Part shown: positions 1-64,000 of the stretch, piece after piece
Position numbering within the stretch: position 1 is the first letter of the stretch
How the letters are laid out: each line of letters begins with the position of its first letter
Assembly: GCA_024684455.1 (NCBI GenBank)
Contig: JAIKWU010000079.1
Location: forward strand, 120,489 to 184,488
Origin: Bacteroidaceae bacterium
GTDB taxonomy: Bacteria > Bacteroidota > Bacteroidia > Bacteroidales > Bacteroidaceae
Direction of reading: 5' to 3'
DNA: 64,000 nt
Notes under the pieces: generated by a model
The model's database searches: none
Told to the model about the DNA's origin: nothing
What the model saw: only the letters and a program-made list of their open reading frames with translations
Program-made: the position numbers and the translations under genes

Positions 1-110
1 GCATCGGTATCCCCGACACCTTCGTCGAGCACGGCACCGTGACCCAACTGCGCGAAATCTGCAAGATGGATGCTGCCAGCATTCAGCACACAATACTCGA
101 AGCCTTATGA
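1..110 (+). CDS. dxs: 1-deoxy-D-xylulose-5-phosphate synthase, C-terminal fragment (5' truncated by window)
   Basis: Frame 3 reads IGIPDTFVEHGTVTQLREICKMDAASIQHTILEAL*, matching the DXS C-terminal 'G(I/L)PD.FVEHG' motif; stop overlaps the next ATG (ATGA). Confidence 0.85.
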   Translation, partial: IGIPDTFVEHGTVTQLREICKMDAASIQHTILEAL

Positions 111-1489
111 AAATCATCATTGCCGGTGCCGGTGCCGTAGGTACACACCTGGCGCGCCTGCTTTCAAAGGAAAATCTTGACGTTGTGCTCATCGACCCTG
201 ATGAAGACAAACTGAGCAAGGTGAACAACGACCTCGACATCATGGCGATGCCAATAGAGCCTACATCGCTGTCAGGACTGGCCGATGCCGGCATCAACGA
301 TGCAGACCTCTTCATTGCCGTTACACCGCACGAAAGCAAGAACCTCATGTGTGCCGCTCTTGCCAAACAACTCGGTGCGAAACGCACTGTGGCCCGTATC
401 GACAACTACGAATACATGAAGCCGGAGAACCAGCACTACTTCGAGGAACTGGGCATCGAGTCGCTCATCTACCCCGAGTTGCTGGCAGCCAAAGAGATAG
501 CCGACAGCGCACAGTACTCGTGGGTGCGCCAGTTATGGCTGTTCGGCGAGCAGAAAGACCTTGTGCTGCTCAGTGTGAAGATGCACGACAGCCATCCCGT
601 GGCTGACAAGGAAATAGGCAACCCCGACAACCAACTCGTCGGGCACACACTCAAAGAACTGGGCCAACTGCACGGCCACGCCTTCCATGTCGTTGCCATT
701 AAGCGTAACGGCGAAACCGTCATGCCTTATGGCGACGAGAAAATTCTGACGCGCGACCTTGTGTTCTTCATGACCACCCGCGACGACGTGGCAACCATCC
801 GCCACCTCAGCGGCAAGGACGACTACCCACAGGTGCGAAACGCCCTCATCATCGGCGGCGGGAAACTCTCGGTACGTGCCGACTGGGAGCTGCCTGATTC
901 AATGTCGCTAAAGATCATCGAGCCAAGTATGGAACGCTGTGAACAGATTGGCCGCATGACCAAATCGCGCACCCTTATCATCAACGGCGAGAGCCATGAC
1001 ATGGACTTGCTCAACGACGAAGGATACGGCCAACTTGAGGCCTTCATCGCCTTAACGCCCAACGACGAAGAAAACATACTTGCCTGTGTGGCGGCACGTC
1101 GCAAGGGTGTGCGAAAAACCATTGCACAGGTGGAAAACCTTGACTTCCTCGACATGGCGGAAGACCTCGACGTAGGCACAATCATCAACAAAAAACAGAT
1201 TGCTGCCAGCCACATCTACCGTATGTTGCTGCAGTCGAACGTCGATACGATGAAGATGCTGACCGTCGCCGACGCCGACGTGGCCGAATTTGTGGTGAAG
1301 AAGGGAAGCCGTGTGACCAAGAGCCCTGTGATGCGGCTCGGACTGCCACGCGGCGTCAACCTCGGCGGTATGATACGGGGTGGACATGCCATGCTGGTCG
1401 ATGGCAACACACAACTTCAGGAAGGCGACCGCGTCGTCGTCTTCTGCATGGCAGGTACATTGAAGCGGCTGGACAGATACTTCAAATAA
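107..1489 (+). CDS. trkA: Trk system K+ transporter NAD-binding protein TrkA
   Basis: MKIIIAGAGAVGTHLARLLSKENLDVVLID Rossmann/RCK domain, duplicated TrkA_N/TrkA_C; followed by trkH. Confidence 0.96.
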   Translation: MKIIIAGAGAVGTHLARLLSKENLDVVLIDPDEDKLSKVNNDLDIMAMPIEPTSLSGLADAGINDADLFIAVTPHESKNLMCAALAKQLGAKRTVARIDNYEYMKPENQHYFEELGIESLIYPELLAAKEIADSAQYSWVRQLWLFGEQKDLVLLSVKMHDSHPVADKEIGNPDNQLVGHTLKELGQLHGHAFHVVAIKRNGETVMPYGDEKILTRDLVFFMTTRDDVATIRHLSGKDDYPQVRNALIIGGGKLSVRADWELPDSMSLKIIEPSMERCEQIGRMTKSRTLIINGESHDMDLLNDEGYGQLEAFIALTPNDEENILACVAARRKGVRKTIAQVENLDFLDMAEDLDVGTIINKKQIAASHIYRMLLQSNVDTMKMLTVADADVAEFVVKKGSRVTKSPVMRLGLPRGVNLGGMIRGGHAMLVDGNTQLQEGDRVVVFCMAGTLKRLDRYFK

Positions 1490-1503
1490 AAAAAGGAATC
1501 ATC

Positions 1504-3012
1504 GTGAACTGGAAACTCATCATCAAGGTAATCGGCGTCCTGCTCTCCATCGAGGCAGGGCTGATGGCTGTGTGCATGGTGGTGGGTTACTTCTACGGCG
1601 ACTGCTACTACCCCTTCGTATGGCCGACCCTGATTACCTGTGGAGTGAGTTTGCTGTGCCGGTTACTCAGTAACAAAGCCCCATCGACGATGAGCCGAAA
1701 GGACGGCTATCTCGTCGTCACACTGTCGTGGATTGCCTTTTCCGTGGCGGGCATGTTCCCCTTCATGCTGAGCGGAGCGTTGCCTGATGTGGCCAGCGCA
1801 TTCTTTGAAACCATGTCGGGATTCACCTCAACAGGAGCCACGGTTATCGACGACTGTGATGCCCAGCCACACAGCATCCTCATGTGGCGCAGCCTGTCGC
1901 AGTGGATTGGGGGTATCGGCATCATCTTCTTCACCATTGCCATCCTTCCCGCCTTCGGTGTGGGTGAGGTAAAACTCTTTGCAGCCGAAGCCACAGGTCC
2001 GATGCACAACAAGGTACATCCGCGCATCTCTGTCACAGCCAAGTGGATAGGCACGGTCTATCTCATGCTCACAGCCCTCTGTATCACGTCGCTGATGATT
2101 TGCGGCATGGATGCCTTCGATGCCGTGAACTACTCACTGGTAACGACCGCTACGGGAGGATTCGGCACACATAGCGCCCTGCTGCATGAAGCGTTCAACT
2201 CGCCAGCCATCGAGTATGTGCTGTCGTTCTTCATGTTCATCTCCGGCGTCAACTATACCCTCATCTACTATACCATTCTGAAAGGGCACATCCGCCGATT
2301 CTTCCAGAACGCAGAACTACGCTGCTTCATCCTCATCTTTATCAGTGTGACTCTCCTTTGCACCATCACGCTGGTTTATCATCGTATCGACTGGGATCAG
2401 TCAATGGTCAATGAACAATGGTCAATGATTGAACTTTCCTTCCGCGAAAGCCTGTTCACCGTACTATCGTTGCAGACCACCACAGGACTTGCCACGTGCG
2501 ACTACACCACCTGGCCGCTCATGCTCATTCCCTGCCTCCTGTTCGTCATGTTTGCAGGAGCCTGCTCTGGCAGCACGAGTGGCGGTTTCAAGTGTGTACG
2601 ATGGAGCATCATCTTCCGTCTGACCAGGAATGAACTGAAACGCATCCTTCATCCTCGGGCCGTACTGCCTGTCAGGATGAACGGTGCTGTGGTGTCGCCA
2701 CAAGTAATCCACACGCTCTTCGCCTTCGTCGCCTTGTTCACAGGATCACTCTTCGCAGGAGCCTTTGTGCTTGCTCTGACTGGGGTTTCACCCAATGCTC
2801 CTCTCAATGTTTTCGACTACGAAGACGCCTTCGGACTGGCTATGGCATCGCTTTCAAACGTCGGACCAGCCATGGCATACTACGGCCCCACCCATTCGTG
2901 GGCCATTCTCACGCCCGAAGCCAAGTGGATTTGTTCGGCACTCATGCTGATTGGGCGTCTTGAGATTTTCCCCGTACTGATTCTCTTTACTCGCAGTTTT
3001 TGGAGAAAGTAA
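1504..3012 (+). CDS. trkH: Trk system potassium uptake protein TrkH (GTG start)
   Basis: Polytopic membrane protein with selectivity-filter-like motifs (GFTSTGATVID, TATGGFGTH, QTTTGLATCDY, ASLSNVGPA). Confidence 0.95.
   Translation: MNWKLIIKVIGVLLSIEAGLMAVCMVVGYFYGDCYYPFVWPTLITCGVSLLCRLLSNKAPSTMSRKDGYLVVTLSWIAFSVAGMFPFMLSGALPDVASAFFETMSGFTSTGATVIDDCDAQPHSILMWRSLSQWIGGIGIIFFTIAILPAFGVGEVKLFAAEATGPMHNKVHPRISVTAKWIGTVYLMLTALCITSLMICGMDAFDAVNYSLVTTATGGFGTHSALLHEAFNSPAIEYVLSFFMFISGVNYTLIYYTILKGHIRRFFQNAELRCFILIFISVTLLCTITLVYHRIDWDQSMVNEQWSMIELSFRESLFTVLSLQTTTGLATCDYTTWPLMLIPCLLFVMFAGACSGSTSGGFKCVRWSIIFRLTRNELKRILHPRAVLPVRMNGAVVSPQVIHTLFAFVALFTGSLFAGAFVLALTGVSPNAPLNVFDYEDAFGLAMASLSNVGPAMAYYGPTHSWAILTPEAKWICSALMLIGRLEIFPVLILFTRSFWRK
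2400..2427 (+). repeat. 7-nt-period mini-array inside trkH (gtcaatg gtcaatg aacaatg gtcaatg)
   Basis: Four consecutive heptamers read directly; encodes QSMVNEQWSM. Confidence 0.8.
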
Positions 3013-3045
3013 GTGAATGTTGTTGTCTTTGACGACAACTTGGGA

Positions 3046-3109
3046 CAACGAAAAACCACAGAAAGCCCACTCTGGCTCCCCCGAGTGGGCTTTCTGTGGT
3101 TTTTCGTTG
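3046..3109. terminator. Bidirectional hairpin terminator between convergent trkH and the luxR-type gene
   Basis: Perfect 27-nt arms: caacgaaaaaccacagaaagcccactc / gagtgggctttctgtggtttttcgttg. Confidence 0.85.
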
Positions 3110-3110
3110 T

Positions 3111-3138
3111 TTAACTTTTAACTTTTAATTTTTAATTC
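3111..3138. repeat. 7-nt-period mini-array (ttaactt ttaactt ttaattt ttaattc) overlapping the 3' end of the luxR-type gene
   Basis: Read directly; supplies the last codons and the TAA stop of the minus-strand gene. Confidence 0.8.
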
Positions 3139-4080
3139 TCCAATCAGGTTGTTGGCAATGGCATAGATGGTAAGTCCTGCAAGCGAGTGAATCTGCAACT
3201 TGCGCACAATGTTACGTCGGTGAGTCGTGACCGTATTGACAGAGATGAAAAGGCGGTTGGCAATCTCCTTGTTCGACATACCCTCGACAAGGCACACAAT
3301 CACTTCTTTCTCTCGTTCGGAAATCGTTTCTGAGCGTGAGTTATCGTCGGCCTGGCGTATCATATTCGAAATGCGAGCAGACACACCATCACTCTTAAGC
3401 CTCTGTTCGAGAAGACGAATGGCTGGCACAAACAACACCTCCTCAACGTTGCTGTGGTTAGAGAGCCATTCCTCATTATTATAAATATCGTAGAGAGTCG
3501 CAGTCAGTTGATGGTTAGTCAGGCCATCGTGAGGCAGATACTTGATGATGATGTTCTTGAGTTCATGAAACTTGCCAGTCGTATCGCTGTGGTGCTTTGA
3601 GAAAATATCCACATTATAGCCAGCCTTTTGTTCCCCACGAACAAGAGCCTCAACATAGGGGAAAAGCGTCCTTTCCTCGTTCTTGATATGCACGCGAATA
3701 TCGTGGGCATATTCGTCGTAGAGGCGCAGAATTAGCACGGCACGACTATCATTCTGGTTGAGGACTTCCTCCAGTTTCCTACGGATGGACGGCAACTGAA
3801 AATCCAGGAAATAACGGTGAGAGGCACTCAGATAGTCGAGTAGCGTCCTCACCGAGATTCTGTCATCCGCCACTTTTGGCGCATAGCCGTTAATCAAGAA
3901 GTTGACCACGGTGAGAAAGGTGTAACAATCGACGCCTTGCTGTTCGCAAATCTCGCGCACAGTCTTGTCGCCGAAGCCCAGCCTGATGCCGAAAGCACTC
4001 AGTCCCTGCAACATGGCGTAGTTGTCGCTGATGAGGTCAATCATCTTGTCATCAGCCTCGTACAGTTTCATTCGTTTCAT
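3118..4080 (-). CDS. Hemerythrin-like / ScdA-N-like domain protein fused to a C-terminal LuxR-type HTH
   Basis: N-terminal VREICEQQGVDCYTFLTVVNFLI (ScdA/YtfE-like), His/Glu-rich helical middle (HDIRVHIKNEERTLFPY, SKHHSD), C-terminal SEREKEVIVCLVEGMSNKEIANRLFISVNTVTTHRRNIVRKL (LuxR HTH). Confidence 0.85.
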   Translation of the reverse strand: MKRMKLYEADDKMIDLISDNYAMLQGLSAFGIRLGFGDKTVREICEQQGVDCYTFLTVVNFLINGYAPKVADDRISVRTLLDYLSASHRYFLDFQLPSIRRKLEEVLNQNDSRAVLILRLYDEYAHDIRVHIKNEERTLFPYVEALVRGEQKAGYNVDIFSKHHSDTTGKFHELKNIIIKYLPHDGLTNHQLTATLYDIYNNEEWLSNHSNVEEVLFVPAIRLLEQRLKSDGVSARISNMIRQADDNSRSETISEREKEVIVCLVEGMSNKEIANRLFISVNTVTTHRRNIVRKLQIHSLAGLTIYAIANNLIGELKIKS

Positions 4081-4327
4081 CGGATAACATCTATTTTGAC
4101 TGCAAAGTTACGATTTTTCCACGATGCAGCCAATCCCTTTTTGTAGGTATTGTCATTTTTACGCCCTACGCACATATCCTCAAAACATAGTATCAGATTC
4201 GCCAAATCTGAGTATCGTCCTCAGTTTCAATCGGTCAAAAATACGATTTTTTGTGTATTGTGAGCGTGCCAAAGATGTAGTAATTTTGCACTCGAAAACC
4301 ATTCACATTTGCAACTTATTGTTAATT

Positions 4328-5653
4328 ATGAAACATCGCATCCTTGTCATTTTAACTTTTATCTTTTCTATTTTAACCTCCCAAGCCCAGCAGCAAACCT
4401 CTCGGTTGCACATCGGCGGATATGGAGAGGCAGTCATGAGCCGCAACTTCTACAGCCAGAGTTTCAACCGCTACAAGATGCCAGAGAACTATGCTGGTGA
4501 CAAAAGTCATGGACGCTTCGACCTGCCACACGTCTGCCTCAACCTCGGATATGACTTCGGGAAAGGCTGGACGCTGGGAACAGAGATTGAGTTTGAGCAT
4601 GGAGGCAATGGCACTGCCGTAGAAATAGAAGCCGAGGAGGCGGGTGAATATGAAGCCGAGGTGGAGAAAGGCGGAGAAGTTAATATCGAACAGTTCTGGC
4701 TGAACAAGGAATTCTTCAATGGACAACTGAACGTCAAGGCTGGTGAAATCATCGTACCAGTCGGATACTCCAACGCCCATCACGAGCCCAATCAGTTCTT
4801 TACCGTCTATCGACCCGAAGGTGAAGCAACCCTCATGCCTAACACATGGCATCAAGTGGGACTCTCCCTTTGGGGACGCCTAAAAGACTGGCGCTATGAG
4901 GTGCAGTTGCTTTCGGGTTTGAACTCTGAAAGTTTCACGGCAGAAAACTTCGTACATTACGGTGCCACCAGCCCATACGAGTTCAAGGTGGCCAACAACT
5001 ACGCTGGAGCCCTGCGTATTGACAATTACTCGTTCAAAGGGCTGCGCATCGGATTGAGCGGCTATTATGGCCACACATTTCGCAACACTCTGCGCACCCC
5101 AGGCAGTCAATACGACGATGTGACTGGGGCATTGGGAATCGTTGCCCTTGACTTTACACTCAACCGTTGGAACTGGATGGTCCGCGGCAATGTCGATTAT
5201 GCACACTTCAGCGATGCCGACGCCATCTCAGCCTACAATCAAGCCAACTGGACTCATCACAAATATCAAGACGGCAACCCTCATCACTACACCAACATCG
5301 GCAGCAATGCTGTGGCGTATGCAATTGAAGCGGGCTACGACATTTTCTCTCAGATTCAGGCACTTCGAGCCCAACAGGAGCGACTCTTTGTCTTTGGCCG
5401 CTTTGAGCATTATAACACGATGGCGTCGGGCACTTACAAGTCGATGTATAAATACACCAAGAAATACCGTTGTGTATTCGGCTTCAACTATTCGCCCATT
5501 CCTCAGATAACCCTCAAGGGAGAATATTCCTATCGTTTCTTCGAAAAGCCCAACAACAACGGACTTGCTCCCGACAGCCCGCTCTATAAGCAGCCCTACA
5601 ACAATGAGCCCACCCTCAGTCTGGGTATTACCTACTGCGGATGGTTCCTTTGA
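4328..5653 (+). CDS. Outer-membrane beta-barrel / porin-like protein
   Basis: Signal peptide from MKHRILVILTFIFSILTSQAQ at ATG 4328; alternating aromatic strands and C-terminal YCGWFL. The ORF-track start at 4124 is probably too far upstream. Confidence 0.75.
   Translation: MKHRILVILTFIFSILTSQAQQQTSRLHIGGYGEAVMSRNFYSQSFNRYKMPENYAGDKSHGRFDLPHVCLNLGYDFGKGWTLGTEIEFEHGGNGTAVEIEAEEAGEYEAEVEKGGEVNIEQFWLNKEFFNGQLNVKAGEIIVPVGYSNAHHEPNQFFTVYRPEGEATLMPNTWHQVGLSLWGRLKDWRYEVQLLSGLNSESFTAENFVHYGATSPYEFKVANNYAGALRIDNYSFKGLRIGLSGYYGHTFRNTLRTPGSQYDDVTGALGIVALDFTLNRWNWMVRGNVDYAHFSDADAISAYNQANWTHHKYQDGNPHHYTNIGSNAVAYAIEAGYDIFSQIQALRAQQERLFVFGRFEHYNTMASGTYKSMYKYTKKYRCVFGFNYSPIPQITLKGEYSYRFFEKPNNNGLAPDSPLYKQPYNNEPTLSLGITYCGWFL
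4350..4377 (+). repeat. 7-nt-period array within the porin signal-peptide codons (ttttaac ttttatc ttttcta ttttaac)
   Basis: Four heptamers read directly; encodes ILTFIFSIL. Confidence 0.65.
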
Positions 5654-5659
5654 ATGAAT

Positions 5660-5687
5660 AATTAACAATTAACAATTAATAATTAAA
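5660..5687. repeat. 7-nt-period intergenic array (aattaac aattaac aattaat aattaaa)
   Basis: Four heptamers between porin stop and imelysin start. Confidence 0.8.
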
Positions 5688-5691
5688 TAAG

Positions 5692-6888
5692 ATGAAAAGA
5701 AAAGATTTATTGAAGATGGCAGCACTGGCTGCTGTATTGTGCACAGGCTTTGCCTCTTGCACAAGTGATGACGAGGCAAACACGACCATTGTCTCTGGTT
5801 CTCAGGAAGCGCTCAATCAGGCTTGTGCCGACTGGAAAACGGCACGTGCTAATTGGGAAAATACCGAGGCATTCCTCTTTGGTGCAGCCAACGTCTATTC
5901 CATCGACCCCCACACCGACACCTGGCCCGTAGCCGCCAACGACCTTGCCAATGTGCTGCGCGACGAGAAAGCCATGGCTAACCTCGACAACTTCATCAAG
6001 ACTGCCAACTCTGGCATCCTTGGCTATCACGGCTTGGAGTACGTACTCTTCCGCGAAGGTCAGCCCCGACAGATTGGTCAGATTACGGTTCTGGAGTACA
6101 ACTACGTCTGCGCGGTAGCCAAAGACCTCTACAACGCCACTGCCACGCTGGAGGCTGCTTGGGACGCTCAGGAGAGCAATGCCGAGCGTCATCAGATTGC
6201 ACTCGACTACGTAGCCACCCATAACGCCATCAACGAGGAAGGTAACGCTGAAGGCGCGCTGGGTGCTTTCCAGAACTTCGGCAAGGCCTTCAAGAACCCA
6301 GGCACTGGTGAATGGGCTACAGCCCTCGATGCCACGCTGGAAATTGTTTCAGGCTGTCAGGACATCATCGGCGAGGTCGGCGACTCAAAGATCGGGCTTC
6401 CCTATACTGGAAAAGACAAAACTTACATCGAGTCTCCGTATGCCTACAATTCTATCACCGACTTCTACGACAACATCGTTTCTTGTCGTAATGCCCTCTT
6501 TGGTCAGATGGGAGCTACTACACCTAATGAGAAGTCACTCATCTACTTCTGTCAACATGCAGGCAACGCGACACTGGCCACACAGGCCAACACCGTCGTA
6601 ACACGTCTGGATGCGGCTTTAGTCAAAATTCAGGCTATGAAGTATCCATTTGCCCTTTACTATACCGACCCTTCTTGCAAGGCAGCCATCGATGCTCTGG
6701 GTGAACTGGACACAGCACTTGGCGCACTTGCTGAAACGCTGAAAGGATATGCTGGTAACTCCACCGTTGAGGCACAATGTCAAGTCATCAACGAGAACTA
6801 TGTCGATCATGTTGTTGTAGCAACCTATCGTGTACTGGCTGACAATGCGCTGAAACTCTACCAGTCTATCGTCAATATCAAAAAATAA
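5692..6888 (+). CDS. Imelysin-family lipoprotein
   Basis: Lipobox FASC; conserved imelysin features GYHGLEYVLF and late helical repeat; neighbouring di-haem oxidoreductase. Confidence 0.85.
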   Translation: MKRKDLLKMAALAAVLCTGFASCTSDDEANTTIVSGSQEALNQACADWKTARANWENTEAFLFGAANVYSIDPHTDTWPVAANDLANVLRDEKAMANLDNFIKTANSGILGYHGLEYVLFREGQPRQIGQITVLEYNYVCAVAKDLYNATATLEAAWDAQESNAERHQIALDYVATHNAINEEGNAEGALGAFQNFGKAFKNPGTGEWATALDATLEIVSGCQDIIGEVGDSKIGLPYTGKDKTYIESPYAYNSITDFYDNIVSCRNALFGQMGATTPNEKSLIYFCQHAGNATLATQANTVVTRLDAALVKIQAMKYPFALYYTDPSCKAAIDALGELDTALGALAETLKGYAGNSTVEAQCQVINENYVDHVVVATYRVLADNALKLYQSIVNIKK

Positions 6889-6912
6889 GCATCACTTTGA
6901 CATTTAATAATT

Positions 6913-8619
6913 ATGAATCATTATTTTCGATTTTTTCTCCTCTCAGCAGCAGCGCTTCTTGTCATCGGATGTAGCGATGATGAAACGTCATTGCCTACGT
7001 CTTGGGAAATAGGCGACCCAACCATTGCCGACTATCCTGAGGAGTATTATGCAGGCGGACTGCTGGGCACAACGGCCGTCAATTCATCGACAGCCTTCGA
7101 GCAGCCTTCAAAGGCTGTTGAAAACGCAGGAATGATGACTGCTTTCAACGAGGGCGAATATCTCTTTGAGAAAGACTACAATACGAACCCCGATGGAGCC
7201 TTCCACGGACTGGGCCCTGTTTATGTGCGTCGTGGATGCCTCTATTGCCACCCTGGTTATGGGCACGGAGCACGTCAGACCGTTTATCGGGCCGACATGC
7301 ACCGCAACGGCTACCTGCTTGTCATCTACGACAAAACGACTAACGCCTACATCCGTTCCGTTGCTGGTATGCCACAGACAGGTGCCGTGAAACCCTTCAA
7401 GGCACCCATCGATGAAAACCAAATCAGCATCGCCTGGCAGAACTATACCGACGAATGGAACAATACACTGCCCGACGGCGAAACCTATTCGCTCATCTAT
7501 CCCGAAGTGAAGATTCCCTACAGTGCCTACTATGCACCTGTCGTGGTGCAACGAGGCGGCACCGATGTCACACTCAAAGAAGATGAATACAACTCCGACA
7601 TTGGCGTTCTTCTCGAATCGACCATCGGTATCTATGGTACTGGCCTGACCGATGCCATTCCCGACGAGGACATCACCGCCCAATGGAAAGCAGAGAGTGA
7701 GTATTTCAACAGTATCGGACGCTATGATGCATTGAACCCTGCCCTGTGGGACCAGGCTTCAAACACATGGAACAGTTACTACAGCAATTCGCTTCAGGGC
7801 GATGGCACAAAATATGTGCGTCGCTACACCTACGCACTGTCCCGAGGTCCGTTGCTCGATGCCGCAGGAGCCAATGCCATCTGGAACATCACCAACGTCA
7901 CGCGCTCCGACCGCCGCTATCACTATCTCGATTTGGCTGGAAAATACTATGCTACCACATCGTCGAAGGACCCAGAAGTGCAGGCTGGCTTCACCGATTA
8001 TATAAATGGCGTTGACCCCATGCACACCCATCCAGAGTGGCACACAGGCGACCTCGAAAAAGACATCTACACCTATCTGACCAGCAAGTCAATCGAGCCG
8101 GAGATGACCGATGACCAATACCACAACCTCATGATTTGGCATCGGGGGCTCGCTGTTCCTGCTGCACGCAACACCACTACTGAGGACTTCAAGGAAGGCA
8201 AGCAACTGTTCACCGAAATCGGTTGTGCCACCTGCCACCGTCCATCGTGGCAGACAGGCGACGACCACCTTCAAGACCCCAACCGGTTCTTCACCTCCGA
8301 CAACGACATGCCACGCTATCCTCACCAGAAGATTTGGCCCTATACCGACTTCGTACAACATCGTCTTTGGATGAAGAATGACATTCGGACTGGCTGGTGC
8401 CGCACGACACCCTTGTGGGGACGTGGACTCGCCGCCAAATGTGGCAGTGGCGTCGAGCGATTACACGACTGCCGTGCACGCAATGTGCTCGAAGCCATCA
8501 TGTGGCATGGATGCCGAAGCGAAGGTGGAACCAGCGACGCCTACCCCTCCGTCGTCAAGTTCCGCAATCTGAACAAGAAACAGCGTGAGCAGGTTATTCG
8601 ATTCATTGAATCCATCTGA
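6913..8619 (+). CDS. Di-haem oxidoreductase (thiol oxidoreductase/DUF1111-like) lipoprotein
   Basis: Two CxxCH motifs (CLYCH, CATCH); C-terminal TTPLWGRGL...LHDCRARNVLEAIMWHG; lipobox VIGC. Confidence 0.85.
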   Translation: MNHYFRFFLLSAAALLVIGCSDDETSLPTSWEIGDPTIADYPEEYYAGGLLGTTAVNSSTAFEQPSKAVENAGMMTAFNEGEYLFEKDYNTNPDGAFHGLGPVYVRRGCLYCHPGYGHGARQTVYRADMHRNGYLLVIYDKTTNAYIRSVAGMPQTGAVKPFKAPIDENQISIAWQNYTDEWNNTLPDGETYSLIYPEVKIPYSAYYAPVVVQRGGTDVTLKEDEYNSDIGVLLESTIGIYGTGLTDAIPDEDITAQWKAESEYFNSIGRYDALNPALWDQASNTWNSYYSNSLQGDGTKYVRRYTYALSRGPLLDAAGANAIWNITNVTRSDRRYHYLDLAGKYYATTSSKDPEVQAGFTDYINGVDPMHTHPEWHTGDLEKDIYTYLTSKSIEPEMTDDQYHNLMIWHRGLAVPAARNTTTEDFKEGKQLFTEIGCATCHRPSWQTGDDHLQDPNRFFTSDNDMPRYPHQKIWPYTDFVQHRLWMKNDIRTGWCRTTPLWGRGLAAKCGSGVERLHDCRARNVLEAIMWHGCRSEGGTSDAYPSVVKFRNLNKKQREQVIRFIESI

Positions 8620-8628
8620 TTTTTTCCA

Positions 8629-10812
8629 ATGATCAAGAAACTCATCATTGCCCTATACACACTCACCATCGTGTGTATAGGGCTTGCCACTGTCATAGAG
8701 AAACTGCGTGGCACGTCGTTTGTCAGTGAATACATCTATGGCGCATGGTGGTTCTCCGCTCTGTGGGCCCTGCTCACAGTGTCTGCCTGTGCCTACATCC
8801 TTCAGCGGCGGCTCTACCGACGCATGACCGTCATGCTCCTACACCTCGCATTCGTCGTCATACTGGCAGGCGCACTGACCACCCACCTCTGGGCACGCAG
8901 AGGCACAGTCGGACTTCGTACAGGCAATCGCGTCACGTCATACACCGACCAACACGGGCACCCGCAGCCTCTACCCTTCACACTGACACTGAGCGAGTTT
9001 CGCATCATCAACTATCCAGGCACCGATGCCCCGCTCGACTTCCAGAGCGTCATCCAATGCGACAACGAGAAAGAAGTCATCGTTTCCATGAACCACATCG
9101 GACAAATCGACGGCTACCGCCTGTTCCAGTCCAGTTATGACTCAGACCAAGGAGGCGTTACTCTCGGCGTCAGTTACGACCCCTACGGCATCGCCATCAC
9201 CTACGCAGGCTACCTACTGCTCCTTGTTGGCATCATCGCCACATTGCTGTCCCGACAGACACACATGCGCTCGCTCTACCGTAAAGCCATTACAGGTGTG
9301 ATGCTACTGACGAGCCTCAGCACCCATGCCCAAAACGACCTGTCCGCCGTCGATGCTGACATCGCACATCGAATCGCCACCATTCAGACATACTATAACA
9401 ACCGTATCTGTCCTCTCAACACCGTTGCCACAGACTTCGTCACAAAACTCACTGGCAGCGCCACCTGGAACGGCTACAGCGCCGACGAGATATTCACCAG
9501 TTGGATGATCTACTACTCGCCCTGGGAACAGCAGAAACTCATCCGCATCAAGAGTCGCGATGTGCAGCAGTTGTTAGGCATCGACAACCCATGGGCTTCC
9601 TACAGCGACTTTCTGAATGAATATCATGAATACAAACTGAAAGATGCCATGGAGGCTTTAAGACAAGGGAACAGCCCTATAGACAAGAAGTCACTCACAG
9701 AGGCAGATGAGAAGTTCCAATTGGTGGAAATGTTCTATCGTGGACAGTTCATCCGCATTTTCCCATACAGCATTGACGGCAATGTCAACTGGTACTCTCC
9801 TGGCACACCCACATTGCCCCGCTCCATCCCCGTGAAAGAACAGTTTTTCATCAAGCAGTCGATGGACTATCTGACAGAAAGCATCGTTACAGGTCAACAT
9901 GACCGAGCCGTGGAAATCATTGAAAAAATCAAACTCTTCCAGCAGTCGATGATAGGTCCTCTGTTACCGAATAAAAGCAAGACAAAGGCTGAGATTCTCT
10001 ACAACACCCTGAGAAGTCAGAAATGGCCTGTTTTTCTTGCACTGACTCTCAGCCTGTTTCTCTGCATCGTCACGCTCACGCTGACCAGACCCCACCGCCT
10101 CCTCACCCTGCTGGGGAGAGGGTTAGGAGGTGGTCTGTTCCTCTATGTCACCCTGTTGCTGGGATTGCGTGGGTGGCTTAGCGGCCATATACCCGTGAGC
10201 AATGGCCATGAGACCATGCTGTTCATGGCATGGGCTACGCTTCTGTTGACTCTTCTGTTTCACCGAAAGTTTCCCGTCATCATTGGCTTTGGACCGTTAG
10301 TGGCCTCCTTCTGCCTACTCGTATCCATGCTGGCAGGCAGCAATTCACAGATTACGCCGCTGATGCCAGTGCTCCAGTCACCCCTGCTCTCCATCCATGT
10401 GATGACGGTCATGTGTGCCTATGCGCTATTCGCTCTGCAAATGCTTTTGGGCATACAAGGTATCATCTTAGCCACACACCACTTCCGGAAGCAGAGAGAC
10501 GAGGCATTAGAGCGAATCACCGCCATGTCGCAATTTCTGCTCTACCCCGCCGTCGCACTGCTTGCCATCGGCATCTTTCTTGGAGCCGTCTGGGCCAACG
10601 TCTCGTGGGGCAACTACTGGTCGTGGGACCCGAAGGAATCGTGGGCACTCATCACCCTCATGGTTTATGCCGCACCCCTACACAAAGCGACCATTCACCT
10701 TTTCCAGAAGCCACTCGCCTATCACATCTACATGGTCTGTGCCTTTCTTGCCGTACTCATCACCTACTTCGGCGTCAACTTCCTGTTAGGAGGAATGCAT
10801 AGTTATGCCTGA
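8629..10812 (+). CDS. Cytochrome c biogenesis protein, ResB/CcsA (CcsBA) fusion
   Basis: N-terminal ResB-like membrane segment; C-terminal WANVSWGNYWSWDPKESWALITLMVYA tryptophan-rich CcsA motif. Confidence 0.9.
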   Translation: MIKKLIIALYTLTIVCIGLATVIEKLRGTSFVSEYIYGAWWFSALWALLTVSACAYILQRRLYRRMTVMLLHLAFVVILAGALTTHLWARRGTVGLRTGNRVTSYTDQHGHPQPLPFTLTLSEFRIINYPGTDAPLDFQSVIQCDNEKEVIVSMNHIGQIDGYRLFQSSYDSDQGGVTLGVSYDPYGIAITYAGYLLLLVGIIATLLSRQTHMRSLYRKAITGVMLLTSLSTHAQNDLSAVDADIAHRIATIQTYYNNRICPLNTVATDFVTKLTGSATWNGYSADEIFTSWMIYYSPWEQQKLIRIKSRDVQQLLGIDNPWASYSDFLNEYHEYKLKDAMEALRQGNSPIDKKSLTEADEKFQLVEMFYRGQFIRIFPYSIDGNVNWYSPGTPTLPRSIPVKEQFFIKQSMDYLTESIVTGQHDRAVEIIEKIKLFQQSMIGPLLPNKSKTKAEILYNTLRSQKWPVFLALTLSLFLCIVTLTLTRPHRLLTLLGRGLGGGLFLYVTLLLGLRGWLSGHIPVSNGHETMLFMAWATLLLTLLFHRKFPVIIGFGPLVASFCLLVSMLAGSNSQITPLMPVLQSPLLSIHVMTVMCAYALFALQMLLGIQGIILATHHFRKQRDEALERITAMSQFLLYPAVALLAIGIFLGAVWANVSWGNYWSWDPKESWALITLMVYAAPLHKATIHLFQKPLAYHIYMVCAFLAVLITYFGVNFLLGGMHSYA
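10089..10137. repeat. Imperfect GC-rich palindrome within the CcsBA coding sequence
   Basis: accccaccgcctcctcaccctgctggggagagggttaggaggtggtct; encodes PHRLLTLLGRGLGGGL at the linker before the C-terminal membrane domain. Confidence 0.5.
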
Positions 10813-10845
10813 TCATTCGTACTTCGTTCTATCAACAGCCGCCCC

Positions 10846-10972
10846 CTCGAAAAAAATCAAGTAAACTTGTTTTTTTTGCTTGCTTAATCGTACCTTTGAC
10901 GTCGTCGAAGGTACTCACGCTCGACAATTCTCAAATTAATTTGGAATTGTACTCACTTAATCGTACCTTTGC
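10846..10972 (+). repeat. Promoter-bearing dispersed intergenic repeat, copy 1
   Basis: ctcgaaaaaa(a)tcaa...gctYgcttaatcgtacctttg...ctcacgctcgacaattctcaaat...ggaattgtRctc.cttaatYgtacctttgc shared with the reverse complement of 57905-58101. Confidence 0.85.
10964..10971 (+). promoter_or_regulatory. Bacteroidetes-type -7 element TACCTTTG (a second copy at 10891-10898)
   Basis: Matches TAnnTTTG; both copies lie inside the repeat, upstream of the DUF4491 gene. Confidence 0.6.
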
Positions 10973-11091
10973 ACACGAATACTTAACCACGGAAAAACAC
11001 GGAAAAAACTGAAACACACGGAAAAATTCTGTGTTGTTCCGAGCATTTCGAGTTTTTCCGTTGTTTATTCCTTTACTTCTTTAATAAGCGT

Positions 11092-11394
11092 ATGAACTTC
11101 ACTGGTATTATCATTGCCATCATGACCTTTCTCACCATTGGCATCTGGCATCCTATTGTCATCAAGACTGAGTATTACTGGGGCACTCGTCCGTGGATCA
11201 TCTATCTTCTTGTCGGGTTGGGTTGCTGTACGGCTGCCCTCTTCATCGACAACATCTACCTTTCTTCTTTTCTGGGTGTCTTCGGGGCTTCTGCCCTATG
11301 GGGCATCGGCGAACTCTTCGCACAGAAAAAACGTGTGGAGAAAGGATGGTTCCCAAAAAATCCAAAAAGGGAAGGGGGGGACATTGAACATTGA
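11092..11394 (+). CDS. DUF4491-family small membrane protein
   Basis: MNFTGIIIAIMTFLTIGIWHPIVIKTEYYWGTRPWIIYL..., three TM segments, ends FPKNPKR followed by repeat-encoded residues. Confidence 0.8.
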   Translation: MNFTGIIIAIMTFLTIGIWHPIVIKTEYYWGTRPWIIYLLVGLGCCTAALFIDNIYLSSFLGVFGASALWGIGELFAQKKRVEKGWFPKNPKREGGDIEH

Positions 11395-11408
11395 ACAATG
11401 AACAATGA
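11381..11408. repeat. 7-nt-period array (acattga acattga acaatga acaatga)
   Basis: Read directly; supplies the TGA stop of the DUF4491 gene. Confidence 0.8.
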
Positions 11409-11460
11409 ACTTGAAAGGAAGTTATGGAGAATTTATGGAGGATTCTTTTCAGGGTTCAAG

Positions 11461-14208
11461 TTAATTGTTAACTTTTACTTTCTTGACCGTCGTGCTGCCG
11501 TCGGCTCGACGTTCCTTTACGATGAGGAGTCCTCGGACGGGCTGGGCGATGCGCAGTCCGCTTGGGGTGTAGTAGTCGGTGGCGACAACGGGTGAGGTTG
11601 CTGCAGGCGTGGGGGTGTCGATGCCTGTGGGCTGTCCCTCCATGACGGCACGGACATCGTCGGCTGTGAGGGCGTAATTGTAGATTTGCACGTCGTCGAT
11701 GTAGCCTAAGAAGAACGGATCGGGAGCAAACTGACTGCGACCGATATAGTTGAGTCCTGGACGGAAGTCACTTGGACGGAGTGTGATGCTCTCGGTCGAG
11801 CCCCATTCTTCACCATTGACGTAGAGTTTGACTTCGGTGTCGGATATCGTGGCAGCCACATGACACCAGACATTCGTCGGCAGGGGTGATTCGCAGGTGA
11901 GCGTCTGCTCGCCTCCGCCATTCTTGATGCCGAGACTCAGTTTTCCCGACCCGTTGGAGGGGGTGAGGAAGAGGTACTGGTCGGTGCTGTTGCCGAAGTC
12001 GAAGATGCGCTGCCAGGCATTGCCGCCTCGCCAGCGCACCCACATGGCTACAGTCATCTGTTTCTGGTTGCCAACTTCGTGCGGCAGGGCAAGGTAGTGT
12101 TTGGCGGTAGAGCCCGAATTGAGCATGAGGGCGGCGGTGCCTTCCTTGTGCAGGGCATCGGTGGTCTGGTAGGAGGGCTCTATATCACAGACGGCATCAA
12201 ACTGGTTTTCGGTGTCGTCGAGCAGTGTCTGGTTGAAAGTATAGTGGGCAATGAGGGCCGGTGCGCCACTTGCCTGTCCACCCACAAGGTTGGAGTCGGC
12301 CGAACGGTTGCCTGCGGCATCGACTGCCTTTACTTTATAGAGATAGGCTGTGCCAGCCTCACAGGTGTTGTCGATGAACTGTGTACCGGTGATTCCCCGA
12401 CCGATGGTCTGCCAGTTTGCTCCCGCCTCGGTCGTCGCCTCGCCGCGCAGCACGATATAGGAGGACAGGTCCGTTTCCGTATTTGCATCCCACTGCAACA
12501 GAACCGATGCCGTCTGAGGTGTGGCGGTCAGCCCTACAGGAGCGGCGGGGGCCGTCAATTCGCAACGTGTATCTGCTGGAACGAGTCGCCAGCGCAGGAA
12601 GCGGTCGGTGGCCTTGAAGGCTCGCTGGGTCACATTGGTGGCCGAACTGCTCGCCAAACCCAAGAACAGGCCTGAATGGCGCGACTGGATGTAGTAGTCG
12701 CCATTGCCAGCATAGATGAAGTGCCACTGCTCGATGAGCCCCTTGCCGCCGGCATAGGCTATGATGGCTCCGTTCGTCTCAAGGTTACCGTTCTTCACGT
12801 CAATCAGACGGCCTCCTTGATTGTTGGTGATATAATAGTAACTGAAGTCTCCGCCTACTTTCGGGGAAACGGCTTCAATGGTCCATAACTCGTCGGTGCG
12901 GGTCGTGGCAGACTGGGTCGCCACGGTGATGTCGGCACCGTTCGACGAATTGCCTCCTGTTGACATGATTTTCCTCGAACGGGAATTAGGGGTCATGATG
13001 AAGTATGTACCGTCCTGAAGGGGTCCGTCGGCCACGTCCTCTCCCTTCGTAATGTGAATCGTACACTCGGCATTGGTTTGCTCTTCAGTACCGTAAGAAC
13101 CTGCGGGACCCCCTGGAATAGAGCGGGCAAACAGGCGGGTGGGTCCATAGCCGTCGTAGAAGACGTCGCAGTCCTGACTGGCGAGTTCGAAGGTGTTGGG
13201 ATTGGCCTGACGTTCGCTCGAACCGATGAAGGCATCGACACTGCCGTCGGGCAAGCGATAGACGCAGCCTGCCGTCCATGTCTTGCGGCTCTCGCCGTAG
13301 CCCAGCCGACGCCCGCCACTGGTGGCTTGGCAGTAGCGGCCACGGGTCACTCCGTCGAAGCCCCACCAGATGCCGTTCTGCAGGCCGTATTCAGCACCCA
13401 CGAAGGCCTCCATCGTGTTGTGCAGTTCGTCGGCCGTGGCCACGTTGCCGTCGGCACGCACGGTCTGGAAGAACTTGGCATAGTTGTCGAACGAGCCTGC
13501 CAACTGGTGCGTGTTTCCCTCGTTCACGTAGGGTTTCATGTAGTTATACCATTCGAGCGCACCGTCGGTGTTCAAGGTGTTGCCCGCACTGATACGGATG
13601 TCGTCGAAGAAGGGGTCGGCACGCAGCAACTTCACGACGGCGAGAAAGTCGGCCTTCGTTCCCTGTCCGTTGTAAGTATAGTCGGGCTCGTTCATCGGCG
13701 CGATGGACTCGATGGTCATGCCTAATTTCTGAGCCTCGATGGTCGTCGCCTTGATGACGTTGTACCAGTTCTTAGGCTTGCCGCGATAGTTGTCATGCAA
13801 TTTCGCCGAGTCGCAAGGGTCGGCATTCAGCAGCACGGAAGTCGTACCCACAGCCTTTAGATTGGCCACGCGATCCTTCAGTGCATTTTGCTGCTCCAAG
13901 GACAATGTCAAGTCGTCACCCACCAAGTCGGTCGGCTGAAACGACAGACGGCCGTAGCCGAGGTTCTCTTTTCCAATATGGATTGCACCGCGGCGCACAT
14001 TGTTTCCGTCGTTCCACGCTGTATCCATGCCCCAGCGGATGCGCCGTTCGACCCCCTCACCTGTGAACATATAGTTTACGCGCGTTGAAGAGGCTGTCGG
14101 TGCCAACATCCACATCGAAGAATGAGGCGTGCGTTCCTGCGCCTCCACTTTCGTACTGGAGATAAGGCATCCGATGAGTAAGGTAAAAAGGTAATGTTGA
14201 GTCTTCAT
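11461..14208 (-). CDS. Secreted multidomain glycoside hydrolase (GH-A clan-like; ricin-type trefoil, FN3 and LamG-like domains, C-terminal tail)
   Basis: Signal peptide; ESIAPMNEPDYT acid/base-like motif; QWHFIYAGNGDYYIQSRHSGLFLGL (trefoil); PAAPVGLTATPQTASVLLQWDAN (FN3); LIAHYTFNQTLLDDTENQ...YIDDVQIYNYAL (LamG); tail YYTPSGLRIAQPVRGLLIVKE. Confidence 0.8.
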   Translation of the reverse strand: MKTQHYLFTLLIGCLISSTKVEAQERTPHSSMWMLAPTASSTRVNYMFTGEGVERRIRWGMDTAWNDGNNVRRGAIHIGKENLGYGRLSFQPTDLVGDDLTLSLEQQNALKDRVANLKAVGTTSVLLNADPCDSAKLHDNYRGKPKNWYNVIKATTIEAQKLGMTIESIAPMNEPDYTYNGQGTKADFLAVVKLLRADPFFDDIRISAGNTLNTDGALEWYNYMKPYVNEGNTHQLAGSFDNYAKFFQTVRADGNVATADELHNTMEAFVGAEYGLQNGIWWGFDGVTRGRYCQATSGGRRLGYGESRKTWTAGCVYRLPDGSVDAFIGSSERQANPNTFELASQDCDVFYDGYGPTRLFARSIPGGPAGSYGTEEQTNAECTIHITKGEDVADGPLQDGTYFIMTPNSRSRKIMSTGGNSSNGADITVATQSATTRTDELWTIEAVSPKVGGDFSYYYITNNQGGRLIDVKNGNLETNGAIIAYAGGKGLIEQWHFIYAGNGDYYIQSRHSGLFLGLASSSATNVTQRAFKATDRFLRWRLVPADTRCELTAPAAPVGLTATPQTASVLLQWDANTETDLSSYIVLRGEATTEAGANWQTIGRGITGTQFIDNTCEAGTAYLYKVKAVDAAGNRSADSNLVGGQASGAPALIAHYTFNQTLLDDTENQFDAVCDIEPSYQTTDALHKEGTAALMLNSGSTAKHYLALPHEVGNQKQMTVAMWVRWRGGNAWQRIFDFGNSTDQYLFLTPSNGSGKLSLGIKNGGGEQTLTCESPLPTNVWCHVAATISDTEVKLYVNGEEWGSTESITLRPSDFRPGLNYIGRSQFAPDPFFLGYIDDVQIYNYALTADDVRAVMEGQPTGIDTPTPAATSPVVATDYYTPSGLRIAQPVRGLLIVKERRADGSTTVKKVKVNN

Positions 14209-14292
14209 CTTTTAGAATGTTTAGGTGTTCTGATTGTTTTAATGCTGCAAAGGTACAAAAAACAATCAGAACGCTCAAATAATTAGTAAAAA

Positions 14293-14318
14293 AAACGCTT
14301 AGCGTGGATGCTAAGCGC
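14293..14318 (-). terminator. Intrinsic terminator downstream of the upstream GH paralogue
   Basis: Minus strand reads CGCTTAGC ATCCAC GCTAAGCG TTTTTTTT. Confidence 0.8.
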
Positions 14319-14349
14319 TGAGTTGTAGTGATAGAGTGTATGGAGACTG

Positions 14350-17082
14350 CTACCGCAGCACCTTTTTCGTGGTCACGCTACCGTCTGAACGGGTCTGCCT
14401 CACAATGTAGAGTCCACGGACGGGCTGCTGCGTACGCTGGCCGTCAAGGGTATAGTATTGAGTAGCCACGACAGCGACGGCAGAAGGCTCCGTCATGCTT
14501 TCCACAACAGTAGGGCCTCCGTTCATGAGGGTAAGGATTTCGTCGGTGGTGAGGGAGTAGTTGTAGATGTTCAGGTCGTCGATGTAGCCCACGAGGAAGG
14601 GTGTGTTGGCATAGGGGGCGCGTCCGATGCAGCAGAGTACAGGACGGATGTCGCGTGGACGGAGCGTGATTTCATCGCTCGATACCACCACCTCGCCATC
14701 GACATAGAGGGTGACTTCCGAGTCGGACATCGTGACTGCCACGTGATGCCAGACATTTTTCGGGAATCCTGTCTCGCTGATGAGTGCCTGCTCCGTGTCA
14801 CCGTTCTTGATGGTGAGCCTCATCTTTCCGTCGATATCGGAAGGGGTGAAGTTGACGTATTGGTCGGGACCAGCAGCGAAGTCGAAGATGGGCTGATTGG
14901 CATTGCCGCCACGCCAGCGCAGCCACATAGCAAAGGTCATCTGGCTCAGGTTGCCCACTTCGTGAGGCAGGGAGAGATAGCGTTTGCCCGTGCCAGCGGA
15001 GTTAATCATGAGCGAGGCGGTGCCTTCCTTGTGTAGGGCATCCGTGGTCTGGTAGGCGGGAGTGACATCAGCGACGGCGTCAAACTGGTTTTCGGTGTCG
15101 TCGAGCGTGTTCTTGTCGAAGTTGTAGTGGCAGATGAGGGCCGGCGTGTTGCTGGGCTGTGCGGACACGAGCGATGAGCCTGCCGAACGGTTGCCTGCCA
15201 CATCGACTGCTATGATTTTGTAGAGCCAGAGACGGTCGGGGGCACAGGAGTTGTCGATGAACTGTGTGCCCGTAATCTGACGACCGATGGTCTGCCAGTT
15301 CTCACCTTCGTCGGTCGTAGCCTCACCGCGCAGAATGGTGTAGGAGGCAATGTCGGCATCGGTGTTGGCTTCCCACTGGAGGAGAACGGATGCCGACTGT
15401 GGCGTAGCGGTCAGTCCGACAGGTACGGCTGGCGGGGTGGTTTCACACTTGGCACCAGATGGAACGAGACGCCAGCGCTGGGTGGCATTGGTGGCAGAAA
15501 AGAATTGCTGCACGACCCTGTTGTTCCAGGTGTTGATGCCGAGGAAAAGCCCAGAGAAGCGCGACTGGATATAGTAGTCGCCATTGCCGGCATAGATGAA
15601 GTGCCACTGCTCGATGGCACCCTTACCACCAGGGTAGGCGCAGATGTTTCCGTTGTCGTTCAGATTGCTGTTATAGACATCGAGCAGTCGGTTGCGCATG
15701 TTGTTGGTAATGAAGTGGTAGCAGAAGTCGCCGCCCACACGGGCAGGCACAGCCTCAATCGTCCAAACCTCGTCGGTGCGGGTCGTGGCAGCCTGATTCG
15801 CCACGGTAACCATCGCGGCATTGTCGGAGTTGTTCGACGTGGACATAATCTGACCCGTGCCGATGTTCATCAAGAAGTATTGACCATTGACAATAGGGCT
15901 ATTGGCCACGTCGGCACCTTCGGTGATGTGGATGGTCGTCTCGGCATTGGTCTGACCAATCTGATAGCCTGTACCGCCAGGAATCTCACAACCGAACAGG
16001 CGCGTGGGACCATAGCCGTCGTAGAAGACGTCGCGGTCCTGACAGGCAAGTTCAAAGGTATTGGTGTTGGCCTGGCGTTCGCTCGAACCGAGGAAGGCAT
16101 CGACACTGCCGTCGGGCAGACGATAGACGCAACCAGCCGTCCATGTGCCGCGGCTCTCACCATAGCCCAGCCGACGTCCGCCGCTGGTGGCTTTGCAGTA
16201 GCGTCCGCGGGTCACGCCTTCGTAGCCCCACCAGATACCGTTCTGCAGGCCGTACTCCACGGCCACGAAGGCTTCCATCGTGTTGTGCAGTTCGTCGGCC
16301 GTAGCCACGTTGCCGTCGGCACGCACCGTCTGGAAGAAGTTGGCGTAGTTGTCGAACGAGCCTGCCAACTGGTGCGTGTTGCCTTCGTCAACGTAGGGCT
16401 TCATGTAGTTGTACCACTCGAGGGCTGGGTCGGTGTTCAAGGTGTTGCCCGCACTGATACGGATGTCGTCGAAGAAGGGATCTTCACGCAGCAACTTGCA
16501 TATCTGTCGGAAGTCTTCCCTCGAGCCCTGTCCTGTGTTGGTATAGTCGGGTTCGTTCATCGGCGCGATGGCTTCGACGGTCAAGCCCTGTCTTTGAACC
16601 TCCAGGACATGGGCCTTGAGCATTCTGTACCAGTTTTTGGGCTTGCCATAGTAGTTCGCTGCCAGTTTGTCGGCATTGTTCGCGGCATGGTCGCAGTTCA
16701 GCAACACCCTCGTCGAACCCGTCCGCTTCATGTTGTTGATACGGTTGGTCAGGTTTCGCTGCTGGGCATTCGACAGTTTGAAGTCGTCGCCCACAGAGTC
16801 GGAGGGCTGGAACGACACACGGCCGTAACTCAGGTTTTCACTACCAATGTGGTAGGTACCGCGAACGATGTTGTTGCGGTCGTTCCATGCCGTGTCCATA
16901 CCCCAGCGCACACGGTATTCAATCCCTTCGCCGTAGTATTGGTAGTTCACTCGTGTGGAAGCAGCGGTAGGAGCCAGCATCCACTGGCTTGAATGTGGAG
17001 TACGCTCCACCAATTCCTGCGCCACAGCCGTCGTGGACATCAGCAGCAGGAACAGACCTAAAAGAGTACGTGTCTGTGTCAT
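14350..17082 (-). CDS. Tandem paralogue of the 11461-14208 glycoside hydrolase
   Basis: Same architecture and long identical blocks (DPFFDDIRISAGNTLNTD, GNTHQLAGSFDNYA, FFQTVRADGNVATADELHNTMEAFV); tail YYTLDGQRTQQPVRGLYIVRQ. Confidence 0.82.
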   Translation of the reverse strand: MTQTRTLLGLFLLLMSTTAVAQELVERTPHSSQWMLAPTAASTRVNYQYYGEGIEYRVRWGMDTAWNDRNNIVRGTYHIGSENLSYGRVSFQPSDSVGDDFKLSNAQQRNLTNRINNMKRTGSTRVLLNCDHAANNADKLAANYYGKPKNWYRMLKAHVLEVQRQGLTVEAIAPMNEPDYTNTGQGSREDFRQICKLLREDPFFDDIRISAGNTLNTDPALEWYNYMKPYVDEGNTHQLAGSFDNYANFFQTVRADGNVATADELHNTMEAFVAVEYGLQNGIWWGYEGVTRGRYCKATSGGRRLGYGESRGTWTAGCVYRLPDGSVDAFLGSSERQANTNTFELACQDRDVFYDGYGPTRLFGCEIPGGTGYQIGQTNAETTIHITEGADVANSPIVNGQYFLMNIGTGQIMSTSNNSDNAAMVTVANQAATTRTDEVWTIEAVPARVGGDFCYHFITNNMRNRLLDVYNSNLNDNGNICAYPGGKGAIEQWHFIYAGNGDYYIQSRFSGLFLGINTWNNRVVQQFFSATNATQRWRLVPSGAKCETTPPAVPVGLTATPQSASVLLQWEANTDADIASYTILRGEATTDEGENWQTIGRQITGTQFIDNSCAPDRLWLYKIIAVDVAGNRSAGSSLVSAQPSNTPALICHYNFDKNTLDDTENQFDAVADVTPAYQTTDALHKEGTASLMINSAGTGKRYLSLPHEVGNLSQMTFAMWLRWRGGNANQPIFDFAAGPDQYVNFTPSDIDGKMRLTIKNGDTEQALISETGFPKNVWHHVAVTMSDSEVTLYVDGEVVVSSDEITLRPRDIRPVLCCIGRAPYANTPFLVGYIDDLNIYNYSLTTDEILTLMNGGPTVVESMTEPSAVAVVATQYYTLDGQRTQQPVRGLYIVRQTRSDGSVTTKKVLR

Positions 17083-17200
17083 GTAGTTAGTGTTAGTTAA
17101 TTGTTAGGAATGAGGTTGATAAATTACGTGCAAATATAAACAAAAAGACTCCGTTTCCGTACAATAGTTTAAGTCTTTTTCCAAATACCTCTCATTTTTT

Positions 17201-17235
17201 TAACTTATAACTTTTATCTTTTAACTTTTTACCTT
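17201..17235. repeat. 7-nt-period intergenic array (taactta taacttt tatcttt taacttt ttacctt)
   Basis: Read directly; runs into TAACTTTG just upstream of the AAA-ATPase gene. Confidence 0.75.
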
Positions 17236-17332
17236 AACTTTGTACACAGATTTTGAAGTAGCGCGTGCAACAGTACGCTTTCTCGCCGAGCGGCGACAAA
17301 ATTGCCGAATCAAAGACTTAATCGTAGTGAAC

Positions 17333-18430
17333 ATGGAAAATATCACAAAAGTCGTGCTCACGGGCGGACCGTGCGCCGGAAAGACCACCGCACTCGTGCG
17401 CATCATCGAACACTTCTCAAGCCACGGCTTCAAGGTGTTCACCATCCCTGAGGTGCCCACCCTCTTCACCCAGGCAGGCATGAACTACCTGACGAAGAAC
17501 CAGAGTTTCTTCTACGAAGGAGAGAAAGCCACCCTGGAAATCCAACTGGCACTCGAGGACAAGTTCCTTCGCATGGCACAGGAGTGCGACCAGCCCTGCC
17601 TGATTGTCTGCGACCGCGGTGCCATGGACATCTCCGCCTACATGGCCCCCAAGACATGGGCCGACATCACACGCTCCGTCGGAACCACCACCCCCGAGTT
17701 GCGCGACCGCTACGACGCCGTGCTTCACCTCGTGTCGGCAGCCGACGGCGCCGAACAATACTACACCACCGCCAACAACGCACAGCGATACGAACAAATG
17801 AACGAAGAGGGCCTGCGCATCGCACGCAGCCTCGACAAGAAAGTCATCCGCGCCTGGACCGGACACCCCCACCTGCGCGTCATCAACAACCACGACGACT
17901 TCGATGCCAAGATGAACCGCGTCATCAAGGAAATTTCCAACGTGCTCGGACTGCCACAGCCAATCGTCGAAGAGCGCAAATACATCATCGAACTCACCGG
18001 CGACCTGCCCGAAGACAGCATCCTGAGCGAAATCACACAGACCTACCTGCAGGCCGAGCCTGGCACCGAGGTACGCCTGCGCAAGCGCGGATGGGACCAG
18101 AAACAAGTCTATGTCCACACCACCAAGAAGAAAATCTCTGCCAGCGAGGAACTCGTCACCGAACGCCAGATCAACAACAGCCTTTACGAGATGATGCTCG
18201 GACTGGCCGACCCCACGCGCCACACCATCCGCAAGCGGCGCAACAGTTTCATCTGGAAAGGCCAGTACTTCGAAGTCGATACCTACCAAGACCGCCTGCA
18301 GGGCCTTGTCATTCTCGAGACCAAAGGCATCGTCGAGGGCGAGCCCGTGAAATTTCCCCCATTCCTCAACGTCATCCAGGACATCACCGGCAACGAGGAA
18401 TACTATAACTATAATCTCGCCAAGAGGTAG
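17333..18430 (+). CDS. AAA-family ATPase with C-terminal CYTH-like domain (TTD14-like)
   Basis: Walker A LTGGPCAGKTTA; CDRGAMDISAYM; C-terminal YIIELTGDLPEDS...EVRLRKRG. Start taken at MENITKV (17333). Confidence 0.75.
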   Translation: MENITKVVLTGGPCAGKTTALVRIIEHFSSHGFKVFTIPEVPTLFTQAGMNYLTKNQSFFYEGEKATLEIQLALEDKFLRMAQECDQPCLIVCDRGAMDISAYMAPKTWADITRSVGTTTPELRDRYDAVLHLVSAADGAEQYYTTANNAQRYEQMNEEGLRIARSLDKKVIRAWTGHPHLRVINNHDDFDAKMNRVIKEISNVLGLPQPIVEERKYIIELTGDLPEDSILSEITQTYLQAEPGTEVRLRKRGWDQKQVYVHTTKKKISASEELVTERQINNSLYEMMLGLADPTRHTIRKRRNSFIWKGQYFEVDTYQDRLQGLVILETKGIVEGEPVKFPPFLNVIQDITGNEEYYNYNLAKR

Positions 18431-18488
18431 TCGGCAACTTTATTAACGCCCTGGAAATCAACAGAAAAACAGTACCAAAACTCCTACG

Positions 18489-18598
18489 CTGCGTTGGTAC
18501 TTCTGTTCCACCGCAGAGAAACAAAAGTTTCAGTGCGGAGGAACAGTTGTTTCAGCGCAGTGATACAAATGTTTCACTGCGCTGAGAAAAAAAGCAGT
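18489..18598. repeat. 22-bp-period tandem array, family 1 (consensus approx. cYGCRGtGaaACAaaaGTTTCA), copy 1
   Basis: Units at 18489, 18511, 18533, 18555 and 18577, each 22 nt. Confidence 0.85.
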
Positions 18599-18690
18599 TT
18601 TTTTTCACAAAAACCGCACAAGCAGACAGAAAACATCCACTGAAAAGCACTTTTTTACGCAATTATTTGTCCGTTACACCAAAAAAAGCG

Positions 18691-18698
18691 TACCTTTG
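18691..18698 (+). promoter_or_regulatory. -7 element TACCTTTG with upstream TTTG at 18666-18669
   Basis: TTTG N21 TACCTTTG, upstream of the 18816 operon. Confidence 0.6.
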
Positions 18699-18815
18699 CC
18701 CCGCTTATTGCGCCTACGGGTACTACGTACCCACCTTAACTAACTACCAACAATCTGCAAAATAGCGCTTAACTACACATTATTTATTAACCATTTTTTA
18801 CTAATTTCAATTCAC

Positions 18816-20216
18816 ATGAAGAAAATCACCATGTTGCTGGCATCATGCCTCATTGCATTGAGTGCCAGCGCACAGATGACGTTCACGTTCAGTGGTGGTG
18901 TTACAGGTACTACGTCTGTCAATTCTGTTGACGGCTCGACCACCATCACCGTGCCGGCAGGAACCGATCTGAGTGGGCTGATTAGCGCCGTGCAGATTGA
19001 CGGAACCAACGTCGCTGCCAGCAGCATCACGCCGAATCCGACGACCACCAAGATTGACTATGGTCAGTTGGAAATATTCACTTACCAGAACAAGGCCTAC
19101 GGCTTCCGCTTCGTCGAGGACGTATGGTTCTGCGCCGTGTTCATCTCAGACTGCCACACAAATCAGGGTAGTTCTCACGACGGAACCAGCAAGGAAGACC
19201 TTACCACCATCACCAACAACATTATCGCCATGGGTGACAATGGTGTGGCTAAAGTCAACTTCACGGGTGTTGACGGCCTGCCCTCAGGCTTTATTCCAAA
19301 GACCAGCATTGTGTTCTGTCTTGGTGACATCGACCAAGACAAAGGTGACAATGGCAGCAATGGTAAGCACGAGAACTTCCTTGGCGCAACCGCAACCATC
19401 TATCAAAACAGCAGTAAAAAGATCCCGTTCATCTTCATCGCCGGTAACCACGACCTTTCGCCCGACTATTGGGACAATGGGACAGACAAGGGTGTGACCT
19501 GGGGCTCAACAGGCGGTTCAAATGCAGACGATGAAACCATCTCAGCCATCAAGAGCAACAACAACTATTGGAACGGCCAGGGTGTGTTCGATGAGAACAT
19601 CCAGTATTTCACAGGTGGTAACGGTGCATGGCAACCCAACCACTTCACCTTTAAGTTCAACGACGTACGCTTCTACTGCGCCAACAACTACTGGTTCCAG
19701 AAGCCTTATGCTAAGCCCGGTATGCTGACTAGTGCCACCTACTACGCTCCAGACGGCATCATCAGTGCCCTCGAGACCTTTGTAGATAGTCACACTACCG
19801 AAGCCAGCGTCTGGATGCAACATTATTCCTTCCTTGCCGGAGACGATATCAACCGCTGGTGGCTTGATCAGAACAATGTCGGCAATTACATCACTTCAAG
19901 CAACGCATCTTCCTACGGCTCGTCAACATCTGGCATTACCTACAACGATGCGAACTCTGCCAACACTCTGAAGAAAAACCCCATTTCTGCAATCATGGCA
20001 AAGACTGCAGGAAAAGTTGAGGGCAAGGTTCAGCACTTCTCTGGTCACTATCACGAGTTTGCTGACAACACATACACCAACACGGTTACCTCCGACAATA
20101 AGGTTCGTGACTACACAGTAGGTGCCAACGGAAGAAGTGGTAACACCAACAACGCCTACGTGGTGCTCCTCAAGCGTGGCGAAGGCGTGAAGGCTGTTCT
20201 TCCTGCTAAATTCTAA
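18816..20216 (+). CDS. Secreted metallophosphoesterase (calcineurin-like)
   Basis: Signal peptide; metal-site motifs ISDCH, LGDID, GNHD, SGHYHE. Confidence 0.85.
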   Translation: MKKITMLLASCLIALSASAQMTFTFSGGVTGTTSVNSVDGSTTITVPAGTDLSGLISAVQIDGTNVAASSITPNPTTTKIDYGQLEIFTYQNKAYGFRFVEDVWFCAVFISDCHTNQGSSHDGTSKEDLTTITNNIIAMGDNGVAKVNFTGVDGLPSGFIPKTSIVFCLGDIDQDKGDNGSNGKHENFLGATATIYQNSSKKIPFIFIAGNHDLSPDYWDNGTDKGVTWGSTGGSNADDETISAIKSNNNYWNGQGVFDENIQYFTGGNGAWQPNHFTFKFNDVRFYCANNYWFQKPYAKPGMLTSATYYAPDGIISALETFVDSHTTEASVWMQHYSFLAGDDINRWWLDQNNVGNYITSSNASSYGSSTSGITYNDANSANTLKKNPISAIMAKTAGKVEGKVQHFSGHYHEFADNTYTNTVTSDNKVRDYTVGANGRSGNTNNAYVVLLKRGEGVKAVLPAKF

Positions 20217-20254
20217 TCCACATTACTAACAAAAACATAAGAAAGGACACAATT

Positions 20255-23200
20255 ATGAAAACAAAGAATTTCATCATCACACTCGTCGCCCTCCTTGCTT
20301 TTGCTGGTAATGCATGGGCACAAAAGGACATCACGAGCCAGTATATTACGAATGCAACGCTGTCTAACGGAACGACTGGTTGGACAGTCAACAACTTCAA
20401 CACTCCTGTACGAGGCAACAATACCGTGGGTTATGCCAGTGAATGTTATGCAGGATGGGGTAGTCTGGAAAAAACAGCCTATAGTTTGAAGCAGACCATT
20501 ACACTCCCTGCAGGTAACTATCGTCTTGTCAATTATGCGTTCTACCGCGAAGGAGAGGGTGCTAATGACAATCCAACCACATCACGTGCCGTCCTCAAAG
20601 CTGGTAATCAGAGTGTTGCCGTTAAAACATTGGGCAGCATATCTGGCAACAACGGCTTTGCTAACAACCAGGCTGAAGGTGCCAACTGCTTTGATTCGAA
20701 GATGTATCGCAACGTAGTTGAATTCACGGTTGCGTCCAACAACACCCAAGTTGAAATCGGACTTGAAGGAACATTCGCTGCAATACGTTCTTGGATTATT
20801 TGTGGTATGTTCGAGCTCTTCGACTTGGACGATGTTGCATCTGTAAGCTCGCCAACCGACGTAACCTACGCCATTACCAACTCTGGTTTCGAGTATCGTA
20901 ACTCCACAGGATGGACTGTCACAGATATGGCTTATCAGAACAACAACTGGGGTAACAAATCTGGTATTGGCTTTATGGAAAGATGGCAATGGGACGCTGG
21001 ACTTGGCAGCAACAAGCAAGTTACCCAGACTCTCACAGGGCTTGAAAACGGTCTGTACGAAGTCAGCGTCTATGCTCAAAACATCAACCAGCGCAACAAC
21101 GATGCTGCATCAACGGGTATGTTCCTCTATGCAAACACAGACAGAACAGAAATTGGTGCCTACGGACAGTACAAAACTCGCACGACCGTCACCAACGGAA
21201 CACTCGAAATTAAGGTGGCTCTCGAAAACTGTACTGGTAACTGGGTTGCTTTCGACCGTTTTGGCCTCTTGTTCTACGGTGACCCACTTCAAGCATATAA
21301 GGACCTGCTTGCAGAGAAGGTTGCAGAAGCTCAATCTCTCGTTGATGGAGGAACACTCCGTACTGGTGCTGCCAACCAACTGCAGGGTATCATTGATGCC
21401 AATGACAACGACGACGATGCCTTTACAACTGAGGCAGAGTTCAACACTGCCGTCAGCAACATTGAGGCTGGTATGACTCAAGCCAATGCCATTGCTGCCA
21501 CATACGCAGAATTTGAGGCCTACAAGAATCTCATTGATAACTTAGCAGCAGGAGCGCCAAGTAGTCAGGCACTGACGACATTCCAGAATGCAGTAAGCAC
21601 AGCCAACACAGCTGTGACAAATGCTACAGATACAAGCGTAGTGCCAATACAGATTGCAAACCTGCGCTCCGCAGGTCTAACCTATATCTCGGATAGTAGC
21701 GTCACAGGTACGTTCGACATTACCTTCTTGGCATCAACAGCCATCGGTGACTGGAAGAACTATTATGGAAATCCTGCTGGAACGTTGGCAGACCAGTTCT
21801 TGACCAACCGTCCAAGCAGTGTGCCTCAATTCCCCGAATTCTGGATTGCAGATGCTACTTTAACAGGTAAGCAGATTTATCAGACCGTCGAAGCCCTGCC
21901 TGCTGGTTACTATCAGGTAGGTATGTATGCAGGTGCACTGAGCACATCTCAGCGTGATGGCTTCGCTACTGAAGCCACCGACGGTGACAGCGACCGCACC
22001 TTTGCTTTTGCTGGTGACGAAAACGATGCCACATCCATCATGCGTACGGGTATGCCTATTAAGTTTGCAACGGAAGTTGACTTCAGCGAACTGACGGTTC
22101 TTGACGTGAATGTTCACCTCACAGGTCAGACCAACAACCTTACCTTCGGTATCACCAAGGACATGAACGGTTCGAACTGGCACTTCGCACAGATTGCCAG
22201 CATCGTCTATAGCAACCAGCCCGACCTTACTCAACTACAAGCAACACGCGATGCTCTCGTAGCTGAGGCACAGGGTATCCTTAACAGAGATGGTGACTAC
22301 CTGACAACCGCACAGCAACAAGCCCTTCAGGCAGCCATCACTGCTGGTAACAACGCCAACACTTTTGACAGCCTCAACACCGTGACGCTCACCACCCTGC
22401 CCAATGCCATCAACACGGCTAAGCAGCAGATTGCACAGGCACAGGCAGCCATCCCCGTGATGCACCAGGCTCTTGAACGCTTCGAGCAGTACTACAACCT
22501 CGTCGATGGTACCGACTACCAGCGCGTGACGATGTCTGCAAAGGCTTGGACTGACCTGCTCGCAAAGGTGAACGCTGCTACGCTCGCCCTCGACGACATC
22601 TCGCAGGCTCCGCAGTACGCCACCATCGCCGCTGATCTGAACGCTCAGATGGACGCTACCGACGTCAGCATCCGTCTGTTCAAGAGTTACAAGGCTATGG
22701 TAGAAGGTCTGCAGAGCCTCAGCATTGCCGCAGGCACCACCTACGCAGCCAACACCTACATGGACACAGATGCTACTGAGCAGACTGCCATCGCAGCCCT
22801 CAACACTGCATTCGTAAGTTATCGTGAAGGTCAGACCAACGACGTTAACATGGCCGGTTTCCTCGGCGCTAACCTTGACTTCTCAGAGCCTCAGGGAGAC
22901 ACCCCGTTGGTTGCAAGTACACTCGTGTATGACCTCGTAGGATGGGAAGAAACTTACTCCAACGTTCAAGCCAACGAGCGTATTCAGACCAACGCAGAAG
23001 GACACAGCGGCGAACTCTACCTGCGCTCCAACTGGACAGACCAGAACCCTGTCCTAGAAGTAGCCAAACTGAAGATGCTTCCAGAGGGTGACTACCAACT
23101 CTCACTCTCATGGAACAGCCCCATGACGAATATGATCAATCATTCGGCATACGTAGTGGGCAGCTCCAGCACAGCCATCGGCGAAGCAACCTCTGCCGCA

Positions 23201-24922
23201 ACGACACTGACCTACGACTTCACCGTCAGCGGCGAAGCCACCGACTTTGACCTCATCCTCGGCTTCCAGAAGCAGAATTCAGGCAACACAGGTGCTGAAA
23301 TCCTTGCTGACAACATCACTCTCATCTGCTTGGCAGGCACGCCGTTCCAGCGCGCTTACGACGCTGCTGAGGCTGCCGACCTCAACACTGATGCCACAGC
23401 TGCTGCCAAGGCTGCTACGACTGAGTATGCTCAGTACGATGGCAACGAAAGCGGTCTGCTCGAAAACGGTGAGCGCGGCGATGCCTACTGGCAGGCTGTC
23501 TATGTGCTCCGCAATGCCAAGACCATTGCCAATGCAAATGGCGACGCAACAAGTCTTGTAGCCAACGCAGACCTGACAAATACCACTAAGGTTGGTAACT
23601 TCCCAACTGGTTGGACAGGTACTTACGAAGGTGATGAGCCAGGTGGAAATGCATGGATTGGCACTCAAGACGGTGAGCAGGTATTCAACATCTGGGCAGC
23701 TAACATCACGCTCATTGACATGATGCAGACCATCAACAACTTGCCACAGGGTGCATATCGTCTGAGCATTGATATGGGAACCAACAACCTTCCCGCGAAT
23801 GGTGATGGTGCACCTGTCTTCTGCTTTGTCAATCCTGCCTACATGGAGATTGGTGCTTCTGAACTCGTAACAACGGACAACACAGGTGACCATCGTAACT
23901 TCGATACCTACACTGCTGCTGCAGAAGTAGGCGATGCTCACTCAGTAACCATTGGTATCCGCTCGGAAGGCCACTATTTCCAAATGAAGAACGTAACACT
24001 CGAATACATCGGCAATGCTACTACGGCAGCCGCTGAAACCGACGCTTCTTACGTCCGTCAGGACTTCTTCTGGAATAACAAGGACGCCGCCACTTTCAAA
24101 GAGTTCTTCTTCGATGGTGAAAAGTATGAGAATGCACAGAACGTGAAGGTTTATCCGACAGGTGTGAACCGTATCATCCACGGTCTCACAGGCCAGTTCG
24201 CCACAAGCGTTCCGAATGTCGATGCCAACGGTGTCATCACCATCACCGACGGTACTCCTCTCACCAACACTAAGGCCTTCACGGTAACCAGTGCTACCTA
24301 CAGCCGCGACATGTCGCGCACATGGGGTACGCTCATCCTGCCTTATCCGCTCACAAGCGATGAGAACGTGCAGTACTACACCTTCAAGAAGATTTCAACC
24401 GATGCTGATGAAAATCAATACATGGGCTTTGAGCCAGCAGAAAGCGTTGCTGCCAACACGCCTGTCGTCTTCAAGAAACTCAACAGTGAGGCCACGAGTG
24501 TAACACTCGCAGGTTTTGGTGATTTCGCAATGACAACTGCCGCACAGGGTACAGCCTCTGTCGATAATGACGACTGGACGATGGCTGGTGTCTATGCAAG
24601 CGCCACACTCACCAATGATCAGATCGATGGCACTGTCTATTACATTGCCCAGGATCAGTTCTGGAAGGCCAACACCGAAGTCGGTCTGACGATTCCTGCT
24701 TTCCGTGCTTACTTCCACGGTCCTGCAGGAGAAGGTGCAGCCAAATTCCGCATCAAGATTCTTGACGGCGAAGCAACAAGCATTGTGGACCTCACTAATG
24801 GTGTTGAACTGCGCGGCAATGTGTACACTCTCGGTGGCCAACTCGTTCGCAAGAACGCTACAAGCCTCGAAGGTCTGCACGGTACGTACATCATCGGTGG
24901 TAAGAAAGTTTTCATTAAGTAA
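20255..24922 (+). CDS. Giant secreted multidomain protein (repeated beta-sandwich/CBM-like and FIVAR-like helical segments), C-terminal tail
   Basis: Signal peptide MKTKNFIITLVALLAFAGNAWAQ; repeated LPAGxYxL... modules; C-terminal ATYSRDMSRTWGTLILPYPL module shared with the C10 peptidase protein; tail VYTLGGQLVRK...GTYIIGGKKVFIK. Confidence 0.75.
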   Translation: MKTKNFIITLVALLAFAGNAWAQKDITSQYITNATLSNGTTGWTVNNFNTPVRGNNTVGYASECYAGWGSLEKTAYSLKQTITLPAGNYRLVNYAFYREGEGANDNPTTSRAVLKAGNQSVAVKTLGSISGNNGFANNQAEGANCFDSKMYRNVVEFTVASNNTQVEIGLEGTFAAIRSWIICGMFELFDLDDVASVSSPTDVTYAITNSGFEYRNSTGWTVTDMAYQNNNWGNKSGIGFMERWQWDAGLGSNKQVTQTLTGLENGLYEVSVYAQNINQRNNDAASTGMFLYANTDRTEIGAYGQYKTRTTVTNGTLEIKVALENCTGNWVAFDRFGLLFYGDPLQAYKDLLAEKVAEAQSLVDGGTLRTGAANQLQGIIDANDNDDDAFTTEAEFNTAVSNIEAGMTQANAIAATYAEFEAYKNLIDNLAAGAPSSQALTTFQNAVSTANTAVTNATDTSVVPIQIANLRSAGLTYISDSSVTGTFDITFLASTAIGDWKNYYGNPAGTLADQFLTNRPSSVPQFPEFWIADATLTGKQIYQTVEALPAGYYQVGMYAGALSTSQRDGFATEATDGDSDRTFAFAGDENDATSIMRTGMPIKFATEVDFSELTVLDVNVHLTGQTNNLTFGITKDMNGSNWHFAQIASIVYSNQPDLTQLQATRDALVAEAQGILNRDGDYLTTAQQQALQAAITAGNNANTFDSLNTVTLTTLPNAINTAKQQIAQAQAAIPVMHQALERFEQYYNLVDGTDYQRVTMSAKAWTDLLAKVNAATLALDDISQAPQYATIAADLNAQMDATDVSIRLFKSYKAMVEGLQSLSIAAGTTYAANTYMDTDATEQTAIAALNTAFVSYREGQTNDVNMAGFLGANLDFSEPQGDTPLVASTLVYDLVGWEETYSNVQANERIQTNAEGHSGELYLRSNWTDQNPVLEVAKLKMLPEGDYQLSLSWNSPMTNMINHSAYVVGSSSTAIGEATSAATTLTYDFTVSGEATDFDLILGFQKQNSGNTGAEILADNITLICLAGTPFQRAYDAAEAADLNTDATAAAKAATTEYAQYDGNESGLLENGERGDAYWQAVYVLRNAKTIANANGDATSLVANADLTNTTKVGNFPTGWTGTYEGDEPGGNAWIGTQDGEQVFNIWAANITLIDMMQTINNLPQGAYRLSIDMGTNNLPANGDGAPVFCFVNPAYMEIGASELVTTDNTGDHRNFDTYTAAAEVGDAHSVTIGIRSEGHYFQMKNVTLEYIGNATTAAAETDASYVRQDFFWNNKDAATFKEFFFDGEKYENAQNVKVYPTGVNRIIHGLTGQFATSVPNVDANGVITITDGTPLTNTKAFTVTSATYSRDMSRTWGTLILPYPLTSDENVQYYTFKKISTDADENQYMGFEPAESVAANTPVVFKKLNSEATSVTLAGFGDFAMTTAAQGTASVDNDDWTMAGVYASATLTNDQIDGTVYYIAQDQFWKANTEVGLTIPAFRAYFHGPAGEGAAKFRIKILDGEATSIVDLTNGVELRGNVYTLGGQLVRKNATSLEGLHGTYIIGGKKVFIK

Positions 24923-24941
24923 TCAAAAAAACAATAACGAA

Positions 24942-25118
24942 ATGAACAAGAAAGCATATATCATACCACTCGTACAGGTGACGCCTGCCGACTGTCTTGA
25001 CACATACTGCGCTGGCGAAAACTCCATCCCTGGTGGTGGAGAAGGCGGTCCTGGCATTGCCGAGGGTAAGGAGCGCAAAGACGAAACAGATGACAACGAT
25101 TGGGGAAGCCTCTGGTGA
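24942..25118 (+). CDS. Small acidic protein A of the 'WGSLW' family (58 aa)
   Basis: ATG 24942: MNKKAYIIPLVQVTPADCLDTYCAGENSIPGGGEGGPGIAEGKERKDETDDNDWGSLW*; aligns with peptide B; 19 nt after the giant gene and followed by a terminator. The ORF-track start at 24705 is an overlapping extension. Confidence 0.8.
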   Translation: MNKKAYIIPLVQVTPADCLDTYCAGENSIPGGGEGGPGIAEGKERKDETDDNDWGSLW

Positions 25119-25138
25119 CCCCAACCCACATACGCAAG

Positions 25139-25175
25139 AAGGGCTGCAAACCTCAGTGGTTTGCAGCCCTTTGTT
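25139..25175 (+). terminator. Intrinsic terminator after peptide A
   Basis: aagggctgcaaacc tcagt ggtttgcagccctt tgtttt. Confidence 0.85.
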
Positions 25176-25190
25176 TTCAAAAGTGGGTCA

Positions 25191-25271
25191 TGTAGGGACG
25201 CCCCGTGGGGCGTCCATGTTGGTTATCCTCGCCTACTCTCCTTCATTGACGCCCCGTGGGGCGTCCCTACA
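25191..25271. repeat. Pair of inverted palindromic repeats 'tgtagggacgccccgtggggcgtcc'
   Basis: tgtagggacgccccgtggggcgtcc (25191) and gacgccccgtggggcgtccctaca (25248-25271), between convergent transcripts. Confidence 0.85.
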
Positions 25272-25279
25272 AAAGTGAA

Positions 25280-27592
25280 TCAGAGCAAGAGGCCGATTTG
25301 GTGGACAGCGGCGGAGACGACCCAGGCGACGGCGGTGGTGTAGGCGGCAGCGACGGCTGCCCAACGCCAAGAGCCCGTCTCGTTCTTGATGGCGACGATG
25401 GTGGCGATGCAGGGGAAGTAGAGGAGGACGAAGAGAAGGTAGCAGTAGGCGGTAAGGGGGGTGAGGCCGTCGAGTCCTCCGAGCACGCCGATGGTCGATG
25501 CGACAATTTCCTTCGCTCCCAATCCTGCGATGAGACTAACGTCGAGTTGCCAATTGAAGCCTTGCAGGGTGAAGAGGGGGGCTACTGCTTGTCCGATGTG
25601 TCCGATGAGGCTCTCCTCCATCGAGGGTGCCACGCCGTGCGTGCCGAAGTAGCCGAGCGCCCAGACGATGATGCTGGCGACGAGGATGATGCCGCCCATC
25701 TTCTTCAGGTATTCCTTGCCTTTCTCCCACGTGTGCCGCGCAATGGCCTTGCGTGTAGGCCAGCGGTAGGGCGGCAGTTCCATGACAAAGGGTGTGTCTT
25801 CACCTCGTAGCACGAAGCGCGAAAGGATGCGGCTCACGATGACGCTGACGACGATGCCCACGACATAGAGCGACATCATGACGAAGGGACGCCACTGCTG
25901 TGCGAAAAAGATGCCTGTAATCATAATGTAGATGGGCAGTCTCGCACTGCACGACATGAAGGGCAGGACCATCATGGTGATGAGCCTGCTGCGGCGGCTT
26001 TCGATGGTTCGTGTGGCCATGACGGCGGGCACGTTGCAGCCGAAACCCATGATGAGGGGGATGAACGACTTGCCGTGGAGTCCCATGCGGTGCATGAGTT
26101 TGTCCATGATGAAGGCGGCGCGGGCCATGTAGCCCGAGTCTTCCATGAAGGAGATGAAGAAGTAGAGGATGAGGATTTGTGGCAGGAATACGATGACGGA
26201 GCCGACACCGGCGATGATGCCATCGACCATCATGTCCTTGAGCATTCCGTCGGGCATGGTGCCGGAGACGAATGTGCCGAGCCACTCGACGCCTTGTTCA
26301 ATCCAGTCCATCGGATACTGCCCGACAACAAAGGTCGTCTCGAACATGACGAAGAGAATGAGGAAGAAGATGGGGAAGCCAAAGTAGCGATGCGAGAGCA
26401 GGTGGTCGATGCTGTGGGTGACGCGGTAGGTGTCTTCCTTCGTGCCGACGTCGTAGCCTGCCTCCTTCAGCGCACCGTTGATGAAGCCGTACTTGGCGTC
26501 CATGATGGTTGTCTCGCTGTCCTGCGCCGTTTCTTCCATGATACGCTCGGCTGCATGGTCGCGTGCCTCGATGATGGCTTTGCTGTTGGGCAGCGTTTGC
26601 ACGAAACGCTCGATGTCCTTGTCGTTCTCCAGGAGTTTTATGCCGAGGTAGCGTGTCGAATAGTGTGCACGCACGTCCTCGTTCTGCTTGAGCAGTTGCT
26701 GGATGGCCTCGATGCCGTGTTCGACCTCGTGTCCGTGGGGAATGTGTATGTGGCGCAGGCCGTAGTCACTCTCGTAAGCATCGATGACGGTACGGAAGAG
26801 TTCCTTCACGCCTCGTCCCGTCTTGAACGACGTGGGCACCATCGGTACGCCGAGCAGGGTCGAGAGCACCTGTAGGTCGAGCGTGTCGCCACGGCGTTCA
26901 AACTCATCGTACATATTGAGGGCACACACTACGCGCACGTTCATGTCGATGAGTTGGGTGGTAAGGTAGAGATTGCGTTCAAGGTTCGACGCATCGATGA
27001 CGTTGATGATGACGTCGGGAGTCTGATCGACGATGTACTTGCGGACGTAGAGTTCCTCGGGGCTGTAGGCCGACAGCGAATAGGTGCCAGGCAGGTCGAT
27101 GAGGTTGAAGTCATAGCCTTCAAACTCGGCGTGTGCCTCGGCTGCATCCACGGTCACGCCACTGTAATTGCCCACACGGGCATGGGCACCGCTGGCATAG
27201 TTGAACAGCGATGTCTTGCCACAGTTGGGGTTGCCGACCAGGGCAAGGGAGATGGACCCACTACCAACAGACTCTCCAGACCCCTCCCCGTCCCTCCCCA
27301 AGGGGAGGGCGTAAATTCTGCCTTTCGGATGAGACATCATACGCCCTCCCCTTGGGGAGGGACGGGGAGGGGTCTCCTGTATCTCTATCTGTCTGGCCTC
27401 CTCCCTACGCAGCGACACTTCGTAGTTCATGATGCGGTACTTCACGGGATCGTGTAGTGGGGCATTGAGCAGCGCTTCCACCTGCTGACCGCGGATGAAG
27501 CCCATCTCGACAATGCGCTTGCGGAAGCCACCGTGTCCCAGTACCTTCACAATTACCGCCTTCTCACCTGTCTGAAGTTCCGATAGTCGCAT
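25280..27592 (-). CDS. FeoA-FeoB fusion ferrous iron transporter
   Basis: FeoA: MRLSELQTGEKAVIVKVLGHGGFRKRIVEMGFIRGQQVEAL; FeoB: LALVGNPNCGKTSLFNYASGAHARVGNYSGVTVD, Gate domains. Start taken at 27592, not 27742. Confidence 0.95.
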   Translation of the reverse strand: MRLSELQTGEKAVIVKVLGHGGFRKRIVEMGFIRGQQVEALLNAPLHDPVKYRIMNYEVSLRREEARQIEIQETPPRPSPRGGRMMSHPKGRIYALPLGRDGEGSGESVGSGSISLALVGNPNCGKTSLFNYASGAHARVGNYSGVTVDAAEAHAEFEGYDFNLIDLPGTYSLSAYSPEELYVRKYIVDQTPDVIINVIDASNLERNLYLTTQLIDMNVRVVCALNMYDEFERRGDTLDLQVLSTLLGVPMVPTSFKTGRGVKELFRTVIDAYESDYGLRHIHIPHGHEVEHGIEAIQQLLKQNEDVRAHYSTRYLGIKLLENDKDIERFVQTLPNSKAIIEARDHAAERIMEETAQDSETTIMDAKYGFINGALKEAGYDVGTKEDTYRVTHSIDHLLSHRYFGFPIFFLILFVMFETTFVVGQYPMDWIEQGVEWLGTFVSGTMPDGMLKDMMVDGIIAGVGSVIVFLPQILILYFFISFMEDSGYMARAAFIMDKLMHRMGLHGKSFIPLIMGFGCNVPAVMATRTIESRRSRLITMMVLPFMSCSARLPIYIMITGIFFAQQWRPFVMMSLYVVGIVVSVIVSRILSRFVLRGEDTPFVMELPPYRWPTRKAIARHTWEKGKEYLKKMGGIILVASIIVWALGYFGTHGVAPSMEESLIGHIGQAVAPLFTLQGFNWQLDVSLIAGLGAKEIVASTIGVLGGLDGLTPLTAYCYLLFVLLYFPCIATIVAIKNETGSWRWAAVAAAYTTAVAWVVSAAVHQIGLLL
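27278..27375. repeat. Long perfect palindrome inserted in frame in the FeoA-FeoB linker
   Basis: 36-nt arms agacccctccccgtccctccccaaggggagggcgta / exact reverse complement at 27340-27375; encodes PPRPSPRGGR...ALPLGRDGEGS. Confidence 0.9.
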
Positions 27593-27746
27593 TCTCCTTC
27601 TCTTTTTCGGCTGCAAAGTTACGGTAAATTTCGCGTCTTTCAGTATTTTCATCCCCGAAAAAAACAGATAATACCCACAAATAGGTATTTGGAGACGTAC
27701 GCTCCGTAGAACGAACGGCGAAAAAGAGCAGCGAAATGTCAACGCT

Positions 27747-27834
27747 AAGTGCTTGGCGTAAACACGCTAAGCACTTGGAAGAAAAACGCCAAGCACTTGG
27801 CGTGATTGTTCCAAGCACTTGGCGATATAAAAAA
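27747..27834. repeat. 22-bp-period tandem array, family 2 (AAGCACTTGG...CC), copy 1
   Basis: Units at 27747, 27769, 27791 and 27813, each 22 nt with palindromic core CCAAGCACTTGG. Confidence 0.85.
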
Positions 27835-27848
27835 AGTGGAAAGAGGAA

Positions 27849-30800
27849 TCAGCGCATCAGCACTTTCTTTCCGTCGATGATGTAGAGTCCTTTCGTGGGC
27901 TGTGCGACACGACGTCCGCTGAGGTCATAAATGGTACTTTGTACATTGTTCTTTGTACTTTGTACATCCTCGATGCCTGTCGGTGTCTCGCCGTTGAAGA
28001 AAATGATGCCGCGCGTGGAGGCATCGTCGGGCGTGTCGAGCACGATATAGGCGTGCAGACTCTTGAGTGACGGCGTGGCGGTGTCGGCAACGTAGAAGGC
28101 TGGTACATTCAGGACGTAACTGGTGTGTCCTGCTTCGACAGCCTGCGTCACGTCGAAGTTGGCTGCGTAATTGCCTGAGAAACGTCCGCCTGTGAACGGT
28201 GTGCTATAAGCGGCACCACGTTCGAGCGTCACGCCCGTCACATTATAGGTATGGCTGTCGCTGACGGATGCCGGCGTGAGGAGGAAGGGGACATTGGCGG
28301 TGGTCGTATAGACCCTCTTCGTCTGCAGTTCCGTGCCGTCGTAGCCTGTGATATTCTCGATGAGCGTACCCGTTCCGAAAAGTGTGCGTATCGTGTTGGA
28401 ATTGAGGGCGAAGGGAAGGATGACAGCGTTGCGTTGTCCTGGCTGGAGGGTGCATTTCAGTGTCACATCGGTCTTGCCTGCCTGGAAACCATCGATATCT
28501 TTGTCCTCATCGATGACGACTGGCTTCGACGTCACGTCTTCCAGCATGACGCTGCGGAAGTAGTCAATCTCTTCCTGCGGAATCTTCAGCGTGTTAAGGA
28601 AGTAGTTCTCAAACTTTTCGGTCAGCGTGGTTCCCTCCAATGCATCAATCACAGCGATGCGGTCACTCCATTTGTCCTTATAGCGAGCACCGGCAATCGA
28701 ATAGGAGGTCAACTCAAAGTCCTTGAAGATGGCATCGAAGCCGAGGCCGAGAATACCTTCCTGCAACATGGCCCAGAGGCCTGTGCGGTCAGCACCCCAT
28801 ACGCAGTGGAAGTAGAGGGCCTTGCCGGCGCGAAGGGTTTTGAGCGTGAGTGCCCATTCTTTACGCCAGTGCTCAATCGACTCCTCTTTGTTGAGGTCTT
28901 CGGGCAGCCAGTCGTTGCCGTTGGCGAAGTAGAAGGTGTCGGAGAAACCGAAGGGCGAGTGGCCGGCAGAACTACTGCTCTCGCCATCCCAGCGCAGGTC
29001 GATTTCGGAAGCGATGCCGAGATTGCGCAACACCTGCAGGTCGGCTGCATTGGCGGTGTGGTCGCCGTTCAGTTCCGAGCCACGGTAGATGTGGCCATAC
29101 GTCACACGCTTGGTGCGGTCGTCTGTGAGCCAGCCGCCGAGGTCGCGGATGTTGTTGCCCGTGGGTGCATAGATCATGCGCAGACGGCCTTCGGTGTGGA
29201 AACAACCCTTCTTGCGTGTCGTTCCGTCAGCAACGACGCGGAAATAGTAGGTGCGCTGTGGATAGAGATTAGGAATGTAGCAGTCGGCGCCAGGGAGCAC
29301 ACGGCGTTGTGTCGAGGTGGCAAACGACTTGTCGTCGCTAAACTCCACATAGATGTTCGTAGCATCGCTGATGCCTACCGGTATCATCACGGGGTTGGGC
29401 GTGTCGCGACGTTGCGGCGGAGTCATGCTCCGGTAGTTGTCGATATAACTGTCGCCCGACAGAAAATAGGAAACCTCGGAGAGGAACTTGCGTGCACTGA
29501 AGTTCTCCAACGTGGCGGTGAAGTCCATGCGCTGCGGCTCGACCACGTAGAACGGGAGCGACGTGGATGCTGTGAGCGACGATCCTTTTGCCTGCAGCAG
29601 GTACTTCCACGTGTAGTTGACTTCGCGGCGGTTCTCCTTGATGTAGAACGACTGCAGCCAACCGCCGTTCCACGGCAGGAGGTAGATGTCGGGCTTCACA
29701 GGACTGAGCGTCACGATGCCGAAGTCTATGGCGTCGGTTGTCTCGTAGGGCTTGACGACGCAGGGAACGCCAGCACGCACATGACTGACGGGATAGATGA
29801 CAGCGGTCTTGTCTTTGAGTCCGCCGACACAGTAGAGTTCAGCAAAGTCGTCGGTCGTAATGTCGAAGGGCACACACAGCGGCATAAGCGTGCCTGCCGT
29901 GAATTTCTTCTGGAGGGTGACATGTGCCTTGGTGGGTATGCTGACGGTGTATTCTGTGTCATTGTCCGATAGCGTCACTTCGGGTACATCATCACCGTAG
30001 AAGAGACGGAAGTTGCCGAAGAAGGTGCGGTTGTACGTCAAGGTCGTCGGGTCGATGCGGATGCCCAGCGGAACGTCGCTTGCGGCATCGAGCGTCAAGT
30101 CAACACCTACCCAATAGTCGCCATATTCGAACGAAGTGGGCGCGGAAGCCGAACTGGTGGGGAAGGCCCGTCCTTCCATCGTGGACTGCATACCGCTGGT
30201 GCGTGTCGTGGCATAGCGACAGCCTTCCATCTGGCTCGGCAACTTGACCGACTGGTCGCCCAAGTAGAGCGAAGCCTTCACTTCTTCGATGCCGTTTTCA
30301 TAGTTGCGTACCGAGGTGACCACATCGGTCGGACGATAGAAACCTTGTGCCATCAGGGTGTAATGACCGGCAGGCAGACCCTTAACCACCTGTTCGACGG
30401 TGGCTGTGAGGCGTGTGTTCTCTGCATGACCTACACCGGCAGCCGTCGTCTTCAGATTGGCATTCTTCGCCGTCCATCCGCGTGAACCTTGTGTCATGTC
30501 GGCGTTGGTGATAAGTGCCGTGAGTTCGTAGTTCCCATTGGCGGCAGGATAGTTCTTCACCACGTCAAGCACTGCTGTGCGCACCTCATCGAACACCACC
30601 TCTGCATCGGCATCTGTATCGATGACGCGCAGACGGTTCTGTGCGTCTTGATAGACGACTGCAAAGCCCTCGTGTCCACCCGATGCCTGCTCAACGATAC
30701 CAGCCAGTTTGTCGAGTTGACGGAGGTAGCGGTTGTCAACGGGCTTGATGTCGCCGTAATAGTAGAGTCGTGCATCGACCCACGTCATCCAGTTGAACGA

Positions 30801-31823
30801 GGCATTCTTTGTCTCGAAGCCGATGGTCAGTTTACCGTCAGTGCCTACTTGAGCAATGGCGGAATAGGTGTCGTAAAAGCCTTTTCCGACGAGGCTGCCG
30901 CCAGTGATTTCCACACCTTCGGTAATGGGTACGGACTGTGTGCCGCACAGCATGGAAAGGCCTGAAGCAGTACCATCGAAGTCACCGTTTTCGTCATAGA
31001 CACGCACCTGTGAACGGAACTCATACCAACCTGCTGGCAGGCTGGTGTAGGAAGATGTGATACGGGCATCGCCCAGTTGATAGGCCGGCCCCGTCCAATA
31101 GTTCAACTGTGCAGCCTCAAACTGGCTCACATCCATATTATTGGTTGTCGTGGGGAAGACACCGTGTGTGTGGGCAGTCGTTTCCACAAAGTCCCAATGC
31201 GCAGATGAGAATCCGTTCCAGTACTCCACGAGTTGTGGAAAATGGCCAGTCTGACCTTCGCCGAGATGTTGGCGATAGGCTTCGGTTTCGCCGAGGTAGG
31301 AAAGACGGAAGTGGTCGCACTTGAACCAACTGGCCGACTTCATGCCGAGTTTCACATAGTGTGTTGTGGCATCGACGAAAAAGTTCAGTTGAATCTCCTC
31401 GAGCGAACTCTTGTGCTGTGGCACAACGGAGACTTGTGCTTCGTTGGCATAGAGCCATACTGGCGTGTTGACACTGGTGTAGGTGTTCGAAGCCACCATG
31501 GCTACGAGCCGGTATTCGCCGGCAGGCAGCCCTGTCAGTTCTTGCTCCACAAACTGGTTGGGGCAGCAGAACACATAGTTGTCGCCCTGCGTCCATGTGT
31601 TGAACATGTAACTGCCGTTGCAGTTCGACACGGTATAGACGGCATCCGAATTGGGACGTACACCGATGTCGCCTTCAATCCACGACTGTGTCCATCCTGT
31701 CAGGTCGCCCGTCTCGAACGATGGGTTCACAATGCGGTCAGTAAAGTCCTGGACAGTCTGAGCCACAGAGGTGAATGAATTCAACAAACACACGCTCAGC
31801 AAGAAGGAAATCACTTTCTTCAT
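27849..31823 (-). CDS. Giant secreted protein with tyrosine-phosphatase-like domain (PTP-1), C-terminal tail
   Basis: Signal peptide; NIRDLGGWLTDDRTKRVTYGHIYRGSELNG and FHCVWGADRTG (CX5R); tail IYDLSGRRVAQPTKGLYIIDGKKVLMR. Confidence 0.82.
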   Translation of the reverse strand: MKKVISFLLSVCLLNSFTSVAQTVQDFTDRIVNPSFETGDLTGWTQSWIEGDIGVRPNSDAVYTVSNCNGSYMFNTWTQGDNYVFCCPNQFVEQELTGLPAGEYRLVAMVASNTYTSVNTPVWLYANEAQVSVVPQHKSSLEEIQLNFFVDATTHYVKLGMKSASWFKCDHFRLSYLGETEAYRQHLGEGQTGHFPQLVEYWNGFSSAHWDFVETTAHTHGVFPTTTNNMDVSQFEAAQLNYWTGPAYQLGDARITSSYTSLPAGWYEFRSQVRVYDENGDFDGTASGLSMLCGTQSVPITEGVEITGGSLVGKGFYDTYSAIAQVGTDGKLTIGFETKNASFNWMTWVDARLYYYGDIKPVDNRYLRQLDKLAGIVEQASGGHEGFAVVYQDAQNRLRVIDTDADAEVVFDEVRTAVLDVVKNYPAANGNYELTALITNADMTQGSRGWTAKNANLKTTAAGVGHAENTRLTATVEQVVKGLPAGHYTLMAQGFYRPTDVVTSVRNYENGIEEVKASLYLGDQSVKLPSQMEGCRYATTRTSGMQSTMEGRAFPTSSASAPTSFEYGDYWVGVDLTLDAASDVPLGIRIDPTTLTYNRTFFGNFRLFYGDDVPEVTLSDNDTEYTVSIPTKAHVTLQKKFTAGTLMPLCVPFDITTDDFAELYCVGGLKDKTAVIYPVSHVRAGVPCVVKPYETTDAIDFGIVTLSPVKPDIYLLPWNGGWLQSFYIKENRREVNYTWKYLLQAKGSSLTASTSLPFYVVEPQRMDFTATLENFSARKFLSEVSYFLSGDSYIDNYRSMTPPQRRDTPNPVMIPVGISDATNIYVEFSDDKSFATSTQRRVLPGADCYIPNLYPQRTYYFRVVADGTTRKKGCFHTEGRLRMIYAPTGNNIRDLGGWLTDDRTKRVTYGHIYRGSELNGDHTANAADLQVLRNLGIASEIDLRWDGESSSSAGHSPFGFSDTFYFANGNDWLPEDLNKEESIEHWRKEWALTLKTLRAGKALYFHCVWGADRTGLWAMLQEGILGLGFDAIFKDFELTSYSIAGARYKDKWSDRIAVIDALEGTTLTEKFENYFLNTLKIPQEEIDYFRSVMLEDVTSKPVVIDEDKDIDGFQAGKTDVTLKCTLQPGQRNAVILPFALNSNTIRTLFGTGTLIENITGYDGTELQTKRVYTTTANVPFLLTPASVSDSHTYNVTGVTLERGAAYSTPFTGGRFSGNYAANFDVTQAVEAGHTSYVLNVPAFYVADTATPSLKSLHAYIVLDTPDDASTRGIIFFNGETPTGIEDVQSTKNNVQSTIYDLSGRRVAQPTKGLYIIDGKKVLMR
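27935..27969. repeat. 7-nt-period array in frame in the PTP-1 tail linker (tactttg tacattg ttctttg tactttg tacatcc)
   Basis: Read directly; encodes DVQSTKNNVQST before IYDLSGRR. Confidence 0.8.
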
Positions 31824-31879
31824 GTTGTCAATCAGTTTGATTTTACGTCAGTTCTTCCGAACTCTCTTTACTATACAGC

Positions 31880-32080
31880 CTACCAGAGACCTTTTTCCCA
31901 GTTCTCGTTGTTCTCCTGAAGGACGAGGTCCTCGTCCAGTTCATCACGACGAGGAGCATCGACTGGCATACCAGGCTGATACTCGCCGCCGTTGCCTGAA
32001 CCAGGATTCACATCCAAGAGTAGTGGTGCGAAGGGTGCAACCGTTGTCTGCGGTGAATGATATCGCTTTTTCATTATCAT
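31880..32080 (-). CDS. Small acidic protein C of the 'W..LW' family (66 aa, or 64 aa from ATG 32074)
   Basis: M(IM)KKRYHSPQTTVAPFAPLLLDVNPGSGNGGEYQPGMPVDAPRRDELDEDLVLQENNENWEKGLW*; lies between two giant PTP genes, 4 nt after the stop of the upstream one. Confidence 0.75.
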   Translation of the reverse strand: MIMKKRYHSPQTTVAPFAPLLLDVNPGSGNGGEYQPGMPVDAPRRDELDEDLVLQENNENWEKGLW

Positions 32081-32084
32081 ACTC

Positions 32085-35000
32085 TTATTTTACATAAACT
32101 TTTTTACCGTTCACAATGTAAAGACCACGGGTAGGCTGCCCGACACGACGTCCGCTGAGGTCATAAATCGTACTGGGTGCGTCGTCCTTGATACTTTGTA
32201 CCTGGTCTATGCCCGTGGCTTCGCTGTCGAAGGTCACAATGCTCTTCACACCGCTGGCCGGCGTGTCGAGCACGAGGTAAGCGCGAGTGCTCTTCATTGG
32301 AGCAGCCGTCTCATTGATGACGTAGAACTTGTCGTTCGAGATAACGTAGTTCTCCTTGCCGTCAACAGTCGATTTTGCTACGTCCATGGCGGCATAGGTG
32401 CCGACCATCTTGCCGTTCGTAAACACTGCATCGGAGAGTTCGCCCTCAACCATCGTCACTTCGTCGAGCACATAGGTATTGTCGCTACGGGGTTCGGTGG
32501 GCACGAGCAGGAAGGGCTTGTTTGCCGGAGCAATGTCGGTGTCCTTGGTGATTGCCTCTGTCTTCAGCACGCCATCTTCGTAGGAGACGATATTCTCTAT
32601 CTTAGTGCCCTTGCCGAAGAAATCCTTGGCTTTCCACAAATCCAGGTCGCAAGGCAGGACAACGGTGTTGTGCTTATCCGCCTTGAGCGTGCGATGCAGG
32701 GTGATATCGGCCTTGCCATTGTAATAGGCAGGCACGTTGGCATCCTCGTCGATGGTGAGCGGATAGACTTCGAGCATCACGCTACGGAAGTAGGTGATGT
32801 CGTCCATAGGAACGCCAAGTTTGTTCAGGAAGTAGTTTTCAAACTTGTCGCGCAGGGTGGCACCTTCAAGCGCGAGGATGACGTCGATGCGGTCCTGGAA
32901 CGAGGTCTTCAGACGGTTACCGGCAACTGAGAACGAAGTCAGTTCGTAGTCCTTGTATATCTGGTCGATCGTCAAGCCGAGCAGGCCTTCGAGCAGGAAG
33001 GAGAGCATACCCGTGCGGTCGGCACCCCATGCACAGTGGAAATAGACAGCCTTGCCCTGACGGAAGTGGTTGAGGATGAAGTCGAACTCCTGCTTCAGAC
33101 GCTGCTGAGTGCCGCTCTCATTGAGGTTGGCAGCCGTGTAATCATTGGCAGCGGCAAAGTAATAGTCATCGCCTGTAAAGCCGAAGGCGGAGGTGCCACA
33201 GCCCATGTCCTTGTCGTGGTCAGACTTCCAGCGGAGGTCGATTTCGCCACCCACACCAAGGTCGCGCAGTGTCTGCAAGTCTTCGGCAGTGGCACTAAAG
33301 TAGCCGTTGAGCGTCGAGCCACGGAAGAGGTGACCGTAGGTAGTGCGGTGTCTATCCTGCGTCTCCCAACCACCGAGGTCGCGGATGTTGTAGGCCGACG
33401 GTGCATAGACCATGCGCAGGTGACCCTTCGTATGGAACTGACCTCGATAGCCAGTGCTCGCCTCGAAGTACTCGAATTTATAGGTCTCCTGTGGCAAGAG
33501 GTTATAGACGTAGGCTTCTGTGGCTCCAGCAGGAACCATGATGCGTACCACCTCTTCAAAATTGCTGTTCTGTATGATGATTTCTATTTCATCGTTGTGA
33601 GCCGGCAGCGGTATCATTACGGCATTGGGAATGTCACGGCGTGTGGGAGGAGCCACGTTGTAGGCCGCAACCTCAGAGGCTTCGCTGCTGCCGCTGTAGG
33701 ATACTAAATTAAGATACCTGCGTGCAGCGAGGTTCTCCATATTGACATCGAACTCCATGTCATTGAAGTCAAGCACAACCTTTCCTATCTCTGCATCTGG
33801 ATGGGAATTTCCATCCATGCCGTAGTAGGTCCAGGTGTCGTTAGCAGCATTCACCCTGGCCCAGCCGCCAGCCCACGGCATGACGAACTTCTTGCCGTTG
33901 GTCAGCGTCATCTCCATCGGAGCGCTGTAGTTGGCGATGCTGAACTTGGCATAGCAAGGCGTGCCGGCTGGCACGGTGTTGACAGGATAGATAGAGAGGC
34001 TACCCTCAGACTCCTCACCAGCAAGGGCGTAGAGTTCGTCAATATAGTCGTCGCTGACGTCGAGTGTGAACGGAGCGCAGACAGGTGTGAGTTCGTCGGC
34101 AGCGTTGTTGAGGGCCACCTGCGGAACCTCACCGATGTACCAGAGTTTGAAGTTATCGACAGCCGTCCAAGCCTTCGTGTTGGCACAGCGATAGCCGATG
34201 GTGACAAGGGCATCGTCGGCCAGCACACCGATGAGCGTGTTGGGATAGTGCCCAGCCTGCAGATATTTGTTGGCTGCACTGCTACCATTCGGAATGAAGA
34301 AGGAAGCACCGCTGGGCTGTTCGCCACTCAGACTGTTGTTTGTCGTTCCCTGATAGTCGAACAGGTTCATCACCAGTTGCTCGTTGCCGTTGAGGTAGAT
34401 GGCTCCAGTGACGATGCTGTTGCCAGACTGGTAGTCAGCCCAAGCATCATTCATCGGGTCGTTCGTACGTTCGAAACCATCGACCGTCATCTTGTACGCA
34501 CCGGCAGGCAGCATGTAGGGCAGCGTCTGTCCGAGGTCGAACGAACTGTTGTAGTAGCGCATCACGCCGTTGGTCACGCCGACGGTCGTCGATGAGGCCA
34601 GTGTCTCTGTCCAGTACGCCTTGTAGTTCGTATCGCTGAAGTCGGCATCCTGAATCATCCACGTGAGGTCAAAACCTTGCCCCTCGTTGATGGTGACGCT
34701 CTTCAGGAATGTGAGGGCCGCGGCCCAGAGGTTCTGCTTCTCTGCTTCGAGCGCAGCCACGCTGCTGACGTTCTCCACATTGGTGTTGGCCGTGGAGAGC
34801 GCACTGCTGTAGTCGCTGGCGGCTGTGCCTTCGTCGGTATAGACGGCGGTCTGGTCGATGAAGCGCTCTTGAATCATCTGCCGCATGGTCTTGTAGTCAG
34901 CATACGGTTCGACGTAGGGCTCTGCAACGGCCACTGCTGCGTTGATGGCGGCGATGGCGGCCTGATAGTCCTCTGCGGTGGTGTAGGTCTTGTTGTTCTG

Positions 35001-37220
35001 CTGAATGACGTCGGTCAACTGGCGACGAGGCAACGTCGGGATGACGAGGTTTTGTGCCGCACTAACTGTCTGTGCGAGTTGTTCCTGCCAGGCGCTGAGG
35101 TCGAGCGGACCGCGGTAGTAGAGGTGGAAGTCAGACAGGCAAGCCCAGTTGTTAGCAGCATAATTTTCAATTTTGAATCCGATAGTCACATCTCCTCCGT
35201 TGAGCGTTGCCTCCAGTGTGTTCAAGTAGTTATGTGCTGCAAAGTAGTCGTCAAGGTGTGAGCGTGAATTGGGAATGTAGATAGTGTTGCCATTCACGGT
35301 GGTAGAACTGCCGCCGCTCGATGGTTGGGCACTCATACCACCCTCGACAATGTTCATAATCTTTACGCTGGCATCGTTCAGGAAAAGATAAGTGTCATAA
35401 TCGCGTCCTGAGACACTCGACATGTCAGAAGCATGGTTGCCGATACGCTGAAATGCTTCCACTGTAGCGCAATAGGCACCTGCGGGCAGTCCTTGCAGCG
35501 TCTGTTGGATGATGATATTATTACGCAGTTCCGTGATGGAATATTTGCCAAAGTTCAGCACAGAGGCGGGATCGACATCCCATCCCATCGGGCTGACATT
35601 TGTAAAGACGGCATTGGTCAACAGCGAAGTAAGGTCGAATTGTGCTCCGTCGTTGATGGTGACACTTGACATCAGTGATGCCAATGCAGGACGAAGTTGA
35701 GCCTGCTGTGTACCAATAGTAGTGACAGCCTCGCTCAATGCTGCCCCCTGAATGGCTACATCGACGGCGTCAACAGCAGCATTGAATGTAGAAACGGCAC
35801 CATCAGGATCCGTATAGACGTTCTGGGCACAGATGGCCTCCGCCGTTGTCTTCTGTGCTTGATATGCTGAGTAAGCCGCAGACACAGCCTGAGCCGTTGT
35901 AGTTGCATCGGCGATGGCATCGATGGCTGCCTGATAGTCAGCCGATGTCGTATAAGTCTGGTTGTTAGCCGATACGATAGACGCAAGGTCGGCTGCTGCC
36001 TGTGTGGGAAGCGGTGTGACAGCCTGTGCATTTGCCACGGTAGTAGCCAACTGGGCTTCGTATGCAGAAAGGTCTTCAGCATTATAGTAATAAGTAAGAC
36101 GTACGTTATTGAAGCATATCCAGTTAGGATAATCACCTGCTGCATAACTTGGCACGGCAATCGTCAGAGCCAGATTGCCGTCACTGCCCACGTAGGTATA
36201 GACCGTGTTCGTATATTTCGTTCCTTCGTTAAACTCGTCCTTGATATTTCCTCGCGAGGTAGGCTTGGAATGATTATCGGTACTGATGGCATACCAGTCC
36301 TTGATGAGCACCTGATTGTCATTAGCCTTGAAGTAGGCGTTTGAGAATACATAACCGTCATTTCCGTATGTCTGGCAGCGTGCCAGCACCGAAGCTCGGT
36401 AGAATGCCTGCACTTCCACTTTGTACAGACCTGGCGTGAGTCCCGTCACAGTCTGCGTTGTCATGGACTGACCTCCGGCAGCATTCTGAATCTGATAGGA
36501 ACCGTTCGAGATGGCTGTGCCCTGAATGTTGTTCACCGTCCATCCATCGGTGTTCAAGTACATCGTCGGATTGGTGATAGCGTCCGTCTTGTCCATCGAT
36601 GCCATGCTGGCAATAGCCGTCTCCAAGTCGCTCACACTCGATGCCGTGATACCAGCCTGAGTGGCCACGGCTGCTGCACGTGCATTGGCGGCAGCCGTCA
36701 CAATCGATTGTTGTTGAGCAGGCGTGAGGAATTCCCAGACGGCAGCGTTGGCAAGACCGTCAACGAGCACCAGTTCATCGTTCGCATCAATAGCGACGTA
36801 GTAGCCCTGCGTGGCATAAGCCACCTGATTGGGCTTGTAGATACAACGGATGACGAATTGTCCGCTCGCTACCTCTGTAACAGCCCATTTGTGGTAACTC
36901 GAGCCGGCACAGTCCAGACCATCCGCCACGACACGCAGAAAGCGACCATAGTAGTCGCCCATCTGGAAGCGGATGTAGTTGTAGGTGGCATCCGAAAACT
37001 CGCCGACACTTGAGCCCTCGTTCTTAATCTCCACAGGTACGCCATATAGGTCCACCTTCGCACCGCTGTTCGATACAGTTGTTACGCCGTGGCTCAGGAA
37101 CTTGCCTGTTGCAGGGTTGTAGAAATAACCCTTCGTTCCGTCGGCAGGAATGGATGCAGTTGCTGTTAACGAAACCAGCCAGCACAGAACGGCCGATAAA
37201 AGCAAATGTTTCTTGTTCAT
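32085..37220 (-). CDS. Giant secreted protein with tyrosine-phosphatase-like domain (PTP-2), C-terminal tail
   Basis: Signal peptide; helical repeats (YEAQLATTVANAQAV..., YTTSADYQAAIDAI); NIRDLGGWETQDRHRTTYGHLFRGSTLNG and FHCAWGADRTG; tail IYDLSGRRVGQPTRGLYIVNGKKVYVK. Confidence 0.82.
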   Translation of the reverse strand: MNKKHLLLSAVLCWLVSLTATASIPADGTKGYFYNPATGKFLSHGVTTVSNSGAKVDLYGVPVEIKNEGSSVGEFSDATYNYIRFQMGDYYGRFLRVVADGLDCAGSSYHKWAVTEVASGQFVIRCIYKPNQVAYATQGYYVAIDANDELVLVDGLANAAVWEFLTPAQQQSIVTAAANARAAAVATQAGITASSVSDLETAIASMASMDKTDAITNPTMYLNTDGWTVNNIQGTAISNGSYQIQNAAGGQSMTTQTVTGLTPGLYKVEVQAFYRASVLARCQTYGNDGYVFSNAYFKANDNQVLIKDWYAISTDNHSKPTSRGNIKDEFNEGTKYTNTVYTYVGSDGNLALTIAVPSYAAGDYPNWICFNNVRLTYYYNAEDLSAYEAQLATTVANAQAVTPLPTQAAADLASIVSANNQTYTTSADYQAAIDAIADATTTAQAVSAAYSAYQAQKTTAEAICAQNVYTDPDGAVSTFNAAVDAVDVAIQGAALSEAVTTIGTQQAQLRPALASLMSSVTINDGAQFDLTSLLTNAVFTNVSPMGWDVDPASVLNFGKYSITELRNNIIIQQTLQGLPAGAYCATVEAFQRIGNHASDMSSVSGRDYDTYLFLNDASVKIMNIVEGGMSAQPSSGGSSTTVNGNTIYIPNSRSHLDDYFAAHNYLNTLEATLNGGDVTIGFKIENYAANNWACLSDFHLYYRGPLDLSAWQEQLAQTVSAAQNLVIPTLPRRQLTDVIQQNNKTYTTAEDYQAAIAAINAAVAVAEPYVEPYADYKTMRQMIQERFIDQTAVYTDEGTAASDYSSALSTANTNVENVSSVAALEAEKQNLWAAALTFLKSVTINEGQGFDLTWMIQDADFSDTNYKAYWTETLASSTTVGVTNGVMRYYNSSFDLGQTLPYMLPAGAYKMTVDGFERTNDPMNDAWADYQSGNSIVTGAIYLNGNEQLVMNLFDYQGTTNNSLSGEQPSGASFFIPNGSSAANKYLQAGHYPNTLIGVLADDALVTIGYRCANTKAWTAVDNFKLWYIGEVPQVALNNAADELTPVCAPFTLDVSDDYIDELYALAGEESEGSLSIYPVNTVPAGTPCYAKFSIANYSAPMEMTLTNGKKFVMPWAGGWARVNAANDTWTYYGMDGNSHPDAEIGKVVLDFNDMEFDVNMENLAARRYLNLVSYSGSSEASEVAAYNVAPPTRRDIPNAVMIPLPAHNDEIEIIIQNSNFEEVVRIMVPAGATEAYVYNLLPQETYKFEYFEASTGYRGQFHTKGHLRMVYAPSAYNIRDLGGWETQDRHRTTYGHLFRGSTLNGYFSATAEDLQTLRDLGVGGEIDLRWKSDHDKDMGCGTSAFGFTGDDYYFAAANDYTAANLNESGTQQRLKQEFDFILNHFRQGKAVYFHCAWGADRTGMLSFLLEGLLGLTIDQIYKDYELTSFSVAGNRLKTSFQDRIDVILALEGATLRDKFENYFLNKLGVPMDDITYFRSVMLEVYPLTIDEDANVPAYYNGKADITLHRTLKADKHNTVVLPCDLDLWKAKDFFGKGTKIENIVSYEDGVLKTEAITKDTDIAPANKPFLLVPTEPRSDNTYVLDEVTMVEGELSDAVFTNGKMVGTYAAMDVAKSTVDGKENYVISNDKFYVINETAAPMKSTRAYLVLDTPASGVKSIVTFDSEATGIDQVQSIKDDAPSTIYDLSGRRVGQPTRGLYIVNGKKVYVK

Positions 37221-37424
37221 AGAAATAGTAAATTAAAATTGTGAATAGTTAGGATTTTCGCATTGTATGACGCAAAGATACGGAAAAAAGAGAAAAGTGA
37301 AAAGAGAAAAGTGAAAAAAAAGCAGAAACTCGTGTGATACTCCGCATATTTCCGTGGTTCGCAGTTATCTTCGTTCTTAATAACTGCCTGAGAATCATCA
37401 AAAAATTGTACCAAATAATTTTTT

Positions 37425-37528
37425 GCGTGTTGGTACAAAAGTTTCACCGCAGTGAAACACAAGTTTCATCGCAGTGGAAAAAAAGTTTCACTGCGGTGAA
37501 ACTTTTGTACCTCCGCAGTGGAAAAAAC
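37425..37528. repeat. 22-bp-period tandem array, family 1, copy 2
   Basis: Units at 37425, 37447, 37469, 37491 and 37513; contains GTTTCACCGCAGTGAAAC and GTTTCACTGCGGTGAAAC; preceded by GTACCAA...TTGGTAC as in copy 1. Confidence 0.85.
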
Positions 37529-37564
37529 ATCGCCGCACCGTCTCCTTTCGGGAACGGTGCGGCG
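37525..37564 (-). terminator. Hairpin terminator downstream of peptide B (minus-strand transcript)
   Basis: cgccgcaccgt / acggtgcggcg arms; minus strand continues ATGTTTTTTCC. Confidence 0.75.
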
Positions 37565-37591
37565 GCGACTATCTTACTGTGTGAAAGGATT

Positions 37592-37771
37592 TTACCAAAG
37601 GTTGCCCCACGACGTGGGTTCTTCAGAGTCGTAGTCAAGTTGCTTTGTCTCAGCCACGCCAGGGCCATCATCTCCGCCGAAGGGGAGGGAGTCATCGCCA
37701 CAGATATAGGTGCGAGGCACAGACAGGAATATCGTCTGCCGAGGTGTGATGTATGCTACTTTCTTTTTCAT
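37592..37771 (-). CDS. Small acidic protein B of the 'WGSLW' family (59 aa; absent from the supplied ORF track)
   Basis: Manual translation: MKKKVAYITPRQTIFLSVPRTYICGDDSLPFGGDDGPGVAETKQLDYDSEEPTSWGNLW*; ATGA overlap with the stop of the C10-peptidase gene; aligns with peptide A. Confidence 0.82.
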   Translation of the reverse strand: MKKKVAYITPRQTIFLSVPRTYICGDDSLPFGGDDGPGVAETKQLDYDSEEPTSWGNLW

Positions 37772-40700
37772 CGTATCAGAACTTTTTGACCGTTAATGAT
37801 GTAAAGGCCCTTCGGAAGCATTGACCATTGACCATTAACCATTGAGAGCTTACGCCCCGCAAGGTCATAGATTTCACTCTCATCTCTCAACGCTCCGCTC
37901 TCAACTAACTGGATGCCCGTAGCAGTTTCGTCAATCTCGATGGCGAGTTGCTTGACGCTGCTGCCTGTGGTGTTGACAAAGTAGGAACGGAAGGGGTTAA
38001 GGGTGATGCTGCCAGAGGTCTTCCAGAACTTGTCCTGGGCGATGTAGTAGGCATTGGCATCGGTTACGGTCTGTGCGGTATAACTGCCGACAAGGCTCCA
38101 TCCGTCGCAGTCGTCGGCAGTGGAGGCCGACGTGGTCTGACTGACGCCAACCGACGTGGCACTGAGCGTGACTCTCGTGGCACTCTCGTCGAGTCGGCGG
38201 AAGACAGCAGGAGTGTTGGCAGGCACACTGGTGGCGGGAGTGAACTTCATGGAACTCTCGATGACGGACGATAGTGTGTAGTACTGCACGGCATCGTTCG
38301 AAGAAATGGCGTATGGTACCAATACAGTGCCCCACTTGCTGCTCATGTCGCGCGAATATGTGGCATTGGCAGCACTGAAGGCCTTAGGAACTTCGAGCGG
38401 CGTCCCGTCAGTAAGGACGAAGTTCTGGCACTGTCCGTTGGCCACGACGTTGTTCTGTGTAGAGACGAACTGCGTGGCTGTGGCGGCATAGATGACCTGG
38501 TTCTTGTTGCGAGGATAGAACCGCACACCGACGGCTTGACCGTAGAGGGCAAGGTCAGCATTCGTTGTGTAATCGACGTAGGCAGCATCACGTCCGCCCC
38601 AGAAATAGTCCTGACGCAAATAGGAGGCATCAGTTTCCTGCTCAGCAGCAGTGTCGCTAATGAACTGGAGGTGAACGTTCTTCATCTGGATATAACTCTT
38701 CAGGGCACGGATGCCGAAGAACACCGAGTTGGTGGTTGTTGTGGCGGCACAGGTGTAGGTGCCGAAAGCGCGTGCAGCACCTGTGTTGCGCGTGCTGACC
38801 TGTTCGCTGGCACCGACACGTTCGCCGATGATGAATGCCACCATGTCGGCTGCATCGCCCGAGAAGTCTGTGCCAAGGTCAACGCTGAGGCGATAGGTGC
38901 CATTAGGCAGACCCGTGACGTTCTGGTTGATTTCCAAGTCGTTCAGCGTGGGATACCAGATGTTATAGACATTGGCTCCGTCCTGTGTACGAATCCACAC
39001 ATCACCGCCTCCGTCCACACTCTTGATGCCCATGTTCCAACCGTAGGGAGCCTCGTTGTTGAGGGTTGTGTTGCTGAGGTTGGCATTGGCAACAAACTGC
39101 GTGGCATCCTGTCCTGCCTCAGCGATAGCAGCACCGTTGTTCAGGATGGTGATGGCCGTGGCAATCTCGGCATCGGTCTTCGTTTCGTACTCAGCATCCG
39201 TCCACTCATATTGCGCAAGGGCTGCCGTGGCAGCACCGCTCCCAGATGTCTCGTACTGGTCGCGGGCTTCCTGGCACCTTTGCAACGCAATCTCATAGAG
39301 GTTCACCTCCTCGACTTCTGCTCCGTAGCAATAGAGGAAGGCATTGTCCCAAGCCACCCAGTTGGCATCGGTACTTTCGATGAAGAGACCAGCCGTCACG
39401 TTGCCCTTGTCCGTGGCAGTGAATTTCTCAGTCGTGAAGTATTCAGGCGCACCATTGCCCGTGTGGCAAGCAACCGTCTTGTCGCCCAGGCGCAGCGTCA
39501 CGCCACTCACACTGAGCGAAGCGTTGTTCTGGCGTACGGCATTGACGGCTGCACGCAATGCATACGTACCCTTGTAGAGATAGATGCTCTGCGTGGCACT
39601 CATGTTGGCCAAAGCACCTTCCGACCCCGTCCACGACTCCATAAAGTCAGGATCGAAATTGTCGTAAGTGGCCCCCTGTTTCCAAAGGTTACCGTTGAGT
39701 GTCCAGCCCGCCAGGTCGCTCTCCATACGAGGGTTCGTCAGGAGTGGCACACGGATAGGATTTGCAGCCGAGGCCAGTGCGTAGTAGGATTCTTCGGTGC
39801 CTGCCCAATAAAGGAACAGGTTGTCAACGCCCACCCAGTTGGCAGTCGTCATGTCGGTCTTCATACCGAAGGTGAGAGTGCCGTCAGTCACAGTGACTTT
39901 AAGGGCGTAGATCTCGGGAACGCCGTTGCGTGTTCCGAGGCTGACAGCCTGGTCGCCTGCCCAGAATGTGACACCCTCGACTTGGGAGCCATCCCCACCC
40001 TGTGCCGTGGCCATGAACGAACCGCCGATATAGTAGGTACCGTTCTGCAATTCGCGGATGGTTTGCTGGAAGCCACCGTTGTCAAGCATGTTGTTAGACC
40101 CCGTCCAGCGTTCGATGAAGGGTGCAGCCATGGCTGCACCGTTGCTGCCAGTGTATTCGCCCCAAGTGCCTATGGCAAAGCCGTTGTTCGTATATTCACC
40201 GAGCGAAGCGGTCGAGAGCCACGGAGCGTAGGCATTGGTGAGGTCGTAGAAGTCCTGGCCTGCTGCAGCGTTCTTTACGGTGCTGTAGGTGTAGTCGGGG
40301 GTGTTCAGATAGCGGTAGAGGCGGAAGTCGTCAGCCTTGTACCAACTGCCGGCATTGACGCCGATGGAGAGTTTTCCGTCAGAACCGACGGTGATGCCGT
40401 CGATGCTGACTTCCTGCAGATAGTATTTGCCACAATCGTGAGCACCGGTAGTGACGGTCTTGTCGCCTGCAAAGACGGTCACGGTGTTGCCTGGATCGGT
40501 GGCGACTTTGGCTGTGAGTTTGTAGGTACCTGCAGTGAGTCCGCTGACGGTCTGACTGACGCCGTCGCCCACGTCGCCACTCTTCCAACTGTCGAGCACC
40601 ATGTTACCATCGGCACCGACAGCGCGATACCAGTCCACATTGGCATCGCGACTGAATTGTCCGCCGCCGAGCGTCCATCCAGTAGGCGTATTGTTGTTAT

Positions 40701-42198
40701 GGAGTTCGAACGATGGATTGGCAATCTTCGAAGTGACGTCCTCAAAGTCGCCTGGCACCTTGATGCGGTCGAGGATGTGGAACGTGTTATCCACCACGGT
40801 AAGGTACCACACGCTTCCCGCACCTGGATTGACGGTGAAGGTTAGGTTTACATCGCTTCCTCCGGCGGGGATGGTAGTCCAGTCGGCCTGATAGTTTTCC
40901 CATGCCGTGGGCTGCACAGGCGTAGTTGTGCAGAAGATGTTGACAGCCGACGTATAGTCCTTCGTGCCGTTGTTGCGCACCGTCACCGTCACCGTGTTGT
41001 TGGTGTTGGCCTGAAAATTAGGTGCAGAAATCTCAGCACTGAGGTTCTGACGGTTGGGCCAGATGTGGTAGGTCATGCTCTGGTCGGTATTGAATCCATT
41101 GGCATCACTCAGTACAAACCAGCCGTTCCAGCCGCCGTTCCAGCCGAAGTCGAAGTAATACTTTCCGTCGCTCAGCCGGTAGCCGTCAAGCACAAAGGCG
41201 TGACCTGCCCAATCAGGCGTATAACCGCTGTAGAGAATGGGGCGGCCAGCCTCCAGATCTTCGGCAATCATGTTCTCCCAGTTGTCCATATTGTTCACAC
41301 CACTGTACCACACGTTTTCGCCGTGAAGGTTGAAGACAGCCAGCGCATTGGGCTGCTCACTGCTCTGCGCACCGCTGCTGCCAGCCGCATAGTCCATGTG
41401 AACAGCAGTACCGACAATGCTGACCAGTTCGGCAGCACTCGTGTAGTAGTCGCTGCCATTACCGTAGTTCGTGCCGTCGTACGAGTCCTTCATCAGTTCC
41501 CAACGCATAGGGAATCCTGCCTTGTAGCCCTTCACCTGAATCTTCTTTGTCCAGGTTTCGTAATCGCTCGTCGAATTGAGCGTATAGCGGGGACAGTCGC
41601 GACGCCAGTAATGGATAACCGACGACGTGCTTGTCGCCACACAGCCCGTCGCACTGCGGTCGTTCCCGTCCATCGGGCAGAGGTCGTAGTAGGGCCATCC
41701 CTGACCCCATGCCGACGTCATAATCGGATCGATGTTGCGACTGGCCGCACGACGGGGCTTGGCAGCGGCACGGCGCGATGTTACTAACCGACGTGCTGCC
41801 TCTTCGCCGTTTTCCTCGACGTAGGCATGGTACTTGTCCAGCGCCACTTCAAAGCCGTAGAGGTAGTCCTGCAGGGCAGGAGGCATGTTGGTAGCGTCGA
41901 AGTCGCCCTGCTCGGTGCAGCCAATGATTTCGGGCAGAACATCGTCGGCTGCAACAATGACAAAGCCCTTTCCCTTACCACGTGAGAATATATAATAAGG
42001 AGAGGTACGGGTCGAAAGATGGGCCGCAGCACGGCGTTTCATGTTCACACTCAGTCCGTCGTTCACGAGGACAGGCTTTACACCAGTCGGCAGATAGGTG
42101 GTTGCCAACTGCTTTGCACGTTCGAGGTCGATGGGGTCGGCCGTAGCCGTCAACACACCTACCCAAACGAGGGCAGCAAAAAGAAGAACTTTTTTCAT
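37768..42198 (-). CDS. Giant secreted C10 (streptopain-like) cysteine peptidase with CBM-like modules and C-terminal tail
   Basis: Pro-region GKGFVIVAADDVLPEIIG; catalytic Cys SATGCVATSTS; catalytic His AGHAFVLDGY; tail IYDLAGRKLS...KGLYIINGQKVLIR. Start taken at 42198. Confidence 0.88.
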   Translation of the reverse strand: MKKVLLFAALVWVGVLTATADPIDLERAKQLATTYLPTGVKPVLVNDGLSVNMKRRAAAHLSTRTSPYYIFSRGKGKGFVIVAADDVLPEIIGCTEQGDFDATNMPPALQDYLYGFEVALDKYHAYVEENGEEAARRLVTSRRAAAKPRRAASRNIDPIMTSAWGQGWPYYDLCPMDGNDRSATGCVATSTSSVIHYWRRDCPRYTLNSTSDYETWTKKIQVKGYKAGFPMRWELMKDSYDGTNYGNGSDYYTSAAELVSIVGTAVHMDYAAGSSGAQSSEQPNALAVFNLHGENVWYSGVNNMDNWENMIAEDLEAGRPILYSGYTPDWAGHAFVLDGYRLSDGKYYFDFGWNGGWNGWFVLSDANGFNTDQSMTYHIWPNRQNLSAEISAPNFQANTNNTVTVTVRNNGTKDYTSAVNIFCTTTPVQPTAWENYQADWTTIPAGGSDVNLTFTVNPGAGSVWYLTVVDNTFHILDRIKVPGDFEDVTSKIANPSFELHNNNTPTGWTLGGGQFSRDANVDWYRAVGADGNMVLDSWKSGDVGDGVSQTVSGLTAGTYKLTAKVATDPGNTVTVFAGDKTVTTGAHDCGKYYLQEVSIDGITVGSDGKLSIGVNAGSWYKADDFRLYRYLNTPDYTYSTVKNAAAGQDFYDLTNAYAPWLSTASLGEYTNNGFAIGTWGEYTGSNGAAMAAPFIERWTGSNNMLDNGGFQQTIRELQNGTYYIGGSFMATAQGGDGSQVEGVTFWAGDQAVSLGTRNGVPEIYALKVTVTDGTLTFGMKTDMTTANWVGVDNLFLYWAGTEESYYALASAANPIRVPLLTNPRMESDLAGWTLNGNLWKQGATYDNFDPDFMESWTGSEGALANMSATQSIYLYKGTYALRAAVNAVRQNNASLSVSGVTLRLGDKTVACHTGNGAPEYFTTEKFTATDKGNVTAGLFIESTDANWVAWDNAFLYCYGAEVEEVNLYEIALQRCQEARDQYETSGSGAATAALAQYEWTDAEYETKTDAEIATAITILNNGAAIAEAGQDATQFVANANLSNTTLNNEAPYGWNMGIKSVDGGGDVWIRTQDGANVYNIWYPTLNDLEINQNVTGLPNGTYRLSVDLGTDFSGDAADMVAFIIGERVGASEQVSTRNTGAARAFGTYTCAATTTTNSVFFGIRALKSYIQMKNVHLQFISDTAAEQETDASYLRQDYFWGGRDAAYVDYTTNADLALYGQAVGVRFYPRNKNQVIYAATATQFVSTQNNVVANGQCQNFVLTDGTPLEVPKAFSAANATYSRDMSSKWGTVLVPYAISSNDAVQYYTLSSVIESSMKFTPATSVPANTPAVFRRLDESATRVTLSATSVGVSQTTSASTADDCDGWSLVGSYTAQTVTDANAYYIAQDKFWKTSGSITLNPFRSYFVNTTGSSVKQLAIEIDETATGIQLVESGALRDESEIYDLAGRKLSMVNGQWSMLPKGLYIINGQKVLIR
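37819..37903. repeat. Two 7-nt-period arrays in frame in the C10-protein tail (cattgac x2, cattaac, cattgag; and actctca/tctctca/.../gctctca)
   Basis: Read directly; encode SMVNGQWSM and ESGALRDESE flanking IYDLAGRK. Confidence 0.7.
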
Positions 42199-42438
42199 TG
42201 TGATAAGATAAGGTGTTAAACAAAACTCTCGCAAAGTTATGGATAAAATTTCAAAACACCATCCCTTTAAGTGTATTTTGAGCGATTTGTGGTATTTTTT
42301 GATTGATTATTCTCCAACGAAAAAGGTTGAAATAAAAATGGCTGAAAAAAAATGGGGATAAATACTAAAAGAAATTGGGATAATTTAAGATAAATTTTGC
42401 ACTTCGTGCACATATATATAAGAATAATAACTGTGGAA

Positions 42439-42565
42439 AAAACTCCTCCCCGGAAAGGGGAGGTACCCTGAAAGGGCGGAGGGGTAACAATCATCAAAAC
42501 TATGCTTTGAAGTTAGTGACCCCTCCGTCGCTTCGCGCCACCTCCCCTTTCCGGGGAGGAGTTTT
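42439..42565. repeat. Large intergenic inverted repeat
   Basis: Perfect 26-nt outer arms aaaactcctccccggaaaggggaggt / acctcccctttccggggaggagtttt with inner ggaggggt/acccctcc arms. Confidence 0.85.
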
Positions 42566-42638
42566 CAAAAACAATCCGTCAAGCCTTATTCAAACCTATT
42601 TATTCCAATTTCTTTCAGTCAAAAATGCTTGCAGTCCA

Positions 42639-45600
42639 TTATTTGCAGAGCACTTTTTGGCGGTTCACAATGTACATTCCCTTCGTAGGAGCACTGACAC
42701 GACGACCGCTGAGGTCATAAATTGGTAAATTGTTCATTGTTAATTGTTCATTGTTCATTGTCTCAATTCCCGTGGCTTCGCCGTCGAAGCGGACGATGGG
42801 TTTGGCTTCGCCACTGGTGGATGTGTCGAGTGTAAGGTAGGCGCGGGTGCCTCGCATCGTTCCCGACTCGTCTCCGACGAGGTAGAAGCAGTCGTCGCTG
42901 ATGACGTAGTTCTCTCTCCCTGCCGCGGTACTGCGACCGACGGTAGTGGCTGCTGCATAGGAGCCCTGCATGGTGCCGCCGCTGAAGGTGTAGGCGGTAG
43001 GGGTTCCGCTGCGGGTAAGAATGCCACTGAAGTCATAGGTGTTGTCGCTACGGAGTTCGGTGGGCACGAGCAGGAAGGGCACATGGGCGGTGGTGCTGCT
43101 GAGGGTTTCTGTGTTGAGTAGACCTGCCTCAGCGTCATAGTCGGTAATCTGCTCGAGCACACTGCCGCTTCCGAACACTTGCTCGGTCTGGGCGGCGGTG
43201 AGGTCGAAGGGGAGGACGAGGGTGTTGTGCTTGTCAGCCTTCAAGGTGCGGATGAGCCGTGCGGCGGTGATGTTGGCCTGCTCAACCGTGTAGTCGGCAC
43301 TCTCGTCGAGGGTGGCAGGGTGCAGATTGAGACGGAAGTTGAACTGGCAGGCGCGGTGCTTGCCGGCATCGTCGGCCGGCGCCAGCATGAGGACCGAGCA
43401 GACGTAGGTGCCTGCCTGACAGGCGCCGGGACGCTGACCGTGACCGAGTTTCAGCGTGCCGCCGTCGATGTAGAACCCCTCGATGTTGAGAAAGATGCGG
43501 GCCGTGGCTTCGTTCCAAGTGGGCTGGTTGTAGAGTGTGCCCGGAGTTCCGTCGGTGTTCTGATACCAGAAACCTTTGGCGTCGCTGGCGTTCTTTGCCC
43601 GGCTGATGCTGCTGTCGTCGAGCGGCGCATACATCATGTCGAGTTTGAATTGGCTGATTGGCAACTGGAGCAGTGTGGGCACGTCGCCGCCGGCACTGAG
43701 GCCCGTGACGTTGTGCGTGGCCCACTCGTCACGAACAGGGAAAAAGTCGATGTCGATGTCCTGCGTGTGGACGATGTTGAGGTCGCTCTTGCTGACCACG
43801 ACGGGATAGGCCTCGACGGTGGCCTTGTCGATGGTGCGTGGCATCCAGACCTGCATGTATCCACGTCCACGGTTGTTCCATGCATAGTAAGGAACGAGTG
43901 TCAGCGTGGCATCGGCCGTGGTCTGGCCTCTCTTCACCTGACCTGTCACGTTAATGCCCTTGAACGTATAAGCAGCAATGCTGGCGTCGATGACGGTGGC
44001 CTCAGCCTCGTCATTGCAGATGAGGGCAGAGAAGTTGTCGGGATTGTCGATGCCTTCCATGCAATAGACGACAGGTCCGCGTTCGACGGCAACCAGTCCC
44101 TGGTCGGCAGCGACAGCGTTGTTGGCAATGACGTGCTGCACAGGCATCGGCAGGCTGAAGGTCACTTCGTCGCCTTCATTCCATGTGCGCTCAATGGTCA
44201 TGTAGCCGTCCTGCAGGGTGTAGGCGACGGGAGTGCCGTTCACCTTGACCTCGATGTCGGCGTGTGTGCCATCGACATAACTGTAGAGGTCGCTGGGCAC
44301 AGGCTCACCCTTTGCCCAACCTGGCAGACGGAGCATAAGGGTAAGATTCTTCTCACTCAAACCATCAACATTAAACCCTAAGCGTATATCTCCATTCCAA
44401 GGATAGTCGGTCGTCTGCGTGAGGTGCAGCGTGCCACGTGAACCAAGGTCGATGTCGGCCGTGCCCTGCATGTATAGGTTCACATAGACCTTGTCGTCCT
44501 TATGGGCGTAGACATAACCAGGCACGGAGGCGATGAAGCGGCAGAGGTTGCTCGGACAGCAGGCACAGCCGAACCACGGCTCACGCTCGGCCGAACGACC
44601 ATTGTAGCCGTTGCCGTCGCTGGCCAGCGGATTGGGATAGAAGAAACGGTTGCCGTCGAGGTTGATGCCTGAGATGACACCGTTGTAGAGCGAACGCTCG
44701 AGCACATCGTAGTATTTCGACTCGCCATGCAGCAGGAACATGCGCCAGTTCCAATAGACGTTGGCAATGGCGGCACACGTCTCGCAGTAAGCCTCCTTGT
44801 TGGGCAGTTCGTAGTTCGCACCGAAGGACTCGCCCGCATGGCGCGCACCGATGCCGCCGTTGATGTAGAACTTCTTCTCAGCCACATTGCTCCAGATCTT
44901 GTCAATGGCCGAGAGATAGGCCTCATCGCCCATGATGGCTGCCACGTCGGCCATGCCGCTATACATGTAGGCGGCACGCACGGCATGTCCCACGGCCTCG
45001 TCTTGCATCACCACGGGCTTGTGGGTCTGGCTGTACTCCTGGCGCATCACGCCGCGAGCACCACGCAAGTCGAGGAAATATTTCGCCAGACGCAGGTAGT
45101 CCTCCTTGCCTGTGGCACGGTAAAGTTTCACGAGACCCATCTCGACAATCTGGTGACCAGGCTCATACGTCAGACCTCCTTCGAGGAAGTCATGAACAAG
45201 CAGGTCGGCATTCTTCGTGGCGATGTCGAGCAGCGACGTCTTGCCCGTCGAGACATAGTGCGCATAGGCAGCCTCATAGAGGTGACCCGCATTGTAGAGT
45301 TCGTGCGACAGGTCAGGGTCTTTCTCCCAGCGGTTCTGCCCCACCCATCCGTGCATACCCGCAGGGTTGCCAGCCGTACGCGGCGTGTAGAGATAGCCGT
45401 CGGGCTCCTGAGCCGCACCCACGATGGCGATGAGTTCGTCCATCTTTGCCGAAATCTGAGCGTTGGGCTTCACCTGCACACTGTAGGCCATGCCCTCGAG
45501 AATCTTGTAGATGTCCGTATCGTCGAACGTACACTCGGTGTCGAAATAGCCGATGTTCTCACCGCGCAGAATGGCTGCAGCCTTCTGAAAGTTCAGCACG

Positions 45601-47489
45601 CGGTTGGAGTTGTAGCACTGCTCGATGGCAAAGGGAATCGTCACGGTCTGGTTCTGCTCCATACGCGGTTGCCAGAACTGGTCGGTCAGGTGTACCCGTG
45701 CAAAGTCAACGTTCTGAATCGGATAATCGCCATAAGTTATAGTCACTTCCGTGCGGTGACCCAGTGCTTCCCATTCAGTCACGCCCACGCCGCTATACGT
45801 CGAGCCGTTCGATTGTGCCTGTATGAAAAGGCGCAATTGCTTAGTCTCCACAGGCTCAAAGCGTACGCTGCTCACCTCGGTGCGGCTCTGTGTATAGGCC
45901 TCGCCGGCGAGCAAGGTCACATCTTTCCACATACTGCTTGCTTCGTCCCAGTACTGCACCTTCCATGATGCAGGCAGGACCACATGGTCGCCCGGCACGT
46001 CGCTGTCCGTCCACCATGCCACACGCACACGTTCCACCGTCTGCGGCTCGTTCCAGCCGTAGCGCAACCAGTGGTCACGCGTGCGGTTCGGATCCCATGT
46101 GTTCCAATGCTTGTTCTCGGGCAGTTCGCCAAAGCCGAGGATGCCGTCGTTCACCGTGTAGAGCGAAGTCGTGGCGTGGGTGAAACTGGCTTCCAGTTCC
46201 GTAGCGTCGTAGGCCAGGTTGTCCAGTGCTTCGGGCAGGCCGCCCACATAGTCGGTCGTCGTGCCCAGCATGATTTGGATGAATTCATTCAAATCGTCCA
46301 GCGTGACATGAGCATGCTGGTGCCAGTAGTTGATGAATTTTTGTTGCAATGTCTCGCCATCGAACGTCTTGACATACGTGACGATGGGTTCTACCTTTGC
46401 TTTCGTTCGTGTTTCACCTTCTGGGAACGAAAGCGCTGTCAGTTCATATTCTTGATAGAGGTCTTCCTCGGACAGACCCAGCAGACCTTCGAGCATGAGG
46501 GCCAGTGTACCTGTGCGGTCGGCACCCCAGATGCAATGGAAATAGACAGGATTGCCTGCACGCAGGTTCTTCAGGATGAAGTCGAAGTCGGCGCGATAGT
46601 TGGCCCATGCCGTACGCACACCGTCGAGGTAGAAAGGTTCATTCACCACGCGCAGGTAGTCAACGTCGTTGCCCAGCGGCGACACCTTTATATTTTGTGC
46701 CTGCGCATGCGTGCGTAAGTCGAGTTCGGCACGGATGCCCACTTCGTCGCGCAGCGTCTGCAGGGCAGCCTCCGATGCCGTGTATTTTTCGCCCTGCAAC
46801 TCACAGCCGCGGAACAGTTTGCCGTACTGAACGGTCTCGCCGCGTGCCGTGGTCCATCCACCTAAGTCGCGGATGTTCTGCAAACCGTCGGCATTGACCA
46901 CATGCACCCATTCGGGGGCTTCTTCGTCAGACCCTACCACGTTGAGCGTCAGGTCCATCTCGACGGCTTTGGTGCCGTTGACGGCATAGAATACCGTGTG
47001 GTAAGTATCGCCAATTCTCGAGGTGTAGGCATTGTTATAGACACCTGCCTGACCTGTCCAGATGATCAGGTTTATGTCGTTGTCAGTCACAGGCTGGATG
47101 AACCACCAACTCTGTCCGCCCCACGACGAACGGTAGCCGTTCTTGTCATACCAGTTGTCGTTGTTGTGGCCGTAGGTTCCGTCGCCTGCGAGCGGGAAGT
47201 AGAGCATGTTGTTCACGTTCGACTTCGTTACGGTCGTGCCCAGCAGCGCCGACAAGTCACTGTAGGGAATGGGCAGCACCGTATGGTCGTATTTGGTGTT
47301 GGGGTTCTGCTTGGCGTTGAGCACATAGCGCACAGCCACCTGCAGCGTCTTCGACTCTGTCTTGTAGGTGAACGGTACCTGGAGCGAAACCTCCTCGCGG
47401 GTCACAGTGGGCACGCCGATGACTTCGTCGGCCCACACGCCTGTCGTCGTGACAAGCAACAGCAACATCGTTGCCAAAATCTTATTCAT
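42639..47489 (-). CDS. Giant secreted fusion: tyrosine-phosphatase-like domain (PTP-3) + discoidin-like domain + GH127 (beta-L-arabinofuranosidase-like) + tail
   Basis: NIRDLGGWTTARGETVQYGKLFRGCELQG and FHCIWGADRTG; DQFWQPRMEQNQTVTIPFAIEQCYNSNRVLNFQKA, DGYLYTPRTAG, FGCACCPSNLCRF (GH127); tail IYDLSGRRVSAPTKGMYIVNRQKVLCK. Start taken at 47489. Confidence 0.85.
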   Translation of the reverse strand: MNKILATMLLLLVTTTGVWADEVIGVPTVTREEVSLQVPFTYKTESKTLQVAVRYVLNAKQNPNTKYDHTVLPIPYSDLSALLGTTVTKSNVNNMLYFPLAGDGTYGHNNDNWYDKNGYRSSWGGQSWWFIQPVTDNDINLIIWTGQAGVYNNAYTSRIGDTYHTVFYAVNGTKAVEMDLTLNVVGSDEEAPEWVHVVNADGLQNIRDLGGWTTARGETVQYGKLFRGCELQGEKYTASEAALQTLRDEVGIRAELDLRTHAQAQNIKVSPLGNDVDYLRVVNEPFYLDGVRTAWANYRADFDFILKNLRAGNPVYFHCIWGADRTGTLALMLEGLLGLSEEDLYQEYELTALSFPEGETRTKAKVEPIVTYVKTFDGETLQQKFINYWHQHAHVTLDDLNEFIQIMLGTTTDYVGGLPEALDNLAYDATELEASFTHATTSLYTVNDGILGFGELPENKHWNTWDPNRTRDHWLRYGWNEPQTVERVRVAWWTDSDVPGDHVVLPASWKVQYWDEASSMWKDVTLLAGEAYTQSRTEVSSVRFEPVETKQLRLFIQAQSNGSTYSGVGVTEWEALGHRTEVTITYGDYPIQNVDFARVHLTDQFWQPRMEQNQTVTIPFAIEQCYNSNRVLNFQKAAAILRGENIGYFDTECTFDDTDIYKILEGMAYSVQVKPNAQISAKMDELIAIVGAAQEPDGYLYTPRTAGNPAGMHGWVGQNRWEKDPDLSHELYNAGHLYEAAYAHYVSTGKTSLLDIATKNADLLVHDFLEGGLTYEPGHQIVEMGLVKLYRATGKEDYLRLAKYFLDLRGARGVMRQEYSQTHKPVVMQDEAVGHAVRAAYMYSGMADVAAIMGDEAYLSAIDKIWSNVAEKKFYINGGIGARHAGESFGANYELPNKEAYCETCAAIANVYWNWRMFLLHGESKYYDVLERSLYNGVISGINLDGNRFFYPNPLASDGNGYNGRSAEREPWFGCACCPSNLCRFIASVPGYVYAHKDDKVYVNLYMQGTADIDLGSRGTLHLTQTTDYPWNGDIRLGFNVDGLSEKNLTLMLRLPGWAKGEPVPSDLYSYVDGTHADIEVKVNGTPVAYTLQDGYMTIERTWNEGDEVTFSLPMPVQHVIANNAVAADQGLVAVERGPVVYCMEGIDNPDNFSALICNDEAEATVIDASIAAYTFKGINVTGQVKRGQTTADATLTLVPYYAWNNRGRGYMQVWMPRTIDKATVEAYPVVVSKSDLNIVHTQDIDIDFFPVRDEWATHNVTGLSAGGDVPTLLQLPISQFKLDMMYAPLDDSSISRAKNASDAKGFWYQNTDGTPGTLYNQPTWNEATARIFLNIEGFYIDGGTLKLGHGQRPGACQAGTYVCSVLMLAPADDAGKHRACQFNFRLNLHPATLDESADYTVEQANITAARLIRTLKADKHNTLVLPFDLTAAQTEQVFGSGSVLEQITDYDAEAGLLNTETLSSTTAHVPFLLVPTELRSDNTYDFSGILTRSGTPTAYTFSGGTMQGSYAAATTVGRSTAAGRENYVISDDCFYLVGDESGTMRGTRAYLTLDTSTSGEAKPIVRFDGEATGIETMNNEQLTMNNLPIYDLSGRRVSAPTKGMYIVNRQKVLCK
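42728..42762. repeat. 7-nt-period array in frame in the PTP-3/GH127 tail linker (aattgtt cattgtt aattgtt cattgtt cattgtc)
   Basis: Read directly; encodes ETMNNEQLTMNN before LPIYDLSGRR. Confidence 0.85.
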
Positions 47490-47548
47490 TCGTACCATAC
47501 TATAAATTATGAAAGCATTTTAACTTTTAATTTTCAATGACTCTACTC

Positions 47549-47731
47549 TTAACCCCAAAGGCTGCCCCATTGGGTATCAAACACTGCATCAGCAGCAAAA
47601 TCATCACGCTCTTTAGTGTCGATATCCATGCTGCCGTCATACTCACCGCTGCCTTGTTGGAGATTACAAAGATAGTCCGTTTGCAGCAATTCTTTCTTCA
47701 TTTCAGGTTGAAAATACTCTTTTTTTGTCAT
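47549..47731 (-). CDS. Small acidic protein D of the 'WGSLW' family (60 aa)
   Basis: ATG 47731: MTKKEYFQPEMKKELLQTDYLCNLQQGSGEYDGSMDIDTKERDDFAADAVFDTQWGSLWG*; directly upstream of the PTP-3/GH127 gene. Confidence 0.78.
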   Translation of the reverse strand: MTKKEYFQPEMKKELLQTDYLCNLQQGSGEYDGSMDIDTKERDDFAADAVFDTQWGSLWG

Positions 47732-47887
47732 AATTCGTCTTGTTTTTGTTTTTTCACTGCAAAGTAACAACAAAAATGACAGAGTATCCAAAGAAAGAGC
47801 ATTCAAAACCGTCGGGCGTTCTGGTCAAACGGCGTTTTGAACGGTTTGTCCGAGTGTTTTGAACATTTCTTCGGGGTAGCAAACGCA

Positions 47888-50671
47888 CTATTCTGTGCTT
47901 CGACGTACCTCGCTGGGCAGCATACCTGTCACTACGCGGAACACATGGGCGAAGTGTTCACGGTCGCTGAAACCAAGACGACGTGCCACATCGGCCACAG
48001 TAGCAGTACGCTGCTGAAGCATCTCACGGGCCGCTTCCATCTTGATGTTGCGGATGAACTGTAGTGGTGTCTGGCCAGTAATGGCCTTGAGTTTGCGTAC
48101 GAGTGTCGAACGCGACATATTCATGCCCTCGGCCAGGTCGTTGACACCAAAATCCGTCTCGCTCAAATGCTGACCTACAATGTCGCGGGCTCGGTCGAGC
48201 AACATCTGGTCAAGAGCGGCATAGGCAGACTGGGTGGGCTGCAACGTCGGCGCTGCTACATAGTCGTGCATGGCAACCAGTGCAGCACTGTCTTGCCAAA
48301 GGGCTGCCTCGGCGCGACGCGACCTACGCATGAAGTAGCGGACAACGAGCACGAGGAGCAACACACCACCTATTATATATAAAAGGAATGCGAGGGTCGT
48401 TTCGTACCAGTAGGGCTGACGACTGAAGCAGAACGTCGTCACCTCGCTGCTCCAAAGGCCGTTCGGGTCGGTAGCCCGCAGGAGGAGTTGATGTTCGCCA
48501 CGGGCGATGCGAGGCAGGATGAGAGAGTTGGCACCGATGCGCAGCGATGTCCACGGACCGTCGTCGAGCCGATAGGCATAGCGCTGGCTGACAGCATGTA
48601 GGTGGTCGAGCGACGAGAAGTGGATTTCGATGTCACGGGCATCGGCAGAGAGCGGCTGACTGACGGGGACGCTCATGCCTTCAACGCGCAGGTCGGTGAC
48701 AACGACAGGGACGGGACGTGCCATGCCTTCAAGTTGGAGCGAAGGATGGCAGACGAGAAAACCGTCGAATCCACCCACCAGCACTTCACCATCTGCTGCG
48801 ATACTAAGAGCGCGAGGCATAAATCGAGACAGCGAAAGAGTCTGGTTCGTACTGATGACACGATAGACGCGGCTGTGAGGATCGAATTCGGTCAGGCGAC
48901 TGTTGGTCAGTATCCACAGGTGATTGTATGGGTCGCAGACTATCTTTTCGACCATGTCGCCATTCATGCCAGCGGCTTCGGACAGGTCGTCAAAGTGCGA
49001 CAGGTCGCCACGGCTGCTGAGCAGACGGCCGTCGCCTGTGCCTATCCACAGCGTTCCGTCAGACATCGAAGCGATGCAGAGGAGGTCGGTAGGAAGCGAG
49101 TGGAGTGTGTGCAGACGTTTGTTGCGGAGGATGGCAATGCCACGGCCCGTGACGGTGGCATAGACAGTGCCGTCCTGCGTCTGTGTGAAACTGGTGGTAT
49201 GTCCGAGAGGCTGACCTGCTTCGTCAGTAATGACAACTAATTCATGAGTAGCAGGTGTGTAGCGAAAGATGTCGTCGTAAGTACCAATCCAGAGAGTGCC
49301 GTCGTGATCTTCAAACACAGTCTTGGCATGTTGTCCGTCAGGCAGTCGGACACTGTGTGTGAGACGCATCTGCATACCGTCGGAGGCCACTCCATAGACA
49401 TAGTCGGTGGCTGTCACGGTCCAGACTTGATGAGGTACGGACGAGGGCATCAGTTCGTGGACAAAGTCGAGACGGGACGAAGCCGTCGAAGGACAGTCGG
49501 CATAGGTTACCAGTTTCCCCGTGTGAAGATCATAAAGACCAAGCCCTACACGTTCCTGCGAAACCCAGTAGCGACGGTCTGCATCATGGCTGAGCGACAG
49601 AAGCAGAGTCGAACGGTGGAAACGCTCCTGAATGGGCGGCAGGCTGTAACGCTCGCGGTTGAATGTCTCGAAGTCGATGACCATGCTTTGGCGGTCATAG
49701 CCTGCAATCCAGATGCTGCCGTCGCGGGTACGGATGAGTTCGTTCATCATCTTCATGTCAGACGTGTATCCACGGAGGTCATGAGCAAGGTCAACGGCAC
49801 GCAGCGTACCTGTGCTGTCAATGTCGAAGGCGTGCAGGTCGTCGAGCGATGTAGCCCAAAGACGGTGTCCATTCTGCTCGGGAACGACATAGAAGAAGTG
49901 GCGGATGGGGTGTCCGATGGCATTATGGACCTCGGGCTGGACAACGTAGCGGCCGGCGTTAGGATGTGCCTTCATATCGAGACGCACCATGCCACGGTCG
50001 CGAGTCGTCAGCCAAAGATAGCCGGCGGCTTCTGCCAAGTCGCTTACAGGCAGATGTGTAGCGATGCTGTCGAGAGGTGTCCATTGGTGTCTGGAAGGTT
50101 CGTAACGACACAGTCCTTTATTGTAGAATGCCGAGAGAAGCGTACCATCAGCCGTCTGGAAGAAGCGCGCAGCGACATCAGCAGCGGTTTTGACGGGCTG
50201 CTGGTCCCGACCGACGACATAAGTGGCGTGCGCTGTCGAGAGAAACACCGTGCCATCTGAGCGGCAGAAGATTTCCTGCACCTGCTTCTTTCCCAGAACA
50301 TCGGGACAATAGGGCTGCACCGTATAATCAGTCTTGTCGATGAAGAAGGCTCCCGAGGGTGTGCCGAAGAGGATACGGTGGAGGCTGTCCTCAGCGATGC
50401 AAAGGATGAGGTTACTGCGCAGCGGTGCTGGATGGAGATAGTCGTTGCGGAACACACGAACGTCGTAGCCGTCGTCGCGACACAGCCCATCGACAGTGCC
50501 ATACCAAAGGTAGCCTTCGGTGTCCTGCATGATGCGGTGGACACTGAGCACGGGCAAATGTCTTGCCTGCGGTCCCAGTGACTGCAATGTGGCGACTTGG
50601 GCAACCGTTTGTCCGAAGACGGCTACCATCAAAACGACACAGAGTATCTTACACTTCAACACGAATGACAC
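47888..50671 (-). CDS. Membrane-anchored SusR-like regulator: periplasmic propeller + Y_Y_Y domain + TM + AraC HTH, no kinase or receiver domain
   Basis: Repeated Reg_prop-like GxLWYGT/GxLWIGT motifs; LRATDPNGLWSSEVTTFCFSRQPYWYETTLAFLLYIIGGVLLLVLVVRYFMRR; AraC HTH MSRSTLVRKLKAITGQTPLQFIRNIKMEAAREML...VADVARRLGFSDREHFAHVFRVVTG. GTG start. Confidence 0.88.
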   Translation of the reverse strand: MSFVLKCKILCVVLMVAVFGQTVAQVATLQSLGPQARHLPVLSVHRIMQDTEGYLWYGTVDGLCRDDGYDVRVFRNDYLHPAPLRSNLILCIAEDSLHRILFGTPSGAFFIDKTDYTVQPYCPDVLGKKQVQEIFCRSDGTVFLSTAHATYVVGRDQQPVKTAADVAARFFQTADGTLLSAFYNKGLCRYEPSRHQWTPLDSIATHLPVSDLAEAAGYLWLTTRDRGMVRLDMKAHPNAGRYVVQPEVHNAIGHPIRHFFYVVPEQNGHRLWATSLDDLHAFDIDSTGTLRAVDLAHDLRGYTSDMKMMNELIRTRDGSIWIAGYDRQSMVIDFETFNRERYSLPPIQERFHRSTLLLSLSHDADRRYWVSQERVGLGLYDLHTGKLVTYADCPSTASSRLDFVHELMPSSVPHQVWTVTATDYVYGVASDGMQMRLTHSVRLPDGQHAKTVFEDHDGTLWIGTYDDIFRYTPATHELVVITDEAGQPLGHTTSFTQTQDGTVYATVTGRGIAILRNKRLHTLHSLPTDLLCIASMSDGTLWIGTGDGRLLSSRGDLSHFDDLSEAAGMNGDMVEKIVCDPYNHLWILTNSRLTEFDPHSRVYRVISTNQTLSLSRFMPRALSIAADGEVLVGGFDGFLVCHPSLQLEGMARPVPVVVTDLRVEGMSVPVSQPLSADARDIEIHFSSLDHLHAVSQRYAYRLDDGPWTSLRIGANSLILPRIARGEHQLLLRATDPNGLWSSEVTTFCFSRQPYWYETTLAFLLYIIGGVLLLVLVVRYFMRRSRRAEAALWQDSAALVAMHDYVAAPTLQPTQSAYAALDQMLLDRARDIVGQHLSETDFGVNDLAEGMNMSRSTLVRKLKAITGQTPLQFIRNIKMEAAREMLQQRTATVADVARRLGFSDREHFAHVFRVVTGMLPSEVRRSTE

Positions 50672-50689
50672 GATTTAACCATTTACTTT

Positions 50690-52768
50690 TTAACTCTCCC
50701 CAAGTGTGGGATAGACAATGCGCGTGTGGTAGATGTTGCGCAGACGTTCCTTGAGCACGGACTTGGCGAAGGCTATCTGGCGGAAGGTGATGTCGCATTC
50801 AGTAAAGAATCCATCGGCGACTTGCTGATCGACGATACGGTCCACGAGTGCGTCGATGCTTTCTTCGGTGTATTCCGACAGGCTTCGCGAGGCGGCCTCC
50901 ACACCGTCGCACATCATCAGGATGGCTTCCTCGAGGGTCTCGGGATTGGGTCCTGGATAGGAGAACTGTCGGCGGTCGACTGCTTCGTCGGGATGCTCGT
51001 TGCAGTAGGTGACATAGAAGTATTTGGCGAGTCCTGCGCCGTGATGGGTGGCGATGAAGCGGCGCACGGCCTGCGGGAGGTTGTGCTGGGCTGCGAGTTC
51101 GAGTCCGTGGGCTACGTGGCGGATGATGACTTCGGCGCTCTTCTGTGCGGGCAGGTGCTTGTGGGGGTTGGCGCCGCTCTGGTTCTCGGTGAAGAAGACG
51201 GGGCGCTCCATCTTCCCGATGTCGTGATAGAGGGCGCCTGTGCGGACGAGTTGTACCTTCGCACCGAGCCCGTTGGCGACGTCGGCGGCAAGGTTGGCGA
51301 CTTGCATGGAGTGCTGGAAGGTGCCTGGGGCTTCGGCGGCGAGCCGTTGGAGCAGGGGGTGGTTGATGTTGGTGAGTTCGACGAGGGTGACGTCGGACAC
51401 GAAGCCGAGGCCGCGCTCGATGATCCACAGCAGGGGGTAGGTGAAGAGGATGAGCAGGCCGTTGATGAGGAAAAAGGTGAGGGTGGAGCGGTCGAGGTCG
51501 ACGAGTCGGACGCCGAGGGTCAACTGGTAGGCTGCGTAGAAGATGACGTAGGTGAGGGTGATGACCAGGGCGGTGTGGATGATCTGGCTGCGCTGGTTGA
51601 GTTCGCGCAGGTTCTGAATGGCGATGATGCCGGCGACGACTTGCAGGATGATGAACTCGAAGGGGTAACTGAGCACGAGCGAGATGATGATGACCGTGGC
51701 GGTGTGGAACATGTAGGCGGTGCGGCTGTCGAGAAAGACGCGCACGATGATGGGAAGCATGCACACGGGCAGGGCGAAGATGTGGAAGAAGTGGCGCGTG
51801 ACCATCTGGCTGCCTGTGATGCAGAAAAGGGTCAGCAGAGCATAGAGCAGGAGGGCGGAGCGCATGTCTTCGAGGTAGTCGCGACGGAAGAGGTGGAGGT
51901 AGGACATGAGGACGCTGAGGATGATGAGCACCATGACGACTTGTCCTGCGATGATGTAGGGGAGTCGCTCGTTCTCTGCGTTCTGCTCACGCATCACCTT
52001 CTCATAACTGCGCAGTTTGAGGTAGGTCTCGGGGGTGATGATGTCGCCACGGTCGACTATCTTCTCGTTGGCCATGACAAAGCCGATTCCGGTGGAGAGT
52101 TGTGACTTGAGGTACAACAACTCGTCCTCACTTTTCAGCACGTCGTAGGTCAGGTTGTCCTCGAGCACGGTGTTGAGATTGAGTTCGGTGAGCAGACGGG
52201 CCATGGCCGTGTCGGGCGTGTGCTCGACGATAAAACGGTAGGCCAGTTGCTGTGTCAGCGTCGAGGACAGCGGTACGCTCTGCGCCATGTTGTCGCGGAC
52301 CAGACGCGCACTCTCTACGCCTTCGGTCAGCAGGCTGTCGCGAAATGTGGGTGAGAGGATGCCCCGCGTATAGACGCTATCGAGCAGGGCTGCGGCATGG
52401 AGGGCGACGGGGCGCATCACCTTGTCGCGCTGCACCTGAACGGTGCGCCCGTCGATGGTCACTTCCATCGCCAGCAACTTGGCCCGCATGGCTGGCAGCA
52501 CCGTCGTGTTCACGTTGAAATAGGGCTGGAACACGCGTTGCAGACTGTCGTGCTGTGCCTCAACCGCCGAATCACTCATCTGGATGTTGAACTTCTCGGT
52601 TGCAAACAGGGTGCCATAGCGCCACGGCTGTCCCACACCGTATTCGTAGTTGAACGCATCGGTGCGGGGCATGAACCAGACGATGAGCAGGGTCGAGACG
52701 ATTACCAGTCCGACCGACAGGAACCACACATTGCGTGTGCCCTTGCGTTGCAGTTTCTTGGATTTCAT
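50690..52768 (-). CDS. pgpH: 7TM-HD family (PgpH-like) HD phosphohydrolase
   Basis: Extracellular 7TMR-HDED region, 7 TM segments, LVRTGALYHDIGKM and HHGAGLAKYF HD motifs. Start taken at MKSKKLQRKG (52768). Confidence 0.9.
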   Translation of the reverse strand: MKSKKLQRKGTRNVWFLSVGLVIVSTLLIVWFMPRTDAFNYEYGVGQPWRYGTLFATEKFNIQMSDSAVEAQHDSLQRVFQPYFNVNTTVLPAMRAKLLAMEVTIDGRTVQVQRDKVMRPVALHAAALLDSVYTRGILSPTFRDSLLTEGVESARLVRDNMAQSVPLSSTLTQQLAYRFIVEHTPDTAMARLLTELNLNTVLEDNLTYDVLKSEDELLYLKSQLSTGIGFVMANEKIVDRGDIITPETYLKLRSYEKVMREQNAENERLPYIIAGQVVMVLIILSVLMSYLHLFRRDYLEDMRSALLLYALLTLFCITGSQMVTRHFFHIFALPVCMLPIIVRVFLDSRTAYMFHTATVIIISLVLSYPFEFIILQVVAGIIAIQNLRELNQRSQIIHTALVITLTYVIFYAAYQLTLGVRLVDLDRSTLTFFLINGLLILFTYPLLWIIERGLGFVSDVTLVELTNINHPLLQRLAAEAPGTFQHSMQVANLAADVANGLGAKVQLVRTGALYHDIGKMERPVFFTENQSGANPHKHLPAQKSAEVIIRHVAHGLELAAQHNLPQAVRRFIATHHGAGLAKYFYVTYCNEHPDEAVDRRQFSYPGPNPETLEEAILMMCDGVEAASRSLSEYTEESIDALVDRIVDQQVADGFFTECDITFRQIAFAKSVLKERLRNIYHTRIVYPTLGES

Positions 52769-52790
52769 GGTTCGATTCGTTATCGGGTCG

Positions 52791-52870
52791 AAGTACTTGG
52801 ATTTTTTGCTCCAAGCACTTGGAAAATTCACGCCAAGTGCTTAGCGTAGTTTTTCCAAGCACTTAGCGTG
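52791..52870. repeat. 22-bp-period tandem array, family 2, copy 2
   Basis: Units aagtacttggattttttgctcc (52791), aagcacttggaaaattcacgcc (52813), aagtgcttagcgtagtttttcc (52835), aagcacttagcgtgac (52857). Confidence 0.85.
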
Positions 52871-54185
52871 ACATCAGGAAGGTCTTGAAGTCGGTGAACT
52901 CGGCGGTCATCGGAACGCTCTGCTTCGTACCCTGCATAAAGGCTGCAAGGCGTGCGGGAATGGCCACGTAGGTGCCGATGATGGGCTCGACCGTATCCTT
53001 GAACTTGGCTGGATGGGCCGTTTCGAGGAACACGCCGACTTGAGCATTGACCGATTGAGCATTGACCATTGACATGTACTCCTCCAGTGCACGCATACCG
53101 CAGGCACCGTGGGGGTCGCACAGGTAGCGAGTGTCGACGTATGTGCGACGGATGGTCTCGGCAATCTGTGCATCTGTGTAGGTGCATCCGCTGATGTCGG
53201 CGATGATGGCTGCATGGCTCTTGCCGTAGAGGTCGTAAATGCGGGCAAAGTTCGACGGGTCGCCTACATCCATGGCATTGGCTATGGTCTGCACCGATGC
53301 ACGCGGCACATAGTCGCCCGACTGGAGGTATTCGAAGAAGACGCTGTTGGCGTTGTTCGCCGCAATGAAATGCCTGATTGGCAGCCCCATGCGCTTGGCA
53401 AACAGACCTGCACAGATGTTGCCGAAGTTGCCTGACGGCACGCAGACGACGATGTCAGTGAGCCCGCGCTTCTTCAGTTGGGCATAGGCCCAGAAGTAGT
53501 AGAACGCCTGGGGCAGGAAACGGGCGACGTTGATGCTGTTGGCCGACGTCAGACGCATGTGGCGGCAGAGTTCGTCGTCCATGAAGGCGGACTTGACGAG
53601 CCGCTGGCAGTCGTCGAACACACCATCGACCTCGACCGCCGTGATGTTCTGACCGAGCGTCGTGAACTGGCACTCTTGGATAGGACTTACCTTGCCCTTC
53701 GGATAGAGCACATAGACATGGATGCCCTCGACACCCAGAAAACCGTTGGCAACGGCGCTGCCCGTATCGCCGCTTGTGGCAACGAGCACATTGACCTGCT
53801 GGCCTTCGTTCTCCTTCTTGATAAAGTATTGCAGCAGGCGTGCCATGAAACGTGCGCCGACATCCTTGAAGGCGAGCGTCGGGCCGTGGAAGAGTTCGAG
53901 CGCGTAGATGTTGTCCTTCACAGGGACGACGGGACAGTCGAATTGTAACGTGTCGTCAACGATGCGTCGCAAATCGTCGGCTGGCACATCTTCGCCGAAA
54001 AAGGCATCGGCCACAGCGAAGGCTATTTCCTGGAAAGTCTTGTCTTGAATCGTGTCGAAGAACTCCTGCGGCAACTGCTTGATGCGCTCTGGCATGTAAA
54101 GCCCGCGGTCTTCGGCAAGTCCTTTCACCACAGCCTTTTCCAGCGTGGCGAGCGGTGCGTTGTTGTTTGTGCTATAGAATTTCAT
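52863..54185 (-). CDS. thrC: Threonine synthase
   Basis: MKFYSTNNNAPLATLEKAVVKGLAEDRGLYMPE; PLP-site LAFKDVGARFMA; TSGDTGSAVA. Start 54185 overlaps apgM by ATGA. Confidence 0.95.
   Translation of the reverse strand: MKFYSTNNNAPLATLEKAVVKGLAEDRGLYMPERIKQLPQEFFDTIQDKTFQEIAFAVADAFFGEDVPADDLRRIVDDTLQFDCPVVPVKDNIYALELFHGPTLAFKDVGARFMARLLQYFIKKENEGQQVNVLVATSGDTGSAVANGFLGVEGIHVYVLYPKGKVSPIQECQFTTLGQNITAVEVDGVFDDCQRLVKSAFMDDELCRHMRLTSANSINVARFLPQAFYYFWAYAQLKKRGLTDIVVCVPSGNFGNICAGLFAKRMGLPIRHFIAANNANSVFFEYLQSGDYVPRASVQTIANAMDVGDPSNFARIYDLYGKSHAAIIADISGCTYTDAQIAETIRRTYVDTRYLCDPHGACGMRALEEYMSMVNAQSVNAQVGVFLETAHPAKFKDTVEPIIGTYVAIPARLAAFMQGTKQSVPMTAEFTDFKTFLMSR
53040..53074. repeat. 7-nt-period array in frame in thrC (ttgagca ttgaccg attgagc attgacc attgaca)
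   Basis: Read directly; encodes MSMVNAQSVNAQ. Confidence 0.75.
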
Positions 54186-55426
54186 AAAGCCATGAATTTC
54201 GTGATAAATTCGTCTTTCTTCAAGAGTCCGTAACAGCCTTCGCTGCACGACAGTTCGTCGTATTGCTGCACCGCGTCGGCCTCGATGCCGTCGTACCAGA
54301 AAACGAATGGCACAGGTTCGTTGACATGGATGCGCAATTCGACAGGTGTGGGATGGTCGGGCAGCACAGCCACGGCCACAGGCTCGCGGTTCTGCTTCAA
54401 AGCCTCAAACACGGGACGGATGAGCCGCTGGTCGAGATAGTTGATAGCACGGAGTTTGAGGTCAAGGTCGCCGTCGTGACCAGCCTCGTCGGTCGCCTCC
54501 ACATGGACGAAGACGAAGTCGTCGGTCTGCAACGCCTCGATGGCAGCCTGTGCCTTGCCTTCATAATTGGTGTCGGCAAGCCCTGTCGCACCCTCCACTT
54601 TTACAATCTTCAGCCCTGCATATGAACCGATGCCCTGAATGAGGTCAACCGCCGAAATGACCGTGCCTTTGCGGATTTGCGGAAAACGTGCGGCAAGGGT
54701 CTGCATCGAAGGCCTGTATCCCCCACTCCACGGCCAGATGCTATTGGCAGGACGTTCGCCTGCTGCCAACTTATTCTGATTATAAGGATGGCGAGCCAAC
54801 AGTTCTTGGGAACGCAGGATGAGGTCGTTGAGCAAGTCGGCGGTTTCACGCCCCGTCAGGGTGTGCAGGCCGTCGCGCCTGTCTTCCCAGCCCTCTTCGC
54901 TTCGGACCAGCAGCGGACGCCATTCCTCATTGGGATGGTCGTGGGGTGGATTGCAGACAATGTGCTTGTTGCCGCCTTTTATCACCAGCAGATGGCGGTA
55001 CTGAATGCCACGGACAAAGCGGACTCGCTCACTGCCGAGATGCTCATTGAGAAAGTCAATCAGCACGGCTGCGTCCTGCGTCTGCAGGTTGCCGCCGTTG
55101 TGAGTGACGATGCGACCGTCTGCCAGTGTGATGATGTTACAACGGATGGCCATCTCGTCTTCCTTCAGGTCGTAACCGATGGACGCTGCCTCCAGCGGTC
55201 CACGACCTTCATACACCTTGTCGAGGTCGTAACCGAGGATGCTGGTGTTCGCCACCTCGCTGCCTGGAGGAAAGCCTTCGGGCACTGTCGAGAGCATACC
55301 GCAGCGACCATGCTTCGCCAGCCAGTCCATGCAAGGCTTGTCGGCCACCTGCAGCGGTGTCTTTCCACCTAATGAAGAAATGGCATGGTCGGCCATGCCG
55401 TCGCCCAATACTATAATATGTTTCAT
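54182..55426 (-). CDS. apgM: ApgM-type cofactor-independent phosphoglycerate mutase-like protein (possible homoserine kinase analogue)
   Basis: MKHIIVLGDGMADHAISSLGGKTPLQVADKPCMDWLAKHG; alkaline-phosphatase-superfamily C-terminus FVHVEATDEAGHDGD; located between thrA and thrC. Confidence 0.88.
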   Translation of the reverse strand: MKHIIVLGDGMADHAISSLGGKTPLQVADKPCMDWLAKHGRCGMLSTVPEGFPPGSEVANTSILGYDLDKVYEGRGPLEAASIGYDLKEDEMAIRCNIITLADGRIVTHNGGNLQTQDAAVLIDFLNEHLGSERVRFVRGIQYRHLLVIKGGNKHIVCNPPHDHPNEEWRPLLVRSEEGWEDRRDGLHTLTGRETADLLNDLILRSQELLARHPYNQNKLAAGERPANSIWPWSGGYRPSMQTLAARFPQIRKGTVISAVDLIQGIGSYAGLKIVKVEGATGLADTNYEGKAQAAIEALQTDDFVFVHVEATDEAGHDGDLDLKLRAINYLDQRLIRPVFEALKQNREPVAVAVLPDHPTPVELRIHVNEPVPFVFWYDGIEADAVQQYDELSCSEGCYGLLKKDEFITKFMAL

Positions 55427-57873
55427 ATATTGGCAATACTCATAATGTCCGCAAATACGCCGGCTGCTGTGACACTGGCACCGGCACCGTAACCCTGAAT
55501 CTGCATCGGATAGTCGTGGTAGCGTTCGGTGGTGATGAGGATGATGTTGTTCGAACCTTCGAGCGAGTAGAACGGATGGTTCTTGCCGACCTCCTTGAGT
55601 TCGACACGAGCCTTACCGCCGTCGAGCGATGCCACAAAACGCCAACGCTTACCTTGTGCATCCAGTTCGCTGCGACGACGCTCAAAGTCGGCATCCAGCG
55701 CAGGCAATTGCTGCCAGAATTCCTCCTGACTGCCCTTGAAGAGATTGTCAGGAATGAACAGATGCGTCTCAACATCGCTCTGGTTCAGGCGATAGCCTGC
55801 TTCACGTCCGAGGATGACCAGTTTGCGTATCACGTCCCTGCCGCTGAGATCGACTCTCGGGTCAGGTTCACTATACCCTTCTTCCTTCGCACGACGCACG
55901 GTCTGGCTGAACGGCACCTCTGCCGACAACGTGTTGAAGATGAAGTTGAGTGTTCCGCTGAGCACGGCTTCGAGTTTCAGAATCTTGTCGCCCGAGTTGA
56001 TGAGGTCGTTGATGGTGTTGATGATGGGCAGACCTGCACCGACATTGGTTTCGAACAGAAATTTCACGTTGCGACGGCGTGCAGTGGCTTTCAGTTTGGC
56101 ATAGTTTTCATAGTCGCTCGATGCAGCCACCTTGTTGGCAGCCACCACCGAGATGCTGTGTTCGAAGAAATCGTTGTAGAGGCTTGCCACGTCGGGGCTG
56201 GCGGTGCAATCGACAAAGACGCTGTTGAAGATGTTCATGCCTATCACCTCGTCCTTCAGTCGTTGCAGGTTGCTCGCGGGTGCCTTCTTGAGTTGCTCTC
56301 GGAAATGTTCAAGTTCGAAGCCTTCGCGCGAGAACATAGCGTTGTGTCCGCTGGCGATGCCGACAACGTTGAGTTTCAGTCCGCGTTCCTTCATGAGGCG
56401 TTCGCGCTGACTGGCAATCTGCTTGATGAGGCTGCCGCCAACTGTGCCCACACCACAGATGAACAGGTTGAGCACCTGGTATTCGCTGAGGAAGAAACTA
56501 TCGTGGATGACGTTCAAGGACTTCCGCAGGAAACGGCTCTCGACGACAAACGAGATGTTCGTTTCGCTGGCTCCCTGGGCACAAGCAATCACGCTGATAC
56601 CGTTGCGACCGAGCGTACCGAAGAGTTTACCGGCAATGCCAGGCGTGTGCTTCATGTTCTCGCCGACGACGGCGATAGTGGCGAGGTTTTTCTCCACCTT
56701 CATCTCAAACATGGCACCCATCTGGATTTCCTTCTCAAACTCGGCGTTGAGCACCTCGCACGCCTTGTCGGCATCTTCGTTGCGCACACCGATGCTAGTT
56801 GAGTTCTCCGACGAAGCCTGGCTTACCATGAACACCGAAATGCCTTCCTCGGCCAGGGCTGTGAAGATGCGGCGGTTGACACCGATAACACCGACCATCG
56901 ACAGACCTGCCACTGTGATGAGGCTCGTGTCGTTGATAGAGGAGATGCCCTTGATGGCCCTGCCGCCATCAGACGCTTCCTGCTCAATTACCGTACCCTC
57001 CGCTTCGGGGCGGAACGTATTCTTTATATATATAGGTATATTCTTGATGCAGACAGGATAGATGGTTGGGGGATAGACCACCTTCGCACCGAAGTTGCAG
57101 AGTTCCATCGCCTCCACATACGAAAGGCGGTCGATGGTATAGGCAGCGGTGATGACGCGCGGATCGGCGGTCATGAAGCCATCGACATCGGTCCAGATCT
57201 CCAATGCCTCGGCATCCATTGCTGCCGCGATGATGCTGGCTGTGTAGTCGCTGCCGCCTCGTCCGAGGTTGGTCACCTCTCCCGTATGTATGTCTGTGGA
57301 AATAAAGCCTGGGACAACGGCAACGAGCGGATGCCTGCGGATGTCCTTAAGGTCTTTTGAAAACTCGCGGCGCACACTCGTGTACGTCACCTCCGTCACG
57401 AGCAGGTTCTTTCCCTGCTTCTTCTCCGTCTTCACGAAATCGAGGGCGTTGTGCCACGTCGCCCCACGGATGAGAGCAGCGACAATCTGCGACGACATCC
57501 GCTCTCCATAACTGACGATTGCGTTCGAAGTCTTCTCCGAAAGGTCGCGAATCAGATAAACACCCTGGTAGATGCTCTTCAGGTCGTCGAGCAACGCATC
57601 TACCACTTTCAGCAACTCTACTTGCTTCTCAACATCGGGGATAACCGTGTCAATCATTCGGTGATGGCGTCCGACCATCTCGTGATACAAATCGAGATAG
57701 GCCGCGTCGCCTGCCTGTGCCATCTGGGCTGCACGAATCAACTGATCCGTCACGCCGCCCAGGGCCGAAACCACTACGACAACTGGCTCATCGCACGATT
57801 CCACGATTTTCTTGACATTGAGAATGCTTTCTGCGGAACCTACGGACGTCCCGCCAAACTTCATTACTCTCAT
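55423..57873 (-). CDS. thrA: Bifunctional aspartokinase / homoserine dehydrogenase
   Basis: MRVMKFGGTSVGSAESILNVKKIV (AK), ACT domains, GVGTVGGSLIKQI (HSD Rossmann), NVGAGLPIINTINDL. Confidence 0.96.
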   Translation of the reverse strand: MRVMKFGGTSVGSAESILNVKKIVESCDEPVVVVVSALGGVTDQLIRAAQMAQAGDAAYLDLYHEMVGRHHRMIDTVIPDVEKQVELLKVVDALLDDLKSIYQGVYLIRDLSEKTSNAIVSYGERMSSQIVAALIRGATWHNALDFVKTEKKQGKNLLVTEVTYTSVRREFSKDLKDIRRHPLVAVVPGFISTDIHTGEVTNLGRGGSDYTASIIAAAMDAEALEIWTDVDGFMTADPRVITAAYTIDRLSYVEAMELCNFGAKVVYPPTIYPVCIKNIPIYIKNTFRPEAEGTVIEQEASDGGRAIKGISSINDTSLITVAGLSMVGVIGVNRRIFTALAEEGISVFMVSQASSENSTSIGVRNEDADKACEVLNAEFEKEIQMGAMFEMKVEKNLATIAVVGENMKHTPGIAGKLFGTLGRNGISVIACAQGASETNISFVVESRFLRKSLNVIHDSFFLSEYQVLNLFICGVGTVGGSLIKQIASQRERLMKERGLKLNVVGIASGHNAMFSREGFELEHFREQLKKAPASNLQRLKDEVIGMNIFNSVFVDCTASPDVASLYNDFFEHSISVVAANKVAASSDYENYAKLKATARRRNVKFLFETNVGAGLPIINTINDLINSGDKILKLEAVLSGTLNFIFNTLSAEVPFSQTVRRAKEEGYSEPDPRVDLSGRDVIRKLVILGREAGYRLNQSDVETHLFIPDNLFKGSQEEFWQQLPALDADFERRRSELDAQGKRWRFVASLDGGKARVELKEVGKNHPFYSLEGSNNIILITTERYHDYPMQIQGYGAGASVTAAGVFADIMSIANI

Positions 57874-57904
57874 GTTACAAGTTGTTCAGTATGTAAAAGT
57901 GACT

Positions 57905-58101
57905 GCAAAGGTACAATTAAGCGAGCACAATTCCAAATTTTGGAGCAGCGAGAGCCAAAAAAAACTAGTTTTATTGGTCGAGTCGTGACAAAATTGTCTA
58001 AGACAAATTTATTTGAGAATTGTCGAGCGTGAATACCTTCTCGCAAAGCGAAAAGGTACGATTAAGCGAGCAAAAAAACAAACTTGTTTGATTTTTTCGA
58101 G
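57905..58101 (-). repeat. Promoter-bearing dispersed intergenic repeat, copy 2, upstream of thrA
   Basis: Reverse complement matches 10846-10972 with a central insertion; two TAATYGTACCTTT cores, the proximal reading TACCTTTGC 28-40 nt before the thrA ATG. Confidence 0.85.
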
Positions 58102-58400
58102 TGCCCATTCACCACACGCCACAGATTTCGTCACTGTTCAGCACTTGAAAAAGTCATCCACAGCATGCTGCTTTTGATTATACGACATGCCGACGACAAC
58201 GCTGCGACTTGTCGACAATTTCGACGCATGGCCATGCATTATTCCCTATTTAATGATTAAAATTACGCCAAAAACGCAGTTTCTGCATTTTTGAAACGCA
58301 TTTTCTGCGAATTTGAAACGCTCAATCCATACAAATACCGTATATTTGCAACCGTAATACAATGTATTTCATTTTTTCTTAACCCTAAAAATTAAAAAAC

Positions 58401-60209
58401 ATGAAAAAAACAATGAAAAGTTGGCTGTTCATGGGTCTTGTAACCCTAGCAGCAGGTATGTTCACTGCGTGCAGCAGCAGTAGCGACGACGGCGGCAGTG
58501 TGATTCCTATCGACCCTGGATACGTGCCCGTAACTCTGCCCGACGGACTGGCAGCCCGTACGCTTGCAGGTATCGTCAAGGACACGAGTGGCAAGCCTAT
58601 CAACGGCGTGACCGTTAAGACGGGTTCCGTCAGCGTGAAAACCAACGCTGCCGGTATGTTCGTACTTGACCAGGTTCAGGTTAAGGGCAACCGCATCATC
58701 GTATCGTTCGAAAAGGCCGGCTACTTCGACCTCACACGTTCATGCGACACCTATCAGACTGGTACATGGGAAGTATCGCTCATCGCCAAGAACGAATCTG
58801 GGCGCAGCACGTCGAGTTCTTTCGGCAGCGCAACAGGCAAGGACATCATCGTTGGTGCAACAAAGGTTGAACTGCCTGCCGACGGCTTTAAGAACGAAGC
58901 CACAGGAAGTAACTATTCTGGCAACGTCAACGTTGACATGGCCTTCATCAGCCCCGATGACAAAGATTTTGCCGACGCCATGCCAGGCGGTGACCTCCAG
59001 GCTGTCCGCGTAGGCGGTGACGAGGCTGAACTGCTCAGTTACGGTATGATTGCCGTTTCGATTACAGACGACATGGGCAACAAACTGAATCTCCAGGACG
59101 GCAAGACCGCCAAGGTGACCTTCCCAATTCCGACCAGCCTGTCGGGCAAGACCCCCGAAACCATTCCGCTCTGGTGGTTCAACGAGGAGACTGGTAAGTG
59201 GGAAGAAGACGGCGTAGCCAAACTCGTAGGCGACCACTACGAAGGCGAAGTGAAGCACTTCTCATGGTGGAACCTCGACTACCCATCGCAGCAAGGCACA
59301 GTCGAAGGACACGTACGCAATGCCGACGGTGCACCTGTTGCCAACATTACCGTACACGTAGGTCAGCGCACCACCAAGACCAACGAGTTCGGCTACTTCC
59401 GTCAGGATGTGCCCGCTGGTGAGGACTTCAGCGTAGCCGTTCTGTCGAAGGACTACGGCAATTCCGAAGAAGCCATCGAATATGTGAAGGCTTTGAGTCC
59501 ATACGAAGTACGCACCGTTGACCTCACGCTTGCCAAACTCTACAAGATCAGAGGCCGTCTGCTGCAGGGTGACGTACCGCTCATCGGTGCCATCAGCCTC
59601 GCCTACGACGGAAAGACGCTGCCCACATGGATCAGCAACTACGACGGTACGTTCGAGATGTTCGCTCCCGCCAAATACACAGGCGCAGCCACGCTCACCA
59701 TCACCACCGCAGCAGGACGCCAGACCAAGAGCATCAGCATCAACAATGCTGACGTTGAACTGGGCGACATCGTCTTCGGCGGCTCAGTCGCAGGCGGAAT
59801 CATCACCATTACGCCAAGCCTGGCCGGCCGCGATCCGTTCACCCTCCCCGTTCCGGAAGGACTCACAGCTACCGTCAGTGAAGACGGCACCAGTTTCAAT
59901 GTCAGTTGGCAGACTGAAGATTATAATCAACCAGGCTGGAACATGTTCTTCGTCGGTGGCAACGAGAAGGACGGAGGCTTCTTCGAGTGCATCTACTTTA
60001 CAGACACGTTCTCGTTCGATACCGACCGCAGTTCAGGTTCTGTTAAGATTGTCAAGATTGCAGACGGCGTCCTGACCTTCACCTTCAATGGTAAATGTCG
60101 TCTGTCCTTCCGTGGTGCAACAGACGAAGTTTGGGATGAGAATGCATTCTACCAGACTGGCGAGTTGAATGCCGTGATTGTTGAAGGAGACGAAACAGGA
60201 CGCTGGTAA
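58401..60209 (+). CDS. Secreted lipoprotein with carboxypeptidase-regulatory-like / FAM171-like repeats
   Basis: Lipobox MFTACSSSS; repeated GxVxxxxGxPxxGVTVKTG...TNxxGxFxxxxV modules; KTAKVTFPIPTSL...WWFNEETGKWEEDGVA. Confidence 0.75.
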   Translation: MKKTMKSWLFMGLVTLAAGMFTACSSSSDDGGSVIPIDPGYVPVTLPDGLAARTLAGIVKDTSGKPINGVTVKTGSVSVKTNAAGMFVLDQVQVKGNRIIVSFEKAGYFDLTRSCDTYQTGTWEVSLIAKNESGRSTSSSFGSATGKDIIVGATKVELPADGFKNEATGSNYSGNVNVDMAFISPDDKDFADAMPGGDLQAVRVGGDEAELLSYGMIAVSITDDMGNKLNLQDGKTAKVTFPIPTSLSGKTPETIPLWWFNEETGKWEEDGVAKLVGDHYEGEVKHFSWWNLDYPSQQGTVEGHVRNADGAPVANITVHVGQRTTKTNEFGYFRQDVPAGEDFSVAVLSKDYGNSEEAIEYVKALSPYEVRTVDLTLAKLYKIRGRLLQGDVPLIGAISLAYDGKTLPTWISNYDGTFEMFAPAKYTGAATLTITTAAGRQTKSISINNADVELGDIVFGGSVAGGIITITPSLAGRDPFTLPVPEGLTATVSEDGTSFNVSWQTEDYNQPGWNMFFVGGNEKDGGFFECIYFTDTFSFDTDRSSGSVKIVKIADGVLTFTFNGKCRLSFRGATDEVWDENAFYQTGELNAVIVEGDETGRW

Positions 60210-60232
60210 ACATCAGCATCCTTAACAATAGA

Positions 60233-60267
60233 AAGAGCGCCTGTCACAGCACGTGACAGGCGCTCTT
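60233..60267. terminator. Hairpin terminator
   Basis: aagagcgcctgtcac agcac gtgacaggcgctctt, perfect 15-nt arms between convergent genes. Confidence 0.85.
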
Positions 60268-60287
60268 GTCTTATTGCGACAGCAGCG

Positions 60288-62351
60288 TCACAGCGGATCG
60301 ACATCGTAATAGATGTTCAGGTTCGTACAGTAGGGGATGGCAAGCATCTGCTGCTGAGCCGCCAGCAATGCCTGACGGGTCTTTGTCACCGATGCCGACA
60401 GAGGAATCTTCAGGATGATCTTGCGTATGTGCAACGACGCTACGCGGCTCACAGGCGGACGGTCCGGACCAAGAATCTGCTCGGGGAACACACGGCGCAG
60501 CAACGTGGCATACTCCTCGGCGGCATGGTTCACAACGTCCAGGTCGCGGTGGCGAAGATAGATGTAAATCAGGCGGCTCTCAGGCGGATAGTGGAACAGC
60601 GTGCGTTCCTCCATTTGCTCCTTGAACATCGACTCCATGTCGTTGTCCACCACATGCTGAATCACAGGGCTGTCGGCACTGCGCGTTTGTAGGATGACCA
60701 GACCTTTGTGTCCCTTTCTGCCTGCACGCCCAGCAACCTGCATGAGCATCTGGAACGTGCGCTCATAGGCACGGAAGTCGGGCTGGTTGAGCATTGTGTC
60801 GGCATCGAGAATGCCCACCAGCGAAACACGGTCGAAGTCGAGTCCCTTCGTCACCATCTGCGTTCCGATGAGGATGTCATAGTCGCCTTGGCTGAAGTCG
60901 CTGATGAGTTGTTCGTACGACTTGCGCGTCTTGGCGATGTCGAGGTCGAGGCGTGCCGTGCGTGCCTCGGGGAAGAAGCGATGAATCTGCTCCTCGATGC
61001 GCTCCGTACCGGCTCCTACAGTAGTAAACTGCTCCTCACACTGCGGACATTTCTCTGGCAAACTGTAAGTCTTGCCACAGTAGTGACAAGTCAGCATATT
61101 GGTGCGCTTATGATAGGTGAGCGACACGTCGCAGTGCGCGCAACGAGGCACCCAGCCGCACTGCTTGCACTGAATGAAAGAGGAAAAGCCGCGCCGGTTC
61201 TGAAAAAGTATGACCTGTTCACGTCGCTCAAGAGCCCCAGCGATTTCGTCGAGCAGACGCTGCGAAAACGCGCCCTTCATGCGCTTCTGAAACTTCAGAC
61301 GTGCCACATCGACGATCTCAACGTCGGGCAGTTGCATGTCGGCATAACGCTGCATGAGCGGCACGTAGCCATAACGTCCCTGGCGGGCAAGGTGGAGCGT
61401 CTCGATGGACGGTGTGGCTGTGCCCAGGAGTACCTTCGCGCCCTGCTGACGTGCGAGCATAATCGCAGCCGAACGGGCATGGTAGCGCGGGGCTGGCTCC
61501 TGCTGTTTGTAACTTGTCTCGTGCTCCTCATCGACGATGACCAGACCGAGATTGTGGAAAGGTAGGAACACGCTGGAACGTACGCCGAGCACCAGGATAG
61601 GTTCGGCGCTGTTCAACAACCGCTGATACACCTCCACACGCTCCTTGTCGGTGAACTTCGAATGATATACCACCATGGCGTCGCCAAACACTCGTCGCAG
61701 ACGCTCGGTGATCTGTGTGGTCAGCGCTATTTCGGGCAGCAGATACAACACCTGCCTGCCCTGTTCCATCATCTCGCGGATGAGGTGAATGTAGATTTCC
61801 GTCTTGCCAGACGAAGTGACACCGTGCAGAAGGCAAATGGAGGGTCCTTCCCCCTGTCTCTCACGCGAAGGAGTAGAGTAATTACCATTCTCGTCCTGTA
61901 CGCATCCCCAAGAACACCATATATGATTATAGGCTGCTTGCTGAGCGTCACTTAGTTGCGGTAATTCTATTTGAGAACCGTAACCACTCCCTTCCCTCAC
62001 AGGGAGGGGTCGGGGGAGAGTCCGTTTCCTTTCTTTCTTCATGCTCCCAGGAAATGCAGCCTTATACACATCGCCGAGGGGAGACATATAGTAGGCAGCC
62101 ATCCATCGCCAGAAGTCCAGTTGGTTGCGGGTGACGACGGGCTGGTCGCTGAGCAACTGCTCGATGGGCTTGAGCACAACGCTCTGCGGCTCGTTCTGGT
62201 GGACACACTGCACCACTCCGGCATAGTGTTTCGACTTGCCGAGCGTCACCAAAACGTGAGAACCTTCACCGACTCGCCCTTCCATCTCGGGAGGTACGAC
62301 GTAGGTGAAGGTCTCAAATGGTACGGGCAGTATAATGTCCGCGAACTGCAT
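60288..62351 (-). CDS. priA: Primosomal protein N' (PriA helicase), with repeat-like in-frame insertions
   Basis: LLHGVTSSGKTEIYIHLI, DEEHETSYKQQEPAPRYHARSAA, zinc-binding CKQCGWVPRCAHCDVSLTYHKRTNMLTCHYCG. Confidence 0.95.
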   Translation of the reverse strand: MQFADIILPVPFETFTYVVPPEMEGRVGEGSHVLVTLGKSKHYAGVVQCVHQNEPQSVVLKPIEQLLSDQPVVTRNQLDFWRWMAAYYMSPLGDVYKAAFPGSMKKERKRTLPRPLPVREGSGYGSQIELPQLSDAQQAAYNHIWCSWGCVQDENGNYSTPSRERQGEGPSICLLHGVTSSGKTEIYIHLIREMMEQGRQVLYLLPEIALTTQITERLRRVFGDAMVVYHSKFTDKERVEVYQRLLNSAEPILVLGVRSSVFLPFHNLGLVIVDEEHETSYKQQEPAPRYHARSAAIMLARQQGAKVLLGTATPSIETLHLARQGRYGYVPLMQRYADMQLPDVEIVDVARLKFQKRMKGAFSQRLLDEIAGALERREQVILFQNRRGFSSFIQCKQCGWVPRCAHCDVSLTYHKRTNMLTCHYCGKTYSLPEKCPQCEEQFTTVGAGTERIEEQIHRFFPEARTARLDLDIAKTRKSYEQLISDFSQGDYDILIGTQMVTKGLDFDRVSLVGILDADTMLNQPDFRAYERTFQMLMQVAGRAGRKGHKGLVILQTRSADSPVIQHVVDNDMESMFKEQMEERTLFHYPPESRLIYIYLRHRDLDVVNHAAEEYATLLRRVFPEQILGPDRPPVSRVASLHIRKIILKIPLSASVTKTRQALLAAQQQMLAIPYCTNLNIYYDVDPL

Positions 62352-62965
62352 CAGAACATGTATGCCAGCGAAATCTGGTGGGTGTTATTCTTCAGCTTCT
62401 TTTTAACAACATCAAGACCAACAGTATAGGTCACTTCTGAAGTCTTGCCGATGCCGATGTTGTAGTTGTAAGCCACCTGCAGGTGTCCGAGCAACTTGGC
62501 GCCAAGACCAACGTTCCAGCTAAACTCAGAGTCGCGCAATGTGTAATCTCCTATGGATTTAATGGAAACAGATTTACTGCCTACATTGAACGAGAACTGC
62601 GGACCTGTGGTGACAAACACACCGGCCAGCGAACCGAGACCATAAGTGTACTTCAGGTTGATGGGAATGTCGATGTACTGCAAGTGTTTGCTTACTTCCC
62701 AAGCATTGGCGGTTGTGGCATCGGCCAACTTCATACCCTTGTTGTTGTAGAGGAGCGATGCGTCAACACCTACACCAATGATGGGCACAGAGAACTCTGC
62801 CATCACACCAACAAAGAAACCTGTCTGGTTGTCTTTCTTAACCATGTCCATATCAAGCGAAGGCTTTGTGATGTTCAAACCAGCCTTGATACCATACTGG
62901 AACTGCGCACTGGCAGGCACAGCGATGAGCAGCATGAGGGCTGCTACTGCAAAAATCTTTTTCAT
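62351..62965 (-). CDS. Outer-membrane beta-barrel (porin-family) protein
   Basis: MKKIFAVAALMLLIAVPASAQFQYGIKAGLN; C-terminal THQISLAYMF. The ORF-track start at 63040 is a TTG upstream of the signal peptide. Confidence 0.8.
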   Translation of the reverse strand: MKKIFAVAALMLLIAVPASAQFQYGIKAGLNITKPSLDMDMVKKDNQTGFFVGVMAEFSVPIIGVGVDASLLYNNKGMKLADATTANAWEVSKHLQYIDIPINLKYTYGLGSLAGVFVTTGPQFSFNVGSKSVSIKSIGDYTLRDSEFSWNVGLGAKLLGHLQVAYNYNIGIGKTSEVTYTVGLDVVKKKLKNNTHQISLAYMF

Positions 62966-63061
62966 ACGCTTAAGTTTAAGAGTGTTAATGATTAAGTTGC
63001 TTATCTTTTGCAAAAATACGTGAAAGTTGGCGAACTGCAAAACTTTTCCCTGCTTTTTTTA

Positions 63062-64000
63062 CTATTTTGAGGTAAAGTCAATGGCTTCGCCCACGCAGCA
63101 GTTCGGTTCCTGGATATTCAGAAGAGCAGCAACCGTGGCGGCGATATCGACGATGTGGTGGCGGCGGTTGTCCCATCCGTGGGGCACGTGCCAGCCGAGG
63201 AAAGCGAGCGGAATATGGGTGTCGTCGGGGCTCCACACCGAGTGGGTCGTTCCCAGGCGGATGTGACCAGGTTGGGCTATCTCCTTGGTACTGGCATAGT
63301 CTTCCATCACGCCTGGCTCGAACACCATCTGGATCTGTCCGCTACGTCCTGCGCAGTAGCCGTTGATGCACATCGTGCGGACAGGCTCCGGCACACGGTC
63401 GGGCACACAGTCGGCAGGGAAGGCGTAGGCCATCTGCGGCAGGCTTTCGAGATAGTCGCACGTGGTCTTCATGATGTCGTCGTAGCGTGGGCTTTGCATG
63501 GCCTGCTGCGTAAAGTGAATCTGCATCGAACGCACACGTTCCACAGGTTTGTCCGTGAGCGACAGTGTCTTGCAGACATGGGCGTTGATGTCGTCGGCCA
63601 GTGTTGACGAGTACCAATTGTCGGCAGGCAGGTGATGTTCCTGCATGAAGGCAGTGTTGTGGAAACCGGCATGGTCGGCGGTGATGAAAAAGAGCCACTG
63701 GCCACGTCCTATCTGTTCGTCGAGGTAGTTGAAGAAAGCCTCCAGTTCCTTGTCGAGTCGCAGGTAAAGGTCCTCCATCCAGATGCTGTTGGGCGAGAGT
63801 TGGTGGCCAATCATGTCGGTCGACGAGATGCTCACGCAGAGCATGTCGGGCACACCGTTGGGGTTGTGTCCGAGGTTTTCACCCTCGACTGCGGCACGTG
63901 CCATGTCGAAGGTAATCGTCATGCCCCACGGCGACTGCTTCAGCGAACCGTTCAGGCTGTCTTCCCAGCGCTGTCCTCGCGGCGCACTCTGCACATAGGT
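63062..64000 (-). CDS. Alkaline phosphatase-superfamily protein (type I phosphodiesterase/PafA-like), 5' truncated by window edge
   Basis: Frame open to the edge; SISSTDMIGHQLSPNS, FITADHAGFHNTAFM, SPDDTHIPLAFLGWHVPHG metal-site context. Confidence 0.8.
   Translation of the reverse strand, partial: TYVQSAPRGQRWEDSLNGSLKQSPWGMTITFDMARAAVEGENLGHNPNGVPDMLCVSISSTDMIGHQLSPNSIWMEDLYLRLDKELEAFFNYLDEQIGRGQWLFFITADHAGFHNTAFMQEHHLPADNWYSSTLADDINAHVCKTLSLTDKPVERVRSMQIHFTQQAMQSPRYDDIMKTTCDYLESLPQMAYAFPADCVPDRVPEPVRTMCINGYCAGRSGQIQMVFEPGVMEDYASTKEIAQPGHIRLGTTHSVWSPDDTHIPLAFLGWHVPHGWDNRRHHIVDIAATVAALLNIQEPNCCVGEAIDFTSK

Follow-up and report, generated by a model that had tools for sequence, protein, structure and literature searches.

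A locus encoding three giant proteins with Y_phosphatase3 domains and predicted type IX export, one of them a fusion to GH127

Atypical lipid phosphatases carry the active-site signature HCXXGKDR[TA]G, in which the Asp serves as acid/base and the Lys as a substrate-binding residue, and Pho16B, a related Y_phosphatase3 enzyme with a Lys-type loop, is a promiscuous enzyme that also acts as a phytase (PMC6409689). The joining of a Cys-phosphatase to a carbohydrate-binding module (CBM) has a precedent in laforin (PMC9254107), and the zinc and catalytic site of GH127/GH146 enzymes consists of Glu-X-Cys and Cys-Cys residues (PMC10850190). The PTP domain family, GH127 and the type IX (T9SS) export route are all known already. 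What appears to be new in the locus described here, judging from the open-access literature that we searched, is a Lys-less clade of giant, putatively exported proteins, a PTP-GH127 fusion, and the overall combination; that literature yielded no report of a PTP-GH fusion and no useful paper on a PTP with a GH or on rumen PTP-like phytases.

The stretch of DNA analyzed (64 kb in total; hereafter the window) belongs to a 2.79-Mb assembly of 98 contigs that is 87.6% complete. A motif search confined HC[VAI]WGADRTG and NIRDLGGW to three minus-strand ORFs of the window, PTP-1, PTP-2 and PTP-3, where both motifs are in frame (NIRDLGGW at 29153, 33389 and 46877; HCVWGADRTG, HCAWGADRTG and HCIWGADRTG at 28808, 33038 and 46538, respectively). 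All three proteins scored far above the curated cut-off of 22.2 bits for Y_phosphatase3 (PF13350) (Table 1), so the presence of the motifs is not due to chance, and the motif pairs recognized in an earlier, sequence-only reading of this DNA are real. The description of the proteins in that reading as giant and secreted is likewise borne out by the ORF lengths and by N-terminal hydrophobic leaders, judged by eye, in all three. It had overlooked the complete GH127 in PTP-3 and the C10 peptidase ORF, devoid of a PTP domain, that lies inside the interval; the second ATG of PTP-3, at which it had placed the end of the interval, is likely the true start. Relatives of the PTPs come almost exclusively from the ruminant gut, and the closest named loci, in a comparison from which records of the window's own genome may be missing, belong to uncultured rumen Prevotellaceae genomes, which points to a rumen Prevotellaceae/Bacteroidaceae lineage as the probable source.

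Table 1. Positions of the PTP genes, their domains and adjoining genes in the window
Feature	Coordinates	Strand	Supporting match
PTP-1, 1324 aa: signal peptide, jelly-roll-like modules, Fn3-like, PTP, C-terminal domain, sorting tail	27849..31823	-	
PTP-1 C-terminal sorting-type tail (...IYDLSGRRVAQPTKGLYIIDGKKVLMR)	27852..28061	-	
PTP-1 Y_phosphatase3 domain (aa 887-1047)	28683..29165	-	PF13350 E 2.7e-21, 77.1 bits
PTP-1 P-loop HCVWGADRTG (aa 1006-1015)	28779..28808	-	
PTP-1 jelly-roll-like repeat module	29979..30548	-	family profile matches module-like ends of solved endo-galactanase (9fli)
PTP-2, 1711 aa: layout of PTP-1 plus extra modules	32085..37220	-	
PTP-2 C-terminal sorting-type tail	32088..32297	-	
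PTP-2 Y_phosphatase3 domain (aa 1274-1441)	32898..33401	-	PF13350 E 1.5e-24, 87.7 bits; AlphaFold2 pLDDT 92.4
PTP-2 P-loop HCAWGADRTG (aa 1395-1404)	33009..33038	-	
Fn3-like domain directly upstream of PTP-2 PTP domain (boundaries approximate)	33417..33653	-	fibronectin 1fnf 5.5e-6
PTP-2 jelly-roll-like module, same family as that of PTP-1	36066..36605	-	
C10 (streptopain-type) peptidase carrying an I69 prodomain, extra modules and the shared tail; no phosphatase	37768..42234	-	PF01640 9.6e-37, PF13734 8.8e-19
PTP-3, 1619 aa: PTP-GH127 fusion	42639..47498, likely start 47489	-	
PTP-3 C-terminal sorting-type tail	42642..42851	-	
PTP-3 GH127 catalytic, middle and C-terminal domains (aa 602-1220)	43839..45695	-	PF07944 1.9e-108, PF20736 1e-22, PF20737 6.8e-24
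PTP-3 F5/F8 type C-like (galactose-binding fold) domain, sub-threshold	45828..46151	-	PF22633 E 4.2e-5, 24.5 bits (cut-off 27.8)
PTP-3 Y_phosphatase3 domain (aa 202-371)	46386..46895	-	PF13350 E 5.4e-25, 89.2 bits
PTP-3 P-loop HCIWGADRTG (aa 321-330)	46509..46538	-	
Reg_prop (two-component-propeller) and AraC-type regulator directly upstream of PTP-3	47888..50671	-	

A single-sequence structure prediction reached a pLDDT of only 38.5 and was superseded by an AlphaFold2 model of the PTP-2 Fn3-PTP stretch built from a 79-row alignment (pLDDT 92.4, pTM 0.92). The model adopts the PTP fold expected from the motifs, and its best PDB matches are Cys-phosphatases: Foldseek placed a C. difficile PTP (1e-9) and M. 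tuberculosis PtpB (1e-7) at the top, with laforin, TpbA and DUSPs further down (3e-4 or weaker). A sequence profile agreed with the fold match (8dhi, 1e-21; 1ywf, 2e-14). The catalytic fold of the PTP domain is thus well supported by prediction, with a CX5R loop set in a PTP fold, as in the Cys-phosphatase (PTP) superfamily, the fold being modelled for PTP-2 only. The His, Cys, Gly, Asp and Arg of the P-loop were invariant in 79 of 79 relatives, as was the upstream R-D-x-G-G. Because this set had been picked by a regular expression that demands the loop, the circularity of the residue count was checked on five left-out loci; four have a complete loop, all four keep CX5R with the Asp, and the remaining one (L159) is cut by a contig end. 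Comparison of the window with its orthologues in another genome (L094) gave dN/dS values of 0.12-0.21 for the PTP domains, indicating purifying selection; these values are lower than those of most flanking parts, and the GH127 part is lower still (0.09). Taken from sequence and model, the PTP domain is very probably an active enzyme.

Placement of the three proteins in the PtpB/LipA-type group, as first suggested, did not hold. The Lys of HCXXGKDR[TA]G is replaced by Ala in PTP-1, -2 and -3, which read GADRTG, and among the 79 relatives this site is Ala in 66, Arg in 10, and Lys, Leu and Cys in one each. In a 124-row tree, 14 small Lys-type proteins from the same taxonomic family split from the other 110 rows with support of 100/99, although this split involves long branches and calls for caution; PTP-1, -2 and -3 would accordingly be placed in a well-supported clade apart from the Lys-type proteins. 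The absence of the signature Lys and the separate clade lower the phosphoinositide option of the sequence-only reading: such substrates are less likely, and host signalling finds no support. A Trp two residues past the Cys occurs in 47 of the 79 relatives; it may stack on a sugar.

At the level of the PTP domain the three proteins are paralogous, PTP-1 and PTP-3 being 57% and 39% identical to PTP-2, but the tree does not support the view that they are recent copies. PTP-1 grouped with its L094 and L082 orthologues (100/99), PTP-3 with the other fusions (six rows, 100/100) and PTP-2 with a further, different set of sequences, and each subclade has its own orthologues in other genomes. Thus, three lineages meet in one locus. 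Recent tandem duplication was ruled out by the tree, which shows old paralogues in different subclades. The PTP-1/PTP-2 pair adjoins feoB in L082 too, and all three genes also occur together in L094. Within PTP-2, the PTP domain (32757-33452; 11163-11873 in L094) shares 95% identity with its L094 orthologue at a dS of 0.15, whereas the flanks of the two genes have a dS of 0.8-1.2; the confinement of low dS to this domain points to recent exchange or conversion of that domain alone. Two further PTP proteins are encoded elsewhere in the same genome (L072 on contig C35 and L073 on contig C50), one of which has 863 aa, carries HCAGGADRTG and ends shortly after the PTP domain. Related PTP domains were also seen in MAGs labelled Hungatella, Ruminococcus or Clostridia (L161, L163, L166 and L175), and may reflect either transfer or misbinning.

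The C-terminal tail of the three PTPs recurs in the C10 peptidase, in the protein encoded at 20255 and in both lectin-like proteins (11461 and 14350). The TIGR04183 sorting-domain model did not match the tails in the window; as it is blind to them, a tail profile was tested by its co-occurrence with PorU in 151 genomes, at least five matches being counted as abundant. The tail was abundant in 94 of 112 PorU-positive and in 2 of 39 PorU-negative genomes (table 94/2/18/37; Fisher 3e-19, a p-value that is indicative only, since the genomes are related), and both of these PorU-negative genomes are incomplete assemblies. The window's own genome has PorU (972 bits) and SprA (2730 bits). The proteins therefore resemble T9SS cargo in having a conserved C-terminal tail whose occurrence follows that of T9SS genes. 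Type IX export of PTP-1, -2 and -3 is a well-supported prediction, and their attachment to the surface is probable.

The profile of the jelly-roll-like modules matched both chain ends of the endo-galactanase, with a whole-chain E of 5.9e-8 and values of 0.006 and weaker for single stretches, and this one moderate match suggests a carbohydrate role for the modules. The Fn3-like assignment was made by hmmsearch with a profile of the segment before the PTP domain of PTP-2, which is all-beta in the AlphaFold2 model. Profile searches returned no solved relative for the N-terminal domain of PTP-2 or for the domain before Fn3. Pfam scans of the PTPs detected no CBM20 or CBM48, so the pairing of a starch-binding CBM with a DSP domain that characterizes glucan phosphatases is not seen. 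Most giant PTP relatives have no recognized hydrolase beside the PTP domain. In two relatives, the sorting tail is replaced by a dockerin type I end (L109:5334-8861, aa 1120-1173; L152:6297-9071, aa 876-923).

In PTP-3, the PTP domain is followed by the sub-threshold F5/F8-like domain and then by a complete GH127, with catalytic, middle and C-terminal domains. The best solved relative of the GH127 part is PDB 6ex6 (1.8e-210), followed by GH127 beta-L-arabinofuranosidases, and the expected Glu/Cys3 zinc and catalytic residues are kept (E906, C908, C980 and C981). The aceric acid hydrolase model (NF049879) gave PTP-3 463 bits, far below its cut-off of 950. The fusion recurs in L094/L099, L151, L085/L155 and L084/L158, the GH127 part being 70-90% identical; Pfam confirmed both domains in L084, and L083/L156 carries the N-terminal part up to a contig end. 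Uninterrupted or contig-cut frames in other assemblies rule out an assembly artefact. Among 400 sampled genomes of the family, five, the window's own included, have the fusion, and they represent two genera. No common partner lies beside it in the other genomes: L084 has a SusC/D-like pair, and L155 glycosyltransferase and EamA genes.

The regulator directly upstream of PTP-3 combines a propeller with an AraC HTH, and Pfam detected no histidine kinase or receiver domain in it. The regulator-PTP-3 order is kept in L155 together with further neighbours; it fits glycan sensing, though it may be plain synteny. There is no SusC/D pair within the window, indicating that the PTP locus is not a standard PUL. 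Elsewhere in the window, the genes at 11461-14208 and 14350-17082 form a tandem pair (67% identical) that combines ricin-B with laminin-G-like domains and has a tail of the same type, the 20255-24922 protein (1555 aa) has about 480 C-terminal residues in common with the C10 peptidase protein (41%), and imelysin, di-haem oxidoreductase and cytochrome c assembly genes lie in a row at 5692-10812.

We tentatively favour the view that PTP-1, -2 and -3 act in the rumen as surface-attached phosphomonoesterases whose substrates are phosphorylated glycans or glycoconjugates. After export by a Sec signal peptide and then the type IX system, the proteins would stay at or near the outer surface of the rumen Prevotellaceae/Bacteroidaceae cell, where the Cys-X5-Arg domain would hydrolyse phosphate monoesters: the P-loop Cys would attack the phosphorus while the Arg holds the phosphate, the Asp of GADR, which is the acid/base residue in the scheme for PtpB-type enzymes, would protonate the leaving group, and water would then free the phosphate. 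The jelly-roll-like, Fn3-like and other modules may place the enzyme on the glycan or glycoconjugate. In PTP-3, since the GH127 is part of the same chain, dephosphorylation and arabinose removal by a beta-L-arabinofuranosidase-type enzyme would share one target, for which a plant glycan or glycoprotein of the feed is the simplest candidate; the two domains could, however, act on unrelated sites or targets. The extracellular dephosphorylation proposed in the sequence-only reading is consistent with the predicted export, PTP fold and catalytic residues, and the GH127 fusion points towards glycans or glycoconjugates as the substrate, which that reading had covered only under the word polymer. The endo-galactanase-matching module, the dockerin ends of two relatives, the ruminant-gut origin and the laforin precedent point the same way, which suggests that dephosphorylation is part of extracellular glycan handling in these bacteria; against this stand the rarity of the fusion, the many giants with no recognized hydrolase and the non-PUL character of the locus. 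A bolder version is more speculative, although conceivable: the GADR clade would comprise bacterial extracellular glycan phosphatases, analogues of laforin and SEX4 that remove phosphates blocking glycan breakdown, and the PTP-GH127 protein would couple this to the removal of arabinose from a single phosphorylated glycan or glycoprotein of plant origin.

The proteins might instead scavenge Pi as broad-specificity surface phosphomonoesterases on sugar phosphates, nucleotides and inositol phosphates (phytate) in rumen fluid, a possibility that we regard as rather doubtful. Pho16B, promiscuous and active on phytate (PMC6409689), sets a precedent, and there are several PTP copies per genome, but the PTPs lack the Lys found in the Pho16B signature, and solved PTP-like cysteine phytases match only at E about 0.9 (0.88-0.94 by sequence profile) and are absent among the best 50 fold matches. 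Phytate itself is neither favoured nor disfavoured as a substrate. A possible metallophosphoesterase nearby, at 18816, would suit scavenging and had been cited for extracellular dephosphorylation; its Pfam match is sub-threshold (19.3 bits; cut-off 21.5), and it is weak evidence for such dephosphorylation. Moreover, scavenging needs neither large glycan-type modules nor a GH127 fusion, and no phosphate-regulated neighbour was seen, the regulator adjoining PTP-3 being of the propeller/AraC type. It is unlikely that, instead of feed glycans, the PTPs dephosphorylate bacterial targets (envelope glycans, or proteins that are secreted or on the surface) of the cell itself or its neighbours: beta-L-arabinofuranosidase-type GH127 activity is typical of plant targets (PMC10850190) and no partner kinase was identified, even though surface export is supported and the PTP genes have genes for a secreted C10 peptidase and for lectin-like proteins as neighbours. 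We give very little credence to a role as host-directed effectors, in which they would be lipid and tyrosine phosphatases of the PtpB/LipA type with phosphoinositides or phosphotyrosine of the host as substrates. The closest solved folds are of that kind (C. difficile PTP and PtpB), but the defining Lys is missing, the clade is separate, and for T9SS-tailed proteins of 1300-1700 aa from rumen commensals there is no evident host-cell entry route and no intracellular-targeting feature was found in them. Equally improbable is a catalytically inactive binding module, since, although loss of the Lys alters the pocket and activity is a prediction here, the Cys, Arg, Asp and His are invariant and the dN/dS is low.

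If the PTPs do act on glycans, rumen biomass breakdown would include a dephosphorylation step that has been overlooked, and a testable role would be gained for a widespread set of exported proteins, from uncultured rumen Bacteroidales, which sequence searches can label only as 'tyrosine phosphatase'. The PTP-GH127 fusion offers a direct handle, because one chain with two active sites points to a single target.

Compared with the glucan phosphatases laforin, SEX4 and LSF2, the likeness lies in the idea of a Cys-phosphatase combined with carbohydrate-binding modules (PMC9254107), and laforin (4rkk) is a weak fold match to the PTP-2 model (E 3e-4); those enzymes, however, are eukaryotic, intracellular and of the DSP subtype with a starch-binding CBM, whereas the PTPs here lack CBM20/CBM48. 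With Prevotella-type T9SS cargo they share a signal peptide, a conserved C-terminal tail and a genome that encodes PorU and SprA, but their tail is not matched by TIGR04183. With Y_phosphatase3 enzymes (M. tuberculosis PtpB, C. difficile PTP 8dhi and Pho16B) they have the family, the fold and the HC-X2-G-X-D-R core in common; they differ in the replacement of the P-loop Lys by Ala, in the NIRDLGGW form and in being embedded in T9SS-type cargo of 1300-1700 aa, and they form a clade separate from the 14 small Lys-type Y_phosphatase3 proteins. Finally, PTP-3 matches GH127 beta-L-arabinofuranosidases (Bifidobacterium HypBA1; 6ex6) over their full length and keeps Glu-X-Cys...Cys-Cys, but here the GH127 is fused C-terminal to a PTP domain.

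Follow-up and report, generated by a model that had tools for sequence, protein, structure and literature searches.

A predicted secreted protein of rumen Bacteroidaceae and Prevotellaceae fuses a PTP-like phosphatase to a GH127 glycosidase

Introduction

The glycosidases of family GH127 are polyspecific, and the characterised relatives of the enzyme described here release beta-L-arabinofuranose. The zinc site of GH127 is of the Cys3-Glu type, and one of its members, BT3674, works with exo-galactanases on larch arabinogalactan (PMC10850190). On the side of the phosphatases, the closest described family is that of the MptpB/LipA-type atypical lipid phosphatases (ALPs), in which the Asp of the P-loop is the catalytic acid and the preceding Lys binds phosphoinositides, and whose members are described as consisting of the phosphatase domain only (PMC3091653). 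Multi-modular, secreted and T9SS-linked enzymes of rumen Bacteroidetes are represented by 'Candidatus Paraporphyromonas polyenzymogenes', which the present case resembles; that account concerns cellulases (PMC5831590), whereas in the fusion reported below the partner is a phosphatase. The fusion lies in a stretch of 64,000 nucleotides, analysed as a whole and called the window in what follows.

Architecture of the fusion

A single ORF encodes, from the N- to the C-terminus, a signal peptide, a beta domain, a PTP domain, a CBM32/discoidin-like domain, three GH127 domains, a DUF4859-like region, a C-terminal module and a T9SS-like tail. Its parts, in window positions, are as follows.

42639..47498 (-), single ORF, PTP - discoidin/CBM32-like - GH127, 1619 aa, ATG start, uninterrupted frame
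47430..47498 (-), putative signal peptide (residues 1-23), by inspection of MVRMNKILATMLLLLVTTTGVWA
46923..47429 (-), beta-rich N-terminal domain (residues 24-192), beta strands in the structure model, kept in orthologues
46254..46907 (-), PTP, atypical Y_phosphatase3 (residues 198-415), by Pfam, profile search and fold search
46509..46538 (-), P-loop H321-C322-IWGA-D327-R328-TG, by sequence comparison, role of the Asp from PMC3091653
45759..46199 (-), discoidin/CBM32-like domain (residues 434-580), by Pfam below cut-off, Foldseek and a 44% match to the discoidin stretch of L150
44520..45695 (-), GH127 catalytic domain (residues 602-993), Pfam E 2e-108, residues mapped on HypBA1
44145..44492 (-), GH127 middle domain, 127M (residues 1003-1118), by Pfam
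43839..44141 (-), GH127 C-terminal domain, 127C (residues 1120-1220), by Pfam
43323..43781 (-), DUF4859-like beta region (residues 1240-1392), weak, sub-threshold Pfam match at 1296-1366
42789..43334 (-), C-terminal module, from residue 1389, 39-48% identity to neighbouring PTP ORFs
42642..42731 (-), T9SS-like C-terminal tail (residues 1590-1619), by tail motif

Three neighbours bear on the comparison.

47888..50671 (-), AraC-type regulator with Reg_prop repeats, upstream and co-directional
32085..37220 (-), secreted PTP protein, 1711 aa, PTP at about 1270-1484, HCAWGADRTG
27849..31823 (-), secreted PTP protein, 1324 aa, PTP at about 883-1099, HCVWGADRTG

An earlier note on this DNA had reported one polypeptide carrying both a PTP and GH127, and this is confirmed by the intact frame, by the Pfam domains and by recurrence in other assemblies. 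The endpoint that it gave, 47489, is the second Met (codon 4) of the ORF, and both motifs that it quoted (FHCIWGADRTG and FGCACCPSNLCRF) are found in the ORF. The discoidin-like region that it placed between the two enzymes is likewise borne out by a Pfam match to F5_F8_type_C_2 slightly under its cut-off (residues 450-557, E 4e-5) and by fold matches; the Foldseek matches for a structure model of residues 1-603 include CBM32 and F5/8 domains, as expected for a linker, and with a mean pLDDT of 64 this model supports statements at the level of the fold only. The C-terminal module, said to be common to neighbours, is indeed found at the C-termini of the two PTP ORFs, with 48% identity over residues 1389-1618 and 39% over residues 1393-1618. 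A Pfam search of residues 24-192 gave no match, and this N-terminal beta domain is an undescribed family; homology with the DUF4859-like region was considered for it and is unsupported (hhalign probability 10%).

For the type A sorting domain (TIGR04183), the tail of the fusion gave no match, that of a sibling in the window E 0.09, and that of L150 E 8.5e-5. The genome encodes SprA, the T9SS translocon (SprA_N, E 3e-218), and the fusion is likely secreted via the T9SS. Elsewhere in the window, a C10 (streptopain-type) peptidase with an Inhibitor_I69 propeptide, a long C-terminal region and a T9SS-like tail lies between the PTP ORFs (37768-42234), and a large secreted DUF5013 protein (20255-24922) adjoins an ORF with a sub-threshold metallophosphoesterase match (18816-20216).

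The GH127 half

The catalytic, middle and C domains of GH127 all exceed the Pfam cut-off. The closest solved relative of this part is 6ex6 (E 3e-212), which we take to be BT3674, followed by 4qjy, 3wkw and others. C980, E890 and E906/C908/C980/C981 align one to one with C417, E322 and E338/C340/C417/C418 of HypBA1, and presumably C980 serves as the nucleophile, E890 as the acid/base and E906/C908/C980/C981 as zinc ligands; with all of these kept, the site looks intact. The fused enzyme shares with the GH127 beta-L-arabinofuranosidases BT3674 and HypBA1 (PDB 3wkw) the complete three-part unit, the Cys3-Glu zinc site and the acid/base, and differs from them in that the close PDB matches are chains of 648-698 aa without a PTP and that the fused enzymes form a separate clade. 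Because GH127 is polyspecific, L-arabinose would be the likeliest product rather than a certain one, and another sugar may be released instead. An identity as aceric acid hydrolase (NCBIfam NF049879) was rejected, the score being 463 bits against a cut-off of 950 bits.

In a tree of 37 GH127 domains, into which some genes enter twice, the fused GH127s form one clade (support 1.0); L112 in this clade represents the G010 gene, truncated at the limit of the retrieved region. The sister of the clade (support 0.999) is L150 from genome G268, a protein of 1528 aa with a matching discoidin stretch, a GH127 and a similar tail, and without a PTP. Stand-alone GH127 enzymes, including the genome's own paralogue (52% identical to the fused GH127), fall outside the clade. 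Since the fused GH127s are one clade and sister to a PTP-less discoidin-GH127 protein, such a protein probably acquired its N-terminal PTP one time.

The phosphatase half

Pfam places Y_phosphatase3 at residues 202-371 (E 5e-25). Profile and fold searches agree on the C. difficile PTP (8dhi/8dhj) and M. tuberculosis MptpB as the closest solved structures, 8dhj and 1ywf being the best solved fold matches. The CX5R motif with Asp at P-loop position 6 is present (HCIWGADR), Cys322, Asp327 and Arg328 being kept, and position 5 is Ala326 instead of Lys; the same Ala is found in both neighbouring PTP ORFs and in most secreted relatives. Across the PTP domains examined, the Cys, Asp and Arg are kept together with an N-terminal NIRDLGGW motif. 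The catalytic site thus looks intact, judging from these residues, and Ala326 speaks against phosphoinositides being the principal substrate. The CX5R motif, the P-loop Asp and the overall fold are shared with the MptpB/LipA-type ALPs and with 8dhi/8dhj; nevertheless, because the P-loop Lys is replaced by Ala326, we regard the fold as ALP-like and do not class the domain as an ALP. A further difference is that here the domain is a module of secreted proteins of 1000-2200 aa.

PTP-like phytases of the rumen Selenomonas type carry the P-loop HC(E/Q)AGxGR. This identity was rejected, as the P-loop here is HCIWGADR and no such phytase is among the three PDB profile matches; a full-text search of open-licence papers found nothing on PTP-like phytase together with rumen and Prevotella. 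We know of no activity for any PTP of the secreted HCxxGADRTG class.

Distribution and conservation of the fusion

Among 101 relatives, nearly full-length orthologues were found in G010 (81% identity), G007 (74%) and G055 (74%, a different genus); L145 is a further full-length orthologue, and the copy in G115 (L142) ends at a contig edge. A survey of 400 genomes of the bacterial family found the N-terminal 603 aa in 5, namely the window's own, G010, G007, G055 and G115, the last being counted although its gene stops at the contig end. In an order-wide sample of 395 genomes, this region was found solely in the window's own genome. A contig scan matched the uncultured Prevotellaceae RUG733 and RUG483 and the Bacteroidaceae MAGs Tb.RUG.125, RGIG5947 (sheep omasum) and RGIG6791 (sheep rumen); RUG733, RUG483, RGIG5947 and RGIG6791 are the same as G010, G007, G055 and G115, respectively. 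Counting the window, this analysis has five complete fusions and a sixth that a contig edge truncates, and the host group is rumen Bacteroidaceae/Prevotellaceae. The AraC-type/Reg_prop regulator is also beside or near the fusion in G007 and G010, and the orthologues in G007 and G055 lack the C-terminal module.

With its 98 contigs, the source genome is a fragmented draft, which could favour the view that two genes were joined by misassembly or by a frame error. However, the same complete architecture is present in four other MAGs, and because it recurs in independent assemblies, a chimera or frame error is excluded, with a residual chance that is practically nil. Compared with the orthologues by the Nei-Gojobori method, the PTP has a dN/dS of 0.08-0.12 and GH127 one of 0.04-0.12, so purifying selection acts on both catalytic parts, as expected of two functional domains. 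The earlier note did not recognise this architecture; it is rare, at the frequency given above, and a full-text search of open-licence papers found nothing pairing PTP with GH127. In essence, the pairing of PTP and GH127 is real, found in a few related rumen bacteria and apparently undescribed; known families are combined in a new way, and the enzyme is not of a new kind.

Sequence divergence along the gene is uneven. Window positions 43296-43745 (residues about 1252-1401) are 98-100% identical to G010 at the DNA level, with dS 0.04, against about 63-90% identity over most of the remaining gene and dS 0.6-1.0 elsewhere in it; this near-identity suggests that the lineages of the window and G010 recombined recently. 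In the neighbouring PTP ORF, positions 32612-35132 have 92.8% DNA identity to a PTP ORF of G010 over 2.5 kb, which is above their surroundings.

The phosphatase as a recurring module

Y_phosphatase3 matches were found in 100 of 251 genomes sampled from the bacterial family. Many are short stand-alone proteins, and another large group belongs to ORFs of 1000-2200 aa, the majority of which end in tails like YDLxGRR...KGxYIxNGKKVxVK. In 31 large PTP proteins scanned, LRR_5 repeats were found in 6 and NAGPA in 2, and most were without another recognised enzyme. Secreted proteins of 1000-2200 aa in the family repeatedly have the PTP as a module, which is far commoner than its GH127 fusion; a full-text search of open-licence papers found nothing on Y_phosphatase3 with Prevotella.

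NAGPA is a phosphodiester glycosidase. It occurs with LRR_5 and PTP within one secreted ORF in G196 (G196:C24), G209 (L091) and G235 (L095), and in G184 it lies in the ORF adjoining the PTP ORF. As in the GH127 fusion, a glycosidase and a PTP of the same class share one secreted ORF; the differences are that the glycosidase is a phosphodiester glycosidase, that the domain order is reversed and that the P-loop is slightly different (HCAIGRDRTG in L095). NAGPA with PTP is apparently a second, independent glycosidase coupling. A phosphodiester glycosidase followed by a phosphatase would be a sensible two-step removal of a sugar-phosphate link, and because this order makes sense, glycan phosphate is favoured as the PTP target. 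A full-text search of open-licence papers found nothing useful on NAGPA in Bacteroides or on phosphomannan use.

PTPs of the class are also found in phage. On the IMG/VR contig L147, a PTP ORF (7176-9521) lies shortly downstream of a tape-measure ORF and adjoins a weak tail-protein match, the viral contigs L148 and L149 (6277-10452) carry further PTPs of the same class, and the top three viral fold matches are proteins of about 600 aa from phages, named 'tyrosine phosphatase family'. A PHROGs search of the PTP proteins of L113, L147 and L149 gave no match, and the phage context comes from neighbouring ORFs. The end of the L149 protein resembles by eye an endonuclease/exonuclease/phosphatase-type domain, for which Pfam gave no match. 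In the window's own genome, L113 5556-8156 (G000:C35) encodes a tail-fibre-like protein of 867 aa that contains a collagen-like stretch and ends in a PTP, and that gave one weak match only against GenBank phages; it may belong with the phage tail-region PTPs.

Proposed function and alternatives

With moderate confidence, we regard the fusion as a cell-surface or released bifunctional enzyme, probably a cargo of the T9SS, whose PTP most likely targets phosphate groups of extracellular glycans or glycoconjugates. To judge from its characterised relatives, GH127 would free beta-L-arabinofuranose or a related sugar from plant glycans, and the PTP would hydrolyse phosphomonoesters through a Cys-phosphate intermediate with D327 as the general acid, as one of a set of family-specific extracellular phosphatases without the phosphoinositide-binding Lys. 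The CBM-like domain would anchor the two activities to the same material; that they share a single target molecule is a guess. The proteins with NAGPA and PTP and the phage tail-region PTPs make a phosphorylated extracellular glycan, taken broadly, plausible as the target. Against this explanation count the polyspecific GH127, the separate clade and the 52% identity to the paralogue, by which the sugar may not be L-Araf, as well as the unmatched T9SS tail model, the pLDDT of 64 and the differing P-loop of the NAGPA partners.

The earlier note had suggested a single phosphorylated arabinose-containing glycan, from which the PTP clears phosphate for GH127, or the reverse. The coupling itself has stood, since glycosidase and phosphatase are physically joined via the CBM-like linker and the pairing has a precedent in NAGPA with PTP. 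The arabinose part has not fared as well: the PTP is mostly found without GH127, GH127 acts elsewhere without the PTP, and the same PTP class is present in phage tail-region proteins, where arabinan is an unlikely target. We know of neither a phosphorylated arabinan nor a phosphorylated arabinose-containing glycan. We hold this specific substrate to be improbable, and the evidence agrees better with phosphorylated extracellular glycans as a general target.

Conceivably, the two halves act on unrelated substrates, the PTP being a phosphate-scavenging or signalling module (for phosphopeptides, inositol phosphates or nucleotides) shuffled onto a discoidin-GH127 protein, with which it would share only secretion or anchoring. 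The PTP does occur on many proteins with different or no recognisable catalytic partners, the sister lineage lacks it, and the C-terminal module is common to neighbours and missing from two orthologues. However, the fusion is retained across two genera with low dN/dS in both domains, and the apparently independent NAGPA coupling also speaks against this reading, so we consider unrelated substrates somewhat unlikely. That the PTP-like domain binds phosphorylated glycans without acting on them as an enzyme could be read from its deviation from HCXXGKDR (Lys to Ala), but the conserved Cys, Asp, Arg and NIRDLGGW and the low PTP dN/dS make this very improbable. Returning to glycan phosphate as the target, its widest form, in which the family-specific and undescribed HCxxGADRTG extracellular phosphatases dephosphorylate glycans wherever they are fused to GH127 or to a phosphodiester glycosidase, and also in phage tail-region proteins, is tentative and to our mind rather unlikely.

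Implications

At minimum, a phosphatase joins the parts list of multi-modular CAZymes. If these phosphatases do act on glycans, phosphorylated extracellular glycans would be a substrate attacked by single polypeptides in many herbivore gut bacteria, and GH127-PTP, NAGPA-PTP and phage PTP constructs would be a means to find that substrate. In that case, these bacteria and their phages would exploit phosphorylated glycans as a class of substrates.
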